This document shows, piece after piece, positions 1-37,656 of a stretch of DNA of 37,656 nucleotides (within the stretch, counting starts at the first letter, position 1; each line of letters begins with the position of its first letter). The notes under the pieces are model-generated. The model ran no database searches. It saw nothing but the letters and a program-made list of their open reading frames with translations, and was not told the origin of the DNA. Both the position numbers and the translations under genes were made by a program. This DNA is from a virus: positions 1 through 37,656 of the IMG/VR virus record IMGVR_UViG_3300045996_000809. One strand, 5' to 3'.

Positions 1-58
1 GCTGGCGCTTTCGCTGTGCCGCCGCGTCATCGTTGGCCACCTTGATCCTGACTCCCAT
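1..58 (-). CDS. N-terminal fragment of basic Ala/Lys/Arg-rich protein (cut by window edge)
   Basis: This is the first 19 codons of the gene whose complete copy is at 36917-37360. The ATG at 58-56 is preceded by a GAGGA ribosome site. The fragment runs off the left edge only because the window was opened inside the gene; it is not a broken gene. Confidence 0.75.
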   Translation of the reverse strand, partial: MGVRIKVANDDAAAQRKRQ

Positions 59-75
59 CTCGGGTCCTCGCATGG

Positions 76-119
76 ACTGGCGGCCTGCCGGTGCCGTTGA
101 TCACCCACAGGCCGCCAGT
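76..119 (-). terminator. Intergenic hairpin (left copy)
   Basis: ACTGGCGGCCTG at 76-87 pairs perfectly with CAGGCCGCCAGT at 108-119, a 12-bp stem with a 20-nt loop. It lies just after the stop of the leftward gene at 129-590 and before the start at 58. There is no T tract, so it may be a weak terminator or an RNA-processing or stabilising hairpin. An identical copy lies at 37378-37421. Confidence 0.5.
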
Positions 120-128
120 GCTCATCAG

Positions 129-590
129 TTAGGCCGTCGCAGCGGCCGGGTCGCCGAACGGGTCGACCGGCTTGGCGGACGCCTTGCGCGCCTCTTCGTC
201 GGCCACGTACTTACGTGCGACGTCCTTGTCCTGCTCGGTGGGCTCCATGAGCACCCAGGCCGGACCGAAACCCTTGGTGGCGCTGGGCTTCTGCCCCAGC
301 CGGCCCAGGACCCTCGTGCCCTTGCGGAGCGCCGGCATGAGCTGGGCCGTGATCGCCTGGCCGGAGTACTGGAAGCCTTCGAGCAGCATGGGCACCTCGT
401 CGATCATGTCGTCCACGGCGCCGTCGAGCACGACCGTGTCCGTCTCGATGAAGGTGTAGGTCTGGTCCTGCTGCTTGGGCAGGGTCGACTGACGCTCGCC
501 GCTGGAGAGCGGGGAGATGAGCAGGAGCCGGTCCTTGACGTGCTCCTGCTTGATGAACGCGTCGCGGGCGGAGCTGAACGGGTCGGTCAT
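129..590 (-). CDS. Unknown protein, possible phage ssDNA-binding protein (153 aa)
   Basis: A protein of 153 residues beginning MTDPFSSARD. The ATG at 590-588 is chosen because a purine-rich GAAGAGAG ribosome site precedes it and the upstream extension is poor coding sequence. It looks like a compact beta-rich domain (DRLLLISPL near residue 21, TDTVVLDG, then the RVLGRLGQK and GPAWVLMEP segments), followed by a charged tail ending DPFGDPAAATA. A short acidic tail after a beta domain and a position next to a RecB-like nuclease and helicase would suit an ssDNA-binding or recombination accessory protein. That role is inference; no diagnostic motif was recognised. The 3' part is duplicated with divergence at the right end of the window. 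Confidence 0.7.
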   Translation of the reverse strand: MTDPFSSARDAFIKQEHVKDRLLLISPLSSGERQSTLPKQQDQTYTFIETDTVVLDGAVDDMIDEVPMLLEGFQYSGQAITAQLMPALRKGTRVLGRLGQKPSATKGFGPAWVLMEPTEQDKDVARKYVADEEARKASAKPVDPFGDPAAATA

Positions 591-741
591 GGTGCTCTCT
601 TCTCTGTTCGGTTCTGTCCTGTGTAGACGATGGGGGAGCGGACGAATTCCCGGTTTAGCGATCCGCCCCGTTACCTCTCCGGTGAAGACCCATCGTTGTG
701 GTCCGGGGTCTAGGTTTACGTCCTCCCGGCGGGACGTGACG

Positions 742-771
742 AGCCTACCACGGCCCGTCGCACTCTGTCTA
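742..771 (-). promoter_or_regulatory. Candidate leftward promoter for the gene at 129-590
   Basis: Read leftward: TAGACA (771-766), an 18-bp spacer, then TAGGCT (747-742). This sits in the 187-bp gap 591-777, which contains no gene. It would leave a leader of about 150 nt before the ATG at 590, unusually long for this genome. The same TAGACA -35 variant occurs in the rightward promoter at 4288. No factor-binding site or riboswitch was recognised in the leader. Confidence 0.4.
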
Positions 772-777
772 GAAATG

Positions 778-1896
778 TCACCCGGCCTTTTCCTCGAGCA
801 CGGCCAGGCGCTTGACGCCCGCGTCCTTGAGCGCGTCCGACCACACACCGGCCGACACTGCCTCCTTGAACAGCGCGGACAGCTCACCCCGTGAGCCGGC
901 CAAGTTGAACCGGTCGAGCCAGGACAGGCCGGTCACCTCCGGCGGGTGCGGTTCATCCATCGGCAAGTGCTCATGCCCCGCCGGCTCCGTCACCACCCGC
1001 TCGAGCGGCGTAGCCAGGACCCGGAGCTTGCGCCACCGCCGCACGTCGCGGCACAGCTCCATCGCCCGTGCCGCCTCGGTGAGGTCGAGCTTGTACAGTG
1101 TGCACGTCTTCTGGCCGACCGGTAGGTGCATCACGATCGCGAAGTCCAGCCGCACGGGGCGGGGAGACTCCCAGCTCTGGGTCTGCTTGTTCCACACCCC
1201 CGCGGTGCACACGCCCATAGCGTAGGTCAGGAGCTGGATGGCGATCTCGTTCCAGCCGTACTGGAGATCCTGGCCGGACTTCACGTCGCCGACGACCTCC
1301 GGCGCGTCGGTCAGGAACTCCGTACCAGGGGCGCCACCACCGAGCGCATTCAGGAACCAGCGCTCGCAGTGGCTTAGGTCCAACAGCCGGTCGAACGTGC
1401 CGGCGATCTCGAACGCGGGCACCGCCGTCTGGCGCTCGATCATCGTGGGCACCACGCGCACGCCGGCCGCGTCCATGGCTGCCTTGTATGCCCGAATGTC
1501 GTCCCGGTGGGGCTCCGGCACCGAGTCCACATCCATGCCACGATCCACGCTCTCGCTGAACGAGTGCAACGCGGTGCCCAGATTGGCCGCCACCTTGTTG
1601 CCGGCGGCCGCCTTGGCGTCCTCGCACAAGCCGTTGAGCTTGTCCTTGTCGACTTTCACGTCCAGGCTGTGTGCCATGGCGACGAGGTCCGGCCGGAGCG
1701 TGAGGCCCTTGGCCACCATCCGCTGGGACCACTGGGACAGGGCGAACGTGTCCGAAATGGACTTCGCGAATGTGGTCGCCCGCGTCCACGCCTGGCGCTT
1801 GCCGGTCTCCGGGTGGGGCAGGAGGTACCGCCCCCACCGGTCCCGCGGGATGTCGTCTTCGCCCCGGTCGTGCGGAGCCTCGAACTGGTCAGCCAT
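778..1896 (-). CDS. Cas4/RecB-like PD-(D/E)XK exonuclease
   Basis: A nuclease of 372 residues with the PD-(D/E)XK motif series of the RecB/Cas4 family: GTALH with His111, GTFDR with Asp169, GDVKSG with Asp204 and Lys206, and QLLTYA with Gln221 and Tyr225. In this family such residues bind the metal and cut DNA. Phage versions usually process DNA ends for replication or recombination. I saw no clear four-Cys iron-sulfur cluster pattern. The ATG at 1896 shares one base with the upstream TGA; a GTG one codon earlier is possible. It is co-transcribed with the helicase upstream, which suggests a joint end-processing role. Confidence 0.88.
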   Translation of the reverse strand: MADQFEAPHDRGEDDIPRDRWGRYLLPHPETGKRQAWTRATTFAKSISDTFALSQWSQRMVAKGLTLRPDLVAMAHSLDVKVDKDKLNGLCEDAKAAAGNKVAANLGTALHSFSESVDRGMDVDSVPEPHRDDIRAYKAAMDAAGVRVVPTMIERQTAVPAFEIAGTFDRLLDLSHCERWFLNALGGGAPGTEFLTDAPEVVGDVKSGQDLQYGWNEIAIQLLTYAMGVCTAGVWNKQTQSWESPRPVRLDFAIVMHLPVGQKTCTLYKLDLTEAARAMELCRDVRRWRKLRVLATPLERVVTEPAGHEHLPMDEPHPPEVTGLSWLDRFNLAGSRGELSALFKEAVSAGVWSDALKDAGVKRLAVLEEKAG

Positions 1897-2048
1897 CACT
1901 CCACCTCTACTGTGATGATCATTGTCCGTCCAGGGGAGTCCAGTGTGATGACGTTACCGTCCCGCAAGGTACCCATGGGTGTTTCGTCCCAACCGGACAT
2001 CAACGCGTTCTGTACATCTCTGGTGGCCTGGTCTTCCTCGTCGCTCAC
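1896..2048 (-). CDS. Small acidic protein (50 aa)
   Basis: The GTG at 2048 overlaps the helicase stop as GTGA, and the stop codon touches the nuclease start. The product of 50 residues is rich in Asp and Glu at its start (MSDEEDQATRD) and ends in the beta-strand-like TMIITVEVE. Tight coupling on both sides argues for a real gene. It was not recognised; a helper of the flanking helicase or nuclease is possible but only inferred from position. Confidence 0.65.
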   Translation of the reverse strand: MSDEEDQATRDVQNALMSGWDETPMGTLRDGNVITLDSPGRTMIITVEVE

Positions 2049-3730
2049 TGCATTGCCTTTCGGTAGTGACGGTCGAACTTCTTGCTCGCCTTGGCGATCG
2101 AGATCAGATCCGATGCGTCCTTTTTGGACAGACCGTCCGTCTCGCCCTGGTACCCCAAGCCCTTGAGGTAGCCCACCTGGGCCTCGCTCGCCTTGCCGCC
2201 CTTCTTGCGCCACGAGGCGTCCTTGGACGCGATGGAGTGGTCCAGCTCTTCCGCCTCCACCTGTGCCCAGGACATGGCCAGCTCGAGCGAGAGCTGAGCG
2301 TGCAGGCGTTCCCACGGCACCGGCCGCGTCCCACGTTCCGGGTTGGCCGCGTAGCACGCGTCCCAAAACCCTGGCTCGCTCGACGGCCACAAGAAGAACT
2401 CACCGGTGGCGGTCGGGATGAACCACACGCCCGCGTCAGTCTGGAGCCACACCGAGCGCGATGCCTCGAACAGGTCCACCTCAGCGGCCGTAATGCTCTG
2501 CGGTGTCGGCCGATGGTGCCGAGCAGCCTCCTCCGCTTCTGCCTCCTCCACGGCCTCGCTGAGCGTCTGGTCCGGCCGCACGGTGTGCACGGCTCCCGGC
2601 TCCAGGTCGATGAGCGTGGCGAGCTTGTGCAGGCCGGACGCACCCACCACGTCCAGCACGAGGGCGTCCGTCTTGCCCGGCCACGGCCGGAGCACGCGCC
2701 CCACCATCTGGGTGTAGAGCGGCGCGCTCTGGGTCGGCCGGGCGATCACCGCGCACGACGCCCACGGCGCGTCGAACCCCTCCGTCAGGACCATGCAGTT
2801 GACCAGCACCTGGGTCAGGCCCTGCCGGTACTCCTCATAGATCCGGCGCCGATCGTCCCGCGGTGTGCCGCCGGTGACCATGGCCGCCCGGATGCCGGCG
2901 GCCTCGAGCGCGTCGGTCACGTCCTCCGCGGTCGCGACGGTCGGCGTGAACACCACGCCGGGCCGGTCCTTGGCGTGCTCGAGGTAGGCCGCGGCCACCA
3001 CGTGGCCGGCGTCGGCCTCGAGCAGGGCATCTCCGAGCGCGCCGGCCTGGTAGTCCCCGCCGGACCGACGCACGCCGGACAGGTCGAGATCGGCCACCTT
3101 TACCTGCATACCGCGCACGTCGGCCAGGTGGCCGCGCCGGATGAGCCGGGTGAGGCTGATCGCGTAGGCGACCTCTTGCCACACCGAGCCCAGGCCGACG
3201 CCGTCGCCGCGCGCCAGGGTGGCGCTGAACCCAACGACGTCCACCGGTCCTGTTGCCGGCGCGTTGCCCGGATCCTCGAAACAACCGAGCAGGGTCATCA
3301 CGTGTCGCCAGGTGGGCGCCACGGCGTGGTGGCACTCATCGACCACGACGAGGGTAAACGCCCCGCGTTCGTCCTCTGATGCGATGAGCCGGGTGAGTCG
3401 GTTCTGGACCGCGAGAGTCTGCACCGACGCGACCACCACGTCTGCGTACACGTCATCGTCACCGGCCTTGACCTTGCCCACGCGGAGACTCGGCGCGACC
3501 TGGCGGATCTTGTCGATCGCCTGGTCGGCGAGTTCATCACGGTGCACGAGCACAAGGGCACGGGAGCCGTCCTGCTCGAGGTGGTCCTTGATCAGGTGCG
3601 AGAACATGACCGTCTTGCCGGCGCCGGTCGGAGCCACGACCGCCGGCCGCTGGACGCCCCGCGCCCAGGAGGCGCGCACCGCAGCCAGTGCGGCCTCCTG
3701 ATAGGGGCGGAGCGGGAGCTGGCCGCTCAC
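2045..3730 (-). CDS. Superfamily 2 DNA helicase
   Basis: A protein of 561 residues with ordered SF2 motifs: Walker A APTGAGKT (33-40), the DECH box (131-134), SAT (169-171), and motif VI QMVGRVLRP (341-349). An early RPYQ at 8-11 fits the Q-type motif of RecG/UvsW/RAD25-like helicases. The C-terminal 60 residues (EAQVGYLKGLGY, then a Lys-rich end) form a small appended domain, perhaps DNA-binding. Expected activity is ATP-driven DNA unwinding or branch migration during replication and recombination. The GTG start overlaps the upstream stop as GTGA. Confidence 0.93.
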   Translation of the reverse strand: MSGQLPLRPYQEAALAAVRASWARGVQRPAVVAPTGAGKTVMFSHLIKDHLEQDGSRALVLVHRDELADQAIDKIRQVAPSLRVGKVKAGDDDVYADVVVASVQTLAVQNRLTRLIASEDERGAFTLVVVDECHHAVAPTWRHVMTLLGCFEDPGNAPATGPVDVVGFSATLARGDGVGLGSVWQEVAYAISLTRLIRRGHLADVRGMQVKVADLDLSGVRRSGGDYQAGALGDALLEADAGHVVAAAYLEHAKDRPGVVFTPTVATAEDVTDALEAAGIRAAMVTGGTPRDDRRRIYEEYRQGLTQVLVNCMVLTEGFDAPWASCAVIARPTQSAPLYTQMVGRVLRPWPGKTDALVLDVVGASGLHKLATLIDLEPGAVHTVRPDQTLSEAVEEAEAEEAARHHRPTPQSITAAEVDLFEASRSVWLQTDAGVWFIPTATGEFFLWPSSEPGFWDACYAANPERGTRPVPWERLHAQLSLELAMSWAQVEAEELDHSIASKDASWRKKGGKASEAQVGYLKGLGYQGETDGLSKKDASDLISIAKASKKFDRHYRKAMQ

Positions 3731-4215
3731 GACAGCCGGGTCCAGTCACGCGTGACCCAGAGCTGCGCACCGTCGACGAACTCGAGCAGGTCATCCCACG
3801 TGGTGGCGCCGGCCGCACTGCCGGTCAGGAACCAGCCGCGCCCCTTGACCCGGATCGCGACGTAGACATAGCCCGGACCATCCTCGCGGAAGTGCTTGGT
3901 GAACCCGATCACGGTGCCCGGCTCCGGCTCGGCGAGCGGGGAGTTCGAGGTGTCGGCCTGCTCGGTCGGGTTCAGGCTGGAGCGTGCCAGCCCGAACTCG
4001 TCGGGGCCGTCATCCACCGGGCGGTCTGCCCACGCCTGGGTCTGTGCCCGCTCCGTCGCGCCGGTCGCCCCGAACTTGACCGCGCTCTCGCGCTGGTTGA
4101 GCTGTTCGACGTGCTCCCTGACCGCTTCCGACTGGTTGCCGGCCACCCCGGCGTAGGCGTACGGGTTGACCCCGCGCCGGTCAGCGTCCTCAAGCTGGTT
4201 CGGGTCCATGATCAT
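3727..4215 (-). CDS. Unknown protein, first gene of leftward operon
   Basis: A 162-residue protein, first in the leftward early operon. The ATG at 4215 is preceded by AAGGTGG. The N-terminal half is polar and probably flexible; the C-terminal 70 residues look folded (GTVIGFTKHF, GYVYVAIRVKGRGWFLTG, then TTWDDLLEFV). The pattern resembles small beta-rich accessory proteins common in actinophage early regions, but no family was recognised. It shares a GTGA junction with the helicase, so translation is likely coupled. Confidence 0.7.
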   Translation of the reverse strand: MIMDPNQLEDADRRGVNPYAYAGVAGNQSEAVREHVEQLNQRESAVKFGATGATERAQTQAWADRPVDDGPDEFGLARSSLNPTEQADTSNSPLAEPEPGTVIGFTKHFREDGPGYVYVAIRVKGRGWFLTGSAAGATTWDDLLEFVDGAQLWVTRDWTRLS

Positions 4216-4254
4216 TCCACCTTCTCGCGTGTCTGGTTCACTCAGTGCGGCGCT

Positions 4255-4284
4255 AGTCTAAGCACATACGACACACTACGTCAA
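4255..4284 (-). promoter_or_regulatory. Leftward early promoter
   Basis: On the minus strand: TTGACG (4284-4279), 18 bp, TAGACT (4260-4255), a good sigma70-type match, about 40 nt upstream of the ATG at 4215. The spacer carries GTAGTGTGTC, which also appears in the small-gene promoter at 32753-32781, so a shared regulator is possible. Confidence 0.6.
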
Positions 4285-4287
4285 ACC

Positions 4288-4316
4288 TAGACATTGCCCT
4301 GGTGATCACGTAAGGT
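4288..4316 (+). promoter_or_regulatory. Rightward early promoter
   Basis: TAGACA (4288-4293), 17 bp, TAAGGT (4311-4316), upstream of the HTH gene at 4356. Its -35 box lies 3 bp from the -35 box of the leftward promoter, so the two promoters are back to back and one bound protein could control both. Confidence 0.5.
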
Positions 4317-4355
4317 GGCGGCACACCCGACCCCACGACAGAAGAGGACACGACC

Positions 4356-4577
4356 ATGACACGGCGCCGCACACTGCGACCCGAAGACGCCCTGACCAAG
4401 GCGGAAGCCGCCCGCCGTGCCTACGTCACCGAGCGCACCATCCAGCGCTGGGTCCGCGACGGCCACCTCACCCGCTACGTGCGCCAGGTGAACCGGCTCG
4501 CGATCAGCCGCACAGAGCTGGACAAGTTCCTGGCCGGGCGTGCGACGCCCGCGGCGTCCGGCACTCCCCAGACGTGA
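4356..4577 (+). CDS. Small MerR/excisionase-type HTH DNA-binding protein
   Basis: A 73-residue protein with a winged-helix pattern: ALTKAEAARRAYVTERTIQRWVRDG followed by the wing region LTRYVRQVNRLAI, then a SRTELDKFL helix. The TERTIQRWV segment is the likely recognition helix. Such proteins act as phage excisionases or early regulators. No integrase was found, so regulation of the adjacent divergent promoters is the more natural inference. It has an AGAAGAGG ribosome site and is cut off from the polymerase gene by a strong hairpin. Confidence 0.8.
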   Translation: MTRRRTLRPEDALTKAEAARRAYVTERTIQRWVRDGHLTRYVRQVNRLAISRTELDKFLAGRATPAASGTPQT

Positions 4578-4616
4578 CGAGGCCCCGGCGTCGAGCTGGC
4601 TAAGCCGGGGCCTCGT
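4577..4616 (+). terminator. Strong hairpin between HTH gene and polymerase
   Basis: ACGAGGCCCCGGC (4577-4589) pairs with GCCGGGGCCTCGT (4604-4616), a perfect 13-bp stem with a 14-nt loop, starting on the last base of the HTH stop codon. There is no long T run. It may attenuate transcription so the HTH gene is expressed more than the replication genes. It also supports a polymerase start downstream of it. Confidence 0.65.
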
Positions 4617-4653
4617 TCAGACCGTCACTACCCGTGCGCAGAGAGGTTACCAC

Positions 4654-6537
4654 GTGCTGTTCCAGGATCCACCCGTCCGCCCGGCAACCGAGACGTTCAC
4701 CTCGAACGCGCCCGGGACGCACGGCTGGCACAATCTCCCGTGCCTGGCCGGCGGCATGGCGGTGCGGCATGCGCGCTCGAGCTGGGTGGACAACGCCGTC
4801 TCCGTCGACATCGAGTCGTTCGGGCTCGACCGCTACTCGGCACGGCTCAAATGCGTGTCCTTTTCGGACACGCACACCACACTCGTGCTCGACCCACGCG
4901 AGGAGCGCCAGCGTCAGGCGGTGCGGTTCATCATGGACACCGCACCGACACTGATCTTCCACAACAGCGCGTTCGACGTGCCCAACCTCGCGCGCAACGG
5001 CCTGTTCACCCCGGACCTGTGCGGCAAGGTCGAGGACACCCTGGTCCACGCCCGGCTCGCCGAACCCGACGCACTCACGTCCAAGAACCTCTTGGCCACC
5101 GGCCACCGGTACCTGGGCACCCCCAAGGACGATCACCTCCTGGCCGCGTTCAAACTCGCCGGCCTGACCAAGGAGGCCGGGTACTACCAGTTCGACATCG
5201 ACCGCTACCTGTACCTGCTCGGCTCGGCGGCCGACGCGCTCACCACCTCCCGGCTCCTCGAGCACGTCCGCGCCGCCGCCTACGACCGGCTCACCACCCG
5301 CCACCCCTTCACCGAGAATGGTGTGTCCGGCACCGAGGCGTGGGAGCTGATCGAGAACGTCCAGCGGTTCAACCGGATCATGCTGCGCCGCGCGTGCAAG
5401 GGGCTACGGGTCGACCTCGAGTTCCTGGACGCCTATCAGAAGCGCACCGCGGCCAAGCTCGCCGACGCCGAACGCGTCCTCGAGACCCACCAGGTTCGCC
5501 CCGGCAACTCCGGCGACCTCGTGGCCTACCTCGAGCGTGAGGGCGCCATCCCGGCCGACTATCCCCGCACCCCGAAGACCAAGAAACCCAGCACGCTCGC
5601 CGGTCACCTCGAGACCCTGGACCACCCTCTGGCGAAGACCTACATCACGCAGAAGCAAATCGCCAAGGTCAAGGACGACTACCTGCAGAAGGTGGTGGAC
5701 CAGTCCGGCGAGGACGGTCGTATCTATCCGTCGCTGAACGTGCTCGCCGCGGTGACCGGTCGCGCGTCGATGTCCGGCACGCCGCTGCACCAGTTCCCCG
5801 AGGACGCCCGCGGCATCGTGCTGTGCGACGAGGGCGACCCGTTCAGCTCGCTGGACTGGTCCCAGATCGAGCCGGTCATCGCGGCCAACATCGCCGGCGA
5901 CCATGGCCCGGTGCTCGAGTACGAGTCCGGCCGCGTCGACTTCTACGAAGGCGTCGCCCTGCACGCTGGTCTGCCCCGGCCCACGGCCAAGGTCGTGCTG
6001 CTCGCTCAGCTCTACGGCGAAGGGCTTCGCAAGCTGGCTCTCGACCTGGGCATCAGCATCGAGGCGGCCGAGGAGCTTCGGGGGCTGATCTTCGAGACGC
6101 TCCCGCGCACGGCCGCATTGGTCCGTCCGGCCAGTGCCGGACCGGAGGGCCGGCTCCGCACGATCGCCCGTGACTACGGCGTGGTGTTCACCCTGGCTGG
6201 CCGCATCGTCCCGATCCCCATGGGCAGGGGCTGGGAGGACCCGGACACCGGCAAGATCGGCCCTCCCTCGCGGGCTGTCCACAAGGGAGTGAACTACTTC
6301 GTGCAGGGCAGCGCGTTCGATGTTCTGATGTACACGGTGATCGCTGGTGATGACGCCGGCCTGGCCGACACACTCTACCTCACGATGCACGACGAGTTGG
6401 TTACCTCCACCGAGGCGGCCGACGAGTGGACCAAGATCATGCAGACACCCCCGGAACGCTTGTGCCGCTTGGCAAAGCGTGTCCCTCTACTGAGGACAGA
6501 CCGGGCCGACATGGGAGAACGGTGGGCAAAAGTATGA
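4654..6537 (+). CDS. DNA polymerase I, family A, with 3'-5' exonuclease domain
   Basis: A replicative polymerase of 627 residues from the GTG at 4654, which follows AGAGAGG at good spacing. A start at 4540 would overlap the HTH gene and the hairpin. Exonuclease motifs: DIE (52-54) and NSAFD (104-108). In the third motif Asp194 is present but Gly190 stands where Tyr is usual. Polymerase motifs: A DWSQIE with Asp401; B with Arg442, Lys446, Leu450, Tyr454 and Gly455; C HDE (579-581). Leu450 aligns with E. coli Phe762, a position known to affect nucleotide selection. There is no 5'-nuclease domain, as usual in phages. The stop overlaps the next start as ATGA. Confidence 0.96.
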   Translation: MLFQDPPVRPATETFTSNAPGTHGWHNLPCLAGGMAVRHARSSWVDNAVSVDIESFGLDRYSARLKCVSFSDTHTTLVLDPREERQRQAVRFIMDTAPTLIFHNSAFDVPNLARNGLFTPDLCGKVEDTLVHARLAEPDALTSKNLLATGHRYLGTPKDDHLLAAFKLAGLTKEAGYYQFDIDRYLYLLGSAADALTTSRLLEHVRAAAYDRLTTRHPFTENGVSGTEAWELIENVQRFNRIMLRRACKGLRVDLEFLDAYQKRTAAKLADAERVLETHQVRPGNSGDLVAYLEREGAIPADYPRTPKTKKPSTLAGHLETLDHPLAKTYITQKQIAKVKDDYLQKVVDQSGEDGRIYPSLNVLAAVTGRASMSGTPLHQFPEDARGIVLCDEGDPFSSLDWSQIEPVIAANIAGDHGPVLEYESGRVDFYEGVALHAGLPRPTAKVVLLAQLYGEGLRKLALDLGISIEAAEELRGLIFETLPRTAALVRPASAGPEGRLRTIARDYGVVFTLAGRIVPIPMGRGWEDPDTGKIGPPSRAVHKGVNYFVQGSAFDVLMYTVIAGDDAGLADTLYLTMHDELVTSTEAADEWTKIMQTPPERLCRLAKRVPLLRTDRADMGERWAKV

Positions 6538-6752
6538 GTATGGATGACCAGTTCCACACAGGACGCAAACGCATGATTAATGCCTTCGTTGAACTATCCA
6601 CACTGGCGTTACGAGCTGGTGTGAAACCCGATGACATCACCGAGTTGCATGGGTGTTTCTTTGACGGGAACGTGGAAATCAAGGACGCGTTCGCTGTCAC
6701 AGGCTTCAAGGCGTGGTTGGGCAATGCTCGGACTTTTCGGGGTCGTCGATGA
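6534..6752 (+). CDS. Small unknown protein (72 aa)
   Basis: Starts by an ATGA overlap with the polymerase stop and ends by an ATGA overlap with the HNH gene. The product of 72 residues (MSMDDQFHTG start) has a predicted helix around INAFVELSTLALRAG and a basic end. Its codon use is less G+C-rich at third positions than its neighbours (gttgaactatccaca, for instance), which may indicate a separate origin. Not recognised. Confidence 0.65.
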   Translation: MSMDDQFHTGRKRMINAFVELSTLALRAGVKPDDITELHGCFFDGNVEIKDAFAVTGFKAWLGNARTFRGRR

Positions 6753-7072
6753 GCGGCCCCAACCACCCCCGCGGCACAACCAACCGCAATGCGCGCGGGA
6801 ACACCCAGATCCGACGCGAACGCCGCCAGTGGCTGCTCGACACCTACGGCAACGGCACCGTCGCGCCGTGCTCGATCATGTTCAACGAGCACTGCCTGAT
6901 CACGGTCGACAACGACACGCTGACCGTTGATCGTCACCCGATCCCCGGGTGCGACGGCGGGACGTACGATCGCGACAACATCCGTCCCGCGTGTGGCCCG
7001 TGCAACAGCCGCGCCGGCACAGCCCTCCGCGAGCAGCGCCGCGCGGCGCAGAACCTGGGAGCCCGACCATGA
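6749..7072 (+). CDS. HNH endonuclease
   Basis: A 107-residue protein with an HNH fold pattern: Cys41 and Cys49, DRHPIPG with His63, GGTYDRDNIRP with Asn77, and ACGPCN with Cys82, Cys85 and Asn86. The paired cysteines fit a structural zinc site and the His/Asn residues the beta-beta-alpha-metal nuclease centre. The start is the ATG in an ATGA overlap. Phage HNH proteins serve in packaging, homing or host DNA attack. This one is coupled to a DNA methyltransferase rather than to terminase, so a modification-linked cutting role should be considered. The exact target is unknown. Confidence 0.85.
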   Translation: MSGPNHPRGTTNRNARGNTQIRRERRQWLLDTYGNGTVAPCSIMFNEHCLITVDNDTLTVDRHPIPGCDGGTYDRDNIRPACGPCNSRAGTALREQRRAAQNLGARP

Positions 7073-7743
7073 CCACACCACGCGCGCTCGATCTGTTCTG
7101 CTGTGCCGGCGGTGCCAGCATGGGCTACCACCGTGCCGGGTTCGCCGTGACCGGCGTGGATCTCCACCCCCAGCCGCACTACCCGTTCGAGTTCCACCAG
7201 GCCGATGCGCTCGAGTTCGTGAAGGAGCACGGCCACGAGTTCGACCTGATCGCCGCGTCCCCGCCTTGTCACGATCACTCGGACCTGGCCGCGCGTGCCG
7301 GCCGGGACGGTAGTGGCTGGCTCCTCGCTGCAACCCGTGACGCCTTGATCGCGACGGGTAAGCCCTATGTGCTCGAGAACGTCGAGGGTGCCCCGATGCG
7401 GGCCGACATCACGCTGTGCGGCTCGATGTTCGGGTTGGGCGCGGCCGGGTTCGTGCTCGCCCGACACCGCCTGTTCGAGTCCAACATGCCCTTGACTGCC
7501 CCGCCGGATCGGTGCGCCGGCCACCAGGTGGCCAACGTGCACGGCGGTGGCCCGCAGAACTACGGCACCCACCACCGCGGTGGCCGCGGGATCAAGCTCA
7601 ACGCCCACGACGCGCGCACGGCGATGGGTATCGACTGGTTCGTGCCGCGGGGCTGGGTCAACCAGGCCATCCCCCCGGCGTACACCGAGCACATCGGCCG
7701 CCAGATCATCACTCACCTGGGAGCCCCACGTGTTCGCACATGA
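7069..7743 (+). CDS. DNA (cytosine-C5) methyltransferase
   Basis: A compact methyltransferase of 224 residues. Motif I is LDLFCCAGGASMGYHRAGF (SAM binding), the catalytic motif IV is ASPPCH with Cys67, motif VI is LENVEG (102-107), and ARHRLF (131-136) resembles motif VIII. The region between it and the C-terminal helix is short, so the target-recognition domain is small compared with bacterial enzymes of over 300 residues. Expected reaction: methyl transfer from SAM to C5 of cytosine in the phage DNA, protecting it from host restriction or from its own HNH partner. It has an ATGA overlap with the HNH gene. Confidence 0.88.
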   Translation: MTTPRALDLFCCAGGASMGYHRAGFAVTGVDLHPQPHYPFEFHQADALEFVKEHGHEFDLIAASPPCHDHSDLAARAGRDGSGWLLAATRDALIATGKPYVLENVEGAPMRADITLCGSMFGLGAAGFVLARHRLFESNMPLTAPPDRCAGHQVANVHGGGPQNYGTHHRGGRGIKLNAHDARTAMGIDWFVPRGWVNQAIPPAYTEHIGRQIITHLGAPRVRT

Positions 7744-10123
7744 CACCTTCACGTCGATCTTCGGTGCCGTGCGCCCCGGTGAGCTCGAGGTGCTCACCGG
7801 CTTGATCCGAGCCGCACTACGCGCCGGCTACGCCGTCGTGCTCAACGAACCAGGCACCAAGAAACCCCTCTGCCCGCTGACCGCGGCCACCCGGCGCAAG
7901 GCCGACCGGGAGGCTCAGGACGCCGCGGCGTCGGCCGGCAACCCGGCGGCCATGAAGATCCGGCACGCCTGCGGCGTGCACCACGCCCTCACCGAGGACG
8001 ACGTGGGCAAGGTGACCGGTCTCGTCACCCGGTTGACCAAGGAGTTCGGCGGCACCCCGAACATCGGGCTGGAGCCTGGTCGCTCCCGGCTCCTGGCCGT
8101 CGACGTGGACACCGCGACCGAGCGGGACGCGTTCCTGGCCGACTGGGCGATCGAGATGGGCGACGAGGCGCCGCCGACCTACACCGTGCGATCGCCCGGC
8201 GTCATGCGCGAGGACGGCACGTGGGTGCACAGCGAGGGTGGCCACTTCTGGTTCACCCTGCCCGACGCAGTCACGCTGCCTGGCGTCGACGGGGAGGACG
8301 GCATCCCCGGCGTGCTCAAAGCCGACGGCGGCTGGACGGTGGTCTGGGCCGGCCGCCAGGTGCTCGTGCCGCCGTCCGTGCGCCCGGAGGGGCCGTATGC
8401 CTGTGTGGGTTCGCCCCAGCCGGCGCCGGCGTTCCTGACCGATCGGATCTTCCGGCACGCGGAAGGGCGGCGCGAGCGGGAGCGCATCCGGCTCGCCCAG
8501 CAGGCCGAGCGGCGCTCCTCCGGCGTGGTCGACCCCGTGGACGCCTGGAGCGAGGACACCCCGTGGAGCACGCTGCTCGAGCCGCGGGGCTGGGTGGCCA
8601 CCGGCTTGGTCGACACCTGCAGTTGCCCCACCTGGACGGCTCCGGGGCCGCACGGCTCGCCCAAGAGCGCCACGGCACACGACATCGGGTGCACGCGGTT
8701 CGACACCGACGACGGCCACGCGCCGCTGCACGTCTGGACCGACAATCCGCCGGACTACCTGGCCGGCGCGCCCCGCACGCTGACCAAGCTGACCCACGAG
8801 GCCTACGCCGACCACGAGGGCAGCGAGAGCGAGGCTGTCTCCGCGCTGGGTCTCGCTGTGCACGAGGGCGGTGCGATGGTGGTCGACAACCCGTTCGACC
8901 TGGGACCGGCCGCCACCAGCCCGGTCCAGGAGCTGTCCACACCCGATCCACACCCTGTGGACAGCTCAGATCACGAACAGGTCACAGACGAGGCTGAGCC
9001 GTGGGACACCCCGGCCGACGCGACCTACGAGGAGACGACGCCTCCCAGCCCTACAACCGAGAAGCCCCGGACCGGCACCCTCGCGGTCTACGACTCCGCT
9101 GACCTGGACGACCTGCCCGACCCTGACCCACTCATCTACGGGCTGCTCGACCGGGGGTCGCTGGCGATCCTGTCCGGCAAGTTCGGCACGTACAAGTCGT
9201 TCCTCGCGCTCGACTGGGCGGCCCACATCGCCACCGGGCGGGACTGGGAGGGTCACCCGGTCGACGAGGCCACGCCCGCCGTCTACATCGCCGCTGAGGG
9301 GCAGGTGGGCATCAAGCGGCGCGTGCGGGGCTGGCGCCGCCGGCACCTGGCCGGCGAGCACCTGCCCCGCGGCGCGCTGACCGTCATCCCTCAGCGCGTC
9401 GTGCTCGAGACCGACAAGGCCGGCAAGGCGACCGCCCACCTGGTCGAGCTGGTGGCGCTGGTGAACGAGCTGGGCGCCGGCCTCGTCGTGTTCGACACGC
9501 TGTCCAAGTCCAAGGGCAAGGCCGACGAGAACAGCAACAGCGAGATGAGCGCCATCATGGCCCTGGTGATCGAGCTGACCCGGGCCACGAGCGCCACGGT
9601 CCTCCTGGTCGCGCACACCGGCTACTCCGGCGAGCACACCCGCGGCGGCTCGAGCCAGGAGGACGACGCTGACACGGTGTTCGTGGTCAAGTTCGAGGAC
9701 CCGAAGTCCGAGGACCGGTCGCCGGCCAACCGGCGGGTGCTGCACCACCGCAAATCCAAGGACGGCGACCTGGCCGCCCCGATGGTCCTCACACCGCACG
9801 TGGAGGAGCTGGGTGTGGACAATCACGGCCGCCCGGTCACCACGCTGACGCTCACCACGGACCCGTTCACGGCGGCGCCGGAGGTCGCCAAGACGGTCAC
9901 TGTGGAGAGCGTGCTGGACGAGCTGGAGCGACTGAACGCACCCCGCGGGTTGACCCAGCGAGGCATCAAGAAGTGGGTTGCGGAGCAAGATCTCCCGGAA
10001 TCAAGCCATATCCGAGTTCGGTTCAACTCATGGTGGCCGGTGTACTACGGAGAGTACTCAGCTAGTGATTCCCAGACGCGGGAATCAGATGATCACGGAA
10101 TCACTCCTGACCAGGAAGAATAG
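7730..10123 (+). CDS. Fused primase-polymerase and RepA-like helicase
   Basis: A 797-residue protein starting at GTG 7730, inside the end of the methyltransferase gene, with GGGAG upstream. The N-terminal part is a bifunctional primase-polymerase domain: Asp125/Asp127 in AVDVDT and GGHFWF (170-175). A Cys/His cluster near 297-321 (CSC, HDIGC) may bind zinc. A Pro/Thr/Asp-rich linker (about 395-450) leads to a RecA-fold ATPase of the RepA type: Walker A GKFGTYKS (483-490), Walker B LVVFD with Asp589, and VLLVAHTG downstream. Such fusions make primers and unwind DNA at phage origins. The last codons run into the GGAATC repeat cluster. Confidence 0.9.
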   Translation: MFAHDTFTSIFGAVRPGELEVLTGLIRAALRAGYAVVLNEPGTKKPLCPLTAATRRKADREAQDAAASAGNPAAMKIRHACGVHHALTEDDVGKVTGLVTRLTKEFGGTPNIGLEPGRSRLLAVDVDTATERDAFLADWAIEMGDEAPPTYTVRSPGVMREDGTWVHSEGGHFWFTLPDAVTLPGVDGEDGIPGVLKADGGWTVVWAGRQVLVPPSVRPEGPYACVGSPQPAPAFLTDRIFRHAEGRRERERIRLAQQAERRSSGVVDPVDAWSEDTPWSTLLEPRGWVATGLVDTCSCPTWTAPGPHGSPKSATAHDIGCTRFDTDDGHAPLHVWTDNPPDYLAGAPRTLTKLTHEAYADHEGSESEAVSALGLAVHEGGAMVVDNPFDLGPAATSPVQELSTPDPHPVDSSDHEQVTDEAEPWDTPADATYEETTPPSPTTEKPRTGTLAVYDSADLDDLPDPDPLIYGLLDRGSLAILSGKFGTYKSFLALDWAAHIATGRDWEGHPVDEATPAVYIAAEGQVGIKRRVRGWRRRHLAGEHLPRGALTVIPQRVVLETDKAGKATAHLVELVALVNELGAGLVVFDTLSKSKGKADENSNSEMSAIMALVIELTRATSATVLLVAHTGYSGEHTRGGSSQEDDADTVFVVKFEDPKSEDRSPANRRVLHHRKSKDGDLAAPMVLTPHVEELGVDNHGRPVTTLTLTTDPFTAAPEVAKTVTVESVLDELERLNAPRGLTQRGIKKWVAEQDLPESSHIRVRFNSWWPVYYGEYSASDSQTRESDDHGITPDQEE

Positions 10124-10266
10124 GTGATTCCCACCCCGGAATCACTGCCGGAATCAGGGTACCCGGGGAGGCGCGCCGCGACCCCCAGGGAGCGGCGCCA
10201 GCCGACCCACGCGAGGAGTGATTCCCGATTCCCGGGCCCTATAGGGAATCAGGAATCGGGAATCAC
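9997..10266. repeat. GGAATC repeat cluster, candidate replication origin or operator
   Basis: Twelve copies of GGAATC or its complement GATTCC lie in 270 bp. Forward copies start at 9997, 10081, 10097, 10138, 10150, 10245, 10252 and 10259; reverse copies lie within 10065-10073, 10124-10132, 10218-10226 and 10227-10233. Most extend to GGGAATCAC. GTGATTCCCGATTCC (10218-10232) and GGAATCGGGAATCAC (10252-10266) form a perfect 15-bp inverted repeat around GGGCCC. The gap 10124-10296 holds no credible gene. Position directly after a primase-helicase suggests iterons, or an operator for RusA and late genes. Confidence 0.8.
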
Positions 10267-10296
10267 TCACCACAAGATCAACAAAAGGAGCACGAG

Positions 10297-10959
10297 ATGG
10301 CAGAGAACAAGATCAGTAACTGGCACGTCGTCACGCAGTTCGCGGTGCCGCCCGGGTGTCAACCGGTGGGGCCGGGAGCGATCAGTGCGTGGGTCGCCGG
10401 CCTGCCGGCGCCACAGGGCTCCAAGCGGGGCTACGCGCGGCGGGGAGCCGGGGGCCGGCTCCACGTCTCGCTCGTGGAGTCCAGCGACCGTGTGAAGCCC
10501 TGGCGCGAGGACGTGCGCCAGGCGATGCTCCAGGTGCTCCCGAACGGCTGGGAGTGGCTCGGCGGTGAACCCCTGGTCGTCAAGATCGTTTTCGTGATGC
10601 CCCGGCGTAAGGCCGACCGGCCGACCAAGCCCACGGCGCCGCACACCCAGAAGCCGGATCTCGACAAGCTCGTGCGGGCCGTGTTCGACGCCATCGGGTC
10701 GGCCGGAGTCTGGGGTGATGACTCCCAGGTGGTCGCCGTGCACGCCCACAAGCGCCGTGCGGAGCCGGGAGAACCCACCGGGGCCATGATCCACATTGAG
10801 CGGGCCGTTCACCCTCGTGCGGTGGAATACCCCGACACGTCCACGCTGGACTACGACACGCCGGAGACAGTCGAAGCCAAGATGTCCCAGGTCGCGGGCA
10901 TTCTTGGTCTGGCTCGCGGCGAGTCGCTACCGTCCGCACCCAGTTCGCACGTAGAGTGA
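10297..10959 (+). CDS. RusA-family Holliday junction resolvase
   Basis: A 220-residue protein with an AAAGGAG ribosome site. It has the RusA signature: PQGSKRGYAR (39-48), KPDLDKLVRAVFDAI (119-133) with Asp121, Asp123 and Asp131, and VWGDDSQV (138-145). These acidic residues bind Mg2+ in the family and cut four-way junctions symmetrically. Lys124 replaces the Asn often seen in DLDN. The enzyme would resolve recombination or replication branches before packaging. The C-terminal 60 residues extend beyond the usual RusA length of about 120-150. Confidence 0.9.
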   Translation: MAENKISNWHVVTQFAVPPGCQPVGPGAISAWVAGLPAPQGSKRGYARRGAGGRLHVSLVESSDRVKPWREDVRQAMLQVLPNGWEWLGGEPLVVKIVFVMPRRKADRPTKPTAPHTQKPDLDKLVRAVFDAIGSAGVWGDDSQVVAVHAHKRRAEPGEPTGAMIHIERAVHPRAVEYPDTSTLDYDTPETVEAKMSQVAGILGLARGESLPSAPSSHVE

Positions 10960-10964
10960 CGCTC

Positions 10965-11567
10965 ATGTCCACGCGACGGGACCTCGTACGAACCGGCCCG
11001 CACACCCACCGGGCCAAGGGCAGCACGGACGCCCGACGCTCCGCGGAGCGATCACAAGCCTACGAGCTGCGACTACGCGGCCGCACCCTCCGGCAGATCG
11101 CCGACGATATGGGGTGCTCGACGGGCAAGGTCCAGGACCTCCTTCGCGAGGAGATCAAGCTCCGCGAGGATCCACTCATCGACAAGGTGCGCCAGCTCGA
11201 GCTGGACCGGCTCGACGGGTACATGCAGGCCTGCATGTACGTGCTCGACAACCCAGGCTCCCTCGAGATGGTCATGCACTGGGACGGCACCTACGAGCTG
11301 AACGACAAGGGCGAGCCGTTCAAGAAGATCACCATGCTCCCCGTGGTGATCGTCGATGACCGCAAGATCCTGGGCGCCATCGACCGGCTGGTGAAGATCA
11401 GCGAGAGCCGGCGCAAGCTCCTGGGCGTCGATGCGCCGATCAAGACCCACGTCGAGGTCACCGAGACCACCCAGCAGGACCTCGAGATCCAGGAGCTGAT
11501 CCGAGAGGCCCAGGCCCGTGCCGCGGCCGGTGCTGCCAAGATCAACAACCAGGGTGGTGTCTCGTGA
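10965..11567 (+). CDS. Probable small terminase subunit (HTH DNA-binding)
   Basis: About 200 residues. The ATG at 10965 is preferred; a GTG at 10956 overlapping the RusA stop is possible. An N-terminal helix-turn-helix (SQAYELRLRGRTLRQIADDM, then CSTGKVQDLL) is followed by a helical middle region and the acidic C-terminal ETTQQDLEIQELIREAQ. This is the usual design of small terminase subunits, which bind the packaging site and recruit the large subunit. The large subunit lies 1.8 kb downstream, with a MuF-like gene and two leftward genes between, so the assignment rests on domain order and context. Confidence 0.7.
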   Translation: MSTRRDLVRTGPHTHRAKGSTDARRSAERSQAYELRLRGRTLRQIADDMGCSTGKVQDLLREEIKLREDPLIDKVRQLELDRLDGYMQACMYVLDNPGSLEMVMHWDGTYELNDKGEPFKKITMLPVVIVDDRKILGAIDRLVKISESRRKLLGVDAPIKTHVEVTETTQQDLEIQELIREAQARAAAGAAKINNQGGVS

Positions 11568-11662
11568 GGCACTGGACCGCGGTTGTCGCTGCCAACGGTG
11601 TGCGGCTGTACGAGTGCCGCCGTTGTGGCGCAGAGACGTGTCCGGGGAAGAGGCCACGATGA
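11564..11662 (+). CDS. Micro-protein with Cys motif (32 aa)
   Basis: Starts with GTG in a GTGA overlap with the upstream stop and ends in an ATGA overlap with the MuF-like gene, so it exactly fills the gap. The product MRHWTAVVAANGVRLYECRR continues with CGAETCPGKRPR. The CRRC pair plus a third Cys resembles half a zinc ribbon. Perfect coupling on both sides supports translation. Function unknown. Confidence 0.6.
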   Translation: MRHWTAVVAANGVRLYECRRCGAETCPGKRPR

Positions 11663-12585
11663 CCGCACCCGTCCACGCGGACACCCTCCTGAACCTGATC
11701 AACGATCGGGCCGACGTGGCGACCGGCTTACTACTCGAGCTGGTCGAGCGCGTCCGGCGCCGGCTGGTCGCGCTCGCCGTCGACCCGACCAAGCTGCAGG
11801 GGCCGGCGCTCGCCACAATCGTCGCCGACCTGCTGGCTGAGATGGGCGTGGCCGCGCGGCGCACGAGGGCGGGGAGTACGCCGGTCGACAAGGACCGGGT
11901 GGATGCGGAGTTGGACTATCGCAGGGCACGCCTTGAACGTGCGGCGCGCGACCTGGCCACCACCGAGCGACCCTCGCTCGCCAAGGCACTGCTCATGCTG
12001 GGCGCGGCCTCCGCCATGGCCAGTGGCCTTCGTGCGGTCCTATCGGACGGTCTGGTGGCACAGCAGACCGCCGAGCGCCGCCGCGCGGCGCAGAGAGGCT
12101 CTCAGGGCCGAAACGTCCTAATGTGGGTGCCGGAGCGCGATGCGTGCGCACGGTGCTTGCGTTACGCAGGCATGCGATTACTCAACGCTAAGGACCGGTT
12201 CCCTGGCGGGCTGAGCTACGACCCGGACCAGGCGAGCACCAGTGAGGACACGGTGGCCGGCCCACCCCTGCACCCTTACTGCCGGTGCGAGCTACAACTT
12301 GTGGCCAAGGGCGCGAGCGAGGGTGCGAGCGAGGCGCTCCAGCGCGAGGCTGAGCGCGCGATCATGAAGGGCTGGGCTCTGGAGTCCGAAAGCCAGAAGT
12401 CGCGACGACGTGCCGCGGCCGCCCTGCTAGAGCAGAAAACCATCCTCGCGCCGGTGTCGGTGCGACGCGAGGCAGCGAAGCGCCTGGGGCAGCGAACACC
12501 GTTCACCCGACCAATACCGAGCGGCAATGAGACACCCGCGGAGAAGGCGTTCTTGCGTTCGTATTCGGGGGTATACAAGCGGTGA
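11659..12585 (+). CDS. MuF-like minor head protein
   Basis: A 308-residue protein. The C-terminal half has the head-morphogenesis (MuF/gp7-type) signature: WVPERDACARCLRYAGM, an acidic loop, then PPLHPYCRCEL, with paired Cys and the HPxCRC motif. The N-terminal half is helical. In Mu and SPP1 such proteins enter the prohead and may assist DNA ejection. Here the gene lies before the large terminase and portal instead of after the portal. A Ser/Glu/Arg-rich helical tail follows. It ends 2 bp from a convergent leftward gene, with no terminator visible between them. Confidence 0.85.
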   Translation: MTAPVHADTLLNLINDRADVATGLLLELVERVRRRLVALAVDPTKLQGPALATIVADLLAEMGVAARRTRAGSTPVDKDRVDAELDYRRARLERAARDLATTERPSLAKALLMLGAASAMASGLRAVLSDGLVAQQTAERRRAAQRGSQGRNVLMWVPERDACARCLRYAGMRLLNAKDRFPGGLSYDPDQASTSEDTVAGPPLHPYCRCELQLVAKGASEGASEALQREAERAIMKGWALESESQKSRRRAAAALLEQKTILAPVSVRREAAKRLGQRTPFTRPIPSGNETPAEKAFLRSYSGVYKR

Positions 12586-12587
12586 GA

Positions 12588-12905
12588 TCAGGACCAGAGA
12601 GGGCCGTCGCATTGCCACACGGTGGTGTGCATCTCGCTGTCATCGGCGGGCGGAAGTTGGCGTGCCGGAGCCGACGCTTCACCGGTAGCGAGCGCTGCCA
12701 GAAAGAACTCGTTCAGGTCGGCGGTGCCCTCACTCTGGTCAACCGACCAACCCTCGCACACCGTGTTGGGCGACAAGGTGAGTTCCCGGTTGTCGGGAAC
12801 CGTGATCTCCACCAGGGTGCTGTCCTGGTAGGCGATCGTGCCGGCCGTGTCGGTCTGGTCGTGGCGGATCGCTTGCCCGATGTGGAGGTCTCCGTAAGTC
12901 ATCAT
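12588..12905 (-). CDS. Small leftward orphan gene beside terminase
   Basis: A protein of about 105 residues beginning MMTYGDLHIGQAIRHDQ, on the opposite strand to the head genes. It looks like a small beta barrel (TAGTIAYQDSTLVEITVPDN) followed by an acidic helix. The ATG (12905 or 12902) sits only 6 bp after a -10 box, so the mRNA is probably leaderless and no ribosome site is needed. It was not recognised. With its own promoter, it behaves like a moron, a gene expressed independently of the host operon. Confidence 0.65.
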   Translation of the reverse strand: MMTYGDLHIGQAIRHDQTDTAGTIAYQDSTLVEITVPDNRELTLSPNTVCEGWSVDQSEGTADLNEFFLAALATGEASAPARQLPPADDSEMHTTVWQCDGPLWS

Positions 12906-12976
12906 GTGCCAAGTATGACACACCTGGACACACCATGACAACACCCAATCTCACCGATCCGTACGACCCGGCCGCC
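12894..12976. repeat. Promoter and terminase-start duplication, copy A
   Basis: This 83-bp stretch matches 13328-13410 at 78 of 83 positions, offset 434. It carries the start codons of a leftward gene, the leftward promoter, and on the plus strand the first 14 codons of the large terminase (MTTPNLTDPYDPAA). Copy A is therefore a terminase 5' remnant; the reading frame beyond it is not terminase. Confidence 0.88.
12912..12941 (-). promoter_or_regulatory. Leftward promoter of orphan gene, site 1
   Basis: On the minus strand: TTGTCA (12941-12936), 18 bp, CATACT (12917-12912), then 6 bp to ATG 12905. The predicted start point falls on or next to the ATG. The box lies in an imperfect dyad bounded by TGTGCC and GGACACA. 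Confidence 0.65.
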
Positions 12977-13020
12977 CTCCCGGCCTCCGGCGTGCAGGCG
13001 CCGGCCAGCGTCAAGGCCGA

Positions 13021-13064
13021 CGCACGGAAACGGCTCCGCTCAGGAGCGGAGCCGTTTCCGTGCG
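13021..13064 (-). terminator. Perfect 20-bp hairpin
   Basis: CGCACGGAAACGGCTCCGCT (13021-13040) and its exact complement (13045-13064) enclose the 4-nt loop CAGG. It lies 24 bp past the stop of the leftward gene at 13088-13339 and is the most stable hairpin I noticed in the window. It probably ends that transcript; being symmetric, it could also act on rightward transcripts entering the terminase. Confidence 0.75.
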
Positions 13065-13087
13065 GGCGGTGCCCGATGGGGCGTGAG

Positions 13088-13339
13088 TCAGGCGGGGATG
13101 CGCAGGGTGGTGCACTCTGCGCCCTTGGCGTGGTTGTGGCAATTGGCGTGGGCGTGCCGGTCGCACACCGGGTAGCCGAACCGAGGGCAGTGCGTGGTGG
13201 CCGTCGTGCGGCAGTCGCCGTAGTCGCAGTCCCGAACGATGATGTCCGCGGTCCTGATGTGCTCCCAGCGCTTGCAGAATCCACACATGCAAGTGTGTGC
13301 GGTCTGGCAATCGGTGTCGATGAAGGTGTAAGACATCAT
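13088..13339 (-). CDS. Cys/His-rich small protein, probable zinc binder
   Basis: An 83-residue protein starting MMSYTFIDTD, with 9 Cys and 7 His. Pairs such as CMCGFC, CDYGDC, HCPRFGYPVCDRHAHANCHNH suggest two or more zinc sites, comparable with small zinc-ribbon or treble-clef proteins. It has its own promoter 6 bp before the ATG and its own hairpin terminator, so it forms a self-contained expression unit between the MuF-like and terminase genes. Function unknown; a host-targeting or regulatory protein is plausible. Confidence 0.7.
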   Translation of the reverse strand: MMSYTFIDTDCQTAHTCMCGFCKRWEHIRTADIIVRDCDYGDCRTTATTHCPRFGYPVCDRHAHANCHNHAKGAECTTLRIPA

Positions 13340-13410
13340 GTGTCAAGTATGACATACCTGGACACACCATGACAACCCCCAATCTCACCGATCCGTACGA
13401 CCCAGCCGCC
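13328..13410. repeat. Promoter and terminase-start duplication, copy B
   Basis: The intact partner of 12894-12976. It holds the leftward promoter and start of the Cys/His-rich gene overlapping the real start of the large terminase on the other strand. GTATGACATAC in its centre is a perfect interrupted palindrome, flanked by TGTGTC and GACACA. Confidence 0.88.
13346..13375 (-). promoter_or_regulatory. Leftward promoter of Cys/His-rich gene, site 2
   Basis: On the minus strand: TTGTCA (13375-13370), 18 bp, CATACT (13351-13346), 6 bp, ATG 13339. Same geometry as site 1. The site overlaps the terminase ATG at 13369, so its occupancy could affect terminase expression. Confidence 0.65.
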
Positions 13411-14931
13411 ACCGCGGACACGTTCGACCTGGACGGCTGGTTGGCCAGCCACGACCCGGCCATGCTCGCCGTGCCGGAGTGCCGGCGCATCCTCACCCGC
13501 AACGACCCGCTCCTGTTCGCCTGGGTGTACCTGCGTGACCACCTCCGGTCCGAGGAGACCGGTAACCAGGTCACCATCGGAGACATGCACCTGGCCTGGG
13601 CGCGCGAGGCCCGACGCTGGCTCGAACCGGTCACCGCACCCAGCGAGCACCGCTCAGCCGAGATCGCCCCACGGAACACCGGCAAGACCACGTGGTGGTT
13701 CCTGATCATCCCCATGTGGCTCGCCGCTCACGGGCACAGTGAGTTCATCGCGGCGTTCGCCGACTCCGGTCCCCAGGCGGAGATGCACCTGCAGACGTTC
13801 AAGAACGAACTCGACCGGAACCCCTTGCTACGTAAGGACTATCCCCGGCTATGTCAGCCGGCCGAACGGCAAAACGAACGCCGCCGACTCTCCGACAACA
13901 AGAAAATGACCATACAGGCCAACGGATTCGTGTTCGGCGCCAAGGGCGTCGACGCCGGCAACCTGGGCATGAAGGTGGGCAAGCGCCGACCGGACACCAT
14001 CCTCATGGACGACATCGAACCAGGCGAAGAGGTCTACTCCACATACCAAGCCGGACAACGCCTCATCGCACTCACCGACTCGGTGATGCCCCTGAACATC
14101 TACGCTCGTGTTGTCCTCTGTGGAACGACAACCATGGTCGGCTCCATCGTGCACCAACTCGTGAAGTCCGAACTCGAGCCGAACGAGGAACCGGCCGCCT
14201 GGATCGCCGAAGAGAAGTTCGAGGTCCACTACCATCCACCCATCATCTCCCAGCCCGACGGCACTGAGCGCTCCTGCTGGCCGGCGCGCTGGTCGATGGA
14301 CTTCCTCGAGACCATCCGGCACACCCGGCAGTACCAGAAGAACTACCGCAACCTGCCGGCCGGCACCGGGGACTACTGGTCACCCGAGGACATCGAGCAG
14401 GCCCGCGAACGTGGTCGGACCGTCGTCGGCATCACCCGGGCCGTTCTCTCGATCGACCCGGCCACCACCAGCCACCAACGCTCCGACCGCACCGCGTTCG
14501 CCGTCATCAGCCACTCCCCCATGTCCAAGACGGCCGTGGTCGAGCACACCCGGGCGGTGATCCTGCCCCCGGCGGCCTGCCGCGCCATCGCGCTGGGCAT
14601 CCTCGAGGATCATCCGGAGATCCGACGCATCCTAATCGAGTGCAACCAGGGCGGGGAGACCTGGCTCAGCGTCTACCACGACATGCCCGTCCCGGTGGAG
14701 CTGATCAGCCAGAGCGAGCCCAAGCCGGTGCGCGCCGCACGCCTGCTCAACCACTTCCAGCGCAAGCGCGCGGCGCTGCGCGGTCGGCAAGTCGCGTTCG
14801 AGGATGAGGCCCTGAGTTTCCCGAAGGGCGCGCACGATGACGTGCTGGACGCCGTGGGCACGGGCGCGGACTTCGTGCTCAAGGCCCGGCGACCGCGGCA
14901 ACGCTCCGAGTCCACGTCGTACGTGGCATAG
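13369..14931 (+). CDS. Terminase large subunit
   Basis: A 520-residue packaging motor. The ATPase domain has Walker A APRNTGKT (100-107) and Walker B ILMDDIE (211-217), the latter followed by acidic residues. The RNase H-like nuclease has Asp363 in SIDPATT, Glu424 in IECNQGG, and Asp490/Asp491 in AHDDVLDA. It drives DNA into the prohead and cuts the concatemer. The ATG at 13369 has only a weak ribosome site (CCTGGA). The N-terminal 14 codons are duplicated upstream at 12935. Confidence 0.95.
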   Translation: MTTPNLTDPYDPAATADTFDLDGWLASHDPAMLAVPECRRILTRNDPLLFAWVYLRDHLRSEETGNQVTIGDMHLAWAREARRWLEPVTAPSEHRSAEIAPRNTGKTTWWFLIIPMWLAAHGHSEFIAAFADSGPQAEMHLQTFKNELDRNPLLRKDYPRLCQPAERQNERRRLSDNKKMTIQANGFVFGAKGVDAGNLGMKVGKRRPDTILMDDIEPGEEVYSTYQAGQRLIALTDSVMPLNIYARVVLCGTTTMVGSIVHQLVKSELEPNEEPAAWIAEEKFEVHYHPPIISQPDGTERSCWPARWSMDFLETIRHTRQYQKNYRNLPAGTGDYWSPEDIEQARERGRTVVGITRAVLSIDPATTSHQRSDRTAFAVISHSPMSKTAVVEHTRAVILPPAACRAIALGILEDHPEIRRILIECNQGGETWLSVYHDMPVPVELISQSEPKPVRAARLLNHFQRKRAALRGRQVAFEDEALSFPKGAHDDVLDAVGTGADFVLKARRPRQRSESTSYVA

Positions 14932-14977
14932 CGCGACACACCCCGTACACTCACCGTAACCAGTTCGAGGAGGACCC

Positions 14978-16663
14978 GTGGCCCAGTCCGCAGACCTGAC
15001 CAAGGCTGTGACCGAGATCCTCGAGCACGCCGATGACTACCGTCTGGCCGACGCCTACTACAAGGGTGAGATCGACGAGGTGTTCGCCTCCGACAAGATC
15101 GCGGCACTGCTCAAGGCGTCGGCCAAGCACTACCGCACCAACCTCGCGGCGACCCCGGTGGACGCCGTCCTCAACGGACTCGAGCTGACCACCGTGATGG
15201 TGCCCGGTGACGAGGCCGGCACGCCCAACGAGAAGCTGACCCAAGAACTCCAGGAGCAGGTGCTCAAGCGCAACGAGCTGAGCCTGTACCTGCCCGACTG
15301 GTTCCGTGAGGTCGGCAAGGAGGGCGACGCCTACCTGATCGTCTGGGAGGGTGAAGACGACGATGGCGCCAAGACGTGTGAGATCCACTTCAAGAAGCCA
15401 GTCGGCTCCCGTATGTTCTACCGCGACGAGAACGAGCGAGAGAAGGATTTTTTCGCGTTCATGTGGCGTGAGACTAGTCCGAAAAGGACACGCGTCAACC
15501 TGTACTACGACGACCGGGTCGAGCGGTACGTGAGCACCGCCACGGAACCCAAGTCCGACAAGGACTTCACTGAATTCACTGTGGACGATGCCGACTGGCC
15601 GATCACCCACGAGTACGGGGAAGTGCCCGTGTTCCACGGCCGCACCGACCACCCCTACGGCGTGCCGGACCACTTCAAGGCCTACGGCCCCCAGAACGCG
15701 CTCAACAAGCTGCTCGCCACCCACATGGCGTCGATCGACTTCCAGGGCTTCCCGCAGCGCGCCGCCCTCATGGACACCGCCCTGGACGACGACGGCGACG
15801 CCTGGGACCAGGACGACAACGAGGCGACCGCGGCCAGCGGCACCATCGACACCGACGACGAGAGCCGACTGACCAGCTCTCCCGGCCGTCTGTGGATGCT
15901 GCGCAACGTGAAGTCCCTCGTCCAGCTCGAGGCGGCCGACCCAGACTCGTTCCTCAAGCCGCTCGACAAGGCCGTCCAGCTCATGAGCGCGGCCACCGGC
16001 ACCCCGCTGCGGTTCTTCGTCGGCACCCAGGGGCAACAGCCCTCCGGCGCCAGCCTGAGCGAGGATGACAAACGCCTCACCGCTCGCAAGCAGATGCGCC
16101 AACGGATGCTCGGTGCCGTGCTCTCCGACGCGTTCACGTTCGCCATGCGCAAGATCCTGGGCCACGCCGACTGCCCCCGCGTCGTGGTCGAGTGGGCGCC
16201 GGCTCAGCGCGCCGAACTGCTCGACGAGTGGCAGACCGTGAGCGCCAAGCAAGCGGCCGGCGTGCCGCGAGACGTGGCGCTCCAGGAGGCCGGGTACACC
16301 GCGGTCCAGGTCCAGGAGTGGCGCGAGGGTGCCCCCGACCCGGCCGACGGGCTGGCCGGTCGGGTGGAGCTGCTCAACAAGCTGGGCGACGCGGCGCAGA
16401 AACTGGCTACCGCCGCGGAGCTGGGCGCCGTCGACATGGCGGTGGTGCAGCAGATCATGGCCGGGTTCCTGCCGGAAGCTGAGGACGGCACGGTGCCCGC
16501 TCCGACCGTGGACGACGAAGGCCCGTCGCTGCGCCAACAGGCTGAGATGGTGCAGAAGATCTACCTTGGGGTGCCGAGCGTGCTCTCCCGCGAGGAGGCC
16601 CGGCAGATGCTCGCCGACGCGGGCATCAACATCGACCCCGGCGCTCCCGCGCCGGCTGAGTGA
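14978..16663 (+). CDS. Portal protein
   Basis: A 561-residue protein starting at GTG after GAGGAGG. Order after the terminase, size, and content fit an SPP1 gp6-like portal: an N-terminal helical region, a beta-rich wing with many acidic residues, a stem region (HMASIDFQGFPQRAALMDT), the long helix with GTPLRFFVGTQGQQPSGASL, and a helical C-terminal crown. It would form the dodecameric ring for DNA entry. The short gap 14932-14977 shows no clear promoter. Confidence 0.9.
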   Translation: MAQSADLTKAVTEILEHADDYRLADAYYKGEIDEVFASDKIAALLKASAKHYRTNLAATPVDAVLNGLELTTVMVPGDEAGTPNEKLTQELQEQVLKRNELSLYLPDWFREVGKEGDAYLIVWEGEDDDGAKTCEIHFKKPVGSRMFYRDENEREKDFFAFMWRETSPKRTRVNLYYDDRVERYVSTATEPKSDKDFTEFTVDDADWPITHEYGEVPVFHGRTDHPYGVPDHFKAYGPQNALNKLLATHMASIDFQGFPQRAALMDTALDDDGDAWDQDDNEATAASGTIDTDDESRLTSSPGRLWMLRNVKSLVQLEAADPDSFLKPLDKAVQLMSAATGTPLRFFVGTQGQQPSGASLSEDDKRLTARKQMRQRMLGAVLSDAFTFAMRKILGHADCPRVVVEWAPAQRAELLDEWQTVSAKQAAGVPRDVALQEAGYTAVQVQEWREGAPDPADGLAGRVELLNKLGDAAQKLATAAELGAVDMAVVQQIMAGFLPEAEDGTVPAPTVDDEGPSLRQQAEMVQKIYLGVPSVLSREEARQMLADAGINIDPGAPAPAE

Positions 16664-16676
16664 GGAGTGATCGACA

Positions 16677-17000
16677 ATGGCTGACCAGAACCTGAGGATC
16701 TACCCGGTCCAGGGTGACAACTACGGCGACGCCATCGAGTACCCGCCGTACGCCAAGTACCGCATGGAGCCGAACTACCCGGGCGCCGCCGGTGACAAGA
16801 ACTACTCGATCGTCCTCTACGAGCTGGACGACAAGCGCGAGGAGCACGAGCTGGGCCGGCACGATCTGTCCGACAACCTCGTGGTGTTCGCCGGCCAGCC
16901 GTCGCCGTTCAAGTCGGAGGGCACCGTGCCGTCCCAGGTGTCCGGCTCGAGCACGGCCAAGAAGGGCTCGAGCACCACGAGCACAACCGCCAAGAAGTAA
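16677..17000 (+). CDS. Unknown small head-region protein
   Basis: A 107-residue protein with a GAGTGATC leader. The first 80 residues look folded (IYPVQGDNYGDAIEYPPYAKYRM, NYSIVLYELDDK), followed by a low-complexity tail of Ser, Thr and Lys (SSTAKKGSSTTSTTAKK). Position between portal and scaffold suggests a head accessory or decoration protein, but no family was recognised. Confidence 0.65.
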   Translation: MADQNLRIYPVQGDNYGDAIEYPPYAKYRMEPNYPGAAGDKNYSIVLYELDDKREEHELGRHDLSDNLVVFAGQPSPFKSEGTVPSQVSGSSTAKKGSSTTSTTAKK

Positions 17001-17025
17001 CCAACTACCAGGAAGAGAGCGCGTG

Positions 17026-17643
17026 ATGGCTGAGGACACCGGCAAGCAGGACGAAGACGACACCGGCTCGGACACCGAGGACGAGACCGAAGAGGAGTAC
17101 GAGGCTCCCGACCAGGGCACCTGGACCAAGACCACCGAGGCCCTGACCAAGGCAAACAACGAGGCCAAGAAATGGCGTCTGCGTGCCCAGGGCAAGGACC
17201 CGAAGTGGACGCCGGCCCCGCCCGCCAAGGACGACGACACCGAGGACAAGCCGGCCGGCCCGAAGCCCAAGCCGGTCAACGTCGACGCCATCCGTCGTGA
17301 GGCGGAGGAGGCGGCGCTGGCCAAGGCCAAGCCAGGCCTTGTCCGGTCGGCCGCAAGGGACGCGCTCCGGGACGCCGGCCTGGTCGTTCCGACTGGTGCC
17401 AAGTCGGAGGCGGCGCTGGCACGCGCGTTCCGGCTCATCGACCTCGAGGAAGTCGACGTCGATGAGGACGGCACCGTGTCCGGCCTCGAGGACCAGGTGC
17501 GCGCGGTCAAGCGGGACTACCCGGAGCTGTTCGCCAAGAGAGGCGGCCGCAACGTCGACGCGGGGGCGGGGAGCAACGGGGACCCGGGCAAGAAGTCCGA
17601 GACGTCGGCGAGCAAGTTGGCCGCTCTGGTGCGAGGCGGCTGA
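17026..17643 (+). CDS. Capsid scaffolding protein
   Basis: A 205-residue protein. ATG 17026 is chosen, with GGAAGAGAG 6-8 bp upstream; an in-frame GTG one codon earlier is possible. It has a very acidic N-terminus (EDTGKQDEDDTGSDTEDE), a Lys/Pro-rich middle, a helical region (VDAIRREAEEAALAKA) and a charged C-terminus. This composition, and its position directly before the major capsid gene, is typical of phage scaffolds that guide prohead assembly and are then lost. Confidence 0.8.
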   Translation: MAEDTGKQDEDDTGSDTEDETEEEYEAPDQGTWTKTTEALTKANNEAKKWRLRAQGKDPKWTPAPPAKDDDTEDKPAGPKPKPVNVDAIRREAEEAALAKAKPGLVRSAARDALRDAGLVVPTGAKSEAALARAFRLIDLEEVDVDEDGTVSGLEDQVRAVKRDYPELFAKRGGRNVDAGAGSNGDPGKKSETSASKLAALVRGG

Positions 17644-17693
17644 TACCCTCGTAGGCGACGTTCGGGCCGGACGTTCCTGCCACTCCCATGGCG

Positions 17694-17734
17694 CACCGCG
17701 ACCCCCGGTTTCCACCTTGCCGGGGGTCGCGGTG
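17694..17734 (+). terminator. Terminator-like hairpin before capsid gene
   Basis: CACCGCGACCCCCGG (17694-17708) pairs with CCGGGGGTCGCGGTG (17720-17734), a 15-bp perfect stem with an 11-nt loop. It lies in the 197-bp gap 17644-17840, the largest non-coding gap in the structural region. It is followed by a modest T-containing stretch. It may limit readthrough from the packaging genes. Confidence 0.65.
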
Positions 17735-17746
17735 TGTCCGGATACT
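17717..17746 (+). promoter_or_regulatory. Candidate major capsid promoter
   Basis: TTGCCG (17717-17722), 18 bp, GATACT (17741-17746), overlapping the right arm of the hairpin. The 18-bp spacer matches the other promoters here, and GGTGTGTCC precedes the -10 box as it occurs in the spacer of sites 1 and 2. It would give the capsid gene a leader of about 85 nt. An alternative -10 is TATCCT at 17766. Confidence 0.4.
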
Positions 17747-17840
17747 TTCTGTGACGTTCGTGAGCTATCCTGCGGATGATCTGCCTGGGAAACGCGCGAT
17801 GGTGGCCAGGGCACCCCACTAGCTGGAAGGGACCGCCACC

Positions 17841-18791
17841 ATGGCAGCGTCCGACGTTGACAACTGGATTCCCGAGGAGGAGGGCGGCCCCGTCCTCCAG
17901 AAGATCAACGCCACCTCGGTGGTCGAGACCGTGGCTCGCCAGGAGCCCATGAGCACCCTCACCAAGAAGGTCCCCCGCGACGGCGGCGTGGACTTCGAGG
18001 GCGCCACGACCAAGGGCGTGGCGATCGCGGAGGACGACTCCGATGTGGACACCGTCCTGCTCACCGCGCGCAAGCTCGCCCGCATCGTCCGGCTGAACGA
18101 CGAGGACGTCGAGGACACCTCCGACGTCGCCAACGTCATCAGCCAGAAGCAGCTCGGCTGGGCCAGCGCCTACGGCGTCGGGTTCGACAACTCGACCCTC
18201 GCGGTCACCGCGGCTGAGAACGGCTCGACGGTCCCGTTCACCTCGCTCTACAAGGTGCTCCGCACCACGAACGCCTCCCTGCCCGACGGCGTGACGTACA
18301 CGGCCGACGACAACCGGGTCCTTTCCGGCACGGGTACCGGCCCGGTCACCTACGGGAACCTGTCCGGCCTGTTCGGCAAGCTCGAGGTGGGCAACTACTG
18401 GACCGACGCTGACATGGCTGTCATCGCGCACCCGGCGTTCCGCATGCTGTTCCGCGGCATCCTGGACAGCAACAACCGGCCGGTGTTCTCGGAGAACCAG
18501 GCCATGGCCAGTGCCGGTGGTGAGCGCCTGTTCGGCGTGCAGATCCGGTGGACCACCGGTGCGCGCACGTCGGCGGTCGGCACGAACAAGCCGACCGGCA
18601 ACCCGCTCCTGTTCGTCGGCAACACGAACTTCCTGATCAAGGGCAACCGGTCCGGTCCGGAGTACGCGTTCGCCGGTCCGAACTCCGGCGCCGGGTTCGT
18701 CACGGACCAGACCCTGCTCAAGTTCCGCACGCGGCGCGGCTTCGCGGTCGGCCACCCGGCCGCCTGGGGCGTGCTGGAGTACGTGGCCTGA
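17841..18791 (+). CDS. Major capsid protein (HK97 fold)
   Basis: A 316-residue protein with a GGAAGGG ribosome site. Features of HK97-type shells: an N-terminal arm (TSVVETVARQEPMSTL), a region with AEDDSDVDTVLLTARKLARIV, a central domain (WTDADMAVIAHPAFRMLFRGILD) and C-terminal beta strands ending in RRGFAVGHPAAWGVLEY. It follows the scaffold and precedes connector genes, the standard order. No separate protease gene was seen. It probably has its own promoter. Confidence 0.92.
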   Translation: MAASDVDNWIPEEEGGPVLQKINATSVVETVARQEPMSTLTKKVPRDGGVDFEGATTKGVAIAEDDSDVDTVLLTARKLARIVRLNDEDVEDTSDVANVISQKQLGWASAYGVGFDNSTLAVTAAENGSTVPFTSLYKVLRTTNASLPDGVTYTADDNRVLSGTGTGPVTYGNLSGLFGKLEVGNYWTDADMAVIAHPAFRMLFRGILDSNNRPVFSENQAMASAGGERLFGVQIRWTTGARTSAVGTNKPTGNPLLFVGNTNFLIKGNRSGPEYAFAGPNSGAGFVTDQTLLKFRTRRGFAVGHPAAWGVLEYVA

Positions 18792-18816
18792 TCTACCCTC
18801 TCGATAGGAGCTGATC

Positions 18817-19257
18817 ATGGCCTGGGCTGACCCCGCGTACACGGTGTCGATCACTGGCGTGACCGTGACGGAAGCGCACGTGACCCAGGCCCAGGCCGTG
18901 ATCGAGCTGTTCTCCGGCGTCACCGAGAGCTACGCGCTCAAGGCGCGCGACGTACGTCACCTCCGGATGGCGGTGGCGTACCAGGCCGCGTGGATAAAGC
19001 CGCAGATCGACGTGACCAGCCGGACCGACGTGAGCCAGGTGACCCAGGACGAGATGTCCTTCACCGTGGCCCACGAGGACGCCCAGATCTTGGCGCCTCT
19101 CGCCCAGCGTGCACTCAAGCGGTTGAGCTGGAAGACGAGTCGTTCGGTGCGACTGCGCCGTCCGGTCGACCCGTCGGAGCGGCGCGACCTCGAGCAGGAG
19201 TTCGTCACCGACACTGGTGACAGTGAACTCGGCTACCGACCGTGGGCGGCACCGTGA
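18817..19257 (+). CDS. Head-tail connector (adaptor) protein
   Basis: A 146-residue, mostly helical protein right after the capsid gene. It starts MAWADPAYTVSITG and includes VTQAQAVIELFSGVTESYALKARDVRHLRMAVAYQAAWI in parts, a pattern like gp6/gp15 adaptors (helical bundle under the portal). The basic C-terminal half (KRLSWKTSRSVRLRRPVD) would suit contact with DNA or portal. The stop overlaps the next gene's GTG. Confidence 0.75.
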   Translation: MAWADPAYTVSITGVTVTEAHVTQAQAVIELFSGVTESYALKARDVRHLRMAVAYQAAWIKPQIDVTSRTDVSQVTQDEMSFTVAHEDAQILAPLAQRALKRLSWKTSRSVRLRRPVDPSERRDLEQEFVTDTGDSELGYRPWAAP

Positions 19258-19613
19258 CGGTGTTCATCCCGACCACCACGGTCACCATCGAGCGGGACAA
19301 CGGCACCGCGCCGGCCACCGGCACCTACGTGGACGGCTACGGCGAGCCCATCGCCAACTGGACGGCCGCCGCTACCGGAGTCCCCGCCTACATTTACGAG
19401 GATGACCAGCGGACCTGGGACCCCTCAGCCGGCAGGCTCACCGTGCGCACGGTGAGCATCTGCCGGCTTCGCCCCACCGTCGACCTACAGGACCGGGACC
19501 GCGTTCGCGACGAACGCACCGGCCACGTCTACCAGGTCGACACGATCAGCAACGAGCCCAGCGTGGTCGGGCTCGCGGACATCCGGGCCGTGACGATCCG
19601 GATCGACGACTAA
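19254..19613 (+). CDS. Head-tail stopper (head closure) protein
   Basis: A 119-residue beta-rich protein. The GTG at 19254 gives a GTGA overlap; an in-frame GTG at 19242 is an alternative. Segments such as PTTTVTIER, RLTVRTVSICRLRP, and RDERTGHVYQVDTIS resemble small beta-barrel stopper proteins that seal the filled head. Position as second connector gene supports this. The 83-bp gap after it carries only a purine-rich ribosome site that includes GGGCGGGGAG. Confidence 0.7.
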   Translation: MTVFIPTTTVTIERDNGTAPATGTYVDGYGEPIANWTAAATGVPAYIYEDDQRTWDPSAGRLTVRTVSICRLRPTVDLQDRDRVRDERTGHVYQVDTISNEPSVVGLADIRAVTIRIDD

Positions 19614-19696
19614 TCACACAGTAATAATCGCTCGAGGGCCACGGACGGCCGCACGCTCGAGCACCACCAACGCCACCGGGAAGGGGGCGGGGAGTC

Positions 19697-20002
19697 ATGG
19701 CATCCGAGTACCGCGAGGACCCCGACGCCAAGGAGAACATCGAGCGGCTGTTCGGCCGCACGCTGGATGAACTACTCCCCGCTATCACGGCCGACGCGAA
19801 GCGCATGGTCCCCGTGCTGTCCGGCGAGCTGCGCTCCAAGATCGACTACGAGAAGATCAGCCCGACCCATGGCCGCGTGTTCGCGAACACTGAGTACGCG
19901 GCCGCCGTCGAGCGCGGCCACGTCACTCGGTCCGGCTCGCACGTCCCCGCCCAGCCCTACCTCCGTCCCGCGGTCACCAAGAACCGGGGCGGCACCGGAT
20001 GA
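19697..20002 (+). CDS. HK97 gp10-like tail completion protein
   Basis: A 101-residue protein with the gp10-type pattern: an N-terminal helix with ADAKRMVPVLSGELRSKI, then EYAAAVERGHVTRSGSHVPAQPYLRPAV. The tyrosine-alanine 'EYA..VE.G' and 'PAQPYLRPA' segments are characteristic of this neck/tail family. It joins neck to tail. The stop overlaps the following gene as ATGA. Confidence 0.85.
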   Translation: MASEYREDPDAKENIERLFGRTLDELLPAITADAKRMVPVLSGELRSKIDYEKISPTHGRVFANTEYAAAVERGHVTRSGSHVPAQPYLRPAVTKNRGGTG

Positions 20003-21126
20003 CCTTCGTAGCGGAGTACGAGAGTGCCTCGTGGTTCACCGAGGACGCGGTGGCCGTGCAGGTCACCTGCACCGACGGCGACGTGCTGGTGGCGTCCGTC
20101 GTGGTCGGCAACCAGCTACGCGACCTGGGCATCTCCGGAGGCGGCCTGACCTGGACCCTGCGGAACTCGGTGAGCGCCACGGCGCGGTGCACCCTGGGGC
20201 AGTGGACCGCGGTCGTCGGTCCGGGGCAGGGCGGCACGTTCACCGTCACCGCGACCATCTCCGGAGATGGCGCGGGCGGCCTGCACGTCGGCCGCTACTC
20301 AAACATCGTCGCGATCGGCGCGACGGCCCAGGGTGACGCGACCGGCCCCGCCGGACCGGCGCTGGACATCGGTACCACCATGGAGAACTCCACACTCGTG
20401 GTCGCGGTCGGGGATCACTCCACCGCTGACGGCGCGGCGCGTGCCTGGCGCACTGACGCGGGCGCGCTCACCGAGCGTGCCTACTGGCGCCAGAACTTCG
20501 ACAACGCGGCCTATGTCGGCGAGCACCCTCTCACCGGGACGCCGGCCACCGTCACCGTAGGGCTCACCGCGCCAGCCATGCGCTACTCCATCGGCGCCGT
20601 CGAGCTGATCTCCAACATCGACGAACCGGACCCCGATCCTGAGCCCACCCTGGGAGGAACCATGCGCCCGGACGGGACACTGGTCGCGAACGCCTGGCTC
20701 CGCTTGATCAGTGGACTCCCCGCCTCGTGCCTGGGGCCGACCCTGCCACCGGCCCGGCGCGAGCCGGAGCCTGCCTGGATCACCAACGGGTTCATCCAGC
20801 ACACCGTGGTCGGGGGCTCGCCGAACATCTACGTCCCGATCCGGCACAGCGTGATCCAGATCGACTGCTGGGCCGTCACGCTGGACGACCGGATGCCACC
20901 CTGGGGTGTGGCGTCGCGTCTCGCCGAGGACGTGTGGGCGGGGAGTTACCAGGACGAGTTTCAGAACCGCGTGCTCGCCGTGCCGCCTGGCTACGTGGTG
21001 CCCCGGTTGATGACCGTGCACCCCTTGACCGAGTCGCGGAAGATCAACGAGGACGCGGCCGGCTACGCCCATTTCCAGTTCGATGTCCAGTTCAACTGGA
21101 CACTGTCCACAATGGAGACATCATGA
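19999..21126 (+). CDS. Tail terminator with extra N-terminal beta-rich region
   Basis: A 375-residue protein. The C-terminal part from about 222 (MRPDGTLVANAWLRLI) has the size and position of a tail terminator, including VPIRHSVIQIDCWA and WGVASRLAEDVW. The N-terminal 210 residues are beta-rich and Gly/Thr/Ala-rich (SGGGLTWTLRNSVSATARC, GTTMENSTLVVAVGD), like surface Ig-like or lectin-like domains. A GGGAGGA ribosome site precedes an in-frame ATG at 20662, so a separate 154-residue terminator may also be made. The join lies in an EPDPDPEP linker. Confidence 0.75.
   Translation: MTFVAEYESASWFTEDAVAVQVTCTDGDVLVASVVVGNQLRDLGISGGGLTWTLRNSVSATARCTLGQWTAVVGPGQGGTFTVTATISGDGAGGLHVGRYSNIVAIGATAQGDATGPAGPALDIGTTMENSTLVVAVGDHSTADGAARAWRTDAGALTERAYWRQNFDNAAYVGEHPLTGTPATVTVGLTAPAMRYSIGAVELISNIDEPDPDPEPTLGGTMRPDGTLVANAWLRLISGLPASCLGPTLPPARREPEPAWITNGFIQHTVVGGSPNIYVPIRHSVIQIDCWAVTLDDRMPPWGVASRLAEDVWAGSYQDEFQNRVLAVPPGYVVPRLMTVHPLTESRKINEDAAGYAHFQFDVQFNWTLSTMETS
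20652..20664 (+). promoter_or_regulatory. Internal ribosome binding site and ATG in tail-terminator gene
   Basis: GGGAGGA followed after 3 bp by ATG at 20662-20664, in frame with the long protein and exactly at the start of the terminator-like domain. This is one of the stronger ribosome sites in the tail region. It suggests two products from one reading frame. Confidence 0.6.
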
Positions 21127-21296
21127 CGCACACCGTCCGCACCAAGAAGCGCCCCCACGAGGAACTCGAGGTCTCCGACCGCGAGTACACCGACCTCAAG
21201 CGCCAGGGCCTCCTCGTCGAGGACGAGGCGCCTGCTCGGAAGGCCGGGCAGTCCAACGCCAGCCAGGCCACCACCGGCCAGACCAGGGAGAACTGA
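21123..21296 (+). CDS. Small charged protein (57 aa)
   Basis: The ATG overlaps the tail-terminator stop (ATGA). The product of 57 residues (MTHTVRTKKRPHEELEVSDR start) is highly charged, with a helix-like EYTDLKRQGLLVEDE, and is Gln/Thr/Ser-rich at its end. It sits immediately before the tail tube gene. Small proteins here are common in actinophages; no function was recognised. Confidence 0.65.
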   Translation: MTHTVRTKKRPHEELEVSDREYTDLKRQGLLVEDEAPARKAGQSNASQATTGQTREN

Positions 21297-21298
21297 TC

Positions 21299-21859
21299 AT
21301 GGCCGTGACCGTTTCGAATCTCACGCAGGGGCCAGGAACGCTCTACACCGGAGCGTTCGACGCTGACGAACCCCTGGACAGCGCCGTCAACGCGACGCCC
21401 GCAGCGTCCGCCTGGACCGACCTGGGCGGCACCATGGACGGCTCCAAGCTGATCATCAAGCAGGAGTACAAGGCCCTCGAGGTTGACCAGATCGTGGACA
21501 ACCCCGGCTCCCGGCTCATCAAGCGGGAGACCAAGATCGAGACCAACATGGCGGAGCCCACACTGGAGAACCTGGCGTTGGCGCTGAACGACGGCACGAT
21601 CTCCACCGGGTCCGGGTGGGAGGCATACGAGCCGGACGCCACCGACTCCGCCACTCAGCCGACCTACACGGCGCTGATCCTGCACGGCTGGATCGGCACG
21701 GCGCGGCGCATGGTCATCCTGCGCAAGGTGCTCTCGGTGGAGGGCGTCGAGCCGGAGTACAAGAAGGACGGCCAGTCCGTCCTCAAGGTCACGTTCGAGG
21801 CGCACTACGTGAGCGCCTCCGTCCGCCCGTTCCGCATCATCGACGAGGTGCCCGCATGA
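21299..21859 (+). CDS. Major tail tube protein
   Basis: A 186-residue protein with the order and pattern of siphovirus tube subunits: SNLTQGPGTLYTG near the start, AWTDLGGTMDGSKLIIKQEYK, then a VDQIVDNPGSRLIKRETKIETNMAE segment in parts, and a C-terminal KVTFEAHYV. The fold expected is a beta sandwich that stacks in hexameric rings. It is followed by the overlapping chaperone genes, the standard arrangement. Confidence 0.88.
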   Translation: MAVTVSNLTQGPGTLYTGAFDADEPLDSAVNATPAASAWTDLGGTMDGSKLIIKQEYKALEVDQIVDNPGSRLIKRETKIETNMAEPTLENLALALNDGTISTGSGWEAYEPDATDSATQPTYTALILHGWIGTARRMVILRKVLSVEGVEPEYKKDGQSVLKVTFEAHYVSASVRPFRIIDEVPA

Positions 21860-22239
21860 ACCAGACATCCCAGGCCATCCACGACCAGTCGGAGGCCGAC
21901 AACACCAACGGCCCCATCGAGCTGCCGGCCACCACGCCGGAGATCATCGGGGACACCGTGGTCCTGTTCACCCTGGACGGTCGGGAGTACCGCATTCCGG
22001 CCGTGCCGCGCGCCGCGGTGGCGTTGCGGTACCTGCGCAACGTCCGGCGGAAGTCCACGGACTACGCCGCGGCCACCCTGCTCGAGGAACTCCTGGGCGT
22101 CGATGGGTTCGACGCGCTGTGTGAGTACGACCAGCTCAAGCCGGAGCAGTTCAAGGGGATCCTGGCGGCCGCCCAGAAGCTGACCATGGGCGCGTTCGAG
22201 GAGGCGTTCGGGGGAAACTCCCCCGGCTCCAGCAAGTGA
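21856..22239 (+). CDS. Tail assembly chaperone, G product
   Basis: A 127-residue protein starting in an ATGA overlap with the tube gene. The middle holds VVLFTLDGREYRIPAV and the helical AAVALRYLRNVRRK, typical of actinophage G proteins. Near its end is a GGGAAAC slip sequence (22212-22218) that allows a fraction of ribosomes to continue in the -1 frame, giving the GT product. G and GT coat the tape measure during tail assembly. Confidence 0.88.
   Translation: MNQTSQAIHDQSEADNTNGPIELPATTPEIIGDTVVLFTLDGREYRIPAVPRAAVALRYLRNVRRKSTDYAAATLLEELLGVDGFDALCEYDQLKPEQFKGILAAAQKLTMGAFEEAFGGNSPGSSK
22212..22218 (+). promoter_or_regulatory. Programmed -1 frameshift site
   Basis: G GGA AAC in the zero frame (codons 22213-22215 and 22216-22218) is a canonical X XXY YYZ heptamer and differs in one base from the lambda G/T site GGGAAAG. 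Slipping back one base puts the ribosome in the frame of 22236-22544. No strong downstream pseudoknot was worked out. Confidence 0.85.
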
Positions 22240-22544
22240 TGTGGGTGGTCGACCACCTCGAGGACATCGAATCCGACTTCGCTGTCCTGCACCGGGTGGA
22301 CGACCCCCTCTCTCTGCCGGGGCCGGAGTTCTTCCGCAAGGCCAGTCGCCTCCCCGCCTACCGCGGCGTCATGCGCGCCCGGGTGGAAGCGGCCCAGGAG
22401 CGCGCTCAGCGCTCCTACGGTGGCGCACCCAGCTCCACGTCCAACCCGACGCCGCGGGGCGCTGAGCCAGTCCAGGAGGTCCCGCTCGCCCAGGTGTACG
22501 CGATGCACCCCGACCTGATCGAGAGGAGGCGCCGCCGTGGCTGA
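22219..22544 (+). CDS. Tail assembly chaperone, T extension (GT fusion)
   Basis: After the -1 shift the protein continues KLPRLQQVMWVVDHLEDIES and ends in the basic ERRRRRG, giving a 229-residue GT product from 21856 to 22544. A GTG at 22236 is available but has no good ribosome site, so fusion is the likely route. It overlaps the tape measure start by 8 bp, as usual. Confidence 0.85.
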
Positions 22545-24591
22545 GGGCTTCAAGATGGGCGCCGCGTTCGTCGATGTGTCGGTCGAGGACAACACCAAGG
22601 AGGGCCGGGAGGGCATCGGCTCGAAGATGGTGGCCTGGGCCGGGGGTCTCGCGCTGGGCGGCATCATCTCCAAGGGCGTCACCGACAACCTCGAGGTGGG
22701 CGCCAGCGTCTCTAAGCTGAGCGCCCAGCTCAACCTCACCAAGGACGTATCCGAGCGCGCCGGCAAGATCGCGGGCGAGGTCTACCGCAACAACTTCGGT
22801 GCCAGCATCCCCGAGGTCAACGCGGCCATCGCGTCGGTAGGCCAGAACCTCCTCAACCTGAACACGGCCACCGAGGAGAGCATCCAGGGCGCCACGGAGG
22901 CGGCGCTGGGATTGGCGTCCGTGTTCGACCAGGACGTGAACGAGGTCATCCGGGCGGCCGGCCAGCTCGTGAAGAACGGTCTGGCGCCGGACTCGGTGGC
23001 CGCGTTCGACATCATCACCCGGGCGTTTCAGTCCGGCGGCAACATCGCGGGGGACCTCCTCGAGACGATCAACGAATACTCGCCTCAGTTCGCCAAGCTG
23101 GGGTTCGACGGGGCGACCGCGCTCGGTGTGCTGTCCGCCGGCCTGCAGGCCGGCGCGCGCGACGGCGACGTGATGGCCGACGTGTTCAAGGAGTTCGGTC
23201 TCCGGGCGATCGACACCGCGGTGCTCACCACCGAGGGCTACCAGATGATCGGCCTGAACGCGGACGAGATGCGGGCCAAGGTCGCCGCTGGTGGCAAGGG
23301 CGCGAGCGACGCCATGGTGCAGGTGCTCACCGCTCTCCAGAACATGCAGGACCCCGTGGCGCAGAACGCCGCCGGCGTCGCCCTGTTCGGCACCCAGTGG
23401 GAGGACACGTTGCGGGCGATTCTGCCCAAGATGGACCTCACCGAAGCGAGCCTCACGGACATCGAGGGCGCCACGGCGAAGATGAACGAGCAGATGGGGG
23501 ACAACGGCGCGGCCAAAGTGGAGAGCGTGAAGCGCGCCATGGAGGGCTGGGTGTCCACCATGACCGGCCTGGACGGGCCGATGGGCGCGGTGTCGTCGTG
23601 GGTCGTGGGTTTCGCGCCGGCCGCCCTGCCGATGATCTCCCAGATCGCCATGATCGGGAGCAGTTTCGCGACCATGGGCCTGTTCGCGGAAGGCGGTGCA
23701 CTCCGGGTAGTCGGCGGTTGGATCGCCATGGGCACCGCGTCGATGGTGAACGCGGTCAAGATGGCCGCCTCCTGGGTGTTGGCGTTCTGGCCGGTGGCGT
23801 TGATCATCGCGGCCGTCGTGGCGCTCGCCGCACTAGTGATCATGAACTGGGACGCCATATCCGCCTGGACCACGAAGACCTGGAATGATATTTGGAAAAC
23901 CGTTTCAGACGCCATTACGGTGGCCGCGGAGTGGGTCGGCCAGAAGATCGACGCCATTGTCGGTTTCTTCCAGATGCTGGGTCGGATCCCCGGCAACGTC
24001 GCCAATTGGTTCAACCAAATCCGGCTGGGTGCCATCCAGAAGCTGGTGGAGCTGGTCAACTGGGTCAAGAGCTTGCCCGGCAAAATCCTTGGTGCGCTAG
24101 GAAACCTGGGCAATCTATTGCTCAACGCGGGTAAGGCAATCCTGGACGGGTTCCTCCGTGGCTTGAAGAACGCGTGGCGCGCGGTGACCGACTTCGTCGG
24201 TGGGATCGGCGATTGGATCAGTGACCACAAAGGACCGATCGAAGTCGACATGGTCCTGCTCACCCCGCACGGCAACGCGCTCATGAAGGGACTCAAGGAC
24301 GGGCTCAGCGCCGGCTTCACTGCGGAGGTTCAACCGCTCGTGTCCGGCATGGCCACCGAGTTGGCCGCCCAGGAGTGGACCGTAGGACCGCCTACGTTCG
24401 CGACCCCGGTCGGGGGCGACGGCGCGGCGTCGCCTACAGGCAGTGACGGACGTGGCACGATCATCATCGAGAGCCTGACCGTGACGTTCCCTGGGAGCCT
24501 GAACGCCATGAACCGCACCGAGCTACGCCAGGTCGGCGAGACCGTCCGTGACGTGATCCGCACCATCGAGCGCGAGGAGCGGACGGCATGA
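22537..24591 (+). CDS. Tape measure protein
   Basis: A 684-residue protein from GTG 22537 after GAGAGGAGG. It is helical and Ala-rich, with hydrophobic segments around APAALPMISQIAMIGSSFA and the strong membrane-like VLAFWPVALIIAAVVALAAL, then Trp-rich repeats (AEWVGQKIDAIVGFF, VNWVKSLPGKIL). Length sets tail length; about 1.5 angstroms per residue would give roughly 100 nm, short for a siphovirus. No peptidase domain was seen. It follows G/GT and precedes baseplate genes. Confidence 0.93.
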   Translation: MAEGFKMGAAFVDVSVEDNTKEGREGIGSKMVAWAGGLALGGIISKGVTDNLEVGASVSKLSAQLNLTKDVSERAGKIAGEVYRNNFGASIPEVNAAIASVGQNLLNLNTATEESIQGATEAALGLASVFDQDVNEVIRAAGQLVKNGLAPDSVAAFDIITRAFQSGGNIAGDLLETINEYSPQFAKLGFDGATALGVLSAGLQAGARDGDVMADVFKEFGLRAIDTAVLTTEGYQMIGLNADEMRAKVAAGGKGASDAMVQVLTALQNMQDPVAQNAAGVALFGTQWEDTLRAILPKMDLTEASLTDIEGATAKMNEQMGDNGAAKVESVKRAMEGWVSTMTGLDGPMGAVSSWVVGFAPAALPMISQIAMIGSSFATMGLFAEGGALRVVGGWIAMGTASMVNAVKMAASWVLAFWPVALIIAAVVALAALVIMNWDAISAWTTKTWNDIWKTVSDAITVAAEWVGQKIDAIVGFFQMLGRIPGNVANWFNQIRLGAIQKLVELVNWVKSLPGKILGALGNLGNLLLNAGKAILDGFLRGLKNAWRAVTDFVGGIGDWISDHKGPIEVDMVLLTPHGNALMKGLKDGLSAGFTAEVQPLVSGMATELAAQEWTVGPPTFATPVGGDGAASPTGSDGRGTIIIESLTVTFPGSLNAMNRTELRQVGETVRDVIRTIEREERTA

Positions 24592-25784
24592 CCTACGGAC
24601 TGATCGCCGCCGGCCGGCTCCCGCTCCGCGAGGACTTCCCGGCGGGACTCACCGGCGCGGGGATGACGCTCAAGGGACAGGAGTCCTCCCCGCCCCTGAG
24701 CCTGCTTGAGCTGGAGCGCCGCCGCGAGGACCTCCTGGGCCTGGACGGCGACACCATCCCCGTCACGTTCACGAGCAAGGCGCGTCTCTCCGGGTTCTAC
24801 CGGGTGCAGTCCGCCAAGGCCGACCTCGTGAACTGGACCGGCCACGCCGTGGCCACCCTGGACTGGACGCTGGAGCTGGTCCGGCTCGGCACCGAGTTCG
24901 AGCTGGATCATGAGAGTCGGCTCTCGGGGCCGCTCACTCGCAACACGAGCCATGCGGTCACCGGCGAGCGCTGGCTGGCGCCGCCGGTCGGGCACTACGG
25001 ATTCTGGTCGGGCACCACGTCGCCGACCGCGGTCACTCGCACCGGCATCGACGGGCCGATGCTGGTCTACCGGAACGTGCCCGCCACGCATCCCCGGTGG
25101 GGCACCACGACCGGCGGCGCGCTGGCCGGGCGCGTCCGATTCCTGGACGACGGCCCCACGGAGCGCACCGGCACCAACTTCACGCCAGCCGCCACGGGCT
25201 GGGAGCTGGCCAACGGCCTCGTGCGTGTTCGCCCCCTCACCGCCGGTGGCGTGCTCGAGGTGGCCGCCTGGGACCCCGGGGCGGGGAGCTGGGAGACCAA
25301 GGCGTGGGACCTCACCGCCGCCGGGGTGAGCCTGGGCGCTCCCCGCTCCGTGACCCTACTCCGCAACCAGTTCGAGGCGACCGTGGTCCGTGTGCTCTGG
25401 GGCACCAGCGCCGGGCCGGGTCGCACCACCGTGGACCTGACGCTCCGGCGGGGGTCGCGGTTCGTCGAGCTGTACGTGCAGGCCAGCACGAGCACGACCC
25501 TGGCGATCGTGCGAGCTACAGCAGAAGGCGCCACTGCGGGTACGGGGTACCTCCGGGCGACGGCCGACGACGCGGCCGGCAACCGGTACGTCCTGGGCAG
25601 TGCCCAGGCGTTCAGCACCGACCTGGCCAACGGCGGGATCTCCAAGGCCGCCACGCGCACGCTGGACGCATTCCTGGGCGTCGCCCTGGCCGGCGGCGCT
25701 GCGGTGGTCGGTGACCAACCAGACCACCTCATGGCCCAATACCTCGGGTCGCCCGGTGAACTCGTCGTCCCGGTGAGGCGGTAG
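24588..25784 (+). CDS. Distal tail-like protein
   Basis: A 398-residue beta-rich protein starting in an ATGA overlap with the tape measure. The first 110 residues (TIPVTFTSKARLSGFYRVQSA, ATLDWTLELVRLG in parts) resemble the N-terminal ring domain of distal tail proteins. The remainder (HYGFWSGTTSPTAVTRTG onward) looks like a galectin- or jelly-roll-type domain. It would form the tail-tip hub to which the next proteins bind. Confidence 0.72.
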   Translation: MTYGLIAAGRLPLREDFPAGLTGAGMTLKGQESSPPLSLLELERRREDLLGLDGDTIPVTFTSKARLSGFYRVQSAKADLVNWTGHAVATLDWTLELVRLGTEFELDHESRLSGPLTRNTSHAVTGERWLAPPVGHYGFWSGTTSPTAVTRTGIDGPMLVYRNVPATHPRWGTTTGGALAGRVRFLDDGPTERTGTNFTPAATGWELANGLVRVRPLTAGGVLEVAAWDPGAGSWETKAWDLTAAGVSLGAPRSVTLLRNQFEATVVRVLWGTSAGPGRTTVDLTLRRGSRFVELYVQASTSTTLAIVRATAEGATAGTGYLRATADDAAGNRYVLGSAQAFSTDLANGGISKAATRTLDAFLGVALAGGAAVVGDQPDHLMAQYLGSPGELVVPVRR

Positions 25785-25786
25785 CC

Positions 25787-28579
25787 ATGGCCATCACGGA
25801 AGCGCTGGGCGCGCTCGGCTCATGGACGCTGGACCTCAAGGAGGACACGCCACGGGAGATCCGCGAGCGCATCCGCTACTTCGGGCACATCACGGTGCAC
25901 ACCGGTCGCGTCGAGCCGGCGCTGGTCGGGGACGGCCTGCTGAACTCCGGTCGGTACACCGGCGTGCTTCGCGGCAAGGGTGAGCGCGACGAGGGGTTCA
26001 CCATCTCCGGGTGTGGCATGGAGTTCTGGCTGGGAGACGAGGACGACAAGGGTGTGGTGATCGAAGACTTGATCGTCTTCGATGCCGAGACACCCACTCA
26101 GACCATCCGGGAGTTGCTCGCCCTGACCACGGCCGTGGTCGAAGGGACGTTCCACTCCGTGGCCGGGACGTACTCGGGACCACACCAGTTCGAGGTGTTG
26201 CGCAAGGCGATCGCATACGTGGCTGCTACCACGGGTGTGGAGTACCGCGTCAACGGCGACGCAACCATGGACGTGGGGGCGATCGAGGATCTCTACGTCA
26301 CAGACCCCAAGTGCTTGATCGTCAAGCGCGGTGCTGGCGTCGACATGGATCTTCGTGCACTGCTCGGCACGTCCCAAGTGGACACTGACGTGGAGGACTA
26401 CACCACGCGGGCCTTGCTCCTGGCTGCCAGCACCGAAAGTCAGGTGGCCACCGGCAGTGCGGAGCTGGACCCGGGCGAGGTCCCGTATAAGGACCGGTTC
26501 GGCAACCCGGTGAAGCTGACCCGGATGATCAGTGAGTCCACAACGGACGCCACCAACGCGGACGCACGAGCCCAGCTCCAGCTCAACCGGTTCTCTCAGA
26601 CCCGAGACGCACTCTCACTGTCCACATCGGAGTACGACATCAACGGGTCGGCCCGGGTCGGGGACTACGTCGGCGTGTACAACCCGGACCAGCTCTTGGT
26701 GGACTACGACAACGAGGTGCCGTTCCGTGGTGCCTTGATCAACCCGATCAACCTCCGGCTGATCGAGACCACCTGGCCGGTCGCTCCCGGCTTCATGGTC
26801 GCCTATCGCGACCCGGACGGGGTGTGGCTGGACCTCACCGACTACGTCAAGTTCGAGGGCGGCCAGACGACGATCAAGGTCGGGGGGTACAACCGCTCCC
26901 TCACCGGCTCGAGCACCGAACCGATCGGCCGCCTTCCTCAGCCGGACACCTCCGTACCCGCACAGGTCGTCTGGGTCGAGCCGTTCCGCATGGGCGTCTA
27001 CCAATCAGAGGTCACTGGGGAGGCCCGGGGCGAGGCGCTGGTGGCCTGGGAGACACCGCTCAACACGAACAGCACACCTGTCACGGACGGATCGCACTAC
27101 GAGATCCGGTACCGCACCGCCACGACGCCGCTCTTCCCGGTCGAATGGGACATGCTCGAGGACACCGAACTCACCTGGGACCAGCTCGAAGCTACCGGCG
27201 CGACGTGGGACAACCCCATCCAGTACGCGGCCACCGACTGGCAGACCGCGGTGGCGCCGTGGGACTCGAACACGTTGCGGCTCCTGGACCTGACTCCGGC
27301 CATGGGCTACGAGATCCAGATTCGCGCCGTGGACCTGGCCAACCCCACGAACTACGGCGAGTGGTCCGCCCTCGTCGAGTTCCAGACGACGACTGACAAC
27401 GTCCCGCCGGCCACGCCCGCGCCACCTGTGATCGTGTCCAACCCGATCGCCGTCCAGATGGTGCACACACTGGGCATCGCGGAGGGCGGGGAGTACAACC
27501 TGGACCGCGATCTCCACCACCTCGAGCTGCACGGCTCGCCGGACCCGCTGTTCACGCCTGACGTGAACACGTTGCTGGGCAAGGTGATCGCCCAGTACGG
27601 ACTGATCACCGGACAGATACCGGTGGTGCAGACCTTCCAGGTCAATGTGATCGACCCCCAGTGGTTCCGGGTGGTCGCCGTCGACGAGGCCGGTAACCGC
27701 TCCCTGCCGTCGACAGCGGTGAAGGCCAAGGCCGGGTTGATCGACGAACAGTACATCTCCAGCCTGACCGTCTCCAAGATCACGGCCGGCGAGATCACCA
27801 CGGACTGGTTGCTGGGTGGCTCGATCGCCACCGCGAAGGCCGGGCCTCGTGTCCACATGGACTACGCCGGCCTTCGCGGCTACAAGACGGACGGCACCCT
27901 GGGCCTGGACTGGAAGTCCAGCAACGGACTCCTGCACGTGCTCGGTGAAGCCGGCATCAAGGTCACCGGCGGCGGGAACGTCGAGATCACCGATGGTGCC
28001 GTGGTCGTCAAGAACGCCGGCGGCAACGTGATCGTGGAGCTGGGAGAGTGCCGAGATGGCCGCCATGGGCTCCAGGTGTTCAAGGACAACGGCGCCCGTG
28101 TCGCGCGCATCGGTGAGCTGGAGACCGCGGGCGGGGAGGGCATCGAGTTCGTTGACGACTTCGGGACATTGGTGCGGGCTAGCACGTTGGCGTTCGGCAT
28201 TGACTCGGTGACAAACGCCGGATCGATCCTGGCATCGTCGAGTACGTTCAGTGCGGGTTCTCCCGTGGTCTCGGTATCTGCCACCATCGGTAATTCAGGA
28301 AAAGCCCTTGTGCACCTGGGTGCGTTCCTCCTGATGAACGATCCTGCAAACTTCGGTGGTGGGTCAATGTCCTACGGCGTCTCGGGAGCCACCACACGAG
28401 CGGTGTCCGTAGTAGACGCTCTGTCCTGTTCCGGTCAGATGAACATGGGGGCCGGACGTACAGTCCAGGTAACCGGCCTGACCCCGGGTGTCAACACGTT
28501 CTATCTCGCGTACAAGTCCACTGTGAACGGTCAAATTTCACAGTTCGTCAACCGCACACTCGCCGTACAACCCTACTGA
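25787..28579 (+). CDS. Large minor tail / baseplate hub protein with Fn3-like domain
   Basis: A 930-residue protein. The N-terminal 350 residues resemble tail-associated hub proteins (SGCGMEFWLGDEDDKGVVIE, TIRELLALTTAVVEGTF, VGDYVGVYNPDQLLVDY). Residues about 395-540 include fibronectin III-like strands (GSHYEIRYRTATTP, LDLTPAMGYEIQIRAVD). The C-terminus has a Gly/Asn-rich beta region (GGGNVEITDGAVVVKNAGGN) like beta-helical fibre parts. It probably anchors the receptor-binding protein encoded next. Confidence 0.8.
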   Translation: MAITEALGALGSWTLDLKEDTPREIRERIRYFGHITVHTGRVEPALVGDGLLNSGRYTGVLRGKGERDEGFTISGCGMEFWLGDEDDKGVVIEDLIVFDAETPTQTIRELLALTTAVVEGTFHSVAGTYSGPHQFEVLRKAIAYVAATTGVEYRVNGDATMDVGAIEDLYVTDPKCLIVKRGAGVDMDLRALLGTSQVDTDVEDYTTRALLLAASTESQVATGSAELDPGEVPYKDRFGNPVKLTRMISESTTDATNADARAQLQLNRFSQTRDALSLSTSEYDINGSARVGDYVGVYNPDQLLVDYDNEVPFRGALINPINLRLIETTWPVAPGFMVAYRDPDGVWLDLTDYVKFEGGQTTIKVGGYNRSLTGSSTEPIGRLPQPDTSVPAQVVWVEPFRMGVYQSEVTGEARGEALVAWETPLNTNSTPVTDGSHYEIRYRTATTPLFPVEWDMLEDTELTWDQLEATGATWDNPIQYAATDWQTAVAPWDSNTLRLLDLTPAMGYEIQIRAVDLANPTNYGEWSALVEFQTTTDNVPPATPAPPVIVSNPIAVQMVHTLGIAEGGEYNLDRDLHHLELHGSPDPLFTPDVNTLLGKVIAQYGLITGQIPVVQTFQVNVIDPQWFRVVAVDEAGNRSLPSTAVKAKAGLIDEQYISSLTVSKITAGEITTDWLLGGSIATAKAGPRVHMDYAGLRGYKTDGTLGLDWKSSNGLLHVLGEAGIKVTGGGNVEITDGAVVVKNAGGNVIVELGECRDGRHGLQVFKDNGARVARIGELETAGGEGIEFVDDFGTLVRASTLAFGIDSVTNAGSILASSSTFSAGSPVVSVSATIGNSGKALVHLGAFLLMNDPANFGGGSMSYGVSGATTRAVSVVDALSCSGQMNMGAGRTVQVTGLTPGVNTFYLAYKSTVNGQISQFVNRTLAVQPY

Positions 28580-28593
28580 TTGGAGGCCCACTC

Positions 28594-30435
28594 ATGGCAC
28601 CCACGGGCAAGCTGGGCCTCGAACTCCCGGCCGGTAGCGATCTCATTACGAGGACTACTCAGCTCAACGCCAACCTTTCTCGACTCATGGACGCTACCGG
28701 GTTCATCCTCTGCACGTCCGACGCACGTCCTGTGCCGCCCACCACGTTCCCAGGGATGCCCATCCACGAGACGGACACCGGCGCCAAGTACATGCGCAAC
28801 CCGCTCGACACGGGGTGGCTTCCGGTGGGTGCGAGCACATGGGCGACGCTGGGCGCCGGCGCGATCCGGGCGACCAAGCCACTCCGGCCGTACGGCCAGG
28901 ACACCAACCACAGTGCGTTCCCTGCCATCCTGCTCAAGCAGGATGGCGAGATGATCTGTGTGTACCGGCAGGGCACAGACCACATCACGGCTCGAGACGG
29001 CATCCTCCGGGTCACCCGGTCGTCGGACATGGGTCGCTCGTGGGCTTCGCCGGCCACTCTGCTCTCCCTGCCCGGGGTCGACCTCCGGGACCCTGGGCTG
29101 TCGGAGTCGGCGGATGGCACCAAGATCTGGCTCACCTACGTGAAGACCACCGCGGCCGCACCGTTCAACGGCGCCTACTTCCGTACGTCCACGGACGGGG
29201 GTCTCTCCTTCGGTGCTGAGACCCGCATCGACAACGGAGTGACGGCCGCGAGCGTCGCACCCATCGTCGAGCTGAACGATGGCACGTTGGTGATGCCCTG
29301 GTATGGCACGACCGGCGCGGAGACGTGGCGCTCGGTGTGGATCGCGAAGTCCACCAACGGTGGTACGTCGTGGACGTCCACGCGGATCGTGAACGGGCAG
29401 ACCGCGGGGCGCCACTACGAGGAGCCGTACATTGCACGTAACGGCACCATCCTGGGCATGACGTTCCGGTGGGGTGCGGTCCAGTCCATCGGATTCGCGT
29501 CCTCTGTGGACAATGCGGTCAACTGGTCCGCTGGAGCTGAGAAGTTCGCTGGCACCGGCAAGCCCAACTGCTTCTGGGTCAACCCGCACACACTCGCTCT
29601 GATCTACCGTCGACTCTCCGGCGGCCACGCGATAATCAGATACACACGAGATCTGGGTCAGACCTGGTTCGGGGAGATCGCGATCGAGAACCGGCGCTCA
29701 CCGTCCGGGTGGATGACCTACTCCGACGTGTCCATGGTCCAGCCAGGAGCCGGGATCATGGCTTTAGCCCAGGAGACATCCAGTGCCAGCTCCCGGCTGT
29801 TCTTCGGATACGTGGGGGAAGCCGGGGCCACCACCCCGTTCGGCGCCTTGGATGAGGAACAGGCCGCGCTTACGTCCAATGTGGACGGCGTGATCTTCGC
29901 AACCAACTTCGGACAGGCGGATGGTGCGCTCACCTCACCCTGGGCTGTCACATCCGGGACGGGCAACGTGAGCAACGGCGTGCTCACTCCAGCCACCGCG
30001 GCCACTCAGACAGTCGCGCGTATCCATGCCGGCTCCACCGAGATCGAGGTGGAAGGCGAGTTCCAGTGGACCGGGGCGGATGTAGGATTCGCTGGACTCG
30101 TGTTCGCCATGACCGATGGAGCCACCTACTGGGCGTTCTTGCGGGACTTCCCGGCGTCGGTCGCATCCCTGCGCCTATACCAGTACACCGGGGGCGTGCC
30201 TACCATGAAGGCCACGGTGGCGTTTCCGTCGATGCCGAGCACGTACCACAAGCTCAAGGTGATTAAGAAGCATGGCAGTGTCGCGTGCTTCTGGAATGAC
30301 CGCAACATGCTGAACTACTCGATGACCGGCCCGGAACTCACGTCCACAGTGAACGGTACATATGTGGGGGTGAGTTTGCAGAACGGGTCTGGTGGGGACC
30401 AGGCCACGTGTCGGCGGTTTCTCGTACGAAACTAA
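28594..30435 (+). CDS. Sialidase-like beta-propeller tail fibre / receptor-binding protein
   Basis: A 613-residue protein with a GGAGG ribosome site. An N-terminal virion-binding part (GLELPAGSDLITRTTQLNANLSRLM) is typical of tail fibres. Four Asp-box-like motifs mark a sialidase-type propeller: SSDMGRSW (143-150), STDGGLSF (199-206), STNGGTSW (253-260) and TRDLGQTW (351-358). The C-terminal 180 residues look like a concanavalin/LamG-type domain (GADVGFAGLVFAMTDGATYW, YHKLKVIKKHG). It may bind or trim a host surface glycan. Catalytic residues (Arg triad, Tyr/Glu pair) cannot be assigned by eye. Confidence 0.82.
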   Translation: MAPTGKLGLELPAGSDLITRTTQLNANLSRLMDATGFILCTSDARPVPPTTFPGMPIHETDTGAKYMRNPLDTGWLPVGASTWATLGAGAIRATKPLRPYGQDTNHSAFPAILLKQDGEMICVYRQGTDHITARDGILRVTRSSDMGRSWASPATLLSLPGVDLRDPGLSESADGTKIWLTYVKTTAAAPFNGAYFRTSTDGGLSFGAETRIDNGVTAASVAPIVELNDGTLVMPWYGTTGAETWRSVWIAKSTNGGTSWTSTRIVNGQTAGRHYEEPYIARNGTILGMTFRWGAVQSIGFASSVDNAVNWSAGAEKFAGTGKPNCFWVNPHTLALIYRRLSGGHAIIRYTRDLGQTWFGEIAIENRRSPSGWMTYSDVSMVQPGAGIMALAQETSSASSRLFFGYVGEAGATTPFGALDEEQAALTSNVDGVIFATNFGQADGALTSPWAVTSGTGNVSNGVLTPATAATQTVARIHAGSTEIEVEGEFQWTGADVGFAGLVFAMTDGATYWAFLRDFPASVASLRLYQYTGGVPTMKATVAFPSMPSTYHKLKVIKKHGSVACFWNDRNMLNYSMTGPELTSTVNGTYVGVSLQNGSGGDQATCRRFLVRN

Positions 30436-30492
30436 TCGTCCACATCAGACCACTACGACACGTATCGGGGGTACGGGAAAGGCCGGCGCACT

Positions 30493-30801
30493 GTGGATCA
30501 AGTGGCACAGTTGGTCACGGGCGGTGGCATCATCACGTTCCTGGGCCTCATTGTTTTCTACCTCTTGAACTCGAACAGACAGGACCGGGACCAGCATCGC
30601 AAGATCATTGCGGAGCAAGACAAGCGGATCGAAACCATGGAAGCCCGGCATGACGCGAAAATCGCCCAGCTCGAAACCAAGATCGATAACTTGGAGAGAG
30701 AAGTGGACACCGAGCGAACAGCGCGACAAGCCGCGGAATTCGAGGCCCGCACCGCCAAGCACCTACTCTCCCTGCTCCAGCCACCGGGGGAGGCGTCGTG
30801 A
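30493..30801 (+). CDS. Holin-like membrane protein with coiled coil
   Basis: A 102-residue protein starting at GTG. One hydrophobic helix near residues 9-26 (TGGGIITFLGLIVFYLL) is followed by a long charged coiled coil (EQDKRIETMEARHDAKIAQLETKIDNLE in parts). Actinophage lysis cassettes often hold a protein of this design before the endolysin. It could be a holin or a partner. The gap 30436-30492 contains CACTACGACAC, also seen at 32762-32772, but no convincing promoter. Confidence 0.65.
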   Translation: MDQVAQLVTGGGIITFLGLIVFYLLNSNRQDRDQHRKIIAEQDKRIETMEARHDAKIAQLETKIDNLEREVDTERTARQAAEFEARTAKHLLSLLQPPGEAS

Positions 30802-31406
30802 CCCACGAAGAGCTGGAGCGCGTCGGCCGGCGCCGTGATGTGATGAACCGGTTGATCGGGTTGGCAGTGGTCATTTTACTCACCGCGCTCGTGTGGATCG
30901 GACTGCTCATCCACGGTGACCGGGACGAGGCAGAGCAGGATGCCGCGGCGCTCGCCGAACCGGTGCTCGAGGTGTGCGATGGGGGCGGGGAGCCTGCGGC
31001 CGCGCTCGAGCAGCGCGGGGCGTGTCGTCGAGCTGAACAGCTCCCCGACCCCGACGACCCCGAGCAACAGGATCCCGAGAATCAAGATCCGGAAAACCAG
31101 GATGCCGAACAGCAGGACCCTGAAATTCAGGACGGGGATCCCAACGATCCTGACCCCATCGACGACCCGGACCCCAATGACCCGGACCCGGCGGACGATC
31201 CTGACTCGGATGACCCAGAGCAGCAGGAGCCGGAGATCCAGGACCCCGAGGAGCAGGAGCCGGAAATCCAGGAGCCAGAGGAGCAGAACGCCCCGGTGTG
31301 TCCTCCCGGCTTCACCGCGGAGCCATTCGTGTGGAACGGGCCGGACGACCTACCCAACACGGGTGACGAACGTACCTGGCTCCTGTGCATGGAGGACGTA
31401 CCCTGA
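30798..31406 (+). CDS. Membrane-anchored acidic Asp-Pro repeat protein
   Basis: A 202-residue protein starting at GTG in a GTGA overlap. Residues about 18-39 are a transmembrane helix (LIGLAVVILLTALVWIGLLI). Then come two Cys and about 90 residues of acidic low-complexity repeats based on DPENQ, DPEQQ, DPNDPDP and EPEIQ, then a short domain with two Cys (CPPGFTAEPFVWNG, LLCMEDVP). An extracellular spacer that crosses the cell wall is likely. It may assist lysis as a spanin- or holin-associated protein; unproven. Confidence 0.65.
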   Translation: MTHEELERVGRRRDVMNRLIGLAVVILLTALVWIGLLIHGDRDEAEQDAAALAEPVLEVCDGGGEPAAALEQRGACRRAEQLPDPDDPEQQDPENQDPENQDAEQQDPEIQDGDPNDPDPIDDPDPNDPDPADDPDSDDPEQQEPEIQDPEEQEPEIQEPEEQNAPVCPPGFTAEPFVWNGPDDLPNTGDERTWLLCMEDVP

Positions 31407-31440
31407 GGTAGACAAACTCAGACGCGTGAGGTGGGACCGC

Positions 31441-32112
31441 ATGGTGACCAGTCAAAACGGATGGCCGGCCAGCTCGAACAAACGCACGATCGGTGTGGAA
31501 CTGTTCAAGGTGGCCGGCGTCGAATTCGTGGGTGGCGTCAAGGCCGGGGACGTGGCGGCCGTGCTGGGCCACGTGGTGACGCGCTTCCACCACGAGGTCG
31601 AGAAGCTCGTGTCCAGCTGGTGCTGGGGATGGGCCTACCGCGATGTCCGTGCCGGCTCGACGCTGTCCAATCACGCCAGCGGTACGGCGATCGACGTGAA
31701 CGCACCGGCGCACCCGCTGGGCAAGCGAGGAACGTTCGCTCCCCGGCAGCGCGACCGGATCCGCGACATCCTTTCGGATGTTGACGGCGTGGTCCGGTGG
31801 GGTGGCAACTACAACGGCCGCCCCGACGAGATGCATTTTGAGATCAACGCCGGTCCGGCCATGGTGGCGCGGGTGGCGGCCAGAATCCGTAACCGCCCGG
31901 GAGGCGACGTGAAGAATCTGCTGATCATGCACGAGAAGACGAACCGCGCGACCTACGTCGGTGATGGCGTGACCCGACGGCACATCAAGAACGCCACGGA
32001 GCTGGCCGACCTCCAGTGGTGGATCAGGCGCCAGGGCGGGGACCCGACCGACTACGAAGTGGAGGACGGGCACCTGGCCGGCGTACTGGGTGTGGAGGTC
32101 AAACCGGTCTGA
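31441..32112 (+). CDS. Endolysin, M15-type (VanY/L-Ala-D-Glu) peptidase
   Basis: A 223-residue protein. ATG 31441 is preferred because GAGGTGGGA precedes it. The peptidase domain has SNHASGTAIDVNA with His78 and Asp85, and EMHFEI with His132, the zinc ligands of the M15_4 family, plus the conserved VRWGGNYNGRPDEMHF. It would cut peptides of the host peptidoglycan. The C-terminal 65 residues (NRATYVGDGVTRRHIKN, ADLQWWIRRQGG) may bind the wall. It is the last gene of the rightward arc, just before a bidirectional hairpin. Confidence 0.92.
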   Translation: MVTSQNGWPASSNKRTIGVELFKVAGVEFVGGVKAGDVAAVLGHVVTRFHHEVEKLVSSWCWGWAYRDVRAGSTLSNHASGTAIDVNAPAHPLGKRGTFAPRQRDRIRDILSDVDGVVRWGGNYNGRPDEMHFEINAGPAMVARVAARIRNRPGGDVKNLLIMHEKTNRATYVGDGVTRRHIKNATELADLQWWIRRQGGDPTDYEVEDGHLAGVLGVEVKPV

Positions 32113-32130
32113 CCCGGTAGGCTGCACATG

Positions 32131-32173
32131 CCGAAGCCCCGCCTTCCTTTCCCAGGAGAGGGCGGGGCTTCGG
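32131..32173. terminator. Bidirectional terminator hairpin between convergent arcs
   Basis: CCGAAGCCCCGCC (32131-32143) pairs with GGCGGGGCTTCGG (32161-32173), a 13-bp stem. The loop can form a further TCCT/AGGA stem. It lies between the endolysin stop (32112) and the stop of the leftward micro-protein (32185), so it probably ends both arcs. Confidence 0.8.
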
Positions 32174-32184
32174 TCCGTTGAGAG

Positions 32185-32295
32185 CTACTGGATGCCACTG
32201 CCACCGCACGTGGGGCAGGGTCGGCCAGCGGCCTTGCCTGTCCCATTGCACCCCTTGCAGGGATCGAAGTCTTCCTCGTCATCACCGTTGGGCAT
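32185..32295 (-). CDS. DnaJ-type zinc-finger micro-protein (36 aa)
   Basis: Starts at ATG 32295 with a GGAGGTG ribosome site at good spacing. The 36 residues contain CKGCNGTG and CPTCGGSG, the two CxxCxGxG repeats of the DnaJ zinc finger. A single zinc is likely bound. It has an acidic start (MPNGDDEEDFD). Proteins like this can bind chaperone partners or tRNA-like ligands, but no function can be assigned. Confidence 0.75.
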   Translation of the reverse strand: MPNGDDEEDFDPCKGCNGTGKAAGRPCPTCGGSGIQ

Positions 32296-32300
32296 TCGCG

Positions 32301-32405
32301 TCACCTCCCCCAGAATGTCGCTGCGACCCAGCTGAACACCGTGCCGGCGATGATTACCACGATGAGCACCACCAGGACAACGAGGAGCGCTTCCTTCGGG
32401 TTCAT
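32301..32405 (-). CDS. Single-helix membrane micro-protein (34 aa)
   Basis: ATG 32405 overlaps the stop of the secreted-protein gene (ATGA). The product is MNPKEALLVVLVVLIVVIIA followed by GTVFSWVAATFWGR, almost entirely one transmembrane helix. Coupled translation supports it being real. Possible roles are superinfection exclusion or lysis timing. Confidence 0.65.
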   Translation of the reverse strand: MNPKEALLVVLVVLIVVIIAGTVFSWVAATFWGR

Positions 32406-32746
32406 CGCTGAACTTCCACCATGGCCGACCAGTTCCACGGGCCGCCGGGCAGGGCGTTGTTGTCCTTGCACGTCTGGTACGCGTCGCGCCAGTTCTGCCA
32501 GGCCGCGGTGCCACGGTTGGTCTCGAACCACACGGTGTAGGTGGGCCGGTCGCCGGGGATGCCACGCGCCTCACGCTCGGTACGGAAGCACGCCTTGCGC
32601 GCGGCCTGGATGTCCGCGGGGTACTCGAAGTACCGGTGTACCGCGTGAGTGATGATCAGCTCCCGATCGGCCGACGCCGGGACAGTCACGAGGGCGGGGA
32701 GCAGAGCGGCGATCAGGGCTGCGGTGCGAAGCAAGTATCGGGTCAT
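32402..32746 (-). CDS. Secreted small protein with signal peptide
   Basis: A 114-residue protein. MTRYLLRTAALIAALLPALV leads to a VPASA cleavage site near residue 26, so the mature form is about 88 residues. Mature Cys residues (CFRTE and TCKDN) could form a disulfide. The ATG sits 6 bp after a -10 box, probably leaderless. Export from the infected cell or retention in the envelope is expected. A phage coding for an exported protein from an independent promoter suggests a host-surface or exclusion role. Confidence 0.78.
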   Translation of the reverse strand: MTRYLLRTAALIAALLPALVTVPASADRELIITHAVHRYFEYPADIQAARKACFRTEREARGIPGDRPTYTVWFETNRGTAAWQNWRDAYQTCKDNNALPGGPWNWSAMVEVQR

Positions 32747-32752
32747 GGACAA

Positions 32753-32781
32753 AGCATGACACACTACGACACAGTCCGCAA
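32753..32781 (-). promoter_or_regulatory. Leftward promoter of secreted-protein gene, site 3
   Basis: On the minus strand: TTGCGG (32781-32776), 17 bp, CATGCT (32758-32753), then 6 bp to ATG 32746. On the plus strand GCATGACACACTACGACACA matches the site at 35082-35101 at most positions, marking it as a diverged family member. Confidence 0.5.
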
Positions 32782-32784
32782 CCC

Positions 32785-33420
32785 TCACCATCGTGTCGGG
32801 TCCCCGCTCGTGTTTCCGGGCACGCCTGATGCTCCCCGCCCCCAGTGGTTCCAGATGAACGTCACCTCCGGGACGTGCAGGAACCGAGCGCCCAGGTCCA
32901 GCATGGCCAACCACAGACCCCAGTCGTCGTAGGGGCACGGCGAGCCGTCCGGCATCGTCCGGTCCGGGAGTTGGAACCCGCCGGCCTCGTGGAACAGGTC
33001 GGCCCGGATGAGGCTCGTGGTCTGGATGTACGAGCGCCGCCGGAGTTCGTCGGCGTCGAACGGCACGCCGTACCGGCCATGCGGGTCACGGCCGCCGGGG
33101 AGCTGGGGGCATTCGGGGATGGAGTACACCACGTCGGGCACGTGCATCCCGTACTGGCCGCTGAGCGCTGCTGCGCGGAGCACATCCAGATGGTGTGGCA
33201 TGAACTGGTCGTCGTCGTCCAGGAAAGCCAGCCACGGCGTGCTGGCGCGGCGCGCTGCCGCGTTCTTGGTCGCCGCGGCCCCGCGGTGCTCGTGGTCGTA
33301 CTCGACCACGATGGCGGCCGGCTGGAGTGTCTGCATGGCGACGCTGGCCAGGGCCTGGCGTAGCTGCCTGGAGCGGGGAGGGATCGTGGCGATGCACACG
33401 GTGATGTCGTTGACGCTCAC
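32785..33420 (-). CDS. Family 2 (GT-A) glycosyltransferase
   Basis: A 211-residue protein whose GTG overlaps the upstream stop (GTGA). It starts ITVCIATIPPRSRQLRQALAS, the GT2 nucleotide-sugar fold, with AFLDDDDQF (66-73) as the metal-binding DxD region and a later YDDWGLWLAMLD as the acceptor/catalytic segment. It transfers a sugar from a nucleotide donor; the target may be a virion protein, DNA base or host glycan. It lies in one operon with a SAM methyltransferase and a GT-B enzyme. Confidence 0.9.
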   Translation of the reverse strand: MSVNDITVCIATIPPRSRQLRQALASVAMQTLQPAAIVVEYDHEHRGAAATKNAAARRASTPWLAFLDDDDQFMPHHLDVLRAAALSGQYGMHVPDVVYSIPECPQLPGGRDPHGRYGVPFDADELRRRSYIQTTSLIRADLFHEAGGFQLPDRTMPDGSPCPYDDWGLWLAMLDLGARFLHVPEVTFIWNHWGRGASGVPGNTSGDPTRW

Positions 33421-33581
33421 TTGATCGCACACCCCACTCCTTGAGGCGTGCTGTGCGCCAGGCCGGGGCTACGCCAGGTACCGCACGCGCACTGCGTGGC
33501 GGCCGGCTTGCGCGTACCAGCCTGCTCCGCTTCCGCGATCTCCTTCTCGATCTTCTTAGCCAGCTTCTTTCCACGGCTCAT
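33417..33581 (-). CDS. Small Lys-rich protein with CxC (54 aa)
   Basis: Starts by an ATGA overlap with the methyltransferase stop and ends by a GTGA overlap with the glycosyltransferase. The 54 residues have a Lys-rich N-terminal helix (MSRGKKLAKKIEKEIAEAEQ), then CACGTWRSPGLAH and a final Cys, suggesting a small zinc site. Function unknown. Confidence 0.65.
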   Translation of the reverse strand: MSRGKKLAKKIEKEIAEAEQAGTRKPAATQCACGTWRSPGLAHSTPQGVGCAIK

Positions 33582-34114
33582 CGTGAACTCACCAATGCCT
33601 CGTACCGACCGACGATCGTGCCGCGCCAGTGCCACGTGATCCCCGGGAAGGTGTCCAGCACGCGCTCGTGGGTGTAGTCGTCGACCACGTGCTCCTCGAA
33701 CGGGTTGCCCTCCTCGTGACCCTGGGGGTAGTGGATGATCGGGATCGAGAGGTAGACCGCCTTGCGCGCGGCGACCATGGCGGCCGACCACACGTCGCGA
33801 GCGTGGTCCTCGGTCATGTGCTCGAGCACGTCACCCAAGATCACCACGTCGACACGGGGCAGCCCCCACAATGAGACGTCCACGAGCTTGGTCACATCGT
33901 CGTAGATCACCTGGTCGTAGATCTCGGGCAGCTTGAATCGGCTCACGTAGGGGAGCCACGCCTCGATCCCGATCAGGTAGGCGTCCGGCGCGATCTGGCG
34001 CATGAGCTTGCCGTACGTACCGCTCCCCGCTCCGATGTCCAGGACCGACCGCGGGGCCTGCATCTTGATCCAGTCGCCCATGCGCTTGCGACCTTCCTCC
34101 GCACTGCCGGGCAT
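33578..34114 (-). CDS. Class I SAM-dependent methyltransferase
   Basis: A 178-residue protein; ATG 34114 has GGAG upstream and shares a TAATG junction with the preceding micro-gene. Motif I is VLDIGAGSGTYG (24-35), Glu51 follows the second strand, and VVILGDVLEHM (90-100) is the post-motif region. Sequence after that (YLSIPIIHYPQGHEEGNPFEEH) resembles small-molecule or sugar methyltransferases rather than DNA enzymes. Its position beside glycosyltransferases suggests methylation of a sugar. Confidence 0.87.
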   Translation of the reverse strand: MPGSAEEGRKRMGDWIKMQAPRSVLDIGAGSGTYGKLMRQIAPDAYLIGIEAWLPYVSRFKLPEIYDQVIYDDVTKLVDVSLWGLPRVDVVILGDVLEHMTEDHARDVWSAAMVAARKAVYLSIPIIHYPQGHEEGNPFEEHVVDDYTHERVLDTFPGITWHWRGTIVGRYEALVSSR

Positions 34115-34230
34115 TACCGGCTCCCTTCCACGGCGAGCACAAGCTGGGCGACGGCGACGACTAGGAGCGTCAGCATGAACAGGCCGACGGCGAGTGAGAC
34201 CGCCACGTCGGCCCGGTCCTGGCCGTTCAC
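34114..34230 (-). CDS. Single-helix membrane micro-protein (38 aa)
   Basis: A gene too short for usual calling. GTG at 34230 overlaps the stop of the MazG-like gene (GTGA) and its TAA overlaps the methyltransferase ATG (TAATG). The product starts MNGQDRADVAVSLAVG and continues with a hydrophobic helix (LFMLTLLVVAVAQLVLAV), ending EGSR. Exact coupling on both sides supports translation. Confidence 0.65.
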   Translation of the reverse strand: MNGQDRADVAVSLAVGLFMLTLLVVAVAQLVLAVEGSR

Positions 34231-34598
34231 GTGCCCAGGCCATTGCGGTCCAGACTTTCGATCATGGCGACCACGACGGCGCCGGCCTGCACCAGCTCAG
34301 CCCGGATCTTGGCCGGGTCGGTCTCCGCGAGGGCCTCGTAGACCTCCTCGAGGAGGATGCCGTCCCAGGAGCAGTTACGGTCGGCGGTCGCACCTTGTGC
34401 GTTGGCGATGGCGACGCGTCGAACGTTGCGCTCTTTCCACCCATCGGCCACCGTGTGGTACAGCTGGCGGTCCTCGTAGGTGCTCTCCGGCCAGCGGACC
34501 GGGTGGTTCTGCTCACCCCACTTCGCGTCCTGGCGGTCACGCTCCTGAGCGATCTCGGAGAGCACGCGGAACGTGGTCTCTCGGGTGTCGACGGTCAT
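34227..34598 (-). CDS. MazG-like nucleotide pyrophosphohydrolase domain protein
   Basis: A 123-residue protein whose ATG overlaps the upstream stop (ATGA). Helical pattern with QERDRQDAKWGEQNH early and WDGILLEEVYEALAETDPAK followed by RAELVQAGAVVVAMIESL. The EExxEA and ELVQ acidic residues match the metal-binding helices of the all-alpha NTP pyrophosphatase superfamily. Phage MazG proteins hydrolyse NTPs or alarmones and alter host metabolism. Confidence 0.75.
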   Translation of the reverse strand: MTVDTRETTFRVLSEIAQERDRQDAKWGEQNHPVRWPESTYEDRQLYHTVADGWKERNVRRVAIANAQGATADRNCSWDGILLEEVYEALAETDPAKIRAELVQAGAVVVAMIESLDRNGLGT

Positions 34599-34840
34599 CC
34601 GGTGTGCTCCTCGAATCGGTGATCACGGGCGTGGTCGGTGCTGTGCGGGGTGAGGAGCTCGACGGCGAGCCGGGTGCGCTCCTCGAGGGTGAGGTAGTGC
34701 GCGCCGTTGCGGATCGCGTTGGCGATGTTCCCCGCGGCCATGCCTCTGCTCGTGTCGGTGTAGGCCAGTGGAGTCCAGAGCTGGTGGGGTGGGAACGGTG
34801 GCGCGGCGTCGAGAGCGTCCCGCGCGAGGCTGTCTGACAT
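34595..34840 (-). CDS. Small unknown protein (81 aa)
   Basis: ATG 34840 is preferred, with GGGA 9 bp upstream; an in-frame ATG at 34849 is possible. The protein has a Pro-rich start (DAAPPFPPHQLWTPLAY) and a helical second half (GMAAGNIANAIRNGAHYLTLEERTRLAVELL in parts). It is translationally coupled to the MazG-like gene. Not recognised. Confidence 0.6.
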   Translation of the reverse strand: MSDSLARDALDAAPPFPPHQLWTPLAYTDTSRGMAAGNIANAIRNGAHYLTLEERTRLAVELLTPHSTDHARDHRFEEHTG

Positions 34841-34876
34841 GATGATCATTCCCAGGATCTCCCCGACAGAGGTGGG

Positions 34877-35074
34877 TCAGTCCCAGATGGAGTCGGTACC
34901 CGCGAACGGGTCGAGGTCCATCGGGTGGGCCGGCTCGCCGTATTTCTCCGACGTGATGGTCCGGCAGGTGATCCGGCCGGGGCACAACCACATCAGGTTC
35001 AGCTCGAACCAGTCGTGCGCTTCGTGATCCGTGAGTTGTTCACAGTGTTGCTGGTTGAGACGGGTTGTCGTCAT
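34877..35074 (-). CDS. Small unknown protein from leaderless promoter (65 aa)
   Basis: A 65-residue protein beginning MTTTRLNQQHCEQLTDHEAH. It contains His/Cys residues (HC, HEAH, CPGRITC) that might bind a metal, and an aromatic stretch (WFELNLMWL). Its ATG follows the -10 box by 6 bp. It lies alone between the GT-B gene and the MazG-like operon, resembling the two orphan genes next to the terminase in design. Confidence 0.65.
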   Translation of the reverse strand: MTTTRLNQQHCEQLTDHEAHDWFELNLMWLCPGRITCRTITSEKYGEPAHPMDLDPFAGTDSIWD

Positions 35075-35080
35075 GTGCCC

Positions 35081-35110
35081 AGTATGACACACCTGGACAC
35101 ATGACGACAA
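35081..35110 (-). promoter_or_regulatory. Leftward promoter, site 4, with dyad symmetry
   Basis: On the minus strand: TTGTCG (35110-35105), 18 bp, CATACT (35086-35081), 6 bp, ATG 35074. The ends CATGTG and CACATG (35072-35077 and 35097-35102) form an inverted repeat around the -10 box, which suggests a repressor operator. Confidence 0.65.
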
Positions 35111-35113
35111 GAC

Positions 35114-36121
35114 CTAGTTCAGGTACAGCGCTTCCCATTTCTGCCAGTGCTTCGTGATCGACCGCGACTCCGCGACCTCAAGTGCGGACTGGGCCATGTC
35201 CAGCCGTCCCTCGCTGTCCCGGTACAGCTCGCCCAGGATGCCCGCCCACTCGTGTGGCCGGTCCACCAGCCAGCCGTCCACTCCCGGCCTGATGGCTCGC
35301 TCGTACGGACCGGTGTTGCTGGCGACCGTGACGATGCCGCGTGCCCCGTACTCCAAGAACTTGATCTCGCTCTTGGACCGGTTGAACGGGGACGGCCGGA
35401 GCGGGGCGAGACCCACGTGGAAGTCGAGCGCGCGGTAGTACATCTCGACGTCGGCGATCCACTGGGTTGAGCGGAAGTTCGTGCCGGCGCCCATGGCCGA
35501 CCGGCGCACCTCGTCGAACACCGTGCCGACGTTGTGGAACTCCGCCTCCGGGTGGCGCTTGAAGAACTGGCGGACGCCTGGCAAGGCCTCGAGCATGTCG
35601 GCCCGATGTGACGCGCCCCCGGCCCAGCCGACCGTGAAGGGGAACCATCCGGGGATCACAGGTGTCCGCTTACCGAACGCGGACACCGGGAGCTGGTTGG
35701 GCAGGATCATCACGTTCGGATTAATCCGACGCACCACGTCGGCGAGCGCCTCGGTGGTGACCGTGCACACGTCGGCCAGTCGCGCGCACGTCGCCAGGTT
35801 GTCGAGCAACTCCGGCGAGCGCCGGTAGAAGTTCCACGCTGGAATATTCGCCGGGTCGATGTCCCACAGGTCGTCGTCCAACTCGAACACCATGAGCGGC
35901 CGCCGGCCATAGTAGCCCGCGGCGAGCCGAGTCCAGCGCTCTGTGGCTCCCGGCTGGCAGACCCGCTGCCCCACGACCACGTCGGCTTCCTCGACGACCC
36001 AGTCGGGCATCGTGGTGGCCACGTGGGCGTCGTGGCCGTGCCGGTTCAGTTCGGCGAACGGGACGCGGAGCCGGTACCAGCCCGGCCCCGCGTCGTCCGC
36101 CGCCCACCCGAAGATCTTCAC
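35114..36121 (-). CDS. GT-B fold glycosyltransferase (GT4-like)
   Basis: A 335-residue protein; GTG 36121 overlaps the upstream stop (GTGA). N-terminal part: MKIFGWAADDAGPGWYRLRV, a GT-B start that binds the acceptor. C-terminal part: FTVGWAGGASHRADM, then SEIKFLEYGARGIVTVASNTGPYERAI, the nucleotide-sugar site of GT1/GT4 enzymes with Glu in the EYGA segment. LMVFELDDDLWDID is common in related phage and bacterial glycan enzymes. It would act with the GT2 enzyme in the same arc. Confidence 0.87.
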   Translation of the reverse strand: MKIFGWAADDAGPGWYRLRVPFAELNRHGHDAHVATTMPDWVVEEADVVVGQRVCQPGATERWTRLAAGYYGRRPLMVFELDDDLWDIDPANIPAWNFYRRSPELLDNLATCARLADVCTVTTEALADVVRRINPNVMILPNQLPVSAFGKRTPVIPGWFPFTVGWAGGASHRADMLEALPGVRQFFKRHPEAEFHNVGTVFDEVRRSAMGAGTNFRSTQWIADVEMYYRALDFHVGLAPLRPSPFNRSKSEIKFLEYGARGIVTVASNTGPYERAIRPGVDGWLVDRPHEWAGILGELYRDSEGRLDMAQSALEVAESRSITKHWQKWEALYLN

Positions 36122-36342
36122 TCGAGGTCGGGTGCCTTCTGCTCAGTGCCCGGGACCCGGATTACGCCCTGGTCGGACAAGATCTCGCCGACGCGCACCC
36201 ACACCCCGCCCGTGTGCGTCGCCAGGTCGCCGTGTGTGGCGAGCGACTCCTGGATGGCCTGATCGTAGGCGTCGTGCAGGGCCTGACCGATCGCCTCCGG
36301 CGAGCCCTTGTCGAATGCGCTGCCCCACTCGCTCGAGGTCAC
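36118..36342 (-). CDS. Small unknown protein (74 aa)
   Basis: GTG 36342 overlaps the membrane-protein stop (GTGA), and its stop overlaps the GT-B start. The product has a helical first half (SPEAIGQALHDAYDQAIQES) and a beta-like second half (GGVWVRVGEILSDQGVIRV). No family recognised. Its place suggests cooperation with the glycosyltransferase. Confidence 0.65.
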   Translation of the reverse strand: MTSSEWGSAFDKGSPEAIGQALHDAYDQAIQESLATHGDLATHTGGVWVRVGEILSDQGVIRVPGTEQKAPDLE

Positions 36343-36845
36343 AGGTTCTCGCCTCCCCGGTTGGCGGCGATCTCGCCGGAGAAGTCCGGGCCGTCCGCGT
36401 GCTGGCCGGAGGGAGGCGGGGAGGTGTTCTGCCGCAACGCATCGTCGTGACCGTGGTCGTAACCACTCTGGTAGGCGTTGTTGAGCCTCCGCGAGGGGAG
36501 CAGACCATCTACGTGCACCGGCGCGTCCACGTTCTGTCGGACGAAGAACGCGGCGGCCGCCGCGATGAGCGCCAGGATGCCCGCCTGCGTGTGTTCCGCG
36601 ACCGGCGAGCCGTAGGCCAGGAACACGGCGAACGTCGCTTGCACGAGGCCCACGAGGGCGGGGAGCACCTTGTCCGTGTCGACCAGCGCCGCCGTGGCGA
36701 GACCGGCCGTGGCCAGCACCGCCGCGTTCAGCGCGCCGGCCACCGGGTCGGAGACGTTCAGGAGCTGGATCACGGCCAGGATGAGGCCCGCGACGAGAGC
36801 GAAGAACACGGCCGGCTCGCGGCCCATGATCTTATTCGATTTCAT
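36339..36845 (-). CDS. Four-helix membrane protein, holin-like
   Basis: A 168-residue protein with four hydrophobic segments: about 11-29 (PAVFFALVAGLILAVIQLL), 35-54, 60-79 and 88-101, then a polar tail with QSGYDHGHDDALRQ. A short N-terminal basic stretch precedes helix 1. Four-helix phage membrane proteins of this length often serve as holins, but this one is far from the endolysin and next to glycan genes, so a membrane scaffold or transport role is also possible. It has an AAAGG ribosome site. Confidence 0.75.
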   Translation of the reverse strand: MKSNKIMGREPAVFFALVAGLILAVIQLLNVSDPVAGALNAAVLATAGLATAALVDTDKVLPALVGLVQATFAVFLAYGSPVAEHTQAGILALIAAAAAFFVRQNVDAPVHVDGLLPSRRLNNAYQSGYDHGHDDALRQNTSPPPSGQHADGPDFSGEIAANRGGENL

Positions 36846-36867
36846 GAATCAACCTTTCGTTGTGTCC

Positions 36868-36895
36868 AGTATGGACGGTGAGCTATTTCTGTCCG
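36868..36895 (-). promoter_or_regulatory. Leftward promoter before membrane protein, site 5
   Basis: On the minus strand: CGGACA (36895-36890), 16 bp, CATACT (36873-36868), then about 22 bp to ATG 36845, which has a ribosome site. CATACTGGACAC matches CATACTGGGCAC of site 4. CCTTTCGTTGT is repeated at 36853-36863 and 36900-36910, so an AAAGG ribosome site is present twice in this 71-bp gap. Confidence 0.45.
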
Positions 36896-36916
36896 GATCC
36901 CTTTCGTTGTAAGGTC

Positions 36917-37360
36917 TTACAGCTCGTCATCGGTCAGATAGTCCCTGGCCACGAACGCATTGCACGTGCAGTACGTGTAGAGGTACCGGCCTCGCTGCAC
37001 CTGCTTGCCGTTGTCGTTGTGGATATGCTTCCCCGCGGCCTTGGCGTCGGCCGCCGTCTGCTGGCGACGCGACGACTTCTCGATGACCTTGGCGCGTCGG
37101 TCATCCTCGCGCTTCTGGTCCTTGGCCGCCTGGCGCTGCTGGCGCTTGGTGGCGTCCTTGGCCTTGGCCGCCGCCTTGCGCGCCGCACGCTTGGCGTCGG
37201 CCTTGTCTCGTGCTGCGGCCTTCCGCTGAGCCTTCTTGGCATCGGCACGCGCCCGGGCAGCGGCACGCTTCTGTTCCCGTTTTGCACGTGCCTGAGCTTC
37301 ACGCTGGCGCTTTCGCTGTGCCGCCGCGTCATCGTTGGCCACCTTGATCCTGACTCCCAT
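36917..37360 (-). CDS. Basic Ala/Lys/Arg-rich coiled-coil protein
   Basis: A 147-residue protein. ATG 37360 is preferred because GAGGA lies 8 bp upstream; ATG 37375 is possible. Residues about 10-105 are almost all Ala, Lys, Arg, Asp and Gln in an unbroken helix (KRQREAQARAKREQKRAAAR type). A small C-terminal part (GRYLYTYCTCNAFVARDYLT) has a CTC pair. High positive charge suggests nucleic acid binding, perhaps DNA compaction. It spans the window junction in a circular genome. Confidence 0.75.
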   Translation of the reverse strand: MGVRIKVANDDAAAQRKRQREAQARAKREQKRAAARARADAKKAQRKAAARDKADAKRAARKAAAKAKDATKRQQRQAAKDQKREDDRRAKVIEKSSRRQQTAADAKAAGKHIHNDNGKQVQRGRYLYTYCTCNAFVARDYLTDDEL

Positions 37361-37377
37361 CTCGGGTCCTCGCATGG

Positions 37378-37421
37378 ACTGGCGGCCTGCCGGTGCCGTT
37401 GATCACCCACAGGCCGCCAGT
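37378..37421 (-). terminator. Intergenic hairpin (right copy)
   Basis: Identical to the 12-bp stem at 76-119. It lies between the truncated gene at 37431 and the basic protein gene at 37360. Confidence 0.5.
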
Positions 37422-37430
37422 GCTCATCGG

Positions 37431-37656
37431 TTAGGCCGTCGCCGCGGCCGGGTCACCGAACGGGTCGACCGGCTTAACGCTCGCCTGCCGGGCCTTCTCG
37501 TCGTCGATGTACTTGCGGGCCACGTCCTTGTCCTCCTCGGTGGGCTCCATGAGCACCCAGGCCGGACCGAAACCCTTGGTGGCGCTGGGCTTCTGCCCCA
37601 GCCGGCCCAGGACCCTCGTGCCCTTGCGGAGCGCCGGCATGAGCTGGGCCGTGATC
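37431..37656 (-). CDS. C-terminal part of second variant of gene 129-590 (cut by window edge)
   Basis: The last 75 codons of the same gene as at 129-590 are present, with substitutions such as VADEEARKASAK to IDDEKARQASVK. The frame stays open to the window edge. Nucleotide changes cluster over this variable helix, while the flanks are identical. It is best read as another strain's allele rather than a second gene. Confidence 0.7.
   Translation of the reverse strand, partial: ITAQLMPALRKGTRVLGRLGQKPSATKGFGPAWVLMEPTEEDKDVARKYIDDEKARQASVKPVDPFGDPAAATA

Follow-up and report, generated by a model that had tools for sequence, protein, structure and literature searches.

Small autonomous accessory genes with their own promoter and terminator, set between ordinary phage genes, are known as morons in lambdoid and other phages. 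In T4-like phages, promoter early stem-loops (PeSLs; Arbiol 2010 and Comeau 2014, via PMC4503421) are genome-repeated composites of a promoter and a stem-loop between small genes which reportedly lie at points of recombinational gene shuffling among relatives; a parallel has been drawn for the haloarchaeal virus HGTV-1 (PMC3950731). Cluster K mycobacteriophages carry the SAS, a 13-bp sequence (GGGATAGGAGCCC) located 3–9 bp before start codons with a presumed translational role, and the ESAS, with putative −35/−10 promoters and 17-bp inverted repeats (PMC3203893, PMC11373665). Leaderless SigA promoters (PL1, PR2 and PL2) are described in the Corndog-type cluster O mycobacteriophages (PMC4351075), while operators of Streptomyces BldC consist of 9-bp AATTXXXX(C) direct repeats, bound head-to-tail (PMC5859096).

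Here we analysed the whole 37,656-nt IMG/VR record IMGVR_UViG_3300045996_000809 (the window), an uncultivated actinobacterial virus of 37 kb and 67% GC whose terminase and capsid have their best relatives among Streptomyces and Microbacterium phages. The three nearest known relatives (G001, G002 and G003) share 80% identity in the terminase and 45–80% elsewhere. Isolate phages had neither a DNA match to the window nor a relevant match to the motif described below, and no relatives of the 83-aa and 65-aa proteins were found among them. The only further relative reached with the primase, portal, glycosyltransferase and 65-aa protein as queries was a partial record (L052), in which the sites are absent.

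Four minus-strand sites in the window share a TTGnCn box, a TGTCC-like element in the spacer and an extended −10 (TGT-CATACT), followed after exactly 6 nt by an ATG. Two lie beside the terminase gene, at 12912–12941 (TTGTCA-N18-CATACT, with TGTCC in the spacer) and 13346–13375 (TTGTCA-N18-CATACT), and are predicted to drive ORFs of 105 aa (12588–12905, GC3 0.80) and 83 aa (13088–13339, Cys/His-rich, GC3 0.87, for which a family match was sought and none found). The −35 of the site at 13346 overlaps the plus-strand TerL start codon. The other two are in the right arm, at 35081–35110 (TTGTCG-N18-CATACT), preceding a 65-aa ORF (34877–35074), and at 32753–32781 (TTGCGG-N17-CATGCT, a weaker prediction), preceding a 114-aa ORF with a signal-peptide-like N-terminus (32402–32746, GC3 0.86). 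GC3 of the cassette ORFs was 0.76–0.95, as in real genes, compared to 0.60–0.61 for antisense ORFs.

A sequence-only reading of the window had proposed these sites as members of a five-site leaderless family, and most of its outline stood. The 6-nt distance to the ATG was borne out at all four sites, whether the box is CATACT or CATGCT, and the proposed 16–18 bp spacer could be narrowed to 17 bp at 32753 and 18 bp at each of the others. The fifth proposed site, at 36868–36895, does not belong: it lacks the TGTCC box, its ATG (36845) lies 22 nt past a −10-like hexamer and after an SD-like AACGAAAGG, and nothing alike occurs upstream of the orthologous holin gene in relatives. The dyads suggested for the best sites (GTATGACATAC and CATGTG...CACATG) are not conserved, with a purine (A or G) at position −16 and, in the 6 nt preceding the ATG, no constraint other than an invariant C at −1. 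The description of the downstream genes as orphans or first of their group holds at 12912 and 13346 but not at 35081 and 32753, which are inside a leftward operon, each directly 3′ of a glycosyltransferase gene (GT1 and GT2, respectively). No hairpins were found just upstream or downstream of these two right-arm sites, and we therefore regard them as predicted promoters rather than closed cassettes.

The motif far exceeded chance expectation. The strict core TGTCNNNGTRTGTCATRCT occurred 4 times in the window and in none of 60 Markov-simulated sequences, and TTGTCA-N14-19-CATACT was observed twice against 0 expected. A standard sigma-70 scan of 1 kb around the terminase start returned the two cassette promoters only (expected 0.0), both with the extended −10 TG. 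The presence of the motif in relatives, proposed as a test by the sequence-only reading, was confirmed by 11 further sites in the three nearest relatives. The ATG was not used in the site search and has a frequency of ~0.010 per position, yet it occurred at exactly +6 in 15/15 core sites in four genomes, a count in which related copies are not independent and array members may look alike through recent copying rather than selection. With the −35 at −36 to −31 and the −10 at −12 to −7 relative to the ATG, the geometry is that expected for a transcription start at +1, and the comparison supports a leaderless promoter family well. Within the spacer, TGTCC was invariant across 11 aligned sites, with conservation equal to that of the promoter hexamers.

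The promoters are also retained at corresponding places in the relatives, so that the second check proposed by the sequence-only reading, the motif ahead of orthologous genes, likewise spoke for the family. The site at 32753 recurs at 28379 in G002 and 21869 in G003. At the place of 35081 the sequence has drifted and the −10 has shifted, both before the G001 orthologue of the 65-aa ORF (TAGCGT-N7-ATG; 47% identical, start conserved) and before the G003 gene, which is matched by position (TATCAT-N6-ATG), and the promoter is kept there with a changed −10. The −10 thus ends about 6–7 nt before the start codon at these drifted promoters as well as at the core sites.

Outside this group the motif was essentially absent. 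A scan for TTG[AT]C-N16-19-[CT]AnnnT-N6-7-ATG before ORFs of at least 30 aa matched almost exclusively these sites, with none in five outgroup loci; eleven more distant loci contained zero sites, and no similar promoter pairs were present at the more distant terminase-relative loci or the two control loci compared. Matches to the strict pattern with ATG in viral_contigs were confined to the three relatives. A first, looser viral scan had returned unrelated contigs at about chance level by our estimate. Three strict-pattern matches in genome_contigs (mycobacterial ArsR-like genes and a Lachnospiraceae MAG) compare with ~3.7 expected by our estimate (18 fixed bases and one R, 2 × 257 Gb); being at chance level, they provide no evidence on the host or a wider regulon.

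The arrangement beside the terminase gene is an array of promoter, predicted leaderless ORF of 54–105 aa, GC-rich hairpin and next promoter, and the promoter plus stem-loop composite is present beside TerL in the window and all three relatives. In the window, the 83-aa cassette is closed by a terminator-like hairpin (13022–13063, minus strand; 19-bp stem, z −8.1, without a U-tract), and other inter-module hairpins gave z values of −3.6, −5.3 and −5.7, plus one weaker fold at −1.9. A clear U-tract is mostly absent and a generic terminator scan gave the hairpins no score. The cassette is further bracketed by an 83-bp direct repeat, with a left copy (12894–12976) that comprises the promoter and first TerL codons and is 94% identical to the right copy (13328–13410). 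The C-terminus of the 105-aa ORF is 42% identical to that of the corresponding last cassette of G002 and G003. These two relatives differ by one cassette, and the G002 junction falls inside 28 identical bp that run from TGTCC to the ATG, such that the breakpoint of the difference in gene content is at the promoter element. The comparison shows one clear event in which a cassette was gained or lost by recombination precisely at the promoter. The cassette architecture, with its hairpins and exchange at the promoter, is more informative than the promoter family alone.

Most probably, the sites are host sigma-A-type leaderless promoters (TTGnCA, 18 bp, TGT-CATACT) on small accessory genes, organised beside the terminase gene as promoter/hairpin modules that are gained, lost and swapped. 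The motif, its spacing and conservation, the hairpins and the one precise cassette event emerge directly from the comparison of genomes. The first transcribed base would be the A of the start codon, so that the accessory genes would have leaderless mRNAs, with host sigma-A as the simplest candidate driver and the hairpins as putative terminators. Each terminase-side module would hold a single gene in opposite orientation to its neighbours, ordered as promoter, ORF, GC-rich hairpin and next promoter, and would be self-contained because a leaderless promoter carries the translation signal along. Like the PeSL elements of T4-like phages, the shared promoter/hairpin block would provide the homology for exchange, and the cassette genes are presumably early-acting or independent of the late operon.

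The likeness to PeSLs extends to promoter and stem-loop between small genes, repetition in the genome and location at points of gene shuffling among relatives. PeSLs belong to T4-like phages with T4-type early promoters, however, whereas the cassettes here occur in an unrelated GC-rich actinobacterial phage, are predicted to yield leaderless mRNAs, combine an extended −10 with a TGTCC box conserved in the spacer, and are single-gene units opposite to the late operon in few copies (about 3–6 per genome). The parallel with the cluster K SAS drawn by the sequence-only reading is apt in that both are repeated conserved sequences immediately 5′ of the start codons of many small genes, and ESAS has putative promoters too, but the element here is a predicted promoter with CATACT-N6 preceding the ATG, and neither GGGATAGGAGCCC nor 17-bp inverted repeats are present. 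Cluster O phages likewise have SigA-like promoters whose +1 falls on the start codon, also for a leftward gene within the structural operon, although PMC4351075 describes no repeated, sequence-conserved family tied to hairpins and cassette exchange. Unlike morons, the cassettes are tandem and predicted leaderless, with one common promoter sequence.

Recognition of the −35 and extended −10 by host RNA polymerase would account for most of the motif, but not by itself for the TGTCC. A possible, though doubtful, explanation is a dedicated regulon in which a phage factor, most likely a 73-aa HTH_17 (MerR/BldC/Xis-like) protein encoded at 4356–4577 on the plus strand, switches the cassettes on or off together by binding head-to-tail to 10-bp-phased TGTC/TGAC repeats, both at the cassette promoters and upstream of its own gene. 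The window has 5 copies of TGWC-N6-TGWC-N6-TGWC, found at the four promoters and ahead of the HTH gene, where 0.12 were expected and none of 200 simulations gave more than 1. The last of these triples (TGTC-N6-TGAC-N6-TGTC, 10-bp phased; 4270–4293, minus strand) sits in the gap separating the HTH gene from the leftward replication operon, is retained by all the relatives, and overlaps a related early leftward promoter (4255–4284; TTGACG-N18-TAGACT, TGTC in the spacer) with a predicted leader of ~33 nt. The best solved-structure matches of the candidate regulator are to BldC (6ama and 6amk, E 0.019–0.055 in the profile comparison), and phased direct repeats beside a gene for a small MerR-like HTH protein recall the BldC operators. 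Against this, the similarity is weak and the AlphaFold prediction of low confidence (pLDDT 58.5), the phage repeats are 10-bp TGWC rather than 9-bp AATTXXXX(C), and repeats 1 and 3 fall on the −35 box and extended −10 themselves, leaving only the middle repeat in need of an extra explanation. The invariant TGTCC, and the repeats by the HTH gene, may point to a common regulator and leave the earlier idea of one regulon under one factor as a possibility. In a more speculative and rather unlikely extension, the protein would polymerise head-to-tail on phased TGTC in the leaderless promoters and the block would double as a recombination handle; a newly captured gene would then enter the regulon at once, translation signal included.

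That the repeats are primarily integron- or att-like recombination sites with incidental promoter likeness is very improbable, even though a cassette was gained or lost at the element and one is flanked by direct repeats, since the −35 and extended −10 are of consensus type in every copy with the ATG at the exact distance, no integrase or recombinase was found among the scanned window genes, and repeats of 28–83 bp suffice for ordinary homologous recombination. Weakest of all is an N-terminal coding explanation, in which the −35 TTG is the true start 36 nt before the in-frame ATG, adding ~12 residues (LSWCVQVCHT...M): 10/13 distinct sites have an open frame from the TTG through the ATG and ORF callers pick the TTG at 35110, but this reading is refuted as a general explanation by three broken frames (a stop between TTG and ATG at 13346; out of frame with stops at 32753 and at 20096 in G003), and third codon positions are conserved whereas CAG/CAC/CAT vary, with no properly spaced SD-like sequence upstream of the TTG.

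The sigma-A-type leaderless cassettes present a concrete case of how small phage genes without assigned function may be gained and expressed: a leaderless promoter joins the transcription and translation start, and a captured ORF would therefore need nothing more. In related uncultivated phages, the motif may serve as a reliable signature for recognising genuine small genes that match no family, along with their correct start codons, and for assembling accessory genes with possible effects on the host. Small actinobacterial phages would join the T4-like phages as a setting for promoter/stem-loop shuffling.

Four of the five look-alike leftward sites proposed in a sequence-only reading (12912, 13346, 32753 and 35081, minus strand) were real and mutually similar, with the strict core occurring four times in the window versus zero times in 60 simulated sequences. 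The fifth, at 36868, did not belong to the family: it lacked the family features, its leader carried a Shine-Dalgarno-like sequence, and the holin genes of relatives had no counterpart upstream. Numbering the A of the ATG as +1, the shared element consists of TTGnCn at −36 to −31, TGTCC at −25 to −21, the TG of an extended −10 at −15/−14 and CATACT at −12 to −7, and the six bases between CATACT and the ATG are free except for an invariant C at −1. The dyads pointed out in that reading show no conservation and are probably incidental. An early leftward promoter (4255–4284) has the −35 and spacer TGTC in common with the family, but, unlike the family sites, its predicted mRNA leader is ~33 nt.

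We retrieved three close relatives (G001–G003) by a terminase search of viral_contigs; their terminases were 80% identical to that of the window and most other proteins 45–80%. These carried two, four and five sites, respectively. A motif definition that left out the ATG gave 15 sites across the four genomes, of which G002 is close to G003, and in 15 of 15 the ATG began at exactly +6. At the 35081 position, the promoter upstream of the G001 orthologue (47% identical protein) reads TTGACATGGTTTGTCCAGGGGCG-TAGCGT-N7-ATG and that upstream of the gene occupying this place in G003 reads TTGACATGGTATGTCCACCTATGTC-TATCAT-N6-ATG. The −10 sequence and spacer drift while the −10-to-ATG distance is kept, as would be expected under selection on a leaderless start. 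The TTG of the −35 box shares the reading frame of the ATG, which led ORF callers to start the window gene (34877–35110) 12 codons too early and is likely to do so in relatives.

Fourteen further terminase-relative loci (44–47% identity) yielded no comparable match in a position weight matrix scan, those of their records searched whole had no motif match, and no promoter pair emerged when upstream regions inside the loci were compared, so the motif is a property of the small group of the window and G001–G003. Leaderless-looking ArsR-type genes matched the pattern in two Mycobacterium genomes (L041, 758 and 4074; L043, 6658), at a chance-level count.

Beside the terminase gene, sites in all four genomes form modules of promoter, ORF of 54–105 aa with coding-type GC3, GC-rich hairpin and next promoter, the hairpin in some cassettes lying within a few bases of the start of the −35 box. 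Hairpin folding z-scores were −8.1, −3.6, −5.3, −1.9 and −5.7; a standard terminator scan did not list these hairpins because their U-tracts are weak or absent. G003 has one cassette more than G002, whose junction joins the variant bases of the first promoter (TTC), lying upstream, to the gene of the second cassette, lying downstream, which places the predicted crossover inside the 28-bp stretch of identity that runs from TGTCC to ATG. This was the only clear-cut cassette exchange among the four genomes. In the window, 83-bp direct repeats, comprising the promoter and first terminase codons, flank the 83-aa cassette. The leftward promoter's −35 box and the terminase start codon (13369) overlap, and no clear Shine-Dalgarno sequence precedes this codon. 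Several cassette proteins are Cys/His-rich (window 13088–13339; G002 28354–28151; G001 17586–17798) and may be small zinc-binding proteins, with weak or no family matches.

The pattern TGWC-N6-TGWC-N6-TGWC occurred five times in the window versus 0.12 expected, at the four family promoters and upstream of the gene for a 73-aa HTH_17 protein (4356), where it is kept in all relatives. The protein is 53–63% conserved and weakly similar to BldC, which binds direct repeats head-to-tail (PMC5859096), pointing to it as a possible regulator of the family promoters through these repeats. We consider this role rather unlikely, however, as two of the three repeats fall on promoter elements, repeat length and sequence are unlike BldC sites, and the predicted model of the protein is poor.

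The window spans an entire IMG/VR virus record (37,656 bp, 67% GC) whose ends overlap, 1–354 and 37303–37656 being 94.6% identical. Although listed as linear in IMG/VR, the record therefore amounts to an essentially complete genome of ~37.3 kb that is either circular or terminally redundant and shows strain variation where the ends meet. Leftward helicase and exonuclease genes (4215 to 129) are followed by rightward HTH, DNA polymerase, methyltransferase, primase-helicase and RusA genes (4356 to 12585), two small leftward genes (13339 to 12588), rightward terminase, portal, capsid, tail and endolysin genes (13369 to 32112), and leftward holin, glycosyltransferase and methyltransferase genes (37375 to 32402). 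Near-perfect inverted repeats at 10216–10268, 11219–11240 and 19427–19468 are candidate terminators or structured RNA. An actinobacterial host is very probable, since the terminase and capsid are 37–51% identical to relatives in phages of Streptomyces and Microbacterium and in a Streptomyces satellite phage, and the DNA polymerase is similar to its counterparts in Gordonia and Mycobacterium phages.

Leaderless genes make up ~14% of mycobacterial genes (PMC7148126), and cluster O mycobacteriophages provide known examples of leaderless SigA promoters (PMC4351075). SAS and ESAS differ in sequence from the family sites, and SAS also in presumed role. The nearest functional parallel to the cassettes is offered by the PeSLs of T4-like phages, together with the PeSL-like motifs of HGTV-1 (PMC4503421, PMC3950731). 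The literature searched contained no account of an actinobacterial phage in which a shared leaderless promoter, a hairpin and cassette exchange occur together.
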